A DNA stretch of 64,000 bases, taken from Fragilaria crotonensis (lineage: Eukaryota > Bacillariophyta > Fragilariophyceae > Fragilariales > Fragilariaceae). Both the position numbers and the translations under genes were made by a program. This document shows positions 1 through 64,000 of the stretch, one piece after another. Numbering within the stretch: the first letter of the stretch is position 1; each line of letters starts with the position of its first letter. The stretch spans positions 124,001 through 188,000 of the forward strand of contig JAKSYS010000001.1 in NCBI GenBank assembly GCA_022925895.1. The letters run 5' to 3'. The notes beneath the pieces were generated by a model. The model saw only the letters and a program-made list of their open reading frames with translations. It was not told the DNA's origin and did not search any database.

Positions 1-1
1 A

Positions 2-61
2 AGAATACTACAAGAGGAAGTTGAGCCAGGAGAGGAGCCGGTCGAAGCTTTGAAACCTTGA
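2..61 (+). CDS. possible C-terminal tail of a gene entering from the left
   Basis: An open frame runs from the window edge to a TGA at 59-61 and would encode an acidic tail ending EEPVEALKP. It is only about 19 codons, so no family can be named. The composition (Glu/Pro-rich, no stops) fits the end of a plus-strand gene convergent with the next gene. It may equally be chance. Confidence 0.25.
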   Translation, partial: RILQEEVEPGEEPVEALKP

Positions 62-130
62 TATCTACGTAGCGTAAAGTGTTTGTCCTCATTCTACTAT
101 TGAGCACTAATCCGGTACGTCAGTATATTC

Positions 131-819
131 TTAATATCCGACAGTGACTGCCGCACAGACCACGACCATATCATCGTTGATATCTCCTAGTGCATCAATC
201 GCAATACCACTTGGTGCCACCATACCTCCATCTTGAACGTCAATTGTGAGTGACCCATAGTACGGAAAGACGGCCTTGACGGGTTCCAAATCAAGGGTCG
301 ATTGGTATTGGGGAGGGACGGCCAAAATAACGTGAAGTTTGAGGGCTTCGTATCCGCCGGGTACAAGTCTTTGGATGCTAGGTATGGAATTGAATTCAAT
401 GGCATTGCGGCAGGCTCGGACTGTTGGGCATAGGATGTTATGAGGTTTAGTGGGACGTGCCGTTCTTGAATAGTTGCGATACAAGACAAACAAGAAACTT
501 ACCGGCAGCCTTGGTGGCAGATTGTCCATGCGAATCATTTCCAAATCCTGTTGAGTATTGAAAGTTGAATGTGAATGGGGACAGTGATGTGCTGAACAAA
601 ATAACTGAAAATTCCGTGTGACGTACCACACTCGATGAACAATACGTTCTCGATCTCGTGAACAGGTTTGCTCGGACCTGTCGATACAGTTGCCATGTCC
701 GCGCGTGTCAAAGAATTTGTAGGTCTGATGTTGTAGTTGTCGGTTAGGGGTGTAAAGGCGCGAGATGAGGTGATTCCCAAGACAAGAATGATTGTGATGA
801 GAAGACCTACTAGGGGCAT
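131..819 (-). CDS. Lin0512-family protein, likely plastid or secretory targeted (paralogue A)
   Basis: Three exons (819-627, 547-503, 420-131) give an exact 175-residue frame. The introns (548-626 and 421-502) have GT-AG ends. The mature part starts near FIECG, then GNDSHGQSATKAA, VRACRNAIEFNSIP, a PGGY..LKLHVILAVP strand, and ends VQDGGMVAPSG....ALGDINDDMVVVCAAVTVGY. This order (FIE.G.G.D.HGQ..TKAA, RAC..AI..NS, GG...P, LGD.ND.....AAV.VG) matches the small bacterial Lin0512 family of unknown function. The N-terminus is a hydrophobic signal peptide followed by SSRAFTP; an aromatic Phe after the cleavage site is the hallmark of diatom plastid presequences, so import into a complex plastid is inferred. 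A close paralogue with the same exon pattern lies at 4723-5349. No biochemical function is known to me. Confidence 0.85.
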
Positions 820-1111
820 CTGCTGCGTTGTTGTGGTCTTTAATGATGGTTGACTATGAATTGATGTGATGGTGTGAACTCATTCATCAGTGTTTTTTCA
901 CATTTTTCACGTGCAGGAGGCAGGAGGCAGGAGGCAGGAGTATGTTAGGAAGAATGAGTTTGGCGCGGACGGTCCGTCATCCGTCACGCGCACATGTTGC
1001 GCGGTCGCGCGCTGCCGGCGCCAGAGACTCGGAGACCATCACCGAGCACCGAGAACCGAGCACAGATTTCAGGATAAAATCGTTGAAAGTCAATTACACT
1101 CATCGTTCATC
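820..1111. promoter_or_regulatory. divergent promoter region between paralogue A and CCT4
   Basis: This 292-bp spacer separates two divergently transcribed genes, so both promoters must lie here or overlap the 5' UTRs. It holds a 7-bp tandem repeat of CAGGAGG at 914-940 (just under four units) and then a CpG-rich stretch around 958-1035. No convincing TATA box is visible. Confidence 0.5.
914..940. repeat. 7-bp tandem repeat (CAGGAGG, ~3.9 units)
   Basis: Three perfect CAGGAGG units and a partial fourth lie in the divergent promoter region, about 170 bp upstream of the CCT4 start codon. Confidence 0.9.
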
Positions 1112-2990
1112 ATGGCACTCGGCAGCATCCAAGGAGAGACGTTGCAAGAGCGCAGCAAGGGGAAAGATGTTCGAACCAGTAATATTATTGCGGCCAAGGT
1201 ATGTGCAGTGTTTGTGCGTGCTTGCATCAAAGGTGGAGGGTGAATCACTGAATGGTCTTGTGGATTGTCCGGTTACTGTCTCTAGTATGAACAGTATTCC
1301 TACTCGACACTGTCCTACTGAAACGTAATGTTCATACGTAACGCTACGAAAGGTTGAATCCATTCAGCATTGGTCCCGTCATTGGTCCGTCCAACGTCCA
1401 AAATCATGTCTGAAAGTAACTCCGCATGGTTTATCTTGTCTCATTCTGTTCTCCACGTTCTCCAATACGAAAATGATAGGCCGTCGCAGGCGCAGTCCGA
1501 ACATCGTTGGGTCCTCGCGGGATGGACAAGCTGATGCAACTCGAAAATGGTGAAGTTTTAATTTCTAACGACGGTGCCACGATCATGTCCAAACTCAACG
1601 TCTTGCACCCTGCCGCAAAAATGCTCGTCCAACTCTCTCGCAATCGCAAGACATTGAAGCCGGAGACGGAACGACGACCGTCGTAGTCCTTGCCGGGGCA
1701 CTGCTCGACGCGTGTTCCAGCTTGTTGGAGAAAGGCATTCATCCCATGGCTATTGCGTCGGCATTTCTCATGGCGGCCGAAAAGGCCATTGAAATTTTGA
1801 CGAACGTCAGTCGCAAAGTTGATCTCCAGGATCGGGAATCCCTATTGAGCGCTGTCGTTACCTGTCTTTCCAGCAAGGTCGTTGCACAGAATTCAGATTT
1901 GCTCGCCCCCATTGCCGTCGATTCGGTCTTGGGAATTATTGAGGACATTTCAACCTCCACCAATGTAGATTTGAGAGATATCCGCCTCGTGCAGCAGGCC
2001 GGTGGCACGGTCGATGACACGGAACTTGTTCACGGACTAGTCTTGCACAAGGGATCGACCAAATCCGCCGGAGGGCCCTCGCAAATGCCAAATGCGAAGA
2101 TTGCCCTGCTTCAATACTGCCTTTCCGCCCCCAAGACTGATATGGACAATAATGTCGTCGTCAGCGATTATGCGGCAATGGACCGCATCTTGAGAGAAGA
2201 ACGCAAGTACATCTTGCAACAATGCAAAGTCATTAAGAAATCAGGTGCCAACGTCGTTTTGATGCAGAAATCTATCCTCCGCGATGCCTACAATGAACTG
2301 AGTCTCCATTTCCTAGCCAAAATGGGAATTTTGGTCGTGACAGATATTGAGCGCGACGACGTGCCCTTCATTTGCCGTACACTTGGATGTACTCCCATCG
2401 CCCATCCCGATCAATGCGTTCCCGAAAAGTTGGGCCACGCCGAACACGTTGGGGACGTGACGGCCGAAGGCAGTTCGAGCAAAGTTGTCAAATTCACCGG
2501 CGTAGCCAACGCCGGCAAAACCATGACCGTCTTACTCCGCGGATCCAATGATTTGGTCTTGGCAGAAGCGAGTCGTTCGCTCCACGATGCTCAATGCGTC
2601 GTGCGGTCATTGGTCAAATGCAAGGCTCTCATTGCGGGCGGCGGAGCTGCCGAAACCGAAGCCGCGATGCAGTTGCAAGCCTACGCGCAAACGTTACCCC
2701 ACGGCAAAGATGCCGCGTGTGTTTTGGCCTTTTGCGAGGCGCTCGAAGTTTTGCCCTACACACTGGCGGAAAACGCAGGTATGAAACCGATTGAAGTCGT
2801 TACGGAACTTCGAAAGCAACATGCGGCGGGCATTACGGGTGCGGGGATCAATGTCAAAAAGTGCCGTGTGGAAGATATGTATGCCATGAATGTGGTGCAA
2901 CCTCTGTTGGTCAGCGCTAGTGCAATCCAGTTGGCAACCGAAACGGTATGTATGATTCTCAAGATTGACGACTTGGTGGTTGTGGCGTAA
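1112..2990 (+). CDS. CCT4: T-complex protein 1 subunit delta (CCT4), one frame break
   Basis: A subunit of the cytosolic TRiC/CCT chaperonin, which folds actin, tubulin and other proteins with ATP. Exon 1 (1112-1198) encodes 29 residues ending SNIIAAK. A 281-bp intron (1199-1479, GTATGT...ATAG) follows. Exon 2 continues [35 protein letters not shown] and the ATP-binding GDGTTTVVV. The rest reads openly to 2990 with delta-type motifs: [71 protein letters not shown] and [11 protein letters not shown]. At about 1640-1645 (CGCAATCGCAAG) the frame moves by one base, equivalent to one lost A. With that base the product would be about 532 residues, the normal family length. Because both sides are well conserved, assembly error is more likely than a pseudogene. 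Confidence 0.9.
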
Positions 2991-3606
2991 GCGAAATGGG
3001 AACTCTTTACTGTCGTAGCAATTCAGAGCCTTAGGGTGTTTCTTTCGATTGGGTCATTTGCGAACCAGTTGAGAGCCATAGTAGTCGAAGTAACCACTAC
3101 TACAGTTCAGAATTCAGACTTTCGTCTCTAGTCTACTTGATCATTGTCTTACTCCTTGGCGTAGCATTACAACATTACAACGCCGATGCAATTAGTACTG
3201 TACACTGTACATTTTACAAGATCCTGGTACTACTTACTACTACAACGGTTCCTCGTAGCTCGTATCCAGGTATTTACGACTAGTAGTGCATACGGATTAC
3301 CGATGACTGTACTGGAGTTCGTGCTTCGATGCAGAACCGCGTGACGCGTGCCCCTGCCAGGGAATCTCACTGAAGGGTGTGGGCTACTTGTCTACTGGGT
3401 AATGGTTACTGGAGTACAGAATACTCCAGTACAATTCACGGAACAGAACCAACACAAGCACCAACCGCTATGTCAGAGACTGCGTCATCTTTGTGCACAC
3501 ATGTACTAGTACTGTATGAATTGACCTGCGATCAGACGCTGGACCGGAGACGAGAAAGAACAACATTTAGCGCACAGCACAACAGAAGCTCTGTTGAAAC
3601 AACACC
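2991..3606. other. intergenic spacer, CCT4 to HIG1 gene
   Basis: A 616-bp non-coding spacer. It is rich in GTAC-containing words (for example 3195-3240 and 3400-3435) and contains TACTGGAGTACAGAATACTCCAG-like short inverted repeats near 3408-3430. It presumably includes the CCT4 3' UTR and the HIG1 promoter. I see no gene in it. Confidence 0.6.
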
Positions 3607-4136
3607 ATGGGATCACGTCAAAGCACTAGCATGGAGGAAGCTCCATCACTGGCATCTCTGGCAGGAGTGCCGCGAGGACCTGTTGGTGACCCACCAAAGA
3701 TGATACGACCTGAAACGTTTCAAGAGAAATTCATTCGTAAGGTGAGTTCATTGTTACCACAATGCGGTTTTTTTTTCGCAGTGACGCAATTTCGTATCAG
3801 CACACATACACTAACCCATTGCAATTATCATTCCTGTGCTCGTCGTCTTCCGCATGCATCATGTGATTGTCCCAGTTTTCTTCCGAGCCTCTAGTACCCA
3901 TTGGATGTTTGGTGACTGCCTATTTCCTTGGATCAGGCATTGGATCCTTTTACAAGAGAGATGCTAAACGATCGCAGAGGATGATGAGGCTCCGAGTGGG
4001 ATCTCAGTTCGCCACGCTGCTTATCTTTGTCGGGTACTACGGGATCGCGCAGTTTGATTTGAGGGTGGCACCCATGCACCAGGACGCCCTCAAGATACAA
4101 GAGGCAAGTCAAGAGAGTACATCTGACCCAGCGTGA
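3607..4136 (+). CDS. HIG1 domain-containing protein (Rcf1/HIGD1-like)
   Basis: Two exons (3607-3741 and 3876-4136) give an exact 131-residue frame. The 134-bp intron has GTGAGT...CCCAG ends. The domain begins KFIRK-FSSEPLVPIGCLVTAYFLG, then GSFYKRDAKRSQRMMRLRVGSQFATLLIFVGYYG. The EPLVPIG motif, a first membrane span, a basic R-x-Q/R-MMR-R-V loop and a second span are the signature of the HIG1 family. Family members are small inner-mitochondrial-membrane hairpin proteins that associate with cytochrome bc1/oxidase supercomplexes. The soluble N-terminus (about 35 residues, Ser/Pro-rich) is not conserved, and the tail after the second span is short and acidic. The start is the first ATG of exon 1, preceded by ACACC. 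Location in mitochondria is inferred from the family. Confidence 0.88.
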
Positions 4137-4722
4137 ATAACACCACGACGAAACCTTGCGTTCCATGGTCGGTGCTCATCATGGAACGACATCAAAGGAA
4201 ACTTGGGAACAGAAGGATGATAGGATGTAGCACTCTGTGACCCCTATCGGGAGTTTAACGGCAAAATAATCTCTAAACTACAGTAACGATGATGACTCAA
4301 GCGAGGGAGGAAAAGCTTATGTGGCAAAAAATGCAGCTGTCAACATCAACGATAGACATGTGACAAAAGGCACCACAGTGTTCGATGTTTTTAAGCGCGG
4401 CGGAGCAGAAAGCCGCAATTCCTTTAGGGGGCCTGTACCTACTGCTTTAGGGTGTCATCGATGTGATGTTGTATTTCTATGTGATGTTGTATTTCTATGT
4501 CATGTAGCAAAAGAACATCACCCGGGATTCCAACGTGATCCCCCACCGTAGTACTAACCGGGCCCGACGATGCTTAACTTCGCTGAGCAGACGGGAAGCG
4601 GTGCTGTCATCGTGGTATGGTCGTTCCTGATAGAGCGCGAGTCAAAGCAATACATAAAAACAAAGATGATGTAGATCTTCGAAATCTTTTGAGGATTGAG
4701 AATTTACGCCCACACGTCAACA
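4137..4722. other. intergenic spacer with an 18-bp direct repeat
   Basis: A 586-bp spacer between the HIG1 gene and Lin0512 paralogue B. An 18-bp word (GTGATGTTGTATTTCTAT) is present twice in tandem at 4463-4480 and 4481-4498. An open frame over 4321-4551 covers this repeat but has no recognisable protein features, so I do not call it a gene. Confidence 0.6.
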
Positions 4723-5349
4723 ATGAGCTTTATGCAATTCCTCGTCATTCTCGCAACTCTCACACCCTCAAACTTCGCATTTACATCACTTCCACGCCGA
4801 TCACCATCTCGAGGCGCCTTTCGGATACCAGCAAGTGCAACACCTTTTGTTGAAAACGTTCTTCTTGTCCAATGTGGTACGTGTATGCCCTGATTTCGAT
4901 AAGTCCTGTCAACATCTTCTCAAGCTTCGATTCACCCCCTTTTCAAGGATTCGGAAATGATTCCCACGGCCAAAATGCCACGAAGGCTGCAAGTAAGTTC
5001 ATGATCGGCATTATCTCTTTTGCAAAGTCGTAGGTGTCCCATTCATTCAAATGAAGTTCGAGCGTGTCGCAATGCCATTGAATTCAACTCGATCCGTATC
5101 ACCAAGATCATCCCAGGTGGCTACAAGGCAATGAAAGTCAATGTAATATTGGGCGTCCCCGTCAAATACCAAGATACACTCGATTTGAACATCTTGGCAG
5201 GTAGTAGCGGCTTGTTTCCGTTCGGTGAAACGCGATTCGAAGTCCATGATGGAGGCTTGGTGGCGCCCTCGGGAAGAGCTATTGCGGAGCTGGGTGATCG
5301 GAATGATGATATGGTTTTAGTAGCAGCTGCAGTCCAAGTAGGCTACTAA
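4723..5349 (+). CDS. Lin0512-family protein, likely plastid or secretory targeted (paralogue B)
   Basis: Three exons (4723-4876, 4948-4992, 5057-5349) encode an exact 163-residue protein. The introns are 71 and 64 bp. The middle exon is 45 nt long, as in paralogue A, and splice positions and phases match, so the two genes arose by duplication. Sequence order: hydrophobic signal peptide, SNFAFTS, FVENVLLVQCG, FGNDSHGQNATKAA, IRACRNAIEFNSI, IPGGYKAMKVNVILGVP, then FEVHDGGLVAPSGRAIAELGDRNDDMVLVAAAVQVGY. The Phe after the presumed signal cleavage site suggests plastid import. The stop codon TAA (5347-5349) coincides with the target duplication of the inverted-repeat element immediately downstream. 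Function of the family is unknown to me. Confidence 0.85.
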
Positions 5350-5984
5350 GAGCATCCGCCCACCGGATGCGCCTTTTTTACGTCCATGGACAGCATGTAG
5401 CGCTTTTAGAAGCCAATCTTGAACAAAATGTTGCTCGAAGTTATCTCCACCGCTTCACTTTTTATGGAGCACCAGGTTGCGCGCCCGAATAATCTAGAAA
5501 TTTTCTTCATGATCTTTTGAGCTTCTTAACATTGCTTCTCCACCACCTCATCCGTATTTGTTCATTCATTGCTTGTCCATCTCAACGTCTCACACCGTCT
5601 TCACTCGCTTCCTCACCAGCATGAATGATTGCATCCTTGGTGATGCTGATGTTCCATCATCACAGCCTCCAAGTCGTCGTCATCAAAATGATAATCAGCT
5701 GTTCGGCTGTTGAAGAATTGGAATCTACAAAATCGCACAAAACACATTCGATTCGAAGGTCAATTCTGGAATTGAATGGTTGAATCACATCAATTCAGTG
5801 AGTCGAAATGGAAGGATCACATGGTGAGCTATATTCATTGATTTATGTGTACATGGCGCATCGAATTCGATTTCGCTCGTCAAAACGGCAGCCGAAAGGC
5901 CCTACCGGAGGAGAAATTTCGGATATTCTCGAGGCACTATATTAGACCACTCGGGAAAAACAGCGCATCCGGTGGGAATGCTCC
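5350..5984. mobile_element. MITE-like inverted-repeat element between two stop codons
   Basis: The ends are inverted copies of each other. The left end begins GAGCATCCGCCCACCGGATG at 5350; the right end, read in reverse complement from 5984, begins GGAGCATTCCCACCGGATGC. After alignment the arms match over about 28 bp, including the following T-run. CTAA flanks both sides (5346-5349 and 5985-5988), giving a 3-4 bp target duplication (TAA or CTAA). No coding capacity is seen in the 635 bp. Ends of GAGCAT type with a TAA/TTA duplication resemble PIF/Harbinger-derived MITEs, which is an inference. The element contains the end-near palindrome GCATCCG..CGGATGC. Confidence 0.75.
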
Positions 5985-7201
5985 CTAAGGTGGTGGCTGT
6001 TTCCAGGCGTATTCTTCACGATAGGCACCCAGCTCAGAATCTATCTCTCCATTCCCGCAACTAGCGGTACACGTGTAAACAGCAATAACACCCCAATCCA
6101 TCTCATGTGATGACAACAAATGTTTTTGAATCATGTCCAAAGCATCGTCATGACAATCCTTAAGAGCTGGTGGTACATTCTGCGGTGGCGCCGTCTCACA
6201 AATCTCTGCCGCAACAGACAGGGCATGCTTAGTCGATGCCGATACGACAGGCTGTTTGGAAAGGATCTTGCGATGACCCTCCAGCAAGTGGTAGAGCATT
6301 TGTGGCATGATTTGGAATTCACACTTGCGATCCGCCCCACAATATTGACACACTGGAATGTGATCAGGGATGGGCTTTGACAAAATCCACAATTCCTCCC
6401 CTCCCCATTGCGGATAGTATCGCAAGCACTGATCTTGCGCTCGCTTGACGCGCACATAAAAGTCGGTCGTCATCGGGTCTTGCTTCGTTTTGTGCTTCTT
6501 CCCCGCCGCGTCGTCCAAATCGTCTTGTTCCAAATCTAGGTCGGGATCGTTCTCGTCACTAGGCATGAGTGCTTCGCGCTCTTCTTCCTTACCATCGTCG
6601 GGAGCTGGCTCTTCATCGACAACTAATTCGGATTTGGAGTAGACGGAGGGTAAAAACGTTTCCTCTTTCTCGACTACATACTTCTTGTACTCTTTCTGAT
6701 GATTTCGCGAGCAAAAGGATACTCCTTGTACTGGACACTTTCCTTTTCCTAGCTGACCGCACACTTGACAGAGATCAACATTATACGTCGATGACAGGTG
6801 GTTGACCCAACCTTCTGTTGGAGTGTCTTCCGTCGGGGGAAAGAACTCATTCTCTTCCTCTAGCTGCGTCCTCAGCACTCGGACCGATCCCTCGGGGAAT
6901 CCCTGAGCGGGACAAGCGGGGCATGAAAATACATAGAAAGATCGATGAAAGGCATTCGGTGTGACGTGATCCGCTGGAGCGTAGAGTTGGCAATAAATCG
7001 CAGGTCTGTCGGACAGTTTCGGCACCTGAGAGGTTCAGTCGGCAGATGTCGAGGATTCAACCACGAGGGTCTACCGCCGATTTGACCACCATCCCAATCA
7101 CTCCAAGCAGGAGAGGCGTGTCCGATGGGGTAATCATGAAGTGGTTCGGAAAAACCAAGTTGAACAGTGGACGGGTCAACGATTTCATCGATGGTAACCA
7201 T
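5985..7201 (-). CDS. PDCD2: PDCD2-family protein, one frame break
   Basis: Programmed cell death 2 family; known members are cytosolic/nuclear adaptors that assist 40S ribosome assembly by binding uS5. The N-terminal segment (7201 to about 7000) reads VQLGFSEPLHDYPIGHASPAWSDWDGGQIGGRPSWLNP....LRCRNC. The frame then moves by one base near 6991-6999 (TTATTGCC, one T short) and continues CQLYAPADHVTPNAFHRSFYVFSCPACP. A MYND-like zinc finger follows (CQVCGQLGKGKCPVQGVSFCSRNHQKEYKKY), then an acidic linker. The PDCD2_C domain has FYVRVKRAQDQCLRYYPQWGGEELW, PVCQYCGADRKCEFQIMPQMLYHL and DWGVIAVYTCTASC, ending EEYAWKQ. With the missing base the length is about 405 residues, normal for the family. The stop TAG overlaps the right-hand target duplication of the adjoining inverted-repeat element. 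Confidence 0.88.
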
Positions 7202-8012
7202 GCTGTCCCCGGAAATCGGGAGATGTGGAACGTCGTGTACATAAACGCGTTCCAGATTCCAGATGTGAGCATTGTACAGTACCAGTACATTTCGTACATT
7301 TCATATGGACTACTGGTACTAGCCTACAGACGATAGACACTGTACGCTGTGAGGACACCGTACACCGAGTGTGAACTTGTGAACGCATCCGCTCTCTTGA
7401 GTAGTAGTACTACTGTATGTAGTAGCTCGCAAAGCAATTTTGAATTTTGTGTTTGAGTGGTTGCGCCGATGTGCCAGTTACTTGTTGACGGACCTGGTGT
7501 ACTGTACTGCGTAAAGTTTGTACTCTGAGTACTGTGCCCGTACCCATTTTTTTTGCAACCGGTTGTGCAACCCCGTAGGCCTAGTATTAATCGTACAAAA
7601 CGTAGCCAGATGTACCAAGTCCACGCTACTGGATCAATTCCTAGAGTATGCATCACACCGAGCGCACATTTACCGTACTGAAGGAGAATATCGAAAAATT
7701 AGACCTCTTGCTTCCTGAATAACACCTGCTGTCTTGGTACTTGGTACTCGGTACTCCGTGTACGTAGTACATCGCTACACATCTCATGCTCTACACGTCT
7801 GCTGTATGCATAGTTGTGTACCATACATCACGTTATATGAAAACTACAGACCTACCGGCATGTTGACTTTATTGTCGTGGTACAGTAGTATGTACCAGGA
7901 TAACTATACTGAACGCAAATGCAATAAAACAGTACCAGGTACTCGAGTACCTGGTAATACAGTATTATTTATACTCGGCTTTTTCTTTGTTTGTTTCTCT
8001 GTAGGATTGTGA
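7202..8012. other. GTAC-rich intergenic spacer
   Basis: Upstream of PDCD2 the sequence is packed with GTAC tetranucleotides (seven between about 7250 and 7370) and compound words such as GTACAGTACCAGTAC. Several short ORFs cross it but all are low-complexity readings of the repeats. Runs of TTGCAACC/GGTTGCAA occur near 7550-7580. No gene is supported. Confidence 0.6.
7933..7956. repeat. perfect 24-bp palindrome
   Basis: The arm TACCAGGTACTC is followed directly by its reverse complement GAGTACCTGGTA, with no spacer. It lies within the GTAC-rich spacer. Confidence 0.95.
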
Positions 8013-9960
8013 GCTTATTTGTTGTTTGTCAACACTCCATTATAAGTCATAAATCAATCAAAGATAAGAACCAGTAAGTCTTTCAAAATGATAATCTAAG
8101 TAAATTACACTGCAAACATAATCATAACAGCCTGACCCCAGATTACTTTCCTTGGTGTAGATCTTACATAATGTAGTCTTCATTTCTCAAAAGACATGTA
8201 TGCCTTTTTGGATCTCTCAGTAGAGTTGTGCATGCCAGGAAATTTATCCTGGTCTTCCATTCTTGGTTTTTCAAAGCAACACCAGCAGCATATATTCTAG
8301 AGCTACGGTCATGGCTTATCTACTATCTTTAAATTCCCACCACAGTAAGACTGGCTGCATCAACAGAAGTACTTGAGGTCTTGGCAAGTACCAAGCTCCA
8401 AGGCACAAATGCACAAAAAGAATTGGCTCATTGTACCATGGCATCAATAACAGATGCATTACAAGCAGCATCACACCCCTTCAAGTCTTTGTGTTTGAGT
8501 CTTCCTCCCACTTGCACCACTCTCAAGAACCAGTGTTCACACATCTGATACCAGAATCAATCACACCCACCAGCCACAAGTACATAACATTTCTGGTGAG
8601 GGTTTCCTACATGGTCATATGGCCCACCCTCCACTAATCTCTTGATTAGCTTCTGTGTGAGAGAAGCTGATCCATAGTACTGTCCACAAGATAGCAGAGA
8701 CCCTTGAAACAACCCTTCTTGTGAGCTGGCTCTAGTGATGCTGGTTCATGGTTCCACTACATAGAAAAAGAGGGTGTTGTGTACCTTGTTGTTCTCTCTG
8801 TTAAGAAGCGGGGGACTGTGGCTGGTTGCAATCTATTAAGTGCCTCCCTCTCAGTATCAACACAAAAGTCTGTATAAATACAGCATTGAAGCTTGAAAAT
8901 CATGATTTCCACAAGACTAACGTATGTGACAGCCAGGTTCAGTCATTGTTGACAATTTTATGCAAAAGGTCATACAGGAGGGTTGAACTGGAAATTGGAA
9001 GTAGTTAGCTAGTACTCCTGAGGTGGTGTTGTGACAGTCAGAGCTGAATGTAGGATAAGAAAATTATTTGGAGTACAGTACTTTATTACTCCAAGAACTC
9101 CAGCAATACAAGCATGGACAGAGTATCTGGACAAATCAAACTACCACAGTACCTGGACAGATTGAGAAATTGGTGATTTGATTGTATTCATTCAGGAAGA
9201 TTTATGTAGTGACTACCCAGCATATTGTAGTACACCCTAAAACACATGGTGTTACTGTACTAGTAGCTTGTTTTTGGTGAGGAGTGACCGTTCACAAGTT
9301 AGAACACATTAAATTCAGGATTTTTCCTGCTCGCGAGAATTTTATCTTTGTAGTTTAATTGCTGACTACTGTAACAACAAGTAAATGAAATCACAGTGTT
9401 AAGTAGTCAGACTGATGTTCCAGCAAGCTAGTGAAGGTGTGAGGATCCACTACATACGTTTTGCCAAGTCTAACATCACCAGCAAAAAACAACTCAACAG
9501 GCATGGTCACAGTCACAGTCACTTTTGAAAAATAAATTTTGTTGACAACTCATTTTTATCCTATGGCACATTCCAAAGAACTACCAGCACTGGCTACTAA
9601 TTTAATTGAACCAGTGTCAGTTGCAAAAGCATGAGTTTCACCACAAACTCCAAGATATTCCTGTTGTTCAGATCACCAGCAATTCGAATGTGTTCCTTTC
9701 TGAGGACTCAAGAACCACTTCCACAACAGCAGACTCATAACAACACATACATTTCACATGAATGTAACATGCAAAAAGTCATACCCACTTGATTTTGCAT
9801 ATTAGACTCAATTTGAGTGACTCACCTGTCCTGATGCCAGCCATGTTAAGGAAAACTCAAAGAATGAAGACTTGACAAATCATATCATCTTCATGATTTT
9901 CCATCACAATAGCTGCATAGCATACCCATCATCTATCTATTTGTTCAACCTTAAAGAAAA
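8013..9960. other. CpG-depleted, gene-free block
   Basis: About 1.9 kb with around nine CpG dinucleotides where base composition would predict several dozen, while TpG and CpA are abundant. Short ORFs have no recognisable domains. The pattern is that of long-term cytosine methylation and deamination, as expected for old silenced repeats. I cannot identify the parent element. Confidence 0.65.
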
Positions 9961-10082
9961 CTGTCAACAAGTGTGCCTTTAAGGCAAAAGAATTCTAATC
10001 CAGACACCATGTTTATATGCTTGTTCTTCCTTTGCTGGTTGACGCTGTAGTACAGGAGTAGTGAGGAACGGACCGGAGCACT

Positions 10083-10272
10083 GGAGTAGTGGAGTAGTGG
10101 AGTAGTGGAGTAGTGGAGTAGTGGAGTAGTGGAGTAGTGGAGTAGTGGAGTAGTGGAGTAGTGGAGTAGTGGAGTAGTGGAGTAGTGGAGTAGTGGAGTA
10201 GTGGAGTAGTGGAGTAGTGGAGTAGTGGAGTAGTGGAGTAGTGGAGTAGTGGAGTAGTGGAGTAGTGGAGTA
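10083..10272. repeat. 8-bp minisatellite GGAGTAGT, ~23.5 units
   Basis: Perfect tandem copies of GGAGTAGT fill about 190 bp. The reverse strand can be read as a repeated TTPLLHYS peptide, which is a by-product of the 24-nt phase of three units and not a gene. Confidence 0.97.
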
Positions 10273-10668
10273 CGGTAGTACTTGGCTAGAGTACCCGGCA
10301 TCTGAGAACTCGTGAAAATCAGGGTTACCCCAATGCACCCTTACTTTGGTACTGTACCTGGTACTGCTGTGATTGACTAATTCGAGTTGCAAAAAACAAG
10401 GATTGGGTTGCAAACCTACGCCGTTCTCTCGTAGAAATTTTGCAACCCTACGTGCAACTGGGTTGCAAAAGATCCTGATGTTCCGCACTGCGTTTTTGTC
10501 ACAGTACCTGCAAGTTCTACAGGTCCCTGTCGTATACACATACCGGAGGGAGTTGAAAATACTACTTCGGTTGCAAAACACCGGAAATGTACAAGTACAA
10601 TGGTACTTGTACTCTGAGAATTGTGAGACGATTCGACTGATACCAGTATGAAATAGCTGATACTGTAG

Positions 10669-10710
10669 TAGCTGATAGCTGATAGCTGATAGCTGATAGC
10701 TGATAGCTGA
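10669..10710. repeat. 7-bp tandem repeat TAGCTGA, 6 units
   Basis: Six perfect TAGCTGA units, followed by a degenerate further copy. This is simple-sequence spacer DNA. Confidence 0.95.
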
Positions 10711-10796
10711 TACTACTAGCTGATAGCGGACACTGCGACAATAGAAATCTACATGTACCATGTACGATGTCCTTCCACGTTATTATTATTATATAT

Positions 10797-12245
10797 ACCT
10801 AAGATAACTCAGATATTGTCGTACTGTATTTTCAAAAGTAATCGTATATATTTATTTTTTAATCCACGTACTGACGTAGCATTTGCGGTAGAAAACTACA
10901 TGGTACAAATTTTTCAGTAGAAATCTACATGAAAACTTTTTTACACTGTGTCCAGAAATGTATATTGTATAACGTGGTACGAATCGTTGTGTAGAACGGA
11001 CAACAATTTTATGTACAAGTACTCCGTTAATGCCATATCCAGTTTGTTCGATCTGTCTAGAAATACTGGAAAATGTATTTTGAATTCCAGATTCCGTGGT
11101 ACAAATTTTGCAGTAGAAACTACATGTCCAATGTCCAGAGTACTGGAAAATATATTTTGAATTCCAGATTCCAATGCTTATAACGTGGTACAAATTTTGC
11201 AATCGTACTCCGTACTCCGTACTCTGTATAGATCTTACCTCCTCTACCGTCGTGCAACAACCGAGGCCAATGGCCGCCCCCCAGACTGGTATAATAATAA
11301 AATAACTCAGATATTGTCGTACTGTATTTTCAAAAGTAATCGTATATATTTATTTTTTAATCCACGTACTGCCGTAGCATTTGCGGTAGAAAAGTACATG
11401 GTACAAATTTTGCAGTAGAAATCTACATGAAAACTTTTTTACACTGTGTCCAGAAATGTATATTGTATAACGTGGTACGAATCGTTGTGTAGAACGGACA
11501 ACAATTTTATGTACAAGTACTCCGTTAATGTCATATCCAGTTTGTTCGATCTGTCTAGAAATACTGGAAAATGTATTTTGAATTCCAGATTCCGTGGTAC
11601 AAATTTTGCAGTAGAAACTACATGTCCAATGTCCAGAGATTCCAATGCGTATAACTTACCAGACCTCCTCTACCGTCGTGCAACAACCGCGGCCAATGGC
11701 CGCCCCCCAGACTGGTATATACCTAAAATAACTCAGATATTGTCGTACTGTATTTTCAAAAGTAATCGTTTATATTTATATTTTAATCCACGTACTGACG
11801 TAGCATTTGCGGTAGAAAACTACATGGTACAAATTTTGCAGTAGAAATCTACATGAAAACTTTTTTACACTGTGTCCAGAAATGTATATTGTATAACGTG
11901 GTACGAATCGTTGTGTAGAACGGACAACAATTTTATGTACAAGTACTCCGTTAATGCCATATCCAGTTTGTTCGATCTGTCTAGAAATACTGGAAAATGT
12001 ATTTTGAATTCCAGATTCCGTGGTACAAATTTTGCAGTAGAAACTACATGTCCAATGTCCAGAGTACTGGAAAACATATTTTGAATTCCAGATTCCATGG
12101 AAAATTTATTTTGAATTCCAGATTCCAATGCTTATAACGTGGTACAAATTTTGCAATCGTACTCCGTACTCTGCGTATAGATCTTACCAGACCTCCTCTA
12201 CCGTCGTGCAACAACCGCGGCCAATGGCCGCCCCCCAGACTGGTC
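10797..12245. repeat. three-copy satellite, units ~0.42-0.53 kb
   Basis: Three head-to-tail copies begin at the shared word AACTCAGATATTGTCGTACT (about 10806, 11302 and 11730) and end in GGCCAATGGCCGCCCCCCAG (about 11270-11290, 11693-11713 and 12220-12240). Copies are almost identical but differ in length because the internal subrepeat (TTTTGAATTCCAGATTCC with TGGTACAAATTTTGCAGTAG) is present in different numbers. ORFs inside are the same reading repeated. Coding capacity is not supported. Confidence 0.9.
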
Positions 12246-12610
12246 ATACATAAAGGAATACAGGAATACTCGAGTACTACCGGTGTTACATAGTTCAACT
12301 ACGTACGTGTACTCCGAGTATATGCTATGTCAAAGTCTACTCCGGTCTATTGCAGGTGCGCTATCATACGCCTATCATACATACTACTAGCTAGTAGAAA
12401 CACTGGAACTGGAAAAAACGAAAACACTACCGTACGTCATACAGTAAGTAGTTCCTGGTACTGGTACATAACTAGTAGAAATCTCCGTAAGACGGGTCTG
12501 CAAATACTGTACAAGTAGCAGTTCAACAAAGTCACAAATCGTAACATCGTCGTTGTCCATAGGTCAGAGCTCGATTAAACTATTCCATCTTTGAGAAACA
12601 AAGAAAGACA
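12246..12610. other. intergenic spacer upstream of the BTB gene
   Basis: A 365-bp spacer with scattered GTAC words and a CCGGTGTTAC/GTACGTGTACTC-rich part. It contains the presumed promoter of the downstream gene. The stretch just before the ATG (AAACAAAGAAAGACA) is A-rich. No gene is seen. Confidence 0.5.
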
Positions 12611-13918
12611 ATGGCAAATAATGCAGGTCGACAAGCTGGCGGAGGCAATGGTCAAATGAACGAACATGTCGAGTTCACAGTCAAGGTGAGTATCTGCCTT
12701 ATCTGAGATGGAGTGGAATCTCAAGTCTCGTGTACAATCATACCTAGGTCGCCTGTAGAATTTGAAAAACTACGAAGATCCAAGAAGAATTGGTGTTTTG
12801 TGTGTTGTCAGTGGTTGTTGTTTTGTTGTTTTGGTTCTGGTTGCTTTGCTACTCTTTCCATCGATCCACTCACTCTTTCAAAAACTCCCACTACCCTCGC
12901 CGCCCTCGTGTTGTCAACAATAATCTCATGTCAGGCGGAAGAAGATCTGTATTTGACTGGCTCCGAAAATACAATTCGACGAGTGACAGCGGAAACTAAT
13001 TATTCCTGCCTAATGCTGAAATCTCAGCGCTTTTCGTCCCTCTTTCGGCATTACGCAAAGTACCATGGCCTGAGAAAAGATGATCTAGAGTACTATTTCG
13101 TGAATCCCTTGGAAAATGAAGACACTCCAGAGTCTGTCCAATTGCAACGCGGCGACACGATCATGGTGCGAAAGAAGCGAAAGCCCGAGCCACCCGAACC
13201 AGCTACAAATGACGATGAATTCTTTAAGGATATGAGGGACTTGTTAGATGATGAGGAGCACATGGATGCCAAGTTTTTGGTACATCCAGAAGGGAATGCA
13301 TCGGGGTCCAAGATTGAAATAAAAGCTCACAAGGCTATTTTGACAGCTAGAGGAGAGTACTTCAAGGCGCTCTTCCGAAAGGGTGTTACATCAAGTGATG
13401 GGATCAATTCAGGTGTATCGTTTCGCGAGTCAAGAGAGGGAACAATTGAAGTCGATCCTGTCTTTACGCCTCAACAAATTCGATGCACTCTCGAATTTCT
13501 TTACACCAATCGACTGGCGTCAATCAAGACGATTTCCACCGATGATCTCTTGTCCCTCTTGAGTTTGTCCGATAAGTGGTGCCTTCGAGATTTTAAGAGA
13601 CTGGTGGAACACGAACTCATTCGGAATCACATGTCTGTCACGTCCGTCGCTCGCTTGTACGGTGCAACTGATGATTTTAATGCAGGGCGTCTCTCCAGTG
13701 CTTGTATCGATTTTATCATGAGTAATCTTCGGCAAGTAACTGGCAATGCTACATTCCAGGAAGAAATGAAGAACTATTCGCACCTTTGTGTTCCAGTCCT
13801 CAAGGCGGCAGCCGAGCTCATTCCAGAAGGTCCTGTGCACAAGAAACAACGAACTGAATCGAGTACGCCTTCTGGCGCGGGGATAGCATCTTCTCCGGTT
13901 CCCGATGTAGATCCATAG
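12611..13918 (+). CDS. ubiquitin/SUMO-like plus BTB/POZ domain protein
   Basis: Exon 1 (12611-12685) encodes MANNAGRQAGGGNGQMNEHVEFTVK. A 249-bp intron (12686-12934, GTGAGT...GTCAG) follows. Exon 2 completes an exact 352-residue frame. Residues about 20-105 resemble a SUMO/Rad60-type fold: EFTVK, LMLKSQRFSSLFRHYAKYHGL, LEYYFVNPLENEDTPESVQLQRGDTIMVRKKRK. An acidic linker leads to a BTB/POZ domain (about 145-260): DAKFLVHPEG....IKAHKAILTARGEYFKALFRKG, then FTPQQIRCTLEFLYTNRL, DDLLSLLSLSDKWCLRDFKRLVEHELI. A helical tail resembling the start of BACK and a Lys/Arg-rich segment (HKKQRTESS) close the protein. BTB proteins often act as substrate adaptors for Cullin-3 ligases; the added ubiquitin-like fold is less usual. 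Function is inferred only. Confidence 0.8.
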
Positions 13919-14275
13919 AATGGAACACTATGATATGATGCATTCCTAGAGGTTGTCATTAGTAGGCGTTTCATTTTGAAATTTGTATTGGGAGTTAACG
14001 ATGATGTTGACTGAGATCTCGTATGCATGTGCTTCGACATGCGTACTGTTGCCATGACACTTTGTCCACAGATTGAGCAAGTGTGCGATGTGTTATCATT
14101 TACTGCAAAAAAGGTTTTGATTTTAGCGCGTCAATTTCAATATGCACGAGAATTGGATATGAACAGCGCGGCATGAAACAACTTCTTGTGGAAAGTATAT
14201 TGCTTCAAATATTACAAATGCTAATTGTACACTCTGTGCTGGATGTTTGCTATAGAAAGCGGTGCATCACAGTCA
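13919..14275. other. intergenic spacer after the BTB gene
   Basis: Presumed 3' UTR and spacer, moderately AT-rich. No conserved ORF or RNA structure was recognised. Confidence 0.5.
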
Positions 14276-14815
14276 TTATACCACAGACTCCTGAAATCCT
14301 CGCCGTGTCGTTGGTATCCGGATGGTTGTGGTTGTAGCGGACGTGGGTGGAGATGGTATTCGCAGCCCACGAACGTCATCATCGTTGTTGTTGTCGTCGT
14401 CTTCCACGTAGTTGCGCCACAGAATGCGAGATCCCAAAACATCGGTGTGGTGGCGTCGAATCAATGGTGGTGGCGGAATCCCTTGCTGAGATGAAGATTT
14501 GACAATGGTGATTTCGACATCGTATAAGAAGAAACTCATCACCAATACCATTAACAGTAAAAGACAATCGACCAGACTGAAGTAGAGGGTGAACAGCATT
14601 TTGGGAAATGAATAGTTGTCAACTTCGGGATATTCATTGTGAAGATTCTGCTGTTGTTGTTGTTGCCGTTGCTGCATCACTTCCATGTCAACCGCAAGTG
14701 GGAATACTATTTCCCTCATTCCCACATTGTTCCCAATTTCGAGCTGTGCTCGTGCTGGAGCCAAATAGGCAGCGCGATGCCTTCGGCGGGGGTTGGAATC
14801 GTTCACGACACACAT
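14276..14815 (-). CDS. hypothetical single-pass membrane protein
   Basis: An open frame of about 179 codons starts at an ATG at 14815 (MCVVND); a later ATG (MEVMQQ, about 14686) is also possible. It has a Gln-rich stretch (QQRQQQQQQ), then one strongly hydrophobic segment, MLFTLYFSLVDCLLLLMVLV, continuing MSFFLYDVEI. The tail has Pro-rich and Asp/Asn-rich stretches (IPPPPLIRR, EDDDNNNDDD). I do not recognise a family. The low-complexity parts could keep a frame open by chance, so the transmembrane segment is the main support. Confidence 0.35.
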   Translation of the reverse strand: MCVVNDSNPRRRHRAAYLAPARAQLEIGNNVGMREIVFPLAVDMEVMQQRQQQQQQNLHNEYPEVDNYSFPKMLFTLYFSLVDCLLLLMVLVMSFFLYDVEITIVKSSSQQGIPPPPLIRRHHTDVLGSRILWRNYVEDDDNNNDDDVRGLRIPSPPTSATTTTIRIPTTRRGFQESVV

Positions 14816-14920
14816 CTCTCTCTCTCTCTCTCCTTCGTTGGTTGCTGTTGCAGTGTATATCAATGAGACAGCTTGGCTGTGTGCAGGACAGGTGGTGTGT
14901 GCTCCCGTTATTCCTGACAA

Positions 14921-15259
14921 GAATGTAGAATGAAATCAGAGCCAACGACAACCAACAACCTGTATGAGGCACGTGTAGTTATACTACGGGTGTGCCTACA
15001 GAAGCAGAGTCGACATGATGTGGACATCCGGAAACGCACCTCTTCCTGGTACTGTAATGCGTTTGACGTTGAAGCTACATAAAAAACGAACTTTCCGAAT
15101 GCCTCGTTCGACTGGTTCTGGTACAAGTACCAGTACATTTATGTGCGTATCTGGCCCATGGGCCAGTCACCGACCACGTAGCACATGCGAATTGTGCAAT
15201 TGACTGTATTGGTCGGGTGCAAGATACTGTATGTGATACCTGGTACACATACATGAAAA
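14921..15259. other. intergenic spacer
   Basis: A 339-bp spacer with GTAC-rich words near 15040-15145 and a palindromic TGGCCCATGGGCCA at about 15157-15170. No gene is seen. Confidence 0.45.
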
Positions 15260-15961
15260 CTACTTCTTGTACGAAGGACCTATCGTCGTGTCTTTCGGAC
15301 AGACACAGTGATTGCCGACTTCGAACGCCTTCCGTCGTCGAGGTATCCCTGCACACATTGGCACCTGCGTCTTACAGTAAAAGCAGTCTTCCCGAGCATC
15401 GGAAAATTTAGTCACTAATGTTCGCCGAGTCAATTTCTTATTTGTCGTACGCCGGGTAGAATATTTAAAGGTTTCCGACGCAAGACTCCCGCTGAACTTG
15501 AGAATTACATCTCCTTGTTCAGATGTCGGATGTACATTAAGGCCTAGTGGAATACTCGTAGAGAAAAGTTCTTGGAATTTACCGCCGCCCAGCGACATCC
15601 TGAAAAGTGTCCTGAAACGCACCTTTGCCTCGTAAAGAGTGCGACGTAGACGCACAGCTGTACCCACATTTTGTGCCATGTGACCATCGTTGGCAATGTT
15701 CCACGGCAGTGTAATGCGGTTGGTCGCATGTCCATTGCAATACATGTAATGGGAGCTGGGTGCTAGAAGTGCAAAATAGACCCCTCCTCTAAAACTTTGT
15801 GGCACTTGTGAAGGTGAAAGGTGATGCACAAGCCCGTTTTGGGCGTTACATTTGGGACCCTTCGGACCTCGGACGTGCAATTCCTTTTTGATCTGTTGTT
15901 TTCCTAAAGTGTTGCTTTTGTCATCCCATTGTCCAACATTGAACACCCGCCAAAGATGCAA
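15260..15961 (-). CDS. unrecognised open frame, possibly a gene fragment
   Basis: A 233-codon frame without stops. Its upstream end has no ATG (the first codon is TTG), so any start would be internal or the gene is truncated. The C-terminal part has a Cys-rich patch (EDCFYCKTQVPMCAGI....NHCVCPKD) that could bind zinc, preceded by a basic stretch (STRRTTNKKLTRRTL). I cannot assign a family. The region is CpG-rich, unlike the depleted DNA that begins just beyond it, which is weak support for a once-coding segment. Confidence 0.3.
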   Translation of the reverse strand: MHLWRVFNVGQWDDKSNTLGKQQIKKELHVRGPKGPKCNAQNGLVHHLSPSQVPQSFRGGVYFALLAPSSHYMYCNGHATNRITLPWNIANDGHMAQNVGTAVRLRRTLYEAKVRFRTLFRMSLGGGKFQELFSTSIPLGLNVHPTSEQGDVILKFSGSLASETFKYSTRRTTNKKLTRRTLVTKFSDAREDCFYCKTQVPMCAGIPRRRKAFEVGNHCVCPKDTTIGPSYKK

Positions 15962-16741
15962 TGATCATGAATTTCGACAATTGAGTGATGATAGCATGAT
16001 GTTCCAATGAATTCCAAACTGCAAGAGTGAAGAAGTCGTTACTCACCAGTTAGTGACAATGTGTTGGTATGTGCACATCTCCAAAAATGCCCCATCCTGT
16101 ACCTACCAGGATACAGCAATTTTCTTGGAGAAGAGTTGTTATTAGTCCCATGTGTATCCAATGACCTTTGTATCAAGGAGTTTGGAACTTAACAATTCAA
16201 AATGTTTTGTAATTCACCCACAGCGGGATATCCACAACATTCATTGACAGCATCTGAAATCTGAATGGTTGGTTTAGGCATCATAGTGGTGAGGCTTTTA
16301 TGGGTGTTTTAGGCAGGACGTGTCTATCCTCCTGGGGCCATGGGGTTCATTGAAACCATGTCTTCTTGCCTTTATTAACCCCCTCAATTATAAAATGATA
16401 TACTGGTGTCAACCCCAAAATGGTGCTGATGTGCAAGACAGTCAAGAATATGAATCAGATGACACTAATTCAATACGGGTAAAATGCACTACAATGTTAT
16501 GCTATTAAGTTGTCAAGGTGTGGCTGCATGACAACAAGCAAGATTGCCATTTCCAATTCCGACCGGGGGTGCACCAAGGCATGCTCCACAGTATATGTTG
16601 CCACTGCTTGTTCCATCAAAACACTGCCATGATATACTCTGATGGCACTCCATACATCTTCAAGTTATTTTATCTCTTAAGGGATATTTGAGAGGCTTAA
16701 GAAATTATGCCACTTACCAAGTGCCAAATGAGCGAAGAATA
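15962..16741. other. CpG-depleted block, left part (split by the LINE)
   Basis: CpG-poor, TpG-rich sequence with no recognisable gene. It continues after the LINE at 21040, so it was probably one block before that insertion. Confidence 0.55.
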
Positions 16742-16757
16742 TCAGCAGCACAAAACA
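16742..16757. repeat. 16-bp target-site duplication, left copy
   Basis: TCAGCAGCACAAAACA, repeated exactly at 21024-21039 on the far side of the LINE. Confidence 0.9.
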
Positions 16758-19700
16758 ACATCCGCATACACAACATGAATCGCAACGTAGAGCAAAAATA
16801 GTGGCACGTACACTACAGGGCGAAGCGAGCAAGCAACTTTTCGGAAAGCTTCGACAGATTGTCAAACCTTCGGAGTTCTCGAGTCTTTCGCAGATACAAG
16901 TCCCTCGTTTAAATAGCGCCTCGAATATCACCGAGCCAGGAAATGTTCATAGTGTGCTACATAATACATCCTCGGAGCAATTAGTTTGGGACACGATAAT
17001 ATCACGCGAAGACATGGAAGCTCATCTCTTGAGTTTTAATCGTGAAGCGTTTCGAGCAGCTGCGGAGTCACCATGTGGGCGTGGCGTGATCCATGACGCA
17101 CTCACGTTCACAAGTTTATCAGAAGAGGCAGAGCGATGTCTTCATGGAGAGATACCACCGGACTGGTATGGGGACCAACAATTGCTTCGTGAGTTCCTGT
17201 CGTCGTTTCAGATACCAAATTCAGTTCTTGAACAAAATCCCATACCACTGGAAATATCAAGCGACGATATCATCAAGGGCTTCAAATCTTGGCGCGAGAC
17301 TACTACTACGTCACCGTCGGGAAGGCACTTGGGACACTACAAGGCATTGATCACGGATCCAGTGCTCATCAAATGCCTATGCAAGTTTCTTAATATCACC
17401 ATTTCCAGAGGGATTGCTCCACCACGATGGTGCAAAGCCGTTAATGTTATGATCGAAAAGGATCCCGGCAGACCTCGCATCAACCGACTTCGTATCATCC
17501 ATTTATTTGAAGCGGACTACAATTTGTTTCTCAAGATCATGTGGGGATCTCGCCTTGTCAACAACCGCTCAGTACAGCTCAATCTTCTTAACGAAGGCCA
17601 ACATGGTTCAGTGCCAGGAAGGACAACTATGGATCACGTGATGCTTAATCAGTTGACCACAGACCTATGTCGAGTTTTGAAGGTAAATTACGCACGCTTC
17701 GATAATGATGCTTCGGCGTGTTTTGATCGCATCATAGTGGCACTCGGTATGATGGCAGCCCGACGATGCGGAATGCCAGTGGAGGCCGTTCGCACACACG
17801 CCAAGGCTCTTGAGCTTATGCAATATATGGTGAAAACAATTTATGGGGTCTCGGAAGAATCATACAAAGGGACAGCACTGGAGCCACTGTTTGGTACGGG
17901 ACAAGGCAGTGGGGCGTCTCCAGCTGTATGGCTCTCCCTTGTCGTTATTTTACTAAACACATTGGAACGCGTAGTACATGAGAGAATCAGCTTCACGTCC
18001 GCCGATGGAAAGATACACCATCAACGTCTTGTTGACGCGTTTGTCGATGACACAGCAATAGGTTTGACTGATACCGGAGAACGCACACTCTCGGAACTGG
18101 TGGCGGCTCTCGCATCAGTCGCTCAAACATGGGAACAACTTTTACATTTTTCGGGAGGTGCGCTAAATTTGCAAAAGTGTTCTTGGTACGTTATGTACTG
18201 GGACTGGCATCAAGGTAGACCAGGACTTCGTGAAATCAAGGCGGATGACCCAACCGTTCAATTGTATCAAGGATCTGGCCAGCCAAGATCGGTGTCTACT
18301 ATTCGCCGACAGCAATTGCATGAATCATCACGGATCTTAGGAGTTCACCAAACTCCGCTCGGTGACTTCTCGGATCATATTACTGTCTTAAAAGCTAAGG
18401 CAGATAGATTCGCAGGTTACATACGATCGCCTCGACTCACCAAATCCGACCTCAAAGTCTTTCATCGATCCATTTACAAGCCAGCTATGCTATATTCTCT
18501 CCCGGCCATAGCTGTAGACGAAGAAGAACTCGAAAAGATCCAGTCCAAGATCATTCCCACGATAGTACAGAGAATGGGTTTCTCGTCCAAATTGGCAACC
18601 GCAGTAAGGTATGGCCCAGTGTCAATGGGTGGACTTGATCTACTTGATTTGAGGACGGAGTGTGGTATCGAAATGATCAAATATTTTAGACACGAAGTCT
18701 ACGGGAATACAAAGGTGGGACAGCTACTGCTACTACAAGTTCAGGCATCCCAATTGGAATCCGGTCTACCACATATTTTGTTGGAGGAACCCGATATTCA
18801 TATCCCATACTTGACACCAACATGGATTTTGTCCATGCGACAATTCATGTCAAATCACAATGTAAGAATCACGCTGACAGACACTTTCATCATTCCCCTC
18901 CAGGGTCGACACGATCTTTACATCATGGACCTACAGCGCCTGAAAGGCTATACCCTCAGACAACAACAAGATTTGAACCTCGTTCGAATTCACTTACAGG
19001 TTTCAACGCTTGCGGACCTCGTCGACCCGTCCGAGAGCAGAAAAATTGCAACGTGGGCATTGGAGGCACGCCGCCCAATACATTTTAAAGGCAATACAGC
19101 ATGGCCACGTCAAGTCTCCGTGACCAGCCAACAACGTCGGCTTTGGCGACGTTATATCACGTCGCAATACCTTCGATACGACAGGGTATGGAGAGCATCT
19201 CCGAGGGCATTGCTAGCAGATCTCGTGAACGCCAAACCGCCGGTCGGACATCCGGAGTCAGGACCAGATTTAGCCAAAGCAATCAAAACATTACCTCGTG
19301 CTCGACGACGCCTACTAGCACACATTGGACAGGCGACAAATCTTGATCAGCTTTGGGAAGAGAGCCAACGGAAGCAGACCGTTATTATTGCATCTGATGG
19401 GGGCCTAAAGGGTTGCCAGGGAACTTGCGGATGGGTCATAAGCACAAAAGCCAATGGTATTCTTGCGGAGGGAGCAGGGCCGGTGGACGGTCCATATGAT
19501 TCAGCAAACTCAACTCGTTGCGAACTCGGAGGCTACGCGGCATCGTTGATATTCTTATCACTTTTTCACACGCTCTGGGGCGTCCGTTACAAATGCAAAT
19601 TTCGGTGGGTAACGGACAGCAGAACTGCCATCACGAACGTCTCGAAGGTTCAGGAGCGAACATACAGGAAGAAACGACAACCGAGCAATGCGGATTATTT

Positions 19701-21023
19701 GGGAATCATACAATCGGAGACCACCAACCTCCGTCGTCGGATTACACCGGTCTGGGTAAAGGGCCATCAGAACAAGAGCATGGGTCAAAGTATCGACTCC
19801 AAGCTGAACAACAGAGCAGATTCACTGGCAACGTGGTATCGGAACCAACAAAATTATCGGCAATCAGTGGAGCACACGGACCACTCACCCGAATCAAAAG
19901 TATCGATATCTGTTAATGGTGTACGAATCGTTAGCCAAGTGGAAGCGACACTCCGGTTCCATATTAATGGATACCATCTCAGACAATACATACAATCTCG
20001 CCAACGTTGGTCCAACAAAACTTGGGATCGCATCGACTTTGAATTGTTCGGCAGATTCTACCGAAAATTGAACACAAGAGCGCAAGTAGCGCACACCAAA
20101 TTTATCTACGACCAATGGCATACAGGCAAGAAACGAGAGCGTGTATCGTCGGTAAAGGATGCAACTATGGCCCAGTGTCCCTGTTGTCGCACCGAGGTGG
20201 AGACATCTGCTCATGTACTTCACTGTCGAATGAATCCGGATCGCGATCTAGCGCTACGGGAGTTTCGGATGAAAATGACGCCCACCGAATATCACCCAAT
20301 CTTCACGTTATTGAAGGAAGGGATCGTGGCGTGGTTTGAGGATCACGAATACGACCCCGATCAAACGGTTTTCCCTAGGAAAATGAGGGACACGATTCAT
20401 ACGGCACTATGCGATCAAGCCATCATCGGATGGGGTAATGCGGTCAAAGGGTACCTCAGCGTCGAATGGAGGTATCTGGCTGAGTTGGACACATACGACA
20501 ACGTCAAAGAAAAACCACTCGGAGTGGGATTTTCAACATTGAACAGCATACTTCGCCATGTACATCATCTCACTCAACGCTTGTGGAAAAGCAGGAATGA
20601 GGTTCTACATAAATCGGATGATCAGGCTCTCAAAGATATCAGAGACTCGGAAACTAGAGAAATTAGGGACATGTATGACCATCCCGAGCGGCTACAAGCA
20701 GGGGACCGTCACTATTGCGATCAACCAATCGAATCCATTCTAAAGAAAAGTCCCGCGACTCGGCGACGGTGGCTGCGATATACTCGCATGTCACGGGCAA
20801 GGATGCTTAAAGATGGGCAAAGGCAGTTACTGTTGACACAATTTTTCCGTCCACCGGATACTGTCACAATGGAAAGCGCATCAACGACTGGACAGGAACA
20901 TTAGGGTTAGGGATAAATGCACCGTCGCCAACCTGCAATATGGTATGGCCCGGGGGGTACACACTTTGGTCTTGGACAAAGATTGAAGACGGTGATAACC
21001 CAATAATTAGTTGTGTATATATC
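16758..21023 (+). mobile_element. LINE (non-LTR retrotransposon), 5'-truncated
   Basis: A 4.27-kb insertion defined by a 16-bp duplication at both ends. The reading frame is already open at the left boundary with no ATG nearby, as expected from 5' truncation during target-primed reverse transcription. After the ORF there is a 119-bp 3' UTR. CpG content is normal inside and drops sharply on crossing both duplications, which independently supports the boundaries. Intact ORF and exact duplication point to a recent insertion. Confidence 0.88.
16801..20904 (+). CDS. LINE polyprotein: reverse transcriptase, RNase H, zinc knuckle
   Basis: An uninterrupted frame of 1,367 codons is numbered here from the GTG at 16801; it is open back to the element's left edge, so the true N-terminus is missing. 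The RT core spans roughly residues 130-480: SPSGRHLGHYKAL, NRLRIIHLFEADYN, GRTTMDHV, the first catalytic Asp in ARFDNDASACFD (D301), GTGQGSGASPAVW, and FVDDTAI (414-420, catalytic DD). A type-I RNase H domain starts at IIASDGG (D866), with RCELGGY, WVTDSRTAI and WVKGHQNK..NNRADSLA. A zf-RVT-like motif C-x2-C...H-x3-C begins at C1126 (CPCCRTEVETSAHVLHC). No apurinic endonuclease is visible; it would lie upstream in a full-length copy. No clade can be fixed without a tree. Confidence 0.92.
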   Translation: MARTLQGEASKQLFGKLRQIVKPSEFSSLSQIQVPRLNSASNITEPGNVHSVLHNTSSEQLVWDTIISREDMEAHLLSFNREAFRAAAESPCGRGVIHDALTFTSLSEEAERCLHGEIPPDWYGDQQLLREFLSSFQIPNSVLEQNPIPLEISSDDIIKGFKSWRETTTTSPSGRHLGHYKALITDPVLIKCLCKFLNITISRGIAPPRWCKAVNVMIEKDPGRPRINRLRIIHLFEADYNLFLKIMWGSRLVNNRSVQLNLLNEGQHGSVPGRTTMDHVMLNQLTTDLCRVLKVNYARFDNDASACFDRIIVALGMMAARRCGMPVEAVRTHAKALELMQYMVKTIYGVSEESYKGTALEPLFGTGQGSGASPAVWLSLVVILLNTLERVVHERISFTSADGKIHHQRLVDAFVDDTAIGLTDTGERTLSELVAALASVAQTWEQLLHFSGGALNLQKCSWYVMYWDWHQGRPGLREIKADDPTVQLYQGSGQPRSVSTIRRQQLHESSRILGVHQTPLGDFSDHITVLKAKADRFAGYIRSPRLTKSDLKVFHRSIYKPAMLYSLPAIAVDEEELEKIQSKIIPTIVQRMGFSSKLATAVRYGPVSMGGLDLLDLRTECGIEMIKYFRHEVYGNTKVGQLLLLQVQASQLESGLPHILLEEPDIHIPYLTPTWILSMRQFMSNHNVRITLTDTFIIPLQGRHDLYIMDLQRLKGYTLRQQQDLNLVRIHLQVSTLADLVDPSESRKIATWALEARRPIHFKGNTAWPRQVSVTSQQRRLWRRYITSQYLRYDRVWRASPRALLADLVNAKPPVGHPESGPDLAKAIKTLPRARRRLLAHIGQATNLDQLWEESQRKQTVIIASDGGLKGCQGTCGWVISTKANGILAEGAGPVDGPYDSANSTRCELGGYAASLIFLSLFHTLWGVRYKCKFRWVTDSRTAITNVSKVQERTYRKKRQPSNADYLGIIQSETTNLRRRITPVWVKGHQNKSMGQSIDSKLNNRADSLATWYRNQQNYRQSVEHTDHSPESKVSISVNGVRIVSQVEATLRFHINGYHLRQYIQSRQRWSNKTWDRIDFELFGRFYRKLNTRAQVAHTKFIYDQWHTGKKRERVSSVKDATMAQCPCCRTEVETSAHVLHCRMNPDRDLALREFRMKMTPTEYHPIFTLLKEGIVAWFEDHEYDPDQTVFPRKMRDTIHTALCDQAIIGWGNAVKGYLSVEWRYLAELDTYDNVKEKPLGVGFSTLNSILRHVHHLTQRLWKSRNEVLHKSDDQALKDIRDSETREIRDMYDHPERLQAGDRHYCDQPIESILKKSPATRRRWLRYTRMSRARMLKDGQRQLLLTQFFRPPDTVTMESASTTGQEH

Positions 21024-21039
21024 TCAGCAGCACAAAACA
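21024..21039. repeat. 16-bp target-site duplication, right copy
   Basis: TCAGCAGCACAAAACA, identical to 16742-16757. Confidence 0.9.
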
Positions 21040-22592
21040 CAAGTCTTTTCATTGCACTGAAACAAATTGACACTACTTGGTTTAAAATTGTCATCCATCA
21101 AACAACTTGCTTGTCAGCCATTGATGGAATGCCTGATCACATTTTTATGACAGTGCTGCAGTCTTCTTTATGATTTACTTCTTGCCTACACCACTCAACA
21201 TTGTTGATGCTGTGCTGGCCTTCTCAGTTCTGATCCCAATTGATGCGAATGTTTTTTCTCTCTTCCCATTGGTGTCACCCAGAACAAGTATGGCATTGTG
21301 ACCATCATCCCACCCCCCACCTGATCTCAAGCTTTTCCTGCCAATGATTATTCCAATTTTTAGGGTAGCTTGTTGTGCGCAAGTCCTTGGCACATGTTGT
21401 GGTGGAATGACGGCTGGTCATGATGTGGACAGGCATATTGCTTGGAGCAGCACTAGCTGCAGGTGCAGGCATATTATGATTCCACCAGGCTGATAATCCA
21501 CCCAGATAGCTGTTGCTACTAGGAGCCATCTCCACTTCCAATGGTAAAGCTTATACAAAAGGTTGAAGTAACATTTGACTCATCAAGAAAGTCATGACAG
21601 CACTGCTCACTTCTCCAACTGATCTCTTATGCGTGTGCTGGGCTTTCAAATTTTGCACCAGATACCTGAATCATCACTTCAAATATCCAAGGTTTTAAGT
21701 ACGCTTGCTATGAAGTTATTGATTGACTCTCACCAAACAGCAGCAGAGGGTGAGGATCCTTGCTGGCTTGCCCAATGGGTGGGCAGACTAACAATTGTTG
21801 CTCCATTTCAATCGCATGTTGCACCAAGGACAAGAAATATGATAATCTACAGGTGCAAGTGGTTTGATTGCAGCCAGTGTGCATCATCATTTCTTGGATG
21901 TCTCTCCTAACAACTAAAGTGCCGAAAGGGACCATTACACTCACATCTGCCTCATGGAGTCCCCAGCACTTCAGTAGTACGTTTGAGGACCTCATTTGTG
22001 ATAGACTGTGTCTCATCAGCACTAAAAGACCTTGAATACTGTTGAGCTCACTTGATAGAAGTACCATTAAGGTTTAAACTGCCAGCAATAGAATTTCACT
22101 CAGGCTTGTTGGTTGAGGATGGGACCAAGTCAACAGCAACAACCACCTTGTGAACAAACCCTACGTTTCATGTGCTGGAATCAAGAAGGCTGTGATACTG
22201 CACAACAGAGGTCACATGTAGCCCACAAGCTACTGTCCACCCTTGCTAATTTGATGCAGTGCTGAGCATAATTCCTTTTCATCGTTGCTACTACTGTCCA
22301 ATTGGCATTGATTTCAATGCTGCGAATGATGTGATGTCATGGACAAGAATTGCAGGGAATAAAGAATCAGCACCTAGCAACAGCATTAAGGAATCCCCCA
22401 CGTAACCATCTTGGAGGTTGGAGGTTGGAGTCATTGTTGTCGGATGTAATGAAAGGTTAATTAGCGTTGTCGCGAGTCGTGAGGTCGTGAGGATAGAAGC
22501 TCGTCCACTAGGACAGTACCGGTAGAATTAGGTTGTCTGAGGACACTGGCGATGAGTCATGAGAATTGGGACACATCATCTCGTCTCGTAGA
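21040..22592. other. CpG-depleted block, right part, and SET gene upstream region
   Basis: About 1.4 kb with around a dozen CpGs and frequent TG/CA, then CpG content recovers from about 22440, where the SET-gene promoter region begins. Minus-strand ORFs within (for example 21708-22067) have no recognisable domains. They may be worn remnants of an old repeat. Confidence 0.55.
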
Positions 22593-23276
22593 ATGGAGAT
22601 GATGCGGCTTCTTCGTGTCTTCCTTTTCCTCATTAGCTTCCATCCTCGGTTGGCAACAGCCCGCAGAACTCCCGAGTCGACAATAGCATTTGTTCATTGG
22701 CCATTTCAAATCGCATCCGCAGCTGGTGCGTACGTTGGATTGGTGGCATTCCTGGATCGCCCTCGTGGCAACCTCGTCGTTTTGCCCGAATCCGTGCAAG
22801 TGGCACCGTCACAACATGCGCAGGGTCTGGGACTCTTTGCCGCAGAGTCTTTGCAAAAGGGAACCGTTCTCGGAACATACCCGGGAGCAGTCATTCCGCT
22901 GCCACAGAATCTCAACAAATTGTATGAGCATCCCTGTTGTGAGACGTACATTTGGAGATTTAGTGATTCGAAAATGTTGATCGACCCGACTGATGCCGAG
23001 GGAAAGTTACAGGACTGGACCTTTGGTGGTAATCCCAGTACCTTTGGGAGCTTCTGGATTTGTCAAAATCTGTTGCCCTTTTTACGCCAACCGACAACAC
23101 TGTGCCGCATCAACGAACCACCAATCGGTTGCGACGTCAATGTATATACTGAGGAGGACTTGGAGTCGAGGTGTGTGACCTTTATACTTGAGCGAGATGT
23201 CTACAAGGGGGAAGAACTATTTATTGACTATGGGTTGAATTATGATAGAACTGGATACCGTGCGCCATCACAATAA
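22593..23276 (+). CDS. SET-domain protein with signal-like N-terminus
   Basis: A 227-residue protein starting at the ATG at 22593; an upstream ATG at 22558 opens only a short stopped frame. The N-terminus MEMMRLLRVFLFLISFHPRLATARR is signal-like. A compact SET domain follows: VAPSQHAQGLGLFAAESLQKGTVLGTYPG (SAM-binding G-x-G), CETYIWRF, RINEPPIGCDVNVY (the N-x-x-P/H-x-C-N region in variant form) and RDVYKGEELFIDYGLNYD (catalytic Tyr region). SET proteins transfer methyl groups from SAM to lysine in histones or other proteins. A signal-like leader suggests an organellar or secretory substrate, perhaps plastid, which is inference. The last 38 codons are part of a 119-bp unit repeated twice more downstream. 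Confidence 0.8.
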   Translation: MEMMRLLRVFLFLISFHPRLATARRTPESTIAFVHWPFQIASAAGAYVGLVAFLDRPRGNLVVLPESVQVAPSQHAQGLGLFAAESLQKGTVLGTYPGAVIPLPQNLNKLYEHPCCETYIWRFSDSKMLIDPTDAEGKLQDWTFGGNPSTFGSFWICQNLLPFLRQPTTLCRINEPPIGCDVNVYTEEDLESRCVTFILERDVYKGEELFIDYGLNYDRTGYRAPSQ

Positions 23277-23517
23277 TCTATGAGTCGAGGTGTGTGACCT
23301 TTATACTCGAGCGAGATGTCTACAAGGGGGAAGAACTATTTATTGACTATGGGTTGAATTGTGATAGAACTGGATACCGTGCGCCATCACAATAATCTAT
23401 GAGTCGAGGTGTGTGACCTTTATACTTGAGCGAGATGTCTACAAGGGGAAGAACTATTTATTGACTATGGGTTGAATTATGATAGAACTGGATACCGTGC
23501 GCCATCACAATAATCTA
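23163..23517. repeat. three tandem copies of a 119-bp unit (SET gene 3' end)
   Basis: Units at 23163-23281, 23282-23400 and 23401 to about 23517 start GAGTCGAGGTGTGTGACC and end CACAATAATCTA. The first encodes the end of the SET protein with its stop codon; the others are non-coding copies after the stop. They differ by only a few bases (for example TACTTG/TACTCG and a G-run length change), so the duplication is recent. Confidence 0.95.
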
Positions 23518-23545
23518 AGAAGCGTTGGCTATTCCCTCTGCAACT

Positions 23546-25739
23546 TCATATAATTTCCTTTCCCCATCTCGAGTGCTGGAGTTCTTCTTCTTCATCATCA
23601 ATACTAACATCCACCATGGCGCGCGGTCTCATGGCCGAGGGCAGTCGATGGTGCGACAAATCATAATTCTTGTAAACATCAACCAGCCCTCGGTATGATG
23701 ACTGTCGCTGGCGGTATTTGCCTGGACCCACTGCACCTGCGCCAAGTGCTGGCTCTTCATCATCCAAAGAAAACAGGGAATCCTGAACAATAGCGGAGTG
23801 CGTCAATGATGACATTTCGCCACCCGAAAACGTAATGTAGTCGTCACCAGGCATGCCGTCGTCTGAAAAGTAGCGGGGACCCCCATCGTGATTAACGTAG
23901 GTTCCATGCCAACCTCCAGTTGCGGAGTGTTTCAAGTCAACGTCAACGTCGTCAAAGGCCCCAACGTACCGTTCAATATGCTTGCTATCGGTTTCGGCGT
24001 AATGATCTTTATGGCGTCGCTTGTAGACGAAGCAACCGATAATCAAAAGGATTGCGCACATGACAACAACCACTGCTACGACTCCGCCGTTGCCACCTCC
24101 CCCATCACTGCTGCTATTAGCCTCCGGCACGGCCACGATGGGCGTCAATGTAGGAGCGTCCGTGGTGCTTGTGTCGTCAGGAACAGGTTCGTCGGAGACT
24201 GGCACGGGAAACTCACCGTCGAGCTTTGTCAAGCGCAACAAAAAGATATCAGTCCAAGCGTCTCCCTCGTCCTTTTTTCGCATAAAGCTCCCATTAGAAT
24301 TGCCCAACACCAATAGGTCGCCATTTTTATCGACATCTAGCGCTGATAAATGCTCATTGCCAGGTGTTCCGAGTTGTCGAGTCCAAACAAACTGCTGAGT
24401 TGTGGTGTTGATTAATCCAACCCAAATATCATCCTGCCCGGCGGAAGTATGTAGCTCATGATTCACGACGGCGCCATCCACTGCGATGCCTCCGACGTAC
24501 ACCCCATCGTCTGTCACCGCACATGCGCGTCCCACTATTTCTGCAACGTCCGCGTTGATCGACAACGGCCCCCATTTAGCATCCAATTGTTTGCCCCACG
24601 TAACAGTCAGATCCGGCATTGAGACGCGGAGAACAAAGGCAGTCAAGTCTTCCCTTTGATAATCAACGAGCTCAATATTTCCGTTTGTGGATCCGACGAG
24701 ATAGATTTCGTCATCCCTGTCCGGATGCTTGCAAATCCTTCGACCCGGGTAATCTTACCGTATTGAGTTTCAATTGTTGTCGATTCGTCACATCACCGGT
24801 ATTAGCATCCAGAAGAGTAATAAATCCTTCCCAATAATCCGAAATTGAAGTGGAATTGAGTTTTCATTTGATCCGATGGCCGATCCGGCAACCAGAAGAA
24901 TGTTGGAGGAAGAGAATAAGGCGATTCCAGCAATGTCCACGGGCTTCTGGTTGATCGCAATTTGCTTATTCCATGACCCGGATTCGAATGTAGTAGCTTG
25001 GTAGGAGTCAGCGAGGCTCCGTTCTTTCTTACGATTGAACATGATAACGTTTAAAAGGAAATTGGCGCCCCACTTTGGTTGATCCACCAGATTTGGGTTG
25101 AGCTCGTTGGGATCGAAGTCTGAATTCTGCTCCGCCACGTCGGATTGTTGCGACACCACGAAGATAGAATTTCCCGTGGGGCTTAGAGCCATAGCTCGTG
25201 ATGACTGGACAGCAGTGTAGTGCAAGAGACGTCCGCCCAATAATGTTGTTGTCGGCGTGTCGCCTTGGTAATCCACTTCAATGTCGAGGACGGTTCCGTA
25301 TTGGAGAGAAGTGGTACTTCCGGCCGAACGGAGGGCAGTAAGAAGACCACGTTCTTCCGATTGACCTCCAATGTAGAGCTTTGAACCCAGTTTCGTCAGA
25401 GACGAACAGGATTCGTCGACGCTGGTGGTTCCGTAGCGTTCTTTGTACGTAAACCCGCCACTATCCGTGGCTGACGGGAGCGAAATGATCGATAGAAAGC
25501 AATCAGAGGTGGTGCTGGCAGTTGCGGTTCCACTGACGTCGAAGAAGGGCGAATACGTTGCCCCGTCACGAAGACCACATCCCTGTCCGCATCGTACGAA
25601 ATGGCGCCAGCGTAGCTACTACCATCGAAAGTTGTTCTGCCGTTTCTCCGCCAGATTGGATACCAAAAGAGGACGCGGCGTTCACAACGACTAATGTCGT
25701 CAAAAGCAATGCAAATGTAAGCAGCATCATCCTTATCAT
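23546..25739 (-). CDS. single-pass membrane protein with repeat (propeller-like) ectodomain, frame breaks
   Basis: The ATG at 25739 begins a signal peptide (MIRMMLLTFALLLTTLVVVNA). The ectodomain has short strand-like repeats of the type SYAGAISYDADRDVVFVTGQ, SSRAMALSPTGNSIFVVSQQ, GIALFSSSNILLVAGSAIGS, DDEIYLVGSTNGNIELV, ACAVTDDGVYVGGIAVDG and LSALDVDKNGDLLVLGNSNG. Six or more such hydrophobic/Asp-Gly repeats suggest a beta-propeller. After a Ser/Thr/Pro stalk and a Gly-rich linker comes one transmembrane helix (VVAVVVVMCAILLIIGCFVY) with a basic stop-transfer KRRHK, then an acidic cytoplasmic tail of about 150 residues. The frame moves by one base at about four places (near 25.64, 25.56, 24.85 and 24.75 kb); the net change is consistent with a product of about 731 residues. 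The family is not recognised. It could be a surface receptor or adhesion protein. Confidence 0.65.
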
Positions 25740-26369
25740 GGTTGTCTCGGTCGGTCACAGTTCACAGTTTAAAGGTCACAATTAACACACGGAAGAGCGC
25801 CAGCCCAGTGTTTGTTCTGATCAAACGCATATATACTGCATATCGCAAATATACTTCACAGCTAATCTGTGTCATGTTTTACTCGAGGAGTCATAAATCG
25901 CCATATGGGCGACAAGCGAGCCGGTATTCGAGTACCAGGCATACGTACACGTAAAATGTACCAGGGTACAAGTACAAGTACTGTATGCAACGCATACTTT
26001 TTGACTTCTGAAAAGTACGCGTCTACTGTAAATCGAGGTCCTACGAAGTACTGTACGTGGTACCTGGTACCAAGTGCACGAAATGTTGATTTGTTGGTAC
26101 TCCAGTACTATGTACTACGAAATATGAGTATGATACAGTAGAGACTCATGTATGATATATGCTTACTGCATATGATGTACGATATGCTATGCAGGTCAAC
26201 AAGCGCAATACGAAATACGACGTGCTTCGAGTGTAGGATGTACGGTACCGAAATGTACTGTAGGCGATACTTGCAGTACTGAATACTTAAAACTAAAAAC
26301 GAGAAACGAGAGCCAACATCATTCGTTGATATCTTCGCCATTCCAATATCGTAATCTTTACATATCACC
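25740..26369. promoter_or_regulatory. divergent promoter region, GTAC-rich
   Basis: A 630-bp spacer between the divergent membrane-protein and dehydrogenase genes. It is dense in GTAC words (about a dozen between 25930 and 26130), including GTGGTACCTGGTACC at about 26056-26070. No clear core promoter element could be identified. Confidence 0.5.
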
Positions 26370-27416
26370 ATGCCTGCTGTTCCCATAGAAATGATCCTCG
26401 CGGCGGTGCTTGTTTCGTCTGCTATTTCATTTCTCTCCATAGATGCAAATCCATCACTGTGGTGCTATGACAAGCTCTTTGCGACAGAACGTCGCCTCAA
26501 GCGCGCCTTTGGCGGGAAGACGATATGGATTACCGGTGCATCATCCGGCATTGGGGCTGAGCTAGCGCTGCAGTTGTCCGCGTGTGACGCAAACCTAGTT
26601 TTATCTGCAAGGAACGAAGAGAAGTTGCATCAGGTGGCATCTCAATGCACAGGCGGTAATGTGCGAGTGATACCGATGGATGTCGACTGTTCTCAAGAAG
26701 AAATGGACAAAGTTGTGGAACTAGTTGGACCGATAGATTGTGTTATTCTTAATGCTGGTGTCGGGCAACAAGGCCTCGCCGTGAAGACTTCAAGGGAGGA
26801 AACCGAGCGAGTCTTCCGAGTCAACATTTTGTCACCTATCCATTTAACCCAGACGCTACTCAGACAGGCTAAACCCCCTTCTCACTTCGTTGTGACATCG
26901 TCGGTTGTGGCCAAGGTGCCAGCGCCACTTTCAGCATCGTACGCTGCCTCAAAGCATGCTGTACAAGGTTACTTCTCATCACTAGCGCTGGAAATGCCGG
27001 AACTCCAGATTGATTTGCCGTGCCCTGGACCCATTTCGACATCATTCTTCAATGAACCGTCGAAGACGGAACTCAAAATGGGTGTCTCGCGTTGCGCTCG
27101 TTTGATTGTAAGCACCATGCTTGTAGGAGGAGAAACATGGATTGCTCAACAGCCGACACTGATTTTCTTCTATCTGAATCAATTCCTCCCTGGAGTCACC
27201 CACCTTCTGTTGAAGAAGTTGCTCGCACCCACCAGACTAGCGTTGTGGGACGCTGGTTTAAATCTGTTTGATCCCGCCTCCATCGGGAAGTTGCGGGCAT
27301 TAAAGCGGGAGAACCTGATCGAGGCCCAGGTAGATAGGACGAGGTGTACCAGGTACTTTTACCATAACTATCAACGTTTCATCTCTCGAGGAATGTCATT
27401 CATTGGATTAAGTTAG
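26370..27416 (+). CDS. short-chain dehydrogenase/reductase, membrane-anchored
   Basis: A 348-residue single-exon protein. A hydrophobic N-terminal segment (MILAAVLVSSAISFLSI) suggests an ER membrane anchor. The Rossmann fold has the cofactor motif TGASSGIG (55-62), the structural NAG (128-130) and the catalytic Ser (177/178) with YAASK (Tyr191, Lys195). LSARNEEKL after the second strand, with Arg rather than Asp, favours NADP(H). After the catalytic motif come PCPGPISTSFF and a long C-terminal part. The arrangement resembles DHRS7-type SDRs, which reduce steroids, retinoids or lipids. The substrate cannot be read from sequence. The frame is intact, unlike its left-hand neighbour. Confidence 0.85.
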   Translation: MPAVPIEMILAAVLVSSAISFLSIDANPSLWCYDKLFATERRLKRAFGGKTIWITGASSGIGAELALQLSACDANLVLSARNEEKLHQVASQCTGGNVRVIPMDVDCSQEEMDKVVELVGPIDCVILNAGVGQQGLAVKTSREETERVFRVNILSPIHLTQTLLRQAKPPSHFVVTSSVVAKVPAPLSASYAASKHAVQGYFSSLALEMPELQIDLPCPGPISTSFFNEPSKTELKMGVSRCARLIVSTMLVGGETWIAQQPTLIFFYLNQFLPGVTHLLLKKLLAPTRLALWDAGLNLFDPASIGKLRALKRENLIEAQVDRTRCTRYFYHNYQRFISRGMSFIGLS

Positions 27417-27963
27417 ACCGGATTAAGTTAGACCTTTTCAAGAATGGTGAGGGAGTACCGAACGAGGTGCTCACAGCTCACAGTATGATACGAGGAGTGT
27501 ACTCCAGTACATAGCTTTGTACGCCGGAGAAGTACTATTGCAGCCCTGAAATCCTGTCTTGCAGGCTAGACCTACAATTGCCCCAAAAAGTACCGGTATG
27601 GATCCGTACCAGGTCCTTGTACAGTACAAGTACCCTCGTACTCGGAGGACCATCGATCGAATTGTCGGATGTGGGCATCTCACGGGAGGCCGTCTGTGTC
27701 CCCTTTTCGATCCGGTCAAACGTATATACTGTACTTGTTCCTAATGTAGCTAATACATCACTCTCTATTCCTCTTCACGAATACCACGCTGAGCTGTGTT
27801 AGCGCATGTGCATATTTTGTGTGCCCTTATTTTAAAAAGCAAACGCAGAGCGCAGTGTAACATGTAACTCAGATTGTGCTTATATCATATGATTTTTTCA
27901 TGATAGTTTCTCTCTGGAAAGGGCACATCGACGGTCACCATTGAAATGCCAAAAGGAATAGCA
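27417..27963. other. intergenic spacer, GTAC-rich
   Basis: A 547-bp spacer starting with a short repeat of GGATTAAGTTAGACC (27406-27420 and 27421-27435) at the end of the dehydrogenase gene. GTAC words follow at 27496-27650. No gene is seen. Confidence 0.5.
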
Positions 27964-28049
27964 TTGCTGACAGAGGGGTTCGAACCCTCGCGGACTAATG
28001 TCCAGTAGGTCTTAAGCCTAACGCCTTAGACCACTCGGCCATATCAGCA
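27964..28049 (-). tRNA. tRNA-Leu (UAA)
   Basis: On the minus strand the sequence folds as a class II tRNA: acceptor TGCTGAT paired with GTCAGCA, a D arm with GGCCGAGTGGTC, an anticodon arm with CTTAAGA as the loop (anticodon TAA), a long variable arm and the T arm GGTTCGAACCC. The discriminator base is A, as required for leucine. No intron. Confidence 0.95.
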
Positions 28050-28326
28050 ACGCTAATTAGGCTAATATTTTAGATATTTAAACTTTGCAAACTTTGAGTT
28101 AACTCGCCTTTGAAATGTACCTGTTACCTACGTACCAGAGACGGGAATTTCAAACCCAGCCCACCCATACCCACGGCCCACCCAAACCCATTGGGTTGAG
28201 GGTGGGTTTTGGGTGAGCTCAGGATTTCATGGGTGGGTCTGGGTGGGCCGGCAAATCATAGCAAAAAATGACAATAGACGTTTGCTACCGGTAGTAGTAG
28301 AACCATGTACTCCAGTACTGGCTACT

Positions 28327-28345
28327 GGGTTTGGGTGGGTTTGGG
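28327..28345 (+). repeat. canonical G-quadruplex motif
   Basis: GGGTTTGGGTGGGTTTGGG: four G3 tracts with loops of 3, 1 and 3. Further G3 tracts follow on the same strand to 28395, and C3 tracts at 28156-28190 give a similar potential on the other strand. Confidence 0.85.
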
Positions 28346-28568
28346 TAGGTCTCTTGGTAGATCGTATGGGTTCTGGGTGGGTTTGGGCTGGTACTTCCGT
28401 GAGCGTAGCTTTACGTTGGTACCCATGGGTTTGATGTTTTCAGAAATTCCCGTCTCTGCTACGTACTATCATACAGATTGTATGCATACAAAGTAGAAGT
28501 ACCAGGTACCTTGTACTTCACAAGAGAGCAGAACCCATTTTAGGGGGTTCGATTAGAATGCAAGGAAA

Positions 28569-28588
28569 TGACGTCAAGCATGACGTCA
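28569..28588. promoter_or_regulatory. two CRE-like palindromes TGACGTCA
   Basis: TGACGTCA occurs at 28569-28576 and 28581-28588, 12 bp apart centre to centre. This is the bZIP/CREB site, and TGACGT/ACGTCA elements are known in diatoms as CO2/cAMP-responsive elements. No clear gene starts nearby, so regulatory use is unproven. Confidence 0.45.
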
Positions 28589-28860
28589 CAGTACTCACCT
28601 TTTCACGTGCTACCTACGGTGATACAGTACTCCAGTAAGGCAGTAACATATGGAGAGCATGCTGATTGGTACGGCTTGAATCTGTGCTGGTACTGCTACT
28701 GGTACTGGGCCACGCCCCAACGTGGTACTATAGTACTGTACACCACTACCAGCAATACCTCGATTCTACTTCCATGTCGGCACAGTAAAATGCAAACGTA
28801 CCCCTCATCGATTAGCAACACCTTTGATCGGGCGGATCATCAAAGAATGTCATTGTAACT

Positions 28861-30146
28861 GAGTTCTTGCTAACATATACACTGCAACAACTCACATACT
28901 ACAAGTAGATGACAACCACAACATCAAAAAGTTCCATGTTTGAGAATTCAGACTCTGATATGTTTGTCCTCAACCAGTTGTGACGGAGTTGGAAGGTGAT
29001 TGGTGATTAGGAACACACTAATGGGAAACTAAATCATGGCACAATCATTGCAATTGTTATTAAAAAAGGTGGTATGTCAGGTTCTTGGTTCAAATATGTC
29101 ACAGATGAAGGCTGATTGCACAGCATGTCAACCTTCCTCCTCACAAAACAAAACTTCTTCCGTTACTGGCATACTACAGATGCTGCATGAATCTTTTGCA
29201 GCAAATGAGAGAGCTTGATAATAAATGAGAACATGGTGTGATCCAGAAATAAAAGTAGAATGGATTGGTGATGATTAGTACCACAACCTGGAGGATTATA
29301 TATTATTGCTATTGCTTGTTTAAATCAAGAAGCATCAACATAGGACAATTCTGTTTTGATACACCTCCTGCCCTGACATTTCTAAAGGTAATCATCATGT
29401 CAAGACGGTTTATCAGACCCCTCTCTATAAAACTGAAAGCCAGTTTATTGACAATTGTGTGAGCACCTTCCTTGAAATGATAGATTTGTTACGTAGATTT
29501 GTCATCATGCCGAATGAAACGCAAAAACCTATCTCTAAGAATTTATTGGGTAGCGCCTACAACTAGCATAGCTATACTTTGACTCAAGATGCAGAGACCA
29601 GAAAAGCACAAGCTGCTTACTGATACCTATACCACAGTAATCCATTGGACTGTATTGTAATCAGGGCTAAATTGTCTGGCTGATGTCTCAAACCTGCCAA
29701 TCAAGGCAGTGAGAGATGCACCTGAAGATACTCTTCTATCCAAGTAATTTGCAGACATCAATGACAAACTCCTTGTGAACTGAATCATGGTAATGTTGGA
29801 ACTCTGGTAGATCCAATTGCGGAAACTAGGATGTGTAATGATGCTAGGACTGGTATCAATCTTGAGGAGAATCAATGAAGAACAAAGTACTATTCTGTTC
29901 TTGATACTATCAACTGAAGAAGATTATCCATCAGGACGCTGTCTGCTTCAGGAAGCGTTTGCCTTGGGGTCTTGCCCATCACGTAGAGAGGATTATGGTA
30001 AACAGCTGCAATACTTCTGGCGAACACTTGTGCCACAGTTAAGCGATACGTAGGTTGTCTACGGTAGTATGCTTACGGTACGGTACATCAGTACAGTAGC
30101 TACCTAGTCAAACGACCATGTCTGAAGCCCAATCGTCTGGCTCACT
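28861..30146. other. CpG-poor, gene-free block
   Basis: About 1.3 kb, mostly CpG-poor with TG/CA excess (especially 28861-29480 and 29580-29940). Short ORFs have no features. Like 8.0-9.96 kb it is probably old, methylated repeat DNA. Confidence 0.5.
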
Positions 30147-30331
30147 CACTAGTGTCTATGCGCGCGGAGCGTTTGCCTTAATTAATGCCGTCTATGTCCT
30201 TAATTAATGCCATCAAAATTTTGCGATCGTCGTGTACAAAAATTACTCAAGCCTACTTGAAAATGGTGCTCACCATGACGGTCAATATCTCAATATCTTC
30301 AGGTGCAATGACAACATGTTTGACTATTAAA

Positions 30332-31918
30332 TTAGGGTTCATGATTCTGCAGATGAGTGTGGTTACGGGCAAGGTGCTCAACAAAGCACCGTTTTCCATT
30401 TTTTGTTGAACAAAGAAACACCGTTTTTCCGTTTTCCTCGCAGTCACTGCACTGCCAAGTGGTCTTTGTTTGGCACTCTTTGCAGCGGCCTTGATACCTA
30501 AATGTTGTCGGCTGACCATTAATGTTGTTCTTGAAGCGTTTGATAGGGGTCAAATGAGCAAGCACACCCGATTTAGGACTTCCACTTTCAACTGCCTTGA
30601 TGCACGCCTCTTGTTGAAAAGATCTCCTTGCTGCTGACGACGGTTGCCCCCTGTTATTGTAGTCATTATCAAAAAGCTCTTCTGCAAGCACTGAATAGAA
30701 CTCTTTCTGATTAAGTGCTCTACCCTGGGTAAAAGCATTGTACACAAGCCAACTGTCAACAACAATCATGGCAAAAATTGAGAGGTTCACGCGTGTTGAC
30801 CAATTGACAGTTTCAACTTTCTTTTCAATGCGAAGATCGTCCTGCCGTAACCTGTTATGTTTGTCAATTGCACTGCATGTTGAATAGTATATCTCCACAA
30901 TTTGCGGTTGACTAACGACCAGGTTCACCTTTTGTGGAGGGGCATTTGGCTCGTCACTGACTTGCCTCCAGCGACAGCGAGTATATGGCGTTCCAGCCTG
31001 CAGGGATCCTGCAGTTGCGATAAAGTATCGTCGCTCACGATCCATCCACACAAATGATGCAAGCTGAGGATCACCCACATTGGCAGGCATGGCTGTCGTG
31101 AGAGCACGGAAGTCACCACGTCGTTCAAGCTCAACACCCGACAAATATGATTTTGGAAAGCCTTTTGTAGCCGTCTTGACGACGCCGATAAATCGAAGGC
31201 CGTGCTTGTACAACTCGTTGGCTGCACCGACCGAAGCAAAGTAGGAATCTGCACACACAATTCTGTGAGAACCAAACCAAGGCGAAACCACATTCAACAA
31301 GACATTTGTGCCATGCAGTAAGCTAGTTTCGGTTGGAACACCATCATCTTCATCGTTGACCAGGTCAACACCCTTCACCAACTTCAACCGCAACATTACT
31401 CCACTCTCACCACAAGCGGCGTTCTGTATTTCACAACCATTCTCGGGCTTTCTATCAATGACTATGTATTGAGGGAGGCCATGATTGATCCAATGACCCC
31501 CCTGTCCATACCAACGGCTCATGGACTCATCAACACAAATGCGATCTGAAGGACTGAAGTGGTCTGCTCGGTGGTCGTTGAAGTTTGTCACAAAGTCATC
31601 CACCAACTTCCAACGATATGTCTCCGAACATTCTGCGCCCTGCTGAGGTGGCTGGTGACTCCACCTCACACATTCGAAGAGTTCCTCAAACCTGTTCCTT
31701 GACATTCCGGTTTGTCCAAAATGTGGTGCCGGCCGATACTTCGATGTTGCAACAGTGTTCCACAGGCTTCTCCTTGACGTGAACTTGAACTTGGTGGTTA
31801 GGATAATCACTCCAAAGAACTTTAACATCTCACTGGTATTTGTCTTTGCAAAAGTGTCTGCATCCAGTTGAGTATTTGAAAGTCTCACCATGGCAAGGAG
31901 CTGTTTGGGCGGAAACAT
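30332..31918 (-). CDS. piggyBac transposase, catalytic part (ORF2)
   Basis: 528 residues from the ATG at 31918. This is the DDE_Tnp_1_7 fold of piggyBac: an N-terminal helical part (TSEMLKFFGVIILTTKFKF...LWNT....MSRNRFEELFECVRW), the first catalytic Asp in ICVDESMSRWYG, the second in VCADSYFAS, and the third in SAIDKHNRLRQDD. The insertion region with VWMDRERRYFIATAGS and WRQVSDEPNAPPQKV is family-typical. A C-terminal Cys/His cluster (CKECQTKTTWQCSDCEENGKTVFLC....CFVEHLARNH) matches the RING-like zinc finger that binds transposon ends. All three Asp are present and the frame is open, so the catalytic part appears intact. Confidence 0.9.
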   Translation of the reverse strand: MFPPKQLLAMVRLSNTQLDADTFAKTNTSEMLKFFGVIILTTKFKFTSRRSLWNTVATSKYRPAPHFGQTGMSRNRFEELFECVRWSHQPPQQGAECSETYRWKLVDDFVTNFNDHRADHFSPSDRICVDESMSRWYGQGGHWINHGLPQYIVIDRKPENGCEIQNAACGESGVMLRLKLVKGVDLVNDEDDGVPTETSLLHGTNVLLNVVSPWFGSHRIVCADSYFASVGAANELYKHGLRFIGVVKTATKGFPKSYLSGVELERRGDFRALTTAMPANVGDPQLASFVWMDRERRYFIATAGSLQAGTPYTRCRWRQVSDEPNAPPQKVNLVVSQPQIVEIYYSTCSAIDKHNRLRQDDLRIEKKVETVNWSTRVNLSIFAMIVVDSWLVYNAFTQGRALNQKEFYSVLAEELFDNDYNNRGQPSSAARRSFQQEACIKAVESGSPKSGVLAHLTPIKRFKNNINGQPTTFRYQGRCKECQTKTTWQCSDCEENGKTVFLCSTKNGKRCFVEHLARNHTHLQNHEP

Positions 31919-32628
31919 CAGGAGGAAAAATCAATAGGCGACATGTCGTTTGTCGTTGCTTGACTCCTTCCAGGAATCAATGTCTCACCAACAGGAGTAC
32001 GAATAGACCATTGACGCCAAGGAACATTGCCATTCAAATGCAATGTAAAGCAATCTGTTGCCCGAAACCATTGAATGCCATGAACATCAGCAACGGGAGG
32101 AATAGTTGTCCTCGTTTCGCGACGTTGTGGTGACGACAACCTTACTCCTTCTTGTTGCTGCTGGATAGTGGCTGCTCTAGCAGCACCAGCAGCCTCTTCT
32201 GCCCTCTCCACCTCATCATCTGAGCTCTGAAGCTCTGCAAGCATTGTGTCAGCGGTAATGCCCACCACAAGGGCAGTTTCAGCATCATCTGTGGATTGTA
32301 GCGTATTCCGATTTTCAGTCACGAGTTCAGTCACTGGTCCATTGCTGTCGCTGTTGATGGCTGCAACATGGCCAGCCTTCACCCTTCTCGAATTTAGCTT
32401 TCGCACCTTTTTATCCCTTCCGCCAAGGGTATAAAAGGCCGTGATCTCGGTCGCAATACGCTTGTTGTTGCCATTTCTGATGGTATCAACCTCAGTCACC
32501 ACTCCGTTCAAGAGCTTCGTTTTTGCATGGCTCCCATATCTTCTCCTGCACTCCGACTCACTCGTGACATGCCACGCTTTTGCATGCACCAGTCCGCCCA
32601 CCACATATCTGGGATCATTGCTGCTCAT
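31918..32628 (-). CDS. piggyBac element N-terminal ORF (ORF1)
   Basis: 236 residues starting MSSNDPRYVVGGLVHAKAWHVTSESECRRRYGSHAKTK and continuing with a basic GRDKKVRKLNSRRVKAG and an acidic/Ala-rich linker. Its stop overlaps the start of the transposase by one base (TGATG at 31920-31916). Since piggyBac transposases normally have such an N-terminal part fused, ORF1 and ORF2 probably formed one protein of about 764 residues. Either a single-base frame change separates them or ORF2 is translated by reinitiation. The first 70 residues look like a small beta-barrel domain (chromo/Tudor-like), which is a guess. Confidence 0.75.
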   Translation of the reverse strand: MSSNDPRYVVGGLVHAKAWHVTSESECRRRYGSHAKTKLLNGVVTEVDTIRNGNNKRIATEITAFYTLGGRDKKVRKLNSRRVKAGHVAAINSDSNGPVTELVTENRNTLQSTDDAETALVVGITADTMLAELQSSDDEVERAEEAAGAARAATIQQQQEGVRLSSPQRRETRTTIPPVADVHGIQWFRATDCFTLHLNGNVPWRQWSIRTPVGETLIPGRSQATTNDMSPIDFSS

Positions 32629-32885
32629 TTTCAGAGCAGTACGTCATGAATTGAGAGACGACAAGCAATCTCAATGTTGATGACAAAAATTTCCACGACT
32701 GCACCAAAATTCGGAGGGACAAAAAAATTGGTCAGCAAAACTCTTATAACTCGATAACTACGTACACAGGCTGAAAACTGCCTGGTGCCAACCTCCGTAT
32801 TACTGTTAGCAAGACGCTGCACAAGTTTGGAGTCCAAAGGACCGTAAACTCGTTCAAGTACTAGAAATGCGAGATGTGCAAATAT

Positions 32886-32921
32886 GGCATTTTTTAAGGA
32901 CAAATGTCCTTAAAAAATGCC
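32886..32921. repeat. perfect 17-bp inverted repeat with 2-bp loop
   Basis: The arm GGCATTTTTTAAGGACA is followed by AA and its exact reverse complement. It lies just inside the right end of the piggyBac element and carries TTAA in each arm. Confidence 0.95.
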
Positions 32922-32943
32922 GTCGGGCGCATAGACACTAGTG

Positions 32944-33470
32944 GTTTGTGCGATGTGTGTACTCCAAGTACCAGGTACTTGAAGAGCATTGCAGGCATGA
33001 AGGTAATCTACACTATGTGGAGGGGTCGTATATGCTGGCTTTCAGACGAGCGTTGCAATGCTGTGTCGCTTTCAGCACACCACACCAGGAGTGATGATCT
33101 GAAACATATCCTTCAACCAGAATGCATCATTCATATAATCATGATTGTTCACAGGTTTTAGAAAAGCTCAGTACCCGTAATCATTTACTCATCTTCATGA
33201 TCGGTTGGAATGCGCAGCTGCAGTTCATGAGGAACATAGTCGAGATGATTCCTACCAAGCATCCCATTATGCCGGATGCAAACTCCAGGTAGTAGGGCGA
33301 CTCGTCCGAGTCATCAGCGCATTGTTCTGCAGCAATTGCGGACGGACTAGAAGTTGGTATAGCGTCCTCACACCCCTTGATTTGACGACACCAATGCCGA
33401 GCGCGCTACATCTTCCGTGAAGAACCCATCAACGTCAACTTTTTCCTCGTCCTGAGTAATATTCATGCAA
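32944..33470. other. spacer between transposon and copia remnant
   Basis: A 527-bp stretch, no gene recognised. It begins with GTAC words (32960-32980) and has no repeat that would act as an LTR for the neighbouring remnant. Confidence 0.4.
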
Positions 33471-35985
33471 TCAGATGCCACAGGGGACTATGGTTGATGG
33501 CAATTGAGTAGCATTCTGGTTGTCACAAAAATGGTCCTTGGTGGTATCCAAGGTCATCCCATGTTGACCATGATTTCTGTTGATGACCTCAGCATCCGTT
33601 TGCAAGTGATAGTCATTGGATGATGACAGCTGTGCCTTATTGTTTGAATCAACAATACTGGAAATGTCATGTATTCCCTCCTCTGCATTTTTGTCTTGCT
33701 CCAGAAGTGACCCAGAGACATTAGGTATGAGAGGAGATATGACCGATGCAAGATCAAGTAGTTGTCGCGATCGCTTATTGGGTGGACAATACACCTCAAA
33801 TGAACGATTGCTCAGTTGAGGATCATTGGTTACCAAATTGTCGTTTTGAAAGACCATCGGTGGCATACATTCATCAGCAGGAGGGATAATATCCATGACG
33901 GTTTCATCTAAAACCTCCTCTGAGGTGTTATCTCATCATTCATATAAAATGTCAGAGACAAATTGTCCGCATCAATCTCAGTTGAGTGCTGAACTTCAGA
34001 ACTTTCAGTAGGACAATTATACTACCTTCTTTGAATGACAGAATGACCCAGGACTTGTGGAGCTGCGATTGAGTCTCCTTCATCAGGTTCTGTACTAATT
34101 TCAAGGAAACAAAATGCGTCGCCAATGTTCTGTGCAACTCCCAAGAACCTTCCTTTCAACATCTTCGGATTGGGGAATATTTGCCATGGGTTAAAATACC
34201 ACTCGGGTTCCCAAAAAGAAAAAAGGAAAACACTGATGCCGGGACGCTCATCCCAGTGTAGCTCGTGCAGTGTAAGCCAATTAAGACTCCGTCGGGCTAT
34301 CACCGCAGTTTGCAACAAACACATGTATTGCTTCAAGAGAGAAGCACCAGCCAGTACTGAAGCGGTGCTCCAGTGACTGTCAGAAGTGAACCCTAGCGGC
34401 TTTCTGTGCGTCTCCTTGCCATTCAGCCAGGCGGTTTTGGTTCAGGTGATGGGCCTCAGTATATTCGGACTGGATTGCCATACTTTGCAAGTGTTGCATC
34501 CACCATTTACCTTTGAACTCCTGAGCATTATCAGACTTTAAGCCCATCGGGGCACCACATTCGGTGACCATTTGCGGAAAAGTTGTAGGGCTCTGGGATC
34601 GACGGCGCATCAAGTATACCGCATCCAAACCTGTGCGTTTAAATGAGAATACTAAGTACCAACAGGTGAAGCCTCATATAGACGGTACAGAGGAGAAGAG
34701 TGTATCCACAAAACAAGTGTCGTTTATATGTCGGACCTTTAACTGCTGAGGAAGTCTTGTTTGAAAATGATCCCTACTTATGTCTCGAGTCTCAGCCTCC
34801 AGCCACTGATGGAACAAGTTGAGTCGTCGCATTAAGTGTCTTCCAAATGACTTGATGCAGGACAATTGTCTTTTGTTGTCAGGAATACAGATGAACAAAT
34901 GGTTCAATGATTTATCACCACTTGTTAGTGTCACAGATGGTAATGTGTGTATATCATCATCTGTGACTCGTTCAACCTGCTGGAGTGTTTCCATCAAAGA
35001 AGAATGACAACCACTGGTTTCCAAACCGAGCCATTTGCAGTCCGGGATTCCTGTGGACATCCCTTTCGCATTGCGCTCTATTGTGAATACCATTGTTCAG
35101 ATCCCGTAGAGACTGATGAATTGACAGTAAAGACTCAAATTGTGCTGGATTATCAGCATCATACAGAGCCTCGTGTGCATAAGCAACAACAAAAGCTTTG
35201 CCACTCTTGTCAATAATCTTTGCAAATGCCGGAGCAACTGGGAAAGTCTCACCGATGTTTCTTCCCGCAAAGGCACCAGCCAGTCATCATCACCCTGCAA
35301 CCTGTTTGTTTGATGACACACCATGTGCTTGTTAATAATGTCTAGTCATTTCCTGTATGCGAAACGAGGATTTGTTGGGAGGGATTGGCCTTGGAGATGT
35401 CTTCATTATGTCAAGCAACACGGCAAAGAACACGGATGGCCGACTCCTCCGACACAAGTCAAGACAATCTCTCTGTGACAAATTGTTGACTCTTTTGTAA
35501 GTGAATTTGTTTACAAGCAGGGGTGACTGTAGCAGGGTCAGGTGTCGCTCCACCACCAGTCGTCGGCTCACCACTCTGGGTTGAATTAGAAGAAACCTCA
35601 AGTACTGAAGTACCTTCGTCCTTCTGTGAAATTGTCAAATCGAAGTCTGAGGCGTCATCGTACCAACTCGAGCATAATCCACAATGTAACCGAGCTTTTT
35701 GCCGATGACCAGTGCCGTCAGCTCCTCTGGAAGAGTATCACAGGGAGTCAAGGCCGCTGTCATGTTGGCAGAAGTAAAGACCTTGAGGCCTGCTGACCAA
35801 TCATCATTCGCCTTCCAAATGTCCGCAAGAATGGAGTCAAGAGCCAAATGGATCTTATCGGCTTGGGAGGGAGAAAGGTTCAAATGACCAATGATCTTGC
35901 CGAGGACTCTGGGTCAAATCTTCTACCAAAGGTGCTGCTGGCTTGGCGGACGCTTCAGGAGTTGAAGGAACAGACATCGTAGAAC
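33471..35985 (-). mobile_element. Ty1/copia remnant (fossil)
   Basis: A broken minus-strand retrotransposon of the diatom copia type. Recognisable parts, in order from its 5' side (right): a gag-like region (about 35.1-35.98 kb), an integrase core with LKSDNAQEF and HHLNQNRLAEW-like stretches (about 34.4-34.6 kb), the integrase C-terminal part with SVFLFSFWEPEWYFNP and KGRFLGVAQNIGDAF (about 34.1-34.3 kb), and linker sequence towards 33.5 kb. The frame is broken in several places. I see no reverse transcriptase part and no LTR pair. It is clearly older than the copia element at 44.2-50.7 kb. Confidence 0.75.
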
Positions 35986-36382
35986 GGAGGGTTTGACAAG
36001 GGTAGAACAACAAAAGATCTGTTCATCGTCATACGCAAGTAAGAGTGAGATCTAAGATCGGAATATTACTCTGCTTGCTGGCATAGGATTGGCGACGTGC
36101 TGGATGGATGCAGAAAGGACGATTTTATCCTGACATTTCATTCAGGACTCAGTGTGCATGCCCGGACCTTCCTGCATAGCCATCATTTTTGCTGTCGACA
36201 GGAGTACGTCAGAAGCGGTACAAGTACTAACTGACGAGGTCCTTTCGTTCAGCGTGGTATACATGTGCTTCTTGCAATTCCCTAGAGCAACGTGTACAAG
36301 TTGTTGCACATTCGGGAGGTGGTAAATGGAATGGGTTTATGCATTATGAAGTACTAGTACCTCCACAAGTCATACAAGTAGT
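35986..36382. other. spacer before the tRNA-Pro
   Basis: About 0.4 kb, no gene seen. It contains isolated GTAC words. Confidence 0.4.
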
Positions 36383-36476
36383 TATTGTCGACAAAACGTA
36401 ATATGCCAGGTCCGCTCCGGGGATTGAACTATTGTCGACAAAACATAATACGTCAGGTCCGCTCCGGGGATTGAAC
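36383..36476. repeat. 47-bp tandem duplication including the tRNA-Pro 3' half
   Basis: Two copies (36383-36429 and 36430-36476) of a unit starting TATTGTCGACAAAAC and ending CTCCGGGGATTGAAC. The second is joined to the complete tRNA gene. The first is a truncated copy with only the T-arm and acceptor 3' strand. The copies differ at three positions or so. Confidence 0.92.
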
Positions 36477-36527
36477 CCGGGACCTCCTGCACCCGAAGCA
36501 GGAATCATACCTCTAGACCAAGCGGAC
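36456..36527 (-). tRNA. tRNA-Pro (CGG)
   Basis: On the minus strand the acceptor GTCCGCT pairs perfectly with AGCGGAC. The D arm is GGTCTAGAGGTATGATT-like, the anticodon stem CCTGC/GCAGG encloses TTCGGGT (anticodon CGG), and the T arm has GGTTCAATCCC. The discriminator is C, as in eukaryotic proline tRNAs. No intron. Confidence 0.93.
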
Positions 36528-37788
36528 TTCACCGCTTATGTGTAAACAGAAATATATAATCAAAAGATAATCTGTCGCAAAAGAATGCATTCCGTACTGA
36601 CTGTACATGTAGACCTACTCGAGTGCACACCAGCCACTGACCGTGATTGCGAGAGTTTTCCTCGTTGCATCTACAATCATGAAAACCAACAAGCAAATTC
36701 GAAACAATGTAAATGTAGTAGTACTTCATGGTTGTAGGTGTCAGAACAAAGATCAGATCCGATCGGTTCACAAAAATTTATGGGGAGAATCATGCTACCA
36801 GTACCTGCGGTCTCGCTAGTAACATGGACAATTTCGCATTCACGTTGGAGTGTGGAGACCGAATCGTTATTACTGTACTCTTTCTCAGAGGTTCTTCGCT
36901 GCCATATGCCCGCACTGCGTATACTTCAATTGGGAATGAAAGCCTTTATGGTGATACAATAATGCAGTAGTAGCCAGAAGCACTACTGCTAGAGTGAAAC
37001 ATATAAGAAAGTTTTCGAATGGCAGCAACTTGGCACCCGAAAGTCGCATTGCTACAACGAACCCTGGATCGGCTATTCAACTTGGTTGTGAGGGATTTAT
37101 AGGACGCTGTCGAGGATTTACAATCCGCGTGATCCACATATTCTACATCAGCTGTATACCACTTCGACATGTTCCACGTCGTACATATTCTCAAACTCCT
37201 CCACGTCGATCTCCTCATCATCAGCCGCGGCATGAGACCCTTCGACGTCTGTCACATGACAGCTCCTTCATCGTCGCGACCACATCCACAACTTGGCTAG
37301 CGTGTCGTCGCCGCTCACAGCTCAAGCATGCCCAACCAGACTTGGCCTCGGTCTTGAACACAAGGTTCTTCTGCAGTGCTCGAACTCATGACTTATATTT
37401 TCATTGCAACTTCTTGAGCATTCATTTTTTTCCTTCATGTCTGGTACCTCGTCTGATCGATTGGCAACTATGACATACGTCATCTCCCTTCGCCTTCAGA
37501 AGCAAACTCCTTGAATTCAGAAATTTGTTCTGTTCAAAAGCAGCGTCATCTCTCATTAGGATCTTATCAGCTGCAGCACGGAATGCGAATGCCATGTCAT
37601 CCTTCAGGACTACATCGGTACTGTCGAACACTTTTGCCGTTGCGGCTTTCTACGTCGCCATTTCGTTATAGAACCACCCTTCTGCACCTGCGATATACTC
37701 CCACGTACGAATAATCGAATACTATTTCGCATCAATTTCTACTTATGGAAATCCTTCATCGCGGGAAGAGAAGTACTTGTACACGATT
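36528..37788. other. spacer with minus-strand coding-like pieces
   Basis: Between the tRNA and the giant gene, several minus-strand open pieces look protein-like. One is at about 37422-37631 (MAFAFRAAADKILMRDDAAF...KAKGDDVCHSCQSI). Another is at about 37130-37380 (FKTEAKSGWACLSCERRRHASQVVDVV), with an acidic piece ending EFENMYDVEHVEVVY near 37120. Two CxxC pairs occur. They lie in different frames and have no clear start, so this may be a small unrecognised gene with introns or frame errors, or a remnant. I do not assign a function. Confidence 0.3.
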
Positions 37789-38864
37789 TTAAGGGAAAGG
37801 CTTGGGAGGAACAGTACCTCCGGGGCATGATGAGACATGGACCGGAGGCTGTACACCAACCAACAAGTCACACTGCTCTTGAGGTGTACGCGCATAAAAG
37901 GCAGTCAACGCAGAAGGAACAGTTGTGGGAGCTCCGCCGTATGGAGCACCAGCTGCATTCCAGGCACGACCAATAAAGCAACTATCAACGCAACCAGTCA
38001 GTGGGTTGAACTTGGCAGCACAGTGACGCAACCCGTTCATGTGGTTGGTAGTGTACTCCTGGACGAAAACCTTTCCACCCGCAACAAACATGTCGACGCG
38101 AATGTATACACCGACTCTCGCACCAGCGTCCAAGGCAATATCCAGCATTTCTTGCTTGAGGCATTCATCCACGTCAGAAGGAATGCTGTTTTCGTCACAG
38201 ATGTACAAATCCTTCTTCACAGGGCCAGCACGGCGCTTTCCTGTAATGAAGTCAATTGCGGTACATCCGTTCGCTTCAACAGATCCAACACCACCAGGTT
38301 CAAAGCAACCAAACTGATCAAGGCGATTCCAGTTCTTGTCAACAACAGCGTAGCAAGGACAATCAGCACCGCGGCCTGTGATAATGTCAATCGCAACAAC
38401 TTCGCCATTGACGACGTGGAACTTGTATTCCGTCGGCAGGCTTGTACCGACGAACTCCTCAACAATGATTTTGGTAGCCTGCATCAACGAGAGCTCGGCA
38501 ACAACCTCCGCATAAGTGGTGATAGTGTTATCGAGCAAATTGATAGTTCCATTGCCAGCCGGATTGGGCACAAGAACGTAGACACCTTGACTAGAATGGA
38601 AGTTGGTGGCTTTGATAACCACTCCATCAACTGAAGAAGGCACATTATTCAAAAAGCAAGAGCTCAACTCAGAGGCATTAGTGACACAGCAGAATATTTC
38701 AGGGGCAGAAACCCCTTGCTCGACAGAGAGAAGATATGCCGCAACCTTATCTTCCAGGTAGTGAAACCAATACCCCTCATTCGCAACAGCACTGGGGTTG
38801 TTACGAACAGCGGAGGTGCGGTTCTGAATCAATGCTGGGAAAGATTCCGACACGTTACAGTAAT
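37789..38864 (-). other. last exon of the giant gene: ATP-grasp (TupA-like) domain
   Basis: After splicing, the frame runs [16 protein letters not shown]. It continues [37 protein letters not shown] (nucleotide-binding Lys region), [11 protein letters not shown]....[16 protein letters not shown] (the EE-F hinge motif), then [31 protein letters not shown] (metal-binding D/E/N set). This order is that of ATP-grasp ligases of the TupA-like kind. The domain ends with Cys-rich segments ([15 protein letters not shown]) and a Pro-rich tail. Being on a secreted protein it could act in the ER/Golgi lumen or be a degenerate binding module; the key residues look present. Confidence 0.75.
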
Positions 38865-41800
38865 CTGAATACCAGAAAGGTAAGAAACAAGAAACAACAA
38901 ATCCATGAGCAAGCAAGGTATCAACTTACCCAACGAACGCGAAGGGGCACACAATTTACAGGTAGGATCCGGAACAATCGCACAGAAATCGGGAGGAGAG
39001 CTAGGAGGGCCACGCGGAATTGGCGCGGACGTAGGAGGACGAGAAGTATCAGGAATTGAAAGTCGATCGATGAAATTGTTGCCGCCGTCCTTCTCGCCAG
39101 GAGTGATGGTCACAACAATCTTGTTGTCGGGCACTGTGTTGCTATCATCCGCATCACCATCTGGAGTCTCATCGTAGTCGCTCACATCAGAGTATCCAGG
39201 TGGGTTGGTCTCGGTCAACGTGTAGTTTCCTGGTGGAAGACCAACGAACGTGTATTCACCGTTGCTGTCCGTCACAGTAGTCACGGTGCTTCCATCTGGC
39301 TTGGTCAAGGTGAGGGTCACGTTCTTCAGAGGCTCGCCCACCTCATCGGTGATAACTCCGGTGATCGATCCCTTGTCACTGTCAACGAAATTGTTGCCAG
39401 TGTCGACTTCTTGCGGCTTGACAGTCACTCCGATGATATTGTCCACCTTGGTGTCGGAATCGGGTACGTCGCCATCTGGAGTGGCATCATAGTCGCTGAC
39501 GTCCACTGGGTACAACGGAAGCACGGGCTCAACAACGTCGTAGTCGCCAGGAGGAATGTTGGTGAACAGGTATTCTCCCAAATCATTCGTGGTCGTCGTT
39601 GCGATCACTTCACCAGAAGAAGTCTGCAACACCAAAGGAACATCCTTGATTGGCTTGCCGTCATCGTCCGTCACAGAACCCGACACAGACCCAGTGAGAG
39701 GGAGAGTTGGCGCAGGAGTCACGGGGCTCGCACTTGGAGCCGACGAATCCAGTGTATTAACAAAGTTGTTGCCGCCGTCCTTCTCGCCAGGAGTGATGGT
39801 CACAACAATCTTGTTGTCGGGCACTGTGTTGCTATCATCCGCATCACCATCTGGAGTCTCATCGTAGTCGCTCACATCAGAGTATCCAGGTGGGTTGGTC
39901 TCGGTCAACGTGTAGTTTCCTGGTGGAAGACCAACGAACGTGTATTCACCGTTGCTGTCCGTCACAGTAGTCACGAGGCTTCCATCTGGCTTGGTCAAGG
40001 TGAGGGTCACGTTCTTCAGAGGCTCGCCCACCTCATCGGTGATAACTCCGGTGATCGATCCCTTGTCGCTGTCAACGAAATTGTTGCCAGTGTCAACTTC
40101 TTGCGGCTTGACAGTCACTCCGATGATATTGTCCACCTTGGTGTCGGCATCGGGTACGTCGCCATCTGGAGTGGCATCATAGTCGCTGACGTCCACTGGG
40201 TACAACGGAAGCACGGGCTCAACAACGTTGTAGTCGCCAGGAGGAATGTTGGTGAACAGGTATTCTCCCAAATCATTCGTGGTCGTCGTTGCGATCACTT
40301 CACCAGTAGGAGTCTGCAACACCAAAGGAACATCCTTGATTGGCTTGCCGTCATCGTCCGTCACGGAACCCGACACAGACCCAGTGAGAGGGAGAGTTGG
40401 CGCAGGAGTCACGGGGCTCGCACTTGGAGCCGACGAATCCAGTGTATTAACGAAGTTGTTGCCGCCGTCCTTCTCGCCAGGAGTGATGGTCACAACAATC
40501 TTGTTGTCGGGCACTGTGTTGCTATCATCCGCATCACCATCTGGAGTCTCATCGTAGTCGCTCACATCAGAGTATCCAGGTGGGTTGGTCTCGGTCAACG
40601 TGTAGTTTCCTGGTGGAAGACCAACGAACGTGTATTCACCGTTGCTGTCCGTCACAGTAGTCACGGTGCTTCCATCTGGCTTGGTCAAGGTGAGGGTCAC
40701 GTTCTTCAGAGGCTCGCCCACCTCATCGGTGATAACTCCAGTGATCGATCCCTTGTCGCTGTCAACGAAATTGTTGCCAGTGTCAACTTCTTGCGGCTTA
40801 ACAGTCACTCCGATGATATTGTCCACCTTGGTGTCGGCATCGGGTACGTCGCCATCTGGAGTTGTATCATAGTCGCTGAGGTCCACTGGGTACAACGGAA
40901 GCACGGGCTCAACAACGTTGTAGTCGCCAGGAGGAATGTTGGTGAACAGGTATTCTCCCAAATCATTCGTGGTCGTCGTTGCGATCACTTCACCAGAAGG
41001 AGTCTGCAACACCAAAGGAACATCCTTGATTGGCTTGCCGTCATCGTCCGTCACAGAACCCGACACAGACCCAGTGAGAGGGAGAGTTGGCGCAGGAGTC
41101 ACGGGGCTCGCGCTTGGAGCCGATGAATCCAGTGTATTAACGAAGTTGTTGCCGCCGTCCTTCTCGCCAGGAGTGATGGTCACAACAATCTTGTTGTCGG
41201 GTACTGTGTTGCTATCATCCGCATCGCCATCTGGAGTCTCATCGTAGTCGCTCACATCAGAGTATCCAGGTGGGTTGGTCTCGGTCAACGTGTAGTTTCC
41301 TGGTGGAAGACCAACGAACGTGTATTCACCGTTGCTGTCCGTCACAGTAGTCACGGTGCTTCCATCAGGCTTGGTCAAGGTGAGGGTCACGTTCTTCAGA
41401 GGCTCGCCCACCTCATCGGTGATAACTCCGGTGATCGATCCCTTGTCGCTGTCAACGAAATTGTTGCCAGTGTCAACTTCTTGCGGCTTAACAGTCACTC
41501 CGATGATATTGTCCACCTTGGTGTCGGCATCGGGTACGTCGCCATCTGGAGTGGTATCATAGTCGCTGACGTCCACTGGGTACAACGGAAGCACGGGCTC
41601 AACAACGTTGTAGTCGCCAGGAGGAATGTTGGTGAACAGGTATTCTCCCAAATCATTCGTGGTCGTCGTTGCGATCACTTCACCAGAAGAAGTCTGCAAC
41701 ACCAAAGGAACATCCTTGATTGGCTTGCCGTCATCGTCCGTCACAGAACCAGACACAGACCCAGTGAGAGGGAGAGTTGGCGCAGGAGTCACGGGGCTCG

Positions 41801-44800
41801 CACTTGGAGCCGACGAATCCAGTGTATTAACGAAGTTGTTGCCGCCGTCCTTCTCGCCAGGAGTGATGGTCACAACAATCTTGTTGTCGGGCACTGTGTT
41901 GCTATCATCCGCATCACCATCTGGAGTCTCATCGTAGTCGCTCACATCAGAGTATCCAGGTGGGTTGGTCTCGGTCAACGTGTAGGTTCCTGGTGGAAGA
42001 CCAACGAACGTGTATTCACCGTTGCTGTCCGTCACAGTAGTCACGGTGCTTCCATCAGGCTTGGTCAAGGTGAGGGTCACGTTCTTCAGAGGCTCGCCCA
42101 CCTCATCGGTGATAACTCCGGTGATCGATCCCTTGTCGCTGTCAACGAAATTGTTGCCAGTGTCAACTTCTTGCGGCTTAACAGTCACTCCGATGATATT
42201 GTCCACCTTGGTGTCGGCATCGGGTACGTCGCCATCTGGGTGGTATCATAGTCGCTGACGTCCACTGGGTACAACGGAAGCACGGGCTCAACAACGTTGT
42301 AGTCGCCAGGAGGAATGTTGGTGAACAGGTATTCTCCCAAATCATTCGTGGTCGTCGTTGCGATCACTTCACCAGAAGAAGTCTGCAACACCAAAGGAAC
42401 ATCCTTGATTGGCTTGCCGTCATCGTCCGTCACAGAACCAGACACAGACCCAGTGAGAGGGAGAGTTGGCGCAGGAGTCACGGGGCTCGCACTTGGAGCC
42501 GACGAATCCAGTGTATTAACGAAGTTGTTGCCGCCGTCCTTCTCGCCAGGAGTGATGGTCACAACAATCTTGTTGTCGGGCACTGTGTTGCTATCATCCG
42601 CATCACCATCTGGAGTCTCATCGTAGTCGCTCACATCAGAGTATCCAGGTGGGTTGGTCTCGGTCAACGTGTAGTTTCCTGGTGGAAGACCAACGAACGT
42701 GTATTCACCGTTGCTGTCCGTCACAGTAGTCACGGTGCTTCCATCTGGCTTGGTCAAGGTGAGGGTCACGTTCTTCAGAGGCTCGCCCACCTCATCGGTG
42801 ATAACTCCGGTGATCGATCCCTTGTCGCTGTCAACGAAATTGTTGCCAGTGTCAACTTCTTGCGGCTTAACAGTCACTCCGATGGTATTATCCACCTTGG
42901 TGTCGGCATCGGGTACGTCGCCATCTGGAGTGGTATCATAGTCGTTGACGTCCACTGGGTACAACGGAAGCACGGGCTCAACAACGTTGTAGTCGCCAGG
43001 AGGAATGTTGGTGAACAGGTATTCTCCCAAATCATTCGTGGTCGTCGTTGCGATCACTTCACCAGTAGGAGTCTGCAACACCAAAGGAACATCCTTGATT
43101 GGCTTGCCGTCATCGTCCGTCACAATACCCGACACAGACCCAGTAAGAGGGATAGTTGGGGCAGGAGTCACTGGGCTCGCACTTGGAGCCGACGAACCCA
43201 ATGTATTAACGAAGTTGTTGCCGCCGTCCTTCTCACCAGGAGTGATGGTCACAACAATCTTGTTGTCGGGCACTGTGTTGCTATCATCCGCATCACCATC
43301 TGGAGTCTCATCATAGTCGCTCACATCAGCGTATCCAGGTGGGTTGGTCTCGGTCAACGTGTAGTCTCCTGGTGGAAGACCAACGAACGTGTATTCACCG
43401 TTGCTGTCCGTCACAGTAGTCACGGTGCTTCCATCTGGCTTGGTCAAGGTGAGTGTCACATTCTTCTGTGGCTCACCGACCTCATCAGTGACACTGCCAG
43501 AGATCGATCCCTTGTTGCTATCAACGAAATTGTTGCCGCTGTCTGCTTCACGGGGCTCGACAGTCACACCGATGGTGTTATCCACCTTAGTGTCAGCATC
43601 AGGCACGTCCCCATCAGGAGTGGTGTCGTAATCGCTCACGTCCACTGGGTACAACGGAAGTTCGGACTCAACAATATTGTAGTCGCCTGGTGGAATGTTG
43701 GTGAACACGTATTCACCCAAATCATTAGTGGTCGTCGTTGCGATTACTTCGCCCGTCGGGGACTGCAATTCCAATGCAACGCCCTTGATCGGCTTGCCGT
43801 CGTCGTCCGTCACGGAACCAGACACTGATCCTGTTAGAGGGGCAGTTGGCACAGGAGTCACAGGGCTCGCGCTGGGCGCAGACGAATCGAGTGTATCAAC
43901 AAAGTTGTTGCCGCCGTCCTTCTCGCCAGGAGTGATGGTCACAACAATCTTGTTGTCAGGCACAGTGTTGGCATCGCCAACATCACCATCTGGGGTCTCA
44001 TCATAGTCGCTCACATCAGAGAACCCAGGAGGGTTGGTCTCGGTTAATGTGTATGTGCCGGGCGGGAGACCAATAAAGGTGTATTCACCGTTGCTATCCG
44101 TCACAGTGGTCACAGTACTTCCATCAGGCTTGGTCAAAGTGAGTGTCACGTCCTTCAAAGGCTCGCCCTGCTCATCAGTCACACTGTTAATCCTACAAGT
44201 AGATCATCCTTGCAGGAAAGCATGTCTTGATTCAGTTATGAATTATCTAAAACATAGAAAAGTGAGCATTACCTTGTTCGGAGTCATCCTTCAATCCCGA
44301 GTCGTACTGTGCAGATGTAGTACCGTATAATGGTACTTGATACTTGATACATGATTCATAGCATCCTGAATGATACAGTACCGGTAGCTTGTAATATCAA
44401 CAGTCCCCGCGACTCTGAATTAAGTTCCTGAATCAGAGGCGAATCACACTTCCTGAACCGATCGACAGAGGCCCCGGCTACGTCGTTAACATATATAACC
44501 CTGCGACGGTCACCTACTGTTTTCGATGGACAGTTACCATTATATCGCGACTACCCAATTCGTGTCCCCGGGTGTTGGTCGTCGATTACCAGAGTATGTT
44601 ATGCAACAACTCCTTCATCTTCGGTCCTGGCATTAACTTTGTCAAGATATCTGCCAAGTTCGTCTGTGTGTTTTCTTTTGCCACCCTGATGGTCCCGGCA
44701 GCAATCGCTTCGCGTACGCGGTGAAAGTTAATTGCAGCGTGCTTCTTCTTGAGTGTCGATTCAGGTCGGGAATTAGTCACAACTGCCGAATTATCACAAA

Positions 44801-47800
44801 ACACGGAGCATTCCTCGGTTAGCGGAACACCCATCATCCGCAGTTTGTAACGTAGTCCCTCTATCATCTCAATCGATAGTCGCATTGCAAGTAACTCTGA
44901 ACCATACGTAGACGCCTCGACCGTATTCTGCCTCTTGGAAAACCAAAGTATCGGCGCTCGATTAACGAATATTAAGATCCCTGAATGTGACCTCCTTGTC
45001 TCTCTACACCCTGCGTGGTCAGCATCCACGAAACATGACATTGTGACATCCTTTCCACGTGGCGTCGGCATGTTTTCGGGTATTGCTTCGGCTGCGTCGG
45101 GTAGAACTCGGACCAGTCACATTTGACGAATCGCTCACCTCGGAATGTCGGGATCGTATCGTCGAACACCATTGTCGATCTCGGATGATGCTTTAAGTAT
45201 GCAAAAATATGGAAGACTTGTTCTAAATGTCCTTGTCGTGCCGATACCAAGTACCGCGACATTAACGACACCGGCATCAAAACATCAATCCTCCCAATTT
45301 CGCAAATCCATCTGAGGACGCCAATCAAACCTTGATAGTAGTTCAATTGTTTGCTCCCCAACTCCGCTGAAAGGTCTAACTCAGGCCGGTATCCACTTGC
45401 CAGCGGAGTCTTTGCATTTGGCAACAGTCTGAGATCGGCATCTTCAAGTTCCTTTTCCAGGTCGGCGATCGCCTTCTTCACGTATGAAGTTGACTCGAAC
45501 GCCCACCGCACCTTATCGGGCTCGTCAGAATCTGGGATACGGAATTTCTTTATGTCAACGCCCAAATAAGTATCTGGTTCTTTAATGCTCCGGGCTTCAA
45601 GGTAAAACGCTGTCCCAGGGCATCCATAAAGCCCTCGGATCTATTCCTTGAAAAATCAAGTCGTCCACGTACGATATGACGTACTCGTAGACTTTGTCCC
45701 CGTTCGGTTTGACCGCCGCTTTCATCCACAGATCAGGGTCAGCTTTCGACGACGCGAAGCCCAGTTCCCTTAAATTCTTAGCCAAGTAGTCGCGAAACGA
45801 TCTTCCGCTCGATCTTAAGCCATAGAGAGCTTTCGCGATTATAGCTCTTTACCATTGTACTCAGGTCCTAATTGATCAGTAAACTTAGTCCACACCTTTT
45901 CCTTATTCGGTGCCGCCAGGTAAGCATTTTGAATATCACACGACAAGAGGTCTAAATCGTTGAGAGCGGCCAAGAGGAAGAAGAGTCTCACCGTATCTCT
46001 GCTCGACAGACGCAAACGTTTGTTCCTTCGTTGCCTCGGTCATATTGCCTCGCGCTACCAATCTGGCCTTTCTAGTAAGGTCCATTTTGATGTCGAAGAC
46101 AAAATATGTATCAACGAACTCGTACCCAGGTGGAACTTTTGTGTCGTCGTCTTCGATAAACTCGAATGCAGGGAAAACGTTCCGAATCTCTTTTCGATCG
46201 CCTTCGTCCAGAAATCCGTTCCCGTTCTCTTGTCGATCGCTAACGCATGGGCGACACTTTTCGGGAGTTCTAATCCGTATTTGTGTGAAACCGACCAATA
46301 TTTCGACTTGACCTTTTTTAGAATCCTTTCTCGTTTCTTGAGTACAAATGGAACCCACCATCGGAACGCTGGTTCGTTTGACAGGTTGTTTGTAACGGCG
46401 TAGTCGGCAACTTGAACTGGGTAAGAGTCCTTTAAATCTGCCAGCGGTACCCAAGTACTGGAACCGTCTTTCCATTCGACTAATAGGCGCCAGCCCTTTG
46501 TCGTTCTCTTTGGTTTCGGTCCAGTCTTGGTAGAGTAGTACGCCTCGTCCTCTCGTAGCGCACTATGACTCTTTTCGTGGTCAACGATCTCCTGCATCAC
46601 TTGCAAGCGTCGACCATCGTCATCTATTTGCGAGTATAAACACTCAGCAATTAGATTCGCAGTGTATGTCTCCTCCGTCCCGTCCTCGAAACACACAAGG
46701 TATTCGCGGGAATCCAATAAAGGATTTGGGTTTGACGATCCAATTGGCTTTCCGTCATGATCTCTTTTCGGCTTTTCACGGTGCCGCGAAGGATATCTCC
46801 GCCGCGGTCGGTTACTATCTCAGCAGTTAAGTACTGATCAAAAGCCTCCGGGGTATAATCATCAGCGTCGGAGCGTCGGAATTCTCCTCCGTCCTCCGTT
46901 GCGTCATTCAAGTCCCCGAAGATGTCAACCAGGGAAACTGATTTTCACCAAGCTCTTCCGCCACCTCCTCGTTTGTCCGCTTATCCCTATCTTCTCTTCT
47001 ATCGATTCCAACAATTCCGCGATCTCCTCCTTCGATCTGCACGTTCATCAGGTGTTAGGGCCCAGAACGTGCTCCTCACGATGGCTTTGCCGACTTCGGT
47101 AACAGGAACGCTGCGTCCCGCCACCATAATCTTCTGCTGGCCCTAACCAGCATGCCAACTTCCGCTCGTTGTCATTGTCGAGGTAAGAAATAACTTCGTA
47201 CCAACCATGCATAACGTAGAGCGAAATATCTGGTGTCCACCCATGGACCTGTTCGAAGGCAGAGCGTCCTTGTAGATCCGGATGTGTCCCGCAACGAAGG
47301 ATCTGATCCTTGCGCAAAGGTTGACGAGATAATTCCAGAGTCTTCTTGGTGATCGCGTCTTGTCTTGGAATCTTCGGATCATCCTCTTCAACTCTCTGAT
47401 GTCCAATTCAGCCTTGTTCTGAAACGGTGAATAGGGTTCCGTGTACTTCGGATCAATTGAATACTTCGGATCCTCTTCTTCCACTCGCCCCATCCTTCCA
47501 TTGTGGCGTCGTTATCGCACAACAATACTTCTGGAATTCCCACTTTCTTGACAAAATCATCTAGCGCATAGATTGACTCGTTCTTACGCTCCATCGGGTA
47601 AGCCTTCGTGTATCCCCGGCCATTCCCAATAATGTGAGCATATCGTTGCGAATCAATTGATTTGATCTTCGGTTCCATTATGTCGGCGTAAAACATCCCC
47701 TCAACCTTGGATAGCGCAGATGTGCCATCTGAGTTTTAAACGTCGCGTCGCTGGATTCGGTATCGACCGGATTCCTTGTTGGGTGGTCACCTTCAAGGAG

Positions 47801-50800
47801 TTCTTTGCCGTCTCTAATCCAACCATCCAGCGTCGTGCCACATTTTCTGGGGTTACATCGGAAGTCACATCTCCAGTTCGTATCGCCGCAATGCCAATCT
47901 CCTCCGAGCTCGCATCCGCTGTCGTCGTAAGTGCTGCGACCCTTCGCAGTATCGGGTCGGTCTGATTCAGCAGATTTACTTCGTTTGCGATTTGCATTTC
48001 GAAGGGAACTGGCTCGCTGCAAGAACCTGCATGCAACTCTTGATCTTCTGTTTCGTTGCCTTGGAGTGTAGGACCTTCAAGCGCCTTGCTCGCAAGTTCG
48101 TAATCTCCTCTTCGTCTTCGGAGTCCAACACATCCTCCTCCGCGAGCGAGAGCGCGAAGGTGTGGGAATCCACTCAACGTCGGAGGTGAGTTCGACATGC
48201 AGGGCAGTATTATCAAGCTCGTCTTGGGTTGGGGTCTCGAATCAAAGCCGGCAACAACTCCTTCGAGGGTAAAGGGATTCGTAGGGGTTCGGACGGAACG
48301 AGAATACCGAATATCGAGTCAGGTGCATGTTGCCTGTGTCGTTCGTCGACGTGGACATCGTTGTCCCGGAGCTGGTTAGGGAAAGTAACGAAAATGGTAA
48401 GGAGTCTCCGAAGTAAAGAGCTTCGTTAATGATTATCACATACGTGGCCCCGGAAGTCGGACAATCGTAGGCCGTTGCAACCGTTGCGATAGGAATCTGC
48501 TTCGACGGGTAATCAGGCGAATAAGCCTCGACCTCAGCTGATCTCGGTATACTCGAGAACCACGCAATTACTTCCTGCCACGCATGTGTCGTGAGAGTCC
48601 ATCTCGCACCGACCCGAACGATGACACTCTCCGTGTATTGCATTGTAATCCACTGAGTATACCTCCCGCGAAACCATCGCAACGGTTCTGCATTGTCAGG
48701 CCTTATCCAGCTTCTGCTTCTTCTTGTGAGCGCCGCGACCGAATTCCTTCCCGGCCGCTTCATCTGCGCTTGACTCATGGTCATCATCGCCATCATTGTC
48801 GTTTCCTTTGCCAGTTTCTTCATCTCGTTCTTCAACTCCTCCTTGATTTGTTTCTTTAAAGCGGCCACGGATCTCTTGCCTTTCTTGTCTCCCCACTCCT
48901 TAAGCTGGTCTTTTTGCTCCTGGCTCAGAAGTCGGAAGATCTTTGGCGGGTAATATTTATTCTCTAACTTAAAACCCTTTGGCAACTTCCCTGCCTTCGC
49001 CGTCTTATCCGTCTTCTCACCGCTCTTCACGCCCGAAATGTTCCTTTCCTTACTTCTCTCGAGGGTTGCCCTGTTTTCCACGGTCGTCGACAGGTATTGC
49101 TGACATGCCTGGAAATTGTTCAGCAGCTTGGGATCGCCAAGCACCACTGAGACGGCAGATTCAATTTCGGATCGGTAATTCCCTTGAGAAAATCAGCAAC
49201 TTTCTTGGATTCGGGGACGGCCTCGGTTGGATCACAATCAAGGATTTCATTGTGAGCGGTCTGGTGGACATTGATAAAATCTTGGAATTTATACTGGCGA
49301 CGCGACCCACTGTAGGACGCGTTCGCGATCGACGCGTAGGCTTTGTTCTTACGTGTGATCTTGGACGCGGTGCCTTCACACTGCGTCTTCAATGCCAAGT
49401 ACGCCTTCCGACCGTCCTGCGACCTCTCGAATTTCTTGATGTATGACCACCCTTCTCCGTTTACGACAAATGTCTTCAATTCCCGATAGAATCGAGGGTT
49501 ATCAATTCGTAATGTCGTCCCTCGAGTACCGTCGCTTCAATAAGGTACTCCATTGGACTTCCAAAGTCCGCTGGATCAAGAACATTCTCTGGCGCTTCCC
49601 TTTCGTCCCTGGTGAGGTAAACGAGTGGGATCTTCGCAGCACTAAGGATTTGACGAAGGTAATTCTGGAAGGACTCATTCCACAATGCCCAGTTGACCAA
49701 CTTCTTAAGACTGTCAGGCTTGGATGCATCTTCGTCTTTGCTGCCTCCTTCTGTTCCTGGTATTCTTGGCACTTGGCCGTGAACTCAGGAACCTTGTCAG
49801 CTGTGAAACTTTCGGGGTTCGCTTCGAACCCGGTCCGCTTGCGCTCATCCGCCCAGAAACGGAAGCCTTTCAAGTTCTTCACTGCGATGAATGGCATCGT
49901 AACGTTGCCTGCTCCTCGCGGTGCAGATCTAGCAACACTCCTGGCAATCGAGTCGAGATCCGACTCAGTTGCGAGCATCAAGTCATTCGGGGTTGCAAAT
50001 CCCTGAGCAATCAACCACGTGACAGTCGGGGCGTTAAAGCCGCATCGTTGGAGGGCAGCGTTCATGGTCGAGATATCGGTTCGGTGTGGTCTTGTGTGAA
50101 AATTCCTAAAGAAACAAGCAAGGGTATACAAGGGTGAAAAACCGGGAATACCAACGCCTTCAGAGTGCCAACATTTATGCCGATCGGATAATGACTTGCC
50201 TTAATCACATTTAGGAGATTTGTTGCGAATCGGTCTTTGAGAGACTGATTCGTTCCGTGCCACGGTCATTTACTTATCCGTATGGCACGTCTATCGTAGT
50301 ATTGCGGTCTTTCGGGTATGAGAACACTCCCTACGCAATTTCTCATCAATTCCCGACGTAATCTGCTCAACATCGTTTCATCACATGCGGCCATTCTTAG
50401 CCATGATGAAATGATCAACCGGTGATCTCCATACTACCGATCGGATGGCGCCATTCATGTCATTGAGCCGTTGGGTCTGATAAACTGTTAATCCTACAAG
50501 TAGATCATCCTTGCAGGAAAGCATGTCTTGATTCAGTTATGAATTATCTAAAACATAGAAAAGTGAGCATTACCTTGTTCGGAGTCATCCTTCAATCCCG
50601 AGTCGTACTGTGCAGATGTAGTACCGTATAATGGTACTTGATACTTGATACATGATTCATAGCATCCTGAATGATACAGTACCGGTAGCTTGTAATATCA
50701 ACAACACTACCAGCGATTGATCCCTTGTTGCTATCAACGAAGTCATTGCCGTCATCTTGTTCACTCGGTGTAACAGTCACTCCGATGATATTGTCCACCT

Positions 50801-53800
50801 TCGTGTCAGTGTCAGTGGAGTCACCGTCGGGAGAAGTGTCGTAATCACTCACATCCAACGGATGGGAAACTGGATTGGACTCCTTCACTGAATATGTGCC
50901 AGGTTCCACATCGGTGAAAATGTAAACACCGTTGCTGTCAGTTGTGCTTGATGCAATCACACTTCCATCAGGATTCAAAAGCTGCACAGGAACGCCAGTC
51001 AAGGTTTGCCATCGTCGTCAGTTACTGTACCGGAAACGGAGCCGTTGTTCGTGTCAACGAAGTTGTTGCCCAAATCCTTCTCGCCAGGTTTGATCGTCAC
51101 TCCGATCACGTTGTCCGTGGTTTTGTTCGAATCTGGCGTATCGCCGTCAGGAATAGTGTCATAGTCGCTCAAATCACCAGGGAATTCAGGCAAATTCGAC
51201 TCGATTATCGAATAGTCACCAGGTTCGAGGTCCTCAAATACATACTTGCCGTTGCTGTCTGTCACAGTCGTCAAAACAACGTTACCGTCCGAGTCCTTCA
51301 ACGTGATCGGTGTTCCGGGAATAGGCGCCCCATTGTCGTCGGTCACACTTCCACTAATAACACCATTGTCACTATCAACAAAGTCGTTTCCTGCATCAGT
51401 TTCTCCGGCTTCAACCGTCACACCAACGCTGTTGTCGACCGTCGCGTTCAGATCCGTGGCGTCTCCATCTGGGATGGCATCATAATCACTAACATCATCT
51501 GGGTAGGCGGGAAGGTTGCTCTCCACAACCTTATAGGTGCCAGGCTCGACACCAACAAAACTGTACGACCCGTTCGAGTCTGTCGTTGTGGTGCCAACAA
51601 CAGTCGTTGTGGCACCATCGATTAGCTGTAGCTCAATCGGAACGCCGGCAATGGGATTGCCGTTGTCATCCTTCACTGTTCCGGTAATGGCACCGTTGTT
51701 GCTGTCGACAAAGTTGTTGTCCGTATCCTTCTCGCCGGGCTTCAATGTCACCCCGATCAGATCGTCCACTTCCCGGTCAGAATCGGTGGCATCACCGTCG
51801 TTACTGGCGTCGTAGTCGCTCACATTCAGTGGGAAACCCGAAGGATTCGTCTCCTTGATAACGTATGTGCCTGGCTCCACCTCGGTAAACACATAGAAAC
51901 CATTCGAGTCAGTCACTGTGCTCTTCAACACACTCTTGTCGGGGTTCAGCAGTTCCACCTTCACTCCTGGCAACACGTTGCCCTGGTCATCCTTCACGGT
52001 TCCAGAAATCAAGCCATTGTTGCTGTCCACAAAGTTGTTGCCAGTGTCATCTTCAGCAGGCTCAAGGGTGACAGGAATCTTGTTGTCAGCGTTCACAACG
52101 CCCTCTCCGGCATCACCATCCGGCGTCGTGTCGTAGTCGCTCACATCACCAGGATATCCGGCTGGATTCTTCTCCACCACAACGTACGAACCAGGCTCCA
52201 CACCGGGGAATGTATACACTCCATTGGTACCGGAAGTGGTGGTCGCAACAACAGTTCCATCCGGTTTCTGCAACTCGACCTCGACACCAGCAAGTGGCTT
52301 ACCCTCGTCATCCTTCACGGTCCCAGAAATAGATCCCTTGTTACTGTCAACAAAATTATTTCCATCGTCATTCTCGCCTTCTGTAAGAGTCACCTTGATC
52401 TGGTTGTCGGGATTCTTGTCACTGTCGTCAACGTCACCGTCGGGGAGATCGTCGCCATCGCTCACATCCTTAGGATATCCATCTGGGTTGGTTTCCTCCA
52501 CGACGTAATCTCCAGGGTCCACATTGTTGAAGGTGTACCCTCCTGATGGACTGGTCGTCACTGTATCAATGACGGTGCCATCGGGCAACTTCAGAACGAC
52601 AGTAACACCGACCAACGGCGTTCCCTTCTCATCCTTCACAGAACCTGAGATCGAACCGCGGTTGCTGTCAACGAAGTTATTGTCAGTGTCGTCCTCACTT
52701 GGCAACAACGTCACAGAAATGGTGTCGTCCACCACAGTATCACTATCACCAGCATCGCCATCGGGACTGTTATCGTAGTCACTCAAGCTACTTGGGAAAC
52801 CAGGAGGGTTGATTTCAACCAAATCATAATCACCCGGTTCCACATTGTTGAAGATATAAAATCCAACCGAGTCGGTTTTGGTGGTCGCGACCACAGTGTT
52901 GTTCTTGAAAAGGAAGATGGTGACAGTCTTCAAAGGATTGCCATTGTCGTCCTTGACAAATCCAGAAATAGATCCGTCGTTGCTGTCAACAAAGTCATTT
53001 CCGTCGTCGGATTCACCGGGGGACAACGAAACACCAATCTTATTGTCCACTGTTTGGTTCGTGTCAAATACGTCACTGTCTTCCGGGGTATTGTCCTTGT
53101 CACTAAGGCTGTCAGGAAAGCCCTCTGGCTGTGTCTCAACCACCGTATAGTCGCCTGGCTCAACGTCGTTGAACACGTAACCACCATCACTAATCGTCGT
53201 TGCCGTACCCACAACGTCATCATTGCTGTCTAACAAGGTCACAGTCACGCCTGGAATACCATCACCGTTGTCGTCCTTCACACTACCCGAAATCGAACCG
53301 TTGTTGCTGTCGACAAAGTCGTTGCCAACGTCATCCTCACTAGGCTCAACTGTCACAAGAATTGAGTTGTCGGGAGTTGTGTCTGTGTCACCAATATCGC
53401 CGTCGGGATCCGTGTCGCCATCGCGAACATTACTTGGATAGCCAACAGGGTTGATCTCGATCACGGAGTAATCACCAGGTACAACCCCGGTGAACTTGTA
53501 TGAACCATCAGCGGCGGTCACAGTTGTCGCAACAGTAGTCGTTCCCTGATTCAATGTGAGGATCACAGCCGCAAGCGGGTTCAACTTGTCATCGAAAACG
53601 CTGCCAGAAATGCTACCCTTGTTGCTGTCCACAAAGTCGTTGTTCGCGTCCGTCTCGCTCGGCAAAAGAGTCACAGAGATGGTATTGTCAGGAGTAAGAA
53701 CACCATCCGTAGCATCACCGTCGAAACTGGTATCGCCATCGCTGATGTCAGTCTTGTATCCATCAGGGTTCGTTTCAGTCACCGTGTATGACCCAGGTAC

Positions 53801-56800
53801 CAAGCCCGTAAACTCGTACAAGCCTTGAGCATCAGTCAGCGTGGTGGCAACAACGCCAGTCGAATCACTCAATGTAATCTTCACGCCAGCAAGCGGACTG
53901 TCGTCGTCATCTTTGACAGATCCAGAGATTTCACCAAGGTTGCTATCCATGAAGTTGTTGCCATCGTCAGTTTCTCCAGGCTGCACGGTCACGCCGATGA
54001 TATTGTCAACAGTAGTGTCGCTATCCGTCGGATCAGAGTCATTGGTGAAATCCTTGTCAAACAGATCGGCAGGATATTCATCAGGGTTGGTCTCCACCAC
54101 TGTGTAGTTGCCGGGTTCTACGTTATCGAAGACGTAAATGCCGTTGCCGTTCGTCACCGTTGTCGACACAACGGCACCCGTCGAGTTCTTCAGTGTCAGC
54201 AAAACGCTGCTGAGCGGAATCAATTTGTCGTCGGTCACGATTCCGGTAATCTTGCCGTTGTCACTGTCAACAAAGTCGTTGCCAGTATCGGTCTCACCAG
54301 GATTCAACTTCACATCAACAACGTCGTCGACGATCTTCGAAAGATCCAGAGGATCTGAATCAGGTGTAGTATCATAATCACTAACATTGTCTGGGTACGT
54401 CGCGAGATTCGTCTCAACAACCTTATACGTGCCAGGCTCAACTTCGCTGAAATCGTACGCTCCGTTGGAGTCCGTCGTCGTCGTGCCAACAACAGTCGCC
54501 GTGGCACCGTCGATGCGTTGCAGCTCAATCAGAACACCGGCAATTGGATTGCCGTTGTCATCCTTCACTGTTCCGGTGATGGCACCGTTGTTGCTGTCGA
54601 CAAAGTTGTTGTCCGTATCCTCCTCGCCTGGCTTCAGGGTGACCCCGATGAGATCGTCCACTGTTCTGTCGGAATCGGCGGCATCACCGTCGTCACTAGC
54701 GTCATAGTCGCTCACATTCAGTGGGAAACCCGAAGGATTCGTCTCCTTGATATCGTACGTGCCTGGCTCCACCTCGGTAAACACATAGAAACCACTCGAG
54801 TCAGTCACTGTGCTCTTCAACACACTCTTGTCGGGGTTCAAAGTTCCACCTTCACTCCTGGCAACACATTGCCCTGGTCATCCTTCACGGTTCCAGAAAT
54901 CAAGCCGTTGTTGCTGTCCACAAAGTTGTTGCCATTGTCATCTTCAGCAGGCTCAAGGGTGACAGGAATCTTGTTGTCAGCATTCACAACGCCCTCTCCG
55001 GCATCACCATCCGGCGTCGTGTCGTAGTCGCTCACATCACCAGGATATCCGGCTGGATTCTTCTCCACCAACACGTACGAACCAGGCTCCACGTCAGGGA
55101 ATGTGTAAGCTCCATTGGTTCCGGTAGTGGTGGTTGCAACAACAGTTCCATCCGGCTTCTGCAACTCGATCTCGACACCAGCAAGTGGCTTACCCTCATC
55201 ATCCTTCACGGTCCCAGAAATAGATCCGTTGTTGCTGTCAACAAAGTCATTGTCAGAATCAAGCTCACCAGGCTTCAGGGTTACCTTGATCAAGTTATCA
55301 GGCGTGGTGGACAAGTCATCTGCATCTCCGTCGTCGCTGACGTCCCCATCACTCAAGTTCTTCGGATAGTCCACGGGATTGGTCTCCTTCACAACATAGT
55401 CACCAGGCTCGACGTCGCTGAAAGTGTAGTTACCGATATCATTCGTCAACGTGCTGCTGATGACGGTGCTACCTTGGAGCAATTCAATCTTCACATTGAC
55501 AAGGGCTTGCCCTCGTCATCCTTCACGGTTCCAGAAATAGCAGCATTGTTTCCGTCAACGAAGTTGTTGCCGTCGTCGTTTTCGCCGGGCTTCAAAGTCA
55601 CAGGAATCGTGTTGTCGACATCAGTATTGCTGTCGCCAACATCGCCATCCGGAGTGTTATCATAGTCGCTCAAGTCACTTGGGAATCCAGGAGGGTTAAC
55701 CTCAACGACGGTGTAGCTGCCGGGTTCGACCTCTGAAAACTTGTACGCTCCAATTCCATCAGTTGTCGTGGTCTGAACAACATCAAGATTACCATCGAGC
55801 AAGGTAATAACGACACCTGGAAGGCTGTTACCATTGTCATCAAACACGCTACCAGAGATACTGCCGTTGTCACTGTCAACGAAGTTGTTCTCCTTGTCGG
55901 CCTCGCCAGCCTTGAGCGTGACGCTGATCTTGTTGTCCACTACTTTATCAACATCACCAGCATCACCGTCAGCATCTTCATCGTAATCACTGACACTGTT
56001 AGGGTAACCCGCTGGTTGCGTCTCAACCACAGTGTACTGGCCTGGCTCAACCTCGTTGAACACATATCCGCCACCGGCATTCGTCGTTGCGGTATCCACA
56101 GTGATGCCATTGTTGTCAACCAACGCCACCGTCACTCCGGGGATTGGATTGCCGTTGTCGTCCTTCACACTACCCGAAATCGAACCGTTGTTGCTGTCGA
56201 CAAAGTCGTTGCCAACGTCATCCTCACTAGGCTCAACTGTCACAGAATTGAGTTGTCGGGAGTTGTGTCTGCGTCACCAATATCGCCGTCGGGATCCGTG
56301 TCACCATCGCGAACATTACTTGGATAGCCATCAGGGTTGATCTCGATCACGGAGTAATCACCAGGTACAACCCCGGTGAACTTGTATGAACCATCAGCGG
56401 CGGTCACAGTTGTCGCAACAGTAGTCGTTCCCTGATTCAATGTGAGGATCACAGCCGCAAGCGGGTTCAACTTGTCATCGAAAACGCTGCCAGAAATGCT
56501 ACCCTTGTTGCTGTCCACAAAGTCGTTGTTCGCGTCCGTCTCGCTCGGCAAAAGAGTCACAGAGATGGTATTGTCAGGAGTAAGAACACCATCCGTAGCA
56601 TCACCGTCGAAACTGGTATCGCCATCGCTGATGTCAGTCTTGTATCCATCAGGGTTCGTTTCAGTCACCGTGTAAGGGCCTGGTTCCAAGCCTGTGAACT
56701 CGTACAATCCTTGAGCATCCGTTAGTGTGGTCGCAACAACGCCGGTCGAATCACTCAACGTTATCTTCACACCAGCAAGAGGCTTGTCTTCATCATCGGT

Positions 56801-59800
56801 GACAGAACCAGAGATGGAGGCGTTGTCACTATCGACGAAGTTGTTGCCATCGTCAGTTTCTCCAGGCTGCACGGTCACGCCGATGATATTGTCAACAGTC
56901 GTGTCGCTATCCGTCGGATCAGAGTCATTGGTGAAGTCTTGGTCGAGCAAATTTGCAGGGTATTCATCAGGGTTGGTCTCCATAACTGTGTAATTGCCAG
57001 GCTCGACGTTATCGAAGACGTAAATGCCGTTGCCGTTTGTCACAGTTGTCGACACAACGGCACCCGTCGAGTCCTTCAGTGTCAGTAGAACACTGCTGAG
57101 TGGGCTTCCATTGTCGTTCTTCACGGTTCCGGTAATCTTGCCGTTGTTACTGTCCACAAAGTCGTTGCCAGTATCGGTCTCGCCGGGACTCAACGTCACA
57201 CCAACAACATTGTCCGTCACCTTGTTTCCATCTTCGATATCACCGTCATTCGTCGTGTCATAATCATAGACGTTGATGGGATACGCCGCAAGATTGGTCT
57301 CCACAACCTTATACGTGCCCGGCTCGACTCCAGTGAATTCGTACGCTCCATTGGAGTCCGTCGTCGTGGTCGCAATTACTGTTGGGGTTGGGCCATCGGA
57401 CTGCAATTGAATGGGAACGTTGGCAATAGGATTGCCGTTGTCATCCTTCACTGTTCCGGTGATGGCACCGTTGTTGCTGTCGACAAAGTTGTTGTCCGTA
57501 TCCTCCTCACCGGGTTTCAATGTCACTCCGATGAGATTGTCCACCTTTCTGTCAGGGTCGGCGGCATCACCGTCGTCACTGGCGTCGTAGTCGCTCACAT
57601 CGAGCGGGTAGGTCGAAAGATTCGTCTCCTTGATATCGTACGTGCCTGGCTCCACCTCGGTAAACACATAGAAACCATTCGAGTCAGTCACTGTGGCCTT
57701 GACCACACTCTTGTCGGGGTTCAAAGTTCCACCTTCACTCCTGGCAACACATTGCCCTGGTCATCCTTCACGGTTCCAGAAATCAAGCCGTTGTTGCTGT
57801 CCACAAAATCATTGCCAGTATCATCTTCAGCAGGTTCCAGGGAGACAGGAATCTTGTTGTCAGCATTCACAACAACCTCTCCAGCATCACCATCCGGCGT
57901 CGTGTCGTAGTCGCTCACATCACCAGGATATCCGGCTGGATTCTTCTCCACCAACACGTACGAACCAGGCTCCACATCGGGGAATGTGTACGCTCCATTG
58001 GTACCGGTAGTGGTGGTCGCAACAACAGTTCCATCCGGTTTCTGCAACTCGATCTCGACACCAGCAAGTGGCTTGCCCTCATCATCCTTCACGGTACCAG
58101 AAATAGATCCGTTGTTGCTGTCAACAAAGTCATTGTTAGAATCAAGCTCACCAGCCTTCAGGGTTACCTTGATCAAGTCATCAGGCGTGGTGGACAGGTC
58201 ATCAGCATCTCCATCGTCACTGGCGTCCCCATCGCTCACGTTCTTCGGATAGTCCACAGGTTGGTCTCCTTCACAACATAGTCACCAGGCTCGACATTGT
58301 TGAACGTGTAGCTTCCGACAGCATTCGTGAAGACAGTATCAATAACGGACCAGCCGGACCACCCTTGAGCAATTCAATCTTCACATTCTCAAGTGGCTTG
58401 CCCTCATCATCCGTCACAGTTCCAGAGATGGCACCATCGTTGTCGTCCACGAAATTGTTGTCCTTGTCCGCTTCGCCTGGTTGAATTGTAACCGCGATAG
58501 CGTCGTCGACGGCATCATTGTTGTCACCACTATCTCCATCGTTACTCTCATCCTTGTCACTGACATTGCTTGGGAAGTCATCACGGTTGATTTCGATCAC
58601 CCTGTAGTCGCCTGGAGGGATCTTCGCAAACAGATACTTGCCGTTGGAGTCAGTCAAAGTCGTGGAAACTACGCTCGAACTGCCATCAAGAAGCGTGATG
58701 AGAACATTCGACAGCAGGTCGCCGTCCGCACTCGTCACATTACCAGAGATGGATCCCTTGTTGCTATCAACAAAGTTATTCTCCGCATCAGTCTCACCGG
58801 CCTTCAGGGTGACCTGGATCGAATTGTCAACCGTTGTGTCACTGTCACTGGCGTCGCCGTCGCCTACCTCATCTCGATCACTTATACTGATGGGGTGGCT
58901 ACCCGGCTGGATCTCGACTACTGTGTACTCACCTGGCTCGAGTTCATTGAATGAGTACTCGCCAAGCACGTTCGTTGCCGCAGTTTTGATGATGCTTCCA
59001 GCGCTATCCTTGAGCTGGATTACAACATTCTTCAACGCCTGGCCGTCGTCATCCTTCACTGTACCTGAAATCGCACCGTTGTTGCTGTCAACGAAGTCGT
59101 TGCCGGTATCACTTTCACTCTTTTGAAGAGTTACAGGAATGGAATTGTCAACTGCCTTGTTACTGTCGCCAGAGTCACCATCGGGAGTCGAGTCTTCATC
59201 ACTAACGTTACTGGGATATCCGTCGGGATTCGTTTCGACAACAAAGTAGGCGCCGGGCTCAACGTTGCTGAAGATGTACGCTCCGTTGGAATCGGTTGCA
59301 GTTGTCGCGACTGCTACCCCGGTCGATGTCGTCAGTGTCAGCGTCACACCCCCGAGAGGCTTGCCTTGGTCGTCCGTGACTGTACCAGAAATGGAACCAT
59401 TGTCGCTGTCCACAAAGTCGTTATTGTCGTCGTTCTCGCCTGGGAGAAGCACTACTCCAATGGTGCTGTCCACAGTAGTCACAGAATCGGGCGCATCGCC
59501 ATCGTTGCTGGTATCATAGTCGCTGACATCAGTGTCGTATCCAGCAGGGTTGATCTCAAACAAAGTATAAGTTCCTGGGAAGACGTCCGAAAATAGATAT
59601 GCCCCATTACCATTGGTGGCCGTTGTCCTCACGACGGCACCACTCGAATCCTTCAGTTGAACAGTCACACCAGAAAGAGGAGCACCGTTGTCGTCCTTCA
59701 CAGTACCAGAGATCGAGCCAGTCTGTGCATCAACGAAGTTGTTGTCAGAATCGGTCTCGCCGGGGGTCAGAGTGACACCAATGATGTTGTCCACATCGCT

Positions 59801-62800
59801 GTTACTGTCACTTCCGTCGCCATCCGGAGAGTTGTCATAGTCGCTGATGTCGGCTGGATGGCTGCTAGGATTGGTCTCGACCACGGTGTAGCTACCTGGT
59901 GGAATACCGTCGAAAACATAACCACCATTGCCGCCGCTCAACGTCGTCTTGATCACGGTGGTGCCAGAATTCAACTCCAGAAGTACCCCAACCAATGGGT
60001 TCGAGAAGTTGTCCGTCACAGAACCAGTGATCTTCCCCTTGTTGCTGTCAACAAAGTCGTTTCCTTTGTCGGTTTCACCAGGCTGCAACACAACGCCGAT
60101 CTTGTTATCAACGGCAATGTCAGAGTCGGTTGGGTCTGGAACGCTGTCAGGGTCCGTATCGCGGTCGCTGATATTGATCGGGAAGAGCGGTGGGTTCTCC
60201 TCGAAAACGTTGTAGCTGTCTGGTTCCAATTCACTGAACAGATAGCTGCCGTCGGTTCCAGTCAAGGTGGTTGCGACTGTAGTGCCGTCAAGAAGCTTCA
60301 GCGTGATCAGGACGGATACAAGAGGGTTTCCGTCGTCATCCTTCACAGTTCCACTGATCTTTGCGTTGTTGCTGTCCTGAAAGTTGTTGTCTGTGTCGTC
60401 CTCACCGGGGAGAAGCTTCACTCCGATTGAGTTGTTGACAGTAGTATCGCTGTCCGCAGCATCGCCGTCGCCGCTGTTATCGTAGTCACTGATGTCAAGA
60501 GGGTATCCAGATGGATTGATTTCCTGCACAATGTAGTCACCAGGAACACGATTGGTGAAAGAGTAAGTTCCAGCGGGTCCAGTGGTTTGGGACTCAACGA
60601 CGACACCTCCGAAGATCAAGTTGATAATGGCTCCCGCCAACTTGTTTCCTTTGTCATCGGTCACAACACCTGAAATAGAGCCATTCTTGAGCTTGTCAAC
60701 GAAGTCGTTCCTGACGTCGTCTTCGTTCGAGTTGAGCTTCACGAATACCTTACTGTCCACGACCACATCCCCATCTTGGGGGTCGCCATCGGGAGCCGAG
60801 TCAAAGTCGCTGACATCCTCGTAATCGGAGGAAATATTCGTCTCAACGACAGTGTAAAGGCCAGGAATCAAGCCCGAAAACTTGTAGAAACCAGTCGTAT
60901 CGGTCGAAGTGGTCGCAACGATGGCATCCGAACTGTCGCGAAGAGTGATGGTGACGGAGGCGATTGGAGGCCCGTTGAGTGTGTTCTCGAACACGAAACC
61001 GGAAATAGAACCCTTCCTTTCATCTACAAAGTCGTTTCCTGTCCTATCGGTGCCACCGATTACATTGGCCACAACAATGAGGTTGGGGTCACCCCCGTCA
61101 ATGTCCTTCACGTCAACGTAGCCACCCAAGTTGGTCTCTTTGACAGCGTAGTTGCCAGCGGTGAGGTTGATGAAAGCGTAGTTACCGTTCGCGTCTGTCA
61201 AGGTTGTGGCCAACACGTTGCTAGAACCGTCAAGCAAGGTGATCAGAACGCCTGGGATATTGACGTCGCCTGTGTCGTTGGCGTCGATATCCTCCTTCAC
61301 ATTTCCGCTGATGGTGGCGAGGAAAATTGGAGTTTCGACCTGCACAGTTACTGGCTTGGGGAATTCATTTGTTGTCACCGTCGCGAAGTTCTCGATGTTG
61401 TTGTCACCACCGCCCTTGGTAGAAATATCAGCTGCCGTCACCGTGTAATTTCCACGGTACGTGAAGGTCTCTCCGCGCTCCAGTATTCCATCAATATTCT
61501 TAGACTCGGTCGGACCAACAAGCTTGCCAGTAAGCAGGGGGTCATTTACCACAACACCGGTCAGATCGGCAAATCCAACGTTACTGACGATGATGATGTA
61601 GTTGATGATATCACCCACTTGGTCAACAGACTTGAACGGGTCCACGGAGCCATCCGGATTGATCACAGCGATGACTTCCTTGTTCAGATCGGGGTTCGCC
61701 AGAGGAAGAACGGCAGTTCCCAGATCCAATGCCTCACCATCACCCGAAAAGGAGCGGATAGGATCTTGGCCCCACGCAAGTCCAATGCTCACTGGCAAAC
61801 CAATTGGTGGTTGGCCATTAACTGGTGCGGCATCAACACTTGCAATAATGGCTCCTGTCATGTCGTTGTCATTTTCCTTTGTGTCGGTAAGGCGAAGTGA
61901 GTTGAGGGCAGTCACTCGCTGGTTGAAGTCAAACACACCGTCGCCGTCGAAGTCCACGTAGATGTACGAGTCCGCGATTGGGGTCACCCACACAACGCTC
62001 CTCTCCTTCTTCTTGCCCTGGTTATTGTTTGTAAGACACCCAGTTGTACAGCCTAAACCAAGACCTACAAGAGCCTGAGAAGTAAGCCGAGAGGTAGGAA
62101 TCATTGGAAAGCCCCAATCATAGAGCTGCCCTTGTTGGTCCGCATCAATTTGCACCAACCCATAATAGGATCCGCCAGTACCCTTGAATCGCACACCAGA
62201 GAACCTGGAAGTGAACGAACCCGTGGTTAGGGTGTCACCGGTCAGAATTTGGATTTTGTCAGCTCCTGCGGTAGTGCTGCAAGGAATCACCTTGCTGGAT
62301 TTGGCAGGAACTGTGAATGACCCACTTAGCAAATTACCACCATTGTACCCGATGGTGATGGGACTCGTGTTCGGGTTGTAAAACCAAAACGCCGTGTTTC
62401 CCAACGTTTCTGCAACTGGTGAAATGTATTCATCGGTCCAGTCATCTGAGTCAACCTGGGCATACCAACGGAGCTCGTACGTATCGTCCTTGTCGGCTCC
62501 AATCAGGTCCACTTGGATTGGACGATCAGAAGTAATCACGTCACCTTGCTTGACTGGGAAGTTGATAGACTGTCCCTTGTTGAAAGTGCCACCGACCTTG
62601 ACACCGTTCTTGAACACTTCGCTGTTGTCTTCGCCGGCCATGACGTAAAACCGAGAGATTTCCCAAGCATTCGTGGAGCTAAAAGTCGTATCGCCAACTG
62701 GGGCAATGAACTTTCGTCCCCAGGAATTGACATTGAAGACTTCCGGCACCAGCCATGAGCGATCCTGGTGCGTCAGGATACGCGAAGCGGGTGACAGCAA

Positions 62801-63245
62801 CAGGAAGGGAAGATTGAATGCGATCACTTCCGTCAAAGAAGATGTTGGCCTTCACACGAGGCACAGGCACATTGTTCGAAAGAACAATTGCTGTGCCTCC
62901 CTTCAGCTTGTCATCAAGAGTTCCGGGTGCAACACCGTTGAGTAAGTTTCCGTCACCCCAAATCAGAGTGGTGGGCTGGGTCTTGAGTCTGGCATCTGTT
63001 TCGAAGCCATCTTCCCAATGATCATAGTAGACGATGGTGTTATCAGAGGCGATGGCGATCGAAATAACGGTGTTGACATTTCCACTTGCAGGTGGAACCA
63101 CTCCCGCGGACATCTCTTTAAAAAGGGCTATGAGATCATCCTCGGGCAAGGGAACGAAGTACGTCTGAACAGGGGATGGCAACTGGGCTGTCACGAGTGA
63201 CGCCGACAGCCCAGCTGCAAAAAGGAAAGAGGCAAAAAGCTGCAT
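37789..63245 (-). CDS. giant secreted SdrD-B/Cna-B-like repeat protein with C-terminal ATP-grasp domain, split by a copia insertion
   Basis: The start ATG at 63245 opens a signal peptide ([20 protein letters not shown], cleavage near TAQ-LP). An N-terminal domain of about 600 residues follows ([61 protein letters not shown]), of a kind seen in large bacterial surface proteins, with a DUF11-like segment ([24 protein letters not shown]). Then come about 48 repeats of 100-120 residues, each G-S-I-S-G-x-V-x-D-D...Y-x-F-x-x-V-x-P-G-x-Y-x-V-x-E-T-x-P...VSDYD-x-x-PDGD....DFVDS, matching SdrD-B/Cna-B-like prealbumin folds with acidic, possibly Ca2+-binding loops. A 65-bp intron (38865-38929) joins an ATP-grasp domain. 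A copia element occupies 44185-50703. One-base frame changes lie near 62.74, 58.35, 58.26, 57.72, 56.25, 55.50, 54.84, 51.00 and 42.24 kb. Counting them and removing insertion and intron gives about 6,290 residues. A role in adhesion or extracellular matrix is inferred. Confidence 0.8.
38865..38929 (-). other. 65-bp spliceosomal intron in the giant gene
   Basis: On the minus strand it begins GTAAGTTGATACC and ends GGTATTCAG. Splicing keeps the frame (SRSL-D-YCNV) and joins the repeat region to the ATP-grasp domain. It is the only intron I could recognise in the gene. Confidence 0.8.
39060..44184 (-). repeat. 690-bp higher-order repeat array (about 7.5 copies)
   Basis: Each 690-bp unit codes for one A-type repeat ([18 protein letters not shown], ending in a Ser/Pro/Thr linker [18 protein letters not shown]) and one B-type repeat ([18 protein letters not shown]). 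The same landmark recurs at 39250, 39940, 40630, 41320, 42010, 42699 and 43389, almost exactly 690 bp apart. Units from 39 to 43 kb are nearly identical; those at 43.2-44.2 kb are more diverged, as expected for an array growing or homogenised from one side. Confidence 0.93.
44185..44402 (-). repeat. copia 3' LTR
   Basis: 218 bp, on the plus strand TGTTAATCCTAC...AATATCAACA, with TG...CA ends. I read it as identical to 50486-50703. Confidence 0.95.
50486..50703 (-). repeat. copia 5' LTR
   Basis: 218 bp, reading identical to 44185-44402. Its outer end is followed by ACAC, the target duplication. Confidence 0.95.
52009..57790 (-). repeat. ~2.89-kb higher-order repeat, two units, inside the giant gene
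   Basis: The landmark for the [17 protein letters not shown] repeat recurs at about 57781, 54899 and 52009. Between these points the order of nine different SdrD-B-like repeats is the same ([49 protein letters not shown], two variable ones, [12 protein letters not shown]), showing duplication of a nine-repeat block. A third, partial block continues from 52.0 kb towards 50.7 kb. Confidence 0.88.
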
Positions 63246-64000
63246 CGTCAAGAGCTGCGGGGGACAGCGTGATGGTGTGAGTTGGACTTAAACATCAAGG
63301 TACAAATTCAATACAATCCGTTCACCTCGCTTCCAGACGAACCCACCTTTCAGCGATCACCGTACAAGATACGCTTTCCTTCTCAACGAGTCTCGATGAC
63401 CGGTATTTCTGTCAATGTGGCCTTGCTTTTAACTGTGTTCTGTCTCTGCGACAACCGCAGGGTAAGATCATGATGGCTCAGCATTTTGACGACAGAATTC
63501 AGGCACACAAGCTGCTTCACTTACGATTCTCTTCGGAACCAATCTAACGAGTCAGAATGGGTCGAACAAAAACTATGAGAGGGGAGGCGGGGATGCTGGG
63601 ATTTGGGTTGTGGTTTCGATCAGTGATTGTATAGGACCGAAACTTTTATTAATTTAGTGACTCGGAGGGAATTCATTTCACATTCTTCGATAGTCGGAAA
63701 ATGAACGAGGTTGGCAACAATTGATTGGCTCCTTGACGTTTTTGTAAATCTTAAATATTTCAGAAACGCGCAACAATTTACGACCGATCGATTCACGAGC
63801 GAGGATCCGCGTGTTTAGCAAATAGGCCGGGTCCACTTTCAATCCGAGAAAACGCTATCCGATAGTCACATTCACTGATAGCCTTCGCCGAGGACAAATC
63901 GCACGACACTGATGTTTCTGTAGTCGGAACAAAGATCGGAGGAATCTCAATAAATATATCTGAGAATTAGCTCATAAACCGGTACTGAGAGTGACTCGGG
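63246..64000. promoter_or_regulatory. upstream region of the giant gene
   Basis: 755 bp with no supported gene; this should hold the promoter and 5' UTR of the minus-strand gene. AT-rich patches occur at 63640-63660 and 63730-63770. No defined element could be recognised. Confidence 0.4.

Follow-up and report, generated by a model that had tools for sequence, protein, structure and literature searches.

A gene for a giant chain of SdrD-B-type repeats, apparently derived in part from cyanobacteria and split by a retrotransposon, in the diatom Fragilaria crotonensis

Architecture of the locus

The window, i.e., the whole stretch of DNA analysed, comprises 64,000 nucleotides of the Fragilaria crotonensis genome (contig JAKSYS010000001.1, positions 124,001 to 188,000). 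On its minus strand lies a giant repeat chain, the existence of which is confirmed. Twelve protein pieces along the path from 63245 to 37789 add up to 6,303 amino acids (calculated mass 659 kDa, pI 4.05), in agreement with the roughly 6,300 residues given in the initial annotation, and the repeat number of about 48 stated there equals the 48 repeats counted here (starts from 61312 to 39365). A signal-like start is followed by an N-terminal region of about 630 residues and by the 48 repeats of SdrD-B type; the end of the chain is possibly an ATP-grasp domain. The path reads through on one strand as had been proposed, but it is not a single open frame: it is interrupted by an LTR retrotransposon of about 6.5 kb, by a 65-nt intron and at nine frame changes. 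The retrotransposon and the frame changes were absent from the initial annotation. The features, from the start of the gene to its end, are:

63186..63245, minus strand: putative signal peptide, first ~20 residues (sequence, hydropathy)
61313..63185, minus strand: N-terminal region, apparently cyanobacteria-derived, with an IgGFc_binding-like part and a DUF7507/DUF11-like domain (Pfam profiles, identity to the cyanobacterial homologue L104, tree)
61010..61312, minus strand: repeat 1, a divergent type without DGD loop (pairs with repeat 1 of cyanobacterial proteins)
50704..61009, minus strand: SdrD-B-type repeats 2-33, followed by the beginning of repeat 34 (profiles, translated sequence)
44183..50703, minus strand: LTR retrotransposon inside repeat 34 (identical ends, RVT_2, broken frames)
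39051..44182, minus strand: remainder of repeat 34 and repeats 35-48 (translated sequence)
38930..39050, minus strand: linker, proline-rich and then cysteine-containing ([26 protein letters not shown]) (translated sequence)
38865..38929, minus strand: intron of 65 nt, GTAAGT...TTCAG, preceding the last exon (sequence)
37789..38864, minus strand: last exon, a C-terminal region of ~358 residues, possibly ATP-grasp (TupA/sugar-transfer like), then stop (sub-threshold profiles, hhalign)

With regard to export, no 19-residue window of the chain is more hydrophobic than its start ([20 protein letters not shown]; 1.57), in line with the signal peptide suggested earlier, but a window at residue 549 comes almost equal (1.55). 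Hydropathy gave no clear membrane anchor in the chain.

The repeat array

Profile analysis along the chain bore out the domain types that had been named. The three repeat pieces that were scanned gave 304.9, 429.5 and 214.8 bits with PF17210 (SdrD_B; cut-off 29.7), the Cna-B-like PF17802 also exceeded its cut-off in the repeats, and PF24346 did so in the N-terminal region. The acidic SDYD..PDGD-type loops are likewise present: a calcium-type loop D-x-D-x3-D-G-D was counted in 41 of the 48 repeats, and one of the seven repeats lacking the strict form lies at a frame change. Calcium binding by these repeats would be expected by analogy. Cysteine is absent from the repeats.

The array bears the marks of repeated duplication. 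A block of seven repeats (58429-56497) recurs about 2.9 kb further on (55538-53611), two of its repeats are present a third time (52330, 52009), and the section with repeats 35-48 is built from a two-repeat unit of about 690 nt with Pro/Ser/Thr linkers (n=7). At least 75% protein identity is shared by 60 of 1,128 repeat pairs. Among the 60 closest pairs, which are not independent of one another, w was at most 0.73 in 58 and 0.98 in the other two; the pair 58104/55221, for example, differs by 15 silent and 4 replacement changes. The repeat coding sequence was therefore, as judged from these ratios, under selection.

Isopeptide-forming Cna-B domains possess a conserved lysine in the first strand together with glutamate and asparagine or aspartate. 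The aligned glutamate was invariant (19 of 19 repeats). A conserved isopeptide bond is nevertheless unlikely because a first-strand lysine, its strand position taken from the alignment, occurs in only 20 of the 48 repeats.

Sequence matches of the repeats in the PDB included SdrD and other Gram-positive adhesins as well as the FbaB domain, while the top match was NOMO2, which shares the fold but is endogenous to the ER of eukaryotes. For this reason the repeats alone do not indicate bacterial origin, the evidence for which comes from the N-terminal region and repeat 1. A profile search of contigs with a tighter repeat alignment found 64 bacterial and archaeal loci. Viral contigs yielded no relatives of the repeats with the mixed or the tighter alignment, nor in a further scan with 1,279 aa.

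Cyanobacterial relatives of the N-terminal region

The proposal of a bacterial-surface-type N-terminal domain is supported by PF17517 (30.6 bits, cut-off 25.6) and PF24346 (39.7 bits, cut-off 27) and by similarity to L104 (54.9% identical in 678 aligned columns), a protein encoded in genome G726, which belongs to the same family as the marine cyanobacterium Okeania. Together with L089 and L090 of Okeania sp. SIO2C9 (genome G001), which lie on two contigs and are taken as one gene by inference, L104 forms a set of proteins whose N-terminal regions are 52-65% identical to that of the alga. The order N-terminal region, DUF7507, repeat 1, repeat 2 is common to the algal chain and its cyanobacterial homologue; DUF7507 and a matching repeat 1 are shared with these proteins, and the G726 protein also has a DGD-type repeat 2. 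Repeat 1 of the window scored 255 against the cyanobacterial repeat 1, compared with 168 for the next window repeat.

In a phylogenetic tree, the algal region fell within the cyanobacteria and grouped with three cyanobacterial rows (support 100/100), and an AU test rejected a clade of six cyanobacterial rows without the algal sequence (p 1.9e-9). Matches to the region were found in 6 of 339 genomes of the phylum of Okeania (E 1e-6), in 10 of 388 genomes of its order (E 1e-15) and in 5 of 345 Bacteroidota genomes (E 1e-6, best 1.3e-17), whereas none was found in 246 Planctomycetota genomes. These relatives emerged in whole-genome searches; used as a single-protein query against bacterial/archaeal and viral contigs, the region gave no match, and neither did a 500-residue piece of it against plasmids and phages. 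The bacterial ancestry suggested earlier is thus supported for the N-terminal region, where it can be narrowed to cyanobacteria, but the repeat type, which had also been invoked, does not show it by itself. The N-terminal region and the founding repeats apparently came from marine cyanobacteria of the Okeania group.

Algal contamination of the Okeania assembly was considered and rejected in view of the bacterial genes on the two Okeania sp. SIO2C9 contigs, to which this check was confined. Three of the eight other open frames scanned on these contigs scored above the cut-off of a bacterial model (lysine-tRNA ligase, MsrP and TnpB), three scored lower and two had no match.

The two forms differ at both ends. 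The alignment to L104 begins at its residue 116, and about 115 residues of other sequence precede it where the alga has the signal-like start. Two repeats are present in the G001 form and at least three in that of G726, compared with 48 in the alga. In G001 the repeats are followed by DUF11 domains and an RTX stretch, whereas the algal chain continues with amplified repeats and a new C-terminus. A C-terminus of tandem DUF11 or RTX type was not found among the families for 37792-38865 or the best 25 of 35 for 42245-44182; positions 38931-42233 were judged by eye only.

The predicted structure of the N-terminal region (mean pLDDT 74) gave no convincing whole-domain fold match among the 50 rows listed (highest TMq 0.17); a TRAP subunit was matched over a short stretch (probability 1.00, TMt 0.42). 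Binding of polysaccharide or other partners by this region is a guess for that reason.

Interruption of the reading frame

The retrotransposon is bounded by LTRs of 220 nt (44183-44402 and 50484-50703, with boundaries accurate to about two bases) that are 100% identical, and its insertion is therefore recent. GTGT flanks the element on both sides, and joining the flanks gives [21 protein letters not shown] in frame. Its open frames are broken and RVT_2 remained below threshold (23.6 bits, cut-off 31.6); we take its reverse-transcriptase family to be that of copia-type retrotransposons.

One frame change lies near 62745 within the N-terminal region, seven are located in the section with repeats 2-33 (near 58340, 58250, 57724, 56242, 55500, 54841 and 51003) and one in that with repeats 35-48 (near 42231). 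Eight correspond to one missing base and the ninth to one extra or two missing bases; break j6, which has no paralogue alignment, and break j2a, with longer alignment gaps, were placed by the reading frame alone. Programmed frameshifting was dropped as an explanation, since the breaks do not all occupy one shared site (two do). With the retrotransposon cutting the chain off after 33 repeats, the sequenced allele should yield at most a truncated product, and given the nine frame changes in addition, it may be dead.

The C-terminal exon

Both ATP-grasp profiles stayed below their cut-offs in the last exon (PF14397, 17.9 bits vs 31.4; PF14305, 16.0 bits vs 25); an hhalign comparison with one TupA protein scored 24.8 while the maximum of 20 shuffles was 16.1. 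The C-terminal ATP-grasp domain annotated earlier thus becomes a weakly supported assignment. Single-sequence structure prediction of the exon gave a mean pLDDT of 36. A viral match (L001) was dismissed as fortuitous, being short and lying in a frame of 4,113 residues. An ATP-grasp search of 61 Bacteroidota genomes at E 1e-20 returned one TupA gene and no PF14397.

Graspetide ligases cross-link in bacteria and could serve as a model for the action of an ATP-grasp enzyme on the repeats. It is very improbable, however, that such a ligase, fused to a captured cyanobacterial stalk whose calcium-locked bead was amplified from few copies to 47, cross-links the chain's own Asp/Glu/Lys/Ser/Thr-rich repeats in the Golgi lumen. 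If it did, the product would be an adhesive cable that cures itself and can be tuned by calcium.

Origin and function of the chain

We consider it probable that the locus is a cyanobacterium-derived nuclear gene and encodes a giant secreted filament, a calcium-stiff adhesive or matrix fibre, and that the sequenced copy was split by a recent retrotransposon. The source of the N-terminal region and the founding repeats would have been a filamentous cyanobacterium from the marine Okeania group. After transfer, a signal peptide, an intron and a new C-terminus would have been added to the gene. The DGD-type repeat was amplified to 47 copies by nested tandem steps that can be followed in the array. 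The chain would be exported via the secretory pathway, its prealbumin-like repeats would bind seawater calcium to form a stiff, force-bearing acidic stalk, and this stalk would display the putative binding region at its N-terminus. The locus would then point to a candidate lineage of donors and show, before and after, how a bacterial surface protein became a giant eukaryotic secreted filament: the export signal was swapped, the N-terminal region and the first repeat were kept and one bead was amplified.

Bacterial contamination or a chimeric assembly instead of transfer into a eukaryote could account for the high identity to cyanobacteria, but is extremely improbable: the gene contains a GT-AG intron and an LTR retrotransposon, the same window encodes eukaryotic-type proteins (TCP-1/cpn60, PDCD2_C, BTB), and the GC content of N-terminal region and repeats is 0.51-0.53 compared with 0.37-0.45 in the contigs of the cyanobacterial homologues. 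It is improbable, too, that the locus comprises at least two genes, one for the repeat protein and another for the C-terminal ATP-grasp part. The last exon does lie in a different frame behind the intron, and its product found no match in the G001 genome or in 244 cyanobacterial genomes, searches that were run without a positive control. On the other hand, the canonical 65-nt intron connects the frames, and the first methionine of the exon's open frame is situated inside the PF14397-like stretch.

A recent pseudogene, with genuine retrotransposon and frameshifts and no functional allele left, is unlikely though it has more in its favour. Repeat 34 is split, nine frame changes have accumulated, two of them (57724 and 54841) occupy the equal place in duplicated units of the paralogue alignment, as if inherited by duplication, and three other genes of the window each match the greater part of their Pfam profile without a break in the frame, so that errors are not everywhere. 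Yet every break is a frame change with no stop inside a continuing frame, eight of the nine are one missing base, and some are found in units otherwise near-identical to an intact paralogue (j4, j7). Single missing bases in near-identical units are typical of long-read consensus errors. The identical LTRs also place the insertion in the recent past.

For the preferred reading, a secreted filament, function has to be judged from analogy. A role as an adhesive or extracellular-matrix fibre is plausible, and a secreted, calcium-stiffened fibre of this kind is the most likely product. The PF17210 repeats with acidic calcium-type loops are common to the alga's chain and the stalks formed by the B domains of staphylococcal SdrD and SdrG, and the prealbumin-like fold is shared with Cna-B, SpaA and FbaB CnaB2 domains. 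Staphylococcal Sdr stalks are bacterial and carry few B repeats, whereas the algal chain is eukaryotic and has 48. Pieces of the chain scored far below the whole-protein cut-offs of the NCBIfam MSCRAMM models (SdrD, 117.1 bits vs 2,500; SdrC, 82.9 vs 1,700). The GDPH motif of diatom GDPH/vWD adhesive proteins is absent from all 6,303 residues.

A secreted but non-adhesive protein, i.e., one associated with the cell wall, serving recognition (mating or bacteria-binding) or acting as a decoy, is a possible though doubtful alternative. The anatomy points to secretion and a stalk and not to a ligand, the fold search with the N-terminal region was unconvincing, and SdrD_B is reported in the diatom Thalassiosira weissflogii within chitinase-family proteins, so that the domain need not imply adhesion; these proteins have auxiliary domains, and the passages on them mention no long repeat chain (PMC12028343). 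Against this stands the likeness of repeat type, size and acidic make-up to force-bearing stalks and giant trail proteins. Calcium-bound SdrG and SdrD B domains are described to unfold above 2 nN (PMC6232131). If the algal protein is adhesive, its repeats belong to a class noted for extreme strength that depends on calcium, and the strength of an algal glue could be tested on single recombinant beads.

Among the matches listed in the open-licence literature, no title dealt with a giant SdrD/Cna-B/prealbumin-like/IgGFc-binding/DUF11 protein of this kind from a diatom. Giant modular trail proteins of bacterial origin have, however, already been reported from diatoms, and the alga's chain adds a variant. 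CaTrailin4 (~900 kDa) and Ca5609 (>1 MDa) are present in diatom trails (PMC11420354); these Craspedostauros australis proteins are, like the chain described here, very large and modular, they are secreted into trails, and the title of one paper states their bacterial acquisition (PMC11420354, PMC10713564). CaTrailin_4 differs in its reported structure, which is beta-helical and resembles ice-binding proteins (PMC10713564).

Reading path and architecture of the repeat chain

Stop-to-stop frames of the minus strand between 37 and 64 kb contain a run of SdrD-like repeats extending from 61.3 to 39.0 kb and switching frame several times. Between the start codon (ATG, 63245) and the stop codon (37789), successive open stretches join into 12 pieces and 6,303 residues (4,193 upstream and 2,110 downstream of a transposon), in which a motif script counts 48 repeats, in agreement with the roughly 6,300 residues and 48 repeats of the initial annotation. 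The profile search that it had proposed, run on three repeat pieces and leaving out 54841-58248 and 38931-42233, found PF17210, PF13620 and PF17802 all far over cut-off. The single minus-strand path is readable from 63245 to 37789, but it is broken by a retrotransposon, nine frame changes and a 65-nt intron (GTAAGT..CAG) before the last exon.

A block of seven consecutive repeats (58429-56497) is found again about 2.9 kb further on (55538-53611), two of its repeats are present a third time, and the last third of the chain consists of a two-repeat unit of about 690 nt with a Pro/Ser/Thr linker (7 linkers). On sequence grounds, the repeat chain is one that expanded stepwise. The LPxTG-like string LPLTG occurs five times in the linkers of the two-repeat unit (39051-44182), probably by coincidence, the host being a eukaryote. 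Among 1,128 repeat pairs, 60 share at least 75% protein identity. The ratio w, computed from silent versus replacement changes, is below 1 in all 60, as for coding sequence that was under selection (three at 0, 49 at 0.08-0.40, eight higher, two of these at 0.98, where 6 changes are replacements and 2 silent); these pairs are not independent, as repeats are common to several of them, and six of the repeats carry a frame change, so that replacement counts may be inflated.

Interruptions of the gene

Features of the window
about 44183-50703, LTR retrotransposon with two identical 220-nt ends, in repeat 34
30332-31918, DDE_Tnp_1_7 transposase open frame, 528 aa, which we take to be piggyBac-like
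23163-23517, 119-nt tandem array, 3.0 copies, 97%
11237-12064, 426-nt tandem duplication, 1.9 copies, 97%
10082-10272, 8-nt tandem array TGGAGTAG, perfect, 23.9 copies

Once the ends of the retrotransposon are shortened by two bases, GTGT flanks it on either side, and joining the flanks without the element brings the repeat sequence back in frame. Its identical ends indicate that the element is young. The open frames of its interior are broken several times, and a profile search gave a reverse-transcriptase match, below threshold, in one of seven pieces. Translation of the interrupted gene would enter the element for 36 residues and then stop.

Eight of the nine frame changes are each equivalent to one missing base; the ninth, near 62745, could be either one base too many or two too few. 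When aligned locally with repeat paralogues, six sites (j2b, j3, j3b, j4, j5 and j7) showed a single-base gap and j2a longer gaps, while j6 gave no alignment. In the minus-strand frames and the piecewise reading of the path, no break is a stop within a continuing frame. We read the breaks mostly as errors of the assembly consensus. This falls short of proof, because three other genes of the window (TCP-1, short-chain dehydrogenase and DDE transposase) each cover most of their Pfam profile in one open frame, and because two breaks are shared between duplicated repeat units. Together with the intron and the retrotransposon, the TCP-1, PDCD2_C and BTB genes are consistent with a eukaryotic host; its assignment to the raphid diatoms is that of the initial annotation.

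Cyanobacterial relatives of the N-region

Whole-genome searches used a 500-residue piece of the N-region, the part of the product preceding the repeats. The top match lay in genome G726 (contig C302; 60% over residues 3-498, E 1.7e-162), which aligns with the whole N-region at 54.9% over 678 columns. At E 1e-6, the Okeania phylum gave matches in six of its 339 genomes searched (in one, G180, only within the DUF7507 part); there were matches in 10 of 388 of the order at E 1e-15, a search overlapping with that of the phylum, and in two of 61 of the family. Five of 345 Bacteroidota genomes matched, only G385 beyond the DUF7507 part, and none of 246 Planctomycetota genomes did in a search without positive control. 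In Okeania sp. SIO2C9, two contigs match the N-region (56% and 64%) and look like carriers of one and the same homologous gene, in which two repeats come next, followed by DUF11 domains and an RTX stretch. The truncated 5' end of this homologue's frame overlaps with a TnpB gene of the opposite strand (L089:10862-11791), perhaps an insertion into the homologue. Another cyanobacterial relative (L120:2839-8619) has 11 SdrD-B repeats, with RTX and PEP-CTERM matches below threshold at its end.

In a tree of 14 rows (the window, 12 cyanobacterial and one Bacteroidota), the window groups with three cyanobacterial rows at 100/100, adjoining G726 and Okeania at 93/91. With groups chosen after the tree was seen, six cyanobacterial rows as a group without the window were rejected (p 1.9e-9); for the three nearest rows, p was 0.03. 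Cyanobacterial repeat 1 has its counterpart in repeat 1 of the window (score 255, against 168 for the next window repeat); of the first 12 window repeats, the remaining 11 best match G726 repeat 2 among nine cyanobacterial repeats compared. The proposed bacterial ancestry is supported for the N-region and repeat 1. The repeats alone are no proof of it: the PDB entry that they match best is NOMO2, a eukaryotic protein. Since the relatives are spread among cyanobacteria, transfer would have run from bacteria to the eukaryote.

Possible function of the chain

The product begins with a signal-like start, one other hydropathy window, in the DUF7507 part, being nearly as high. The 5,258 repeat residues contain no cysteine and are 18.7% acidic and 4.3% basic; a D-x-D-x3-D-G-D loop is present in 41 of 48 repeats. 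Such a chain would be secreted, its repeats filled with calcium from seawater and load-bearing. According to PMC6232131, calcium-bound B domains of SdrG and SdrD withstand forces above 2 nN, lower once calcium is removed. In view of these measurements, the repeats are good candidates for a stalk that bears force. With the first-strand lysine present in 20 of 48 repeats, locking by isopeptide bonds is unlikely. The N-region may hold a ligand site; one stretch of it resembles IgGFc_binding (30.6 bits against a cut-off of 25.6), and its structure model (mean pLDDT 74) gave no convincing match over its length in a fold search.

The last exon (37789-38864), initially annotated as ATP-grasp, may encode such a domain: Pfam matches are under cut-off and NCBIfam gave no match, but comparison with TupA lends weak support. 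A viral contig carries a 4,113-residue open frame (L001:860-13198); its match to this exon was rejected as a chance match.

According to PMC11420354, the adhesive trails of Craspedostauros contain two giant proteins of modular build, one of about 900 kDa and the other over 1 MDa; it cites a 2023 paper whose title gives them as horizontally transferred from bacteria. The structure of CaTrailin_4 is ice-binding-like (PMC10713564), and diatom chitinase-family proteins have SdrD_B among their domains (PMC12028343). On these sources, a bacterium-derived giant algal adhesive and SdrD_B in a diatom are already known and not new. Within the literature searched, the combination of a cyanobacterial donor, a chain of 48 beads, each one repeat, and a possible ATP-grasp fusion looks like a different variant.
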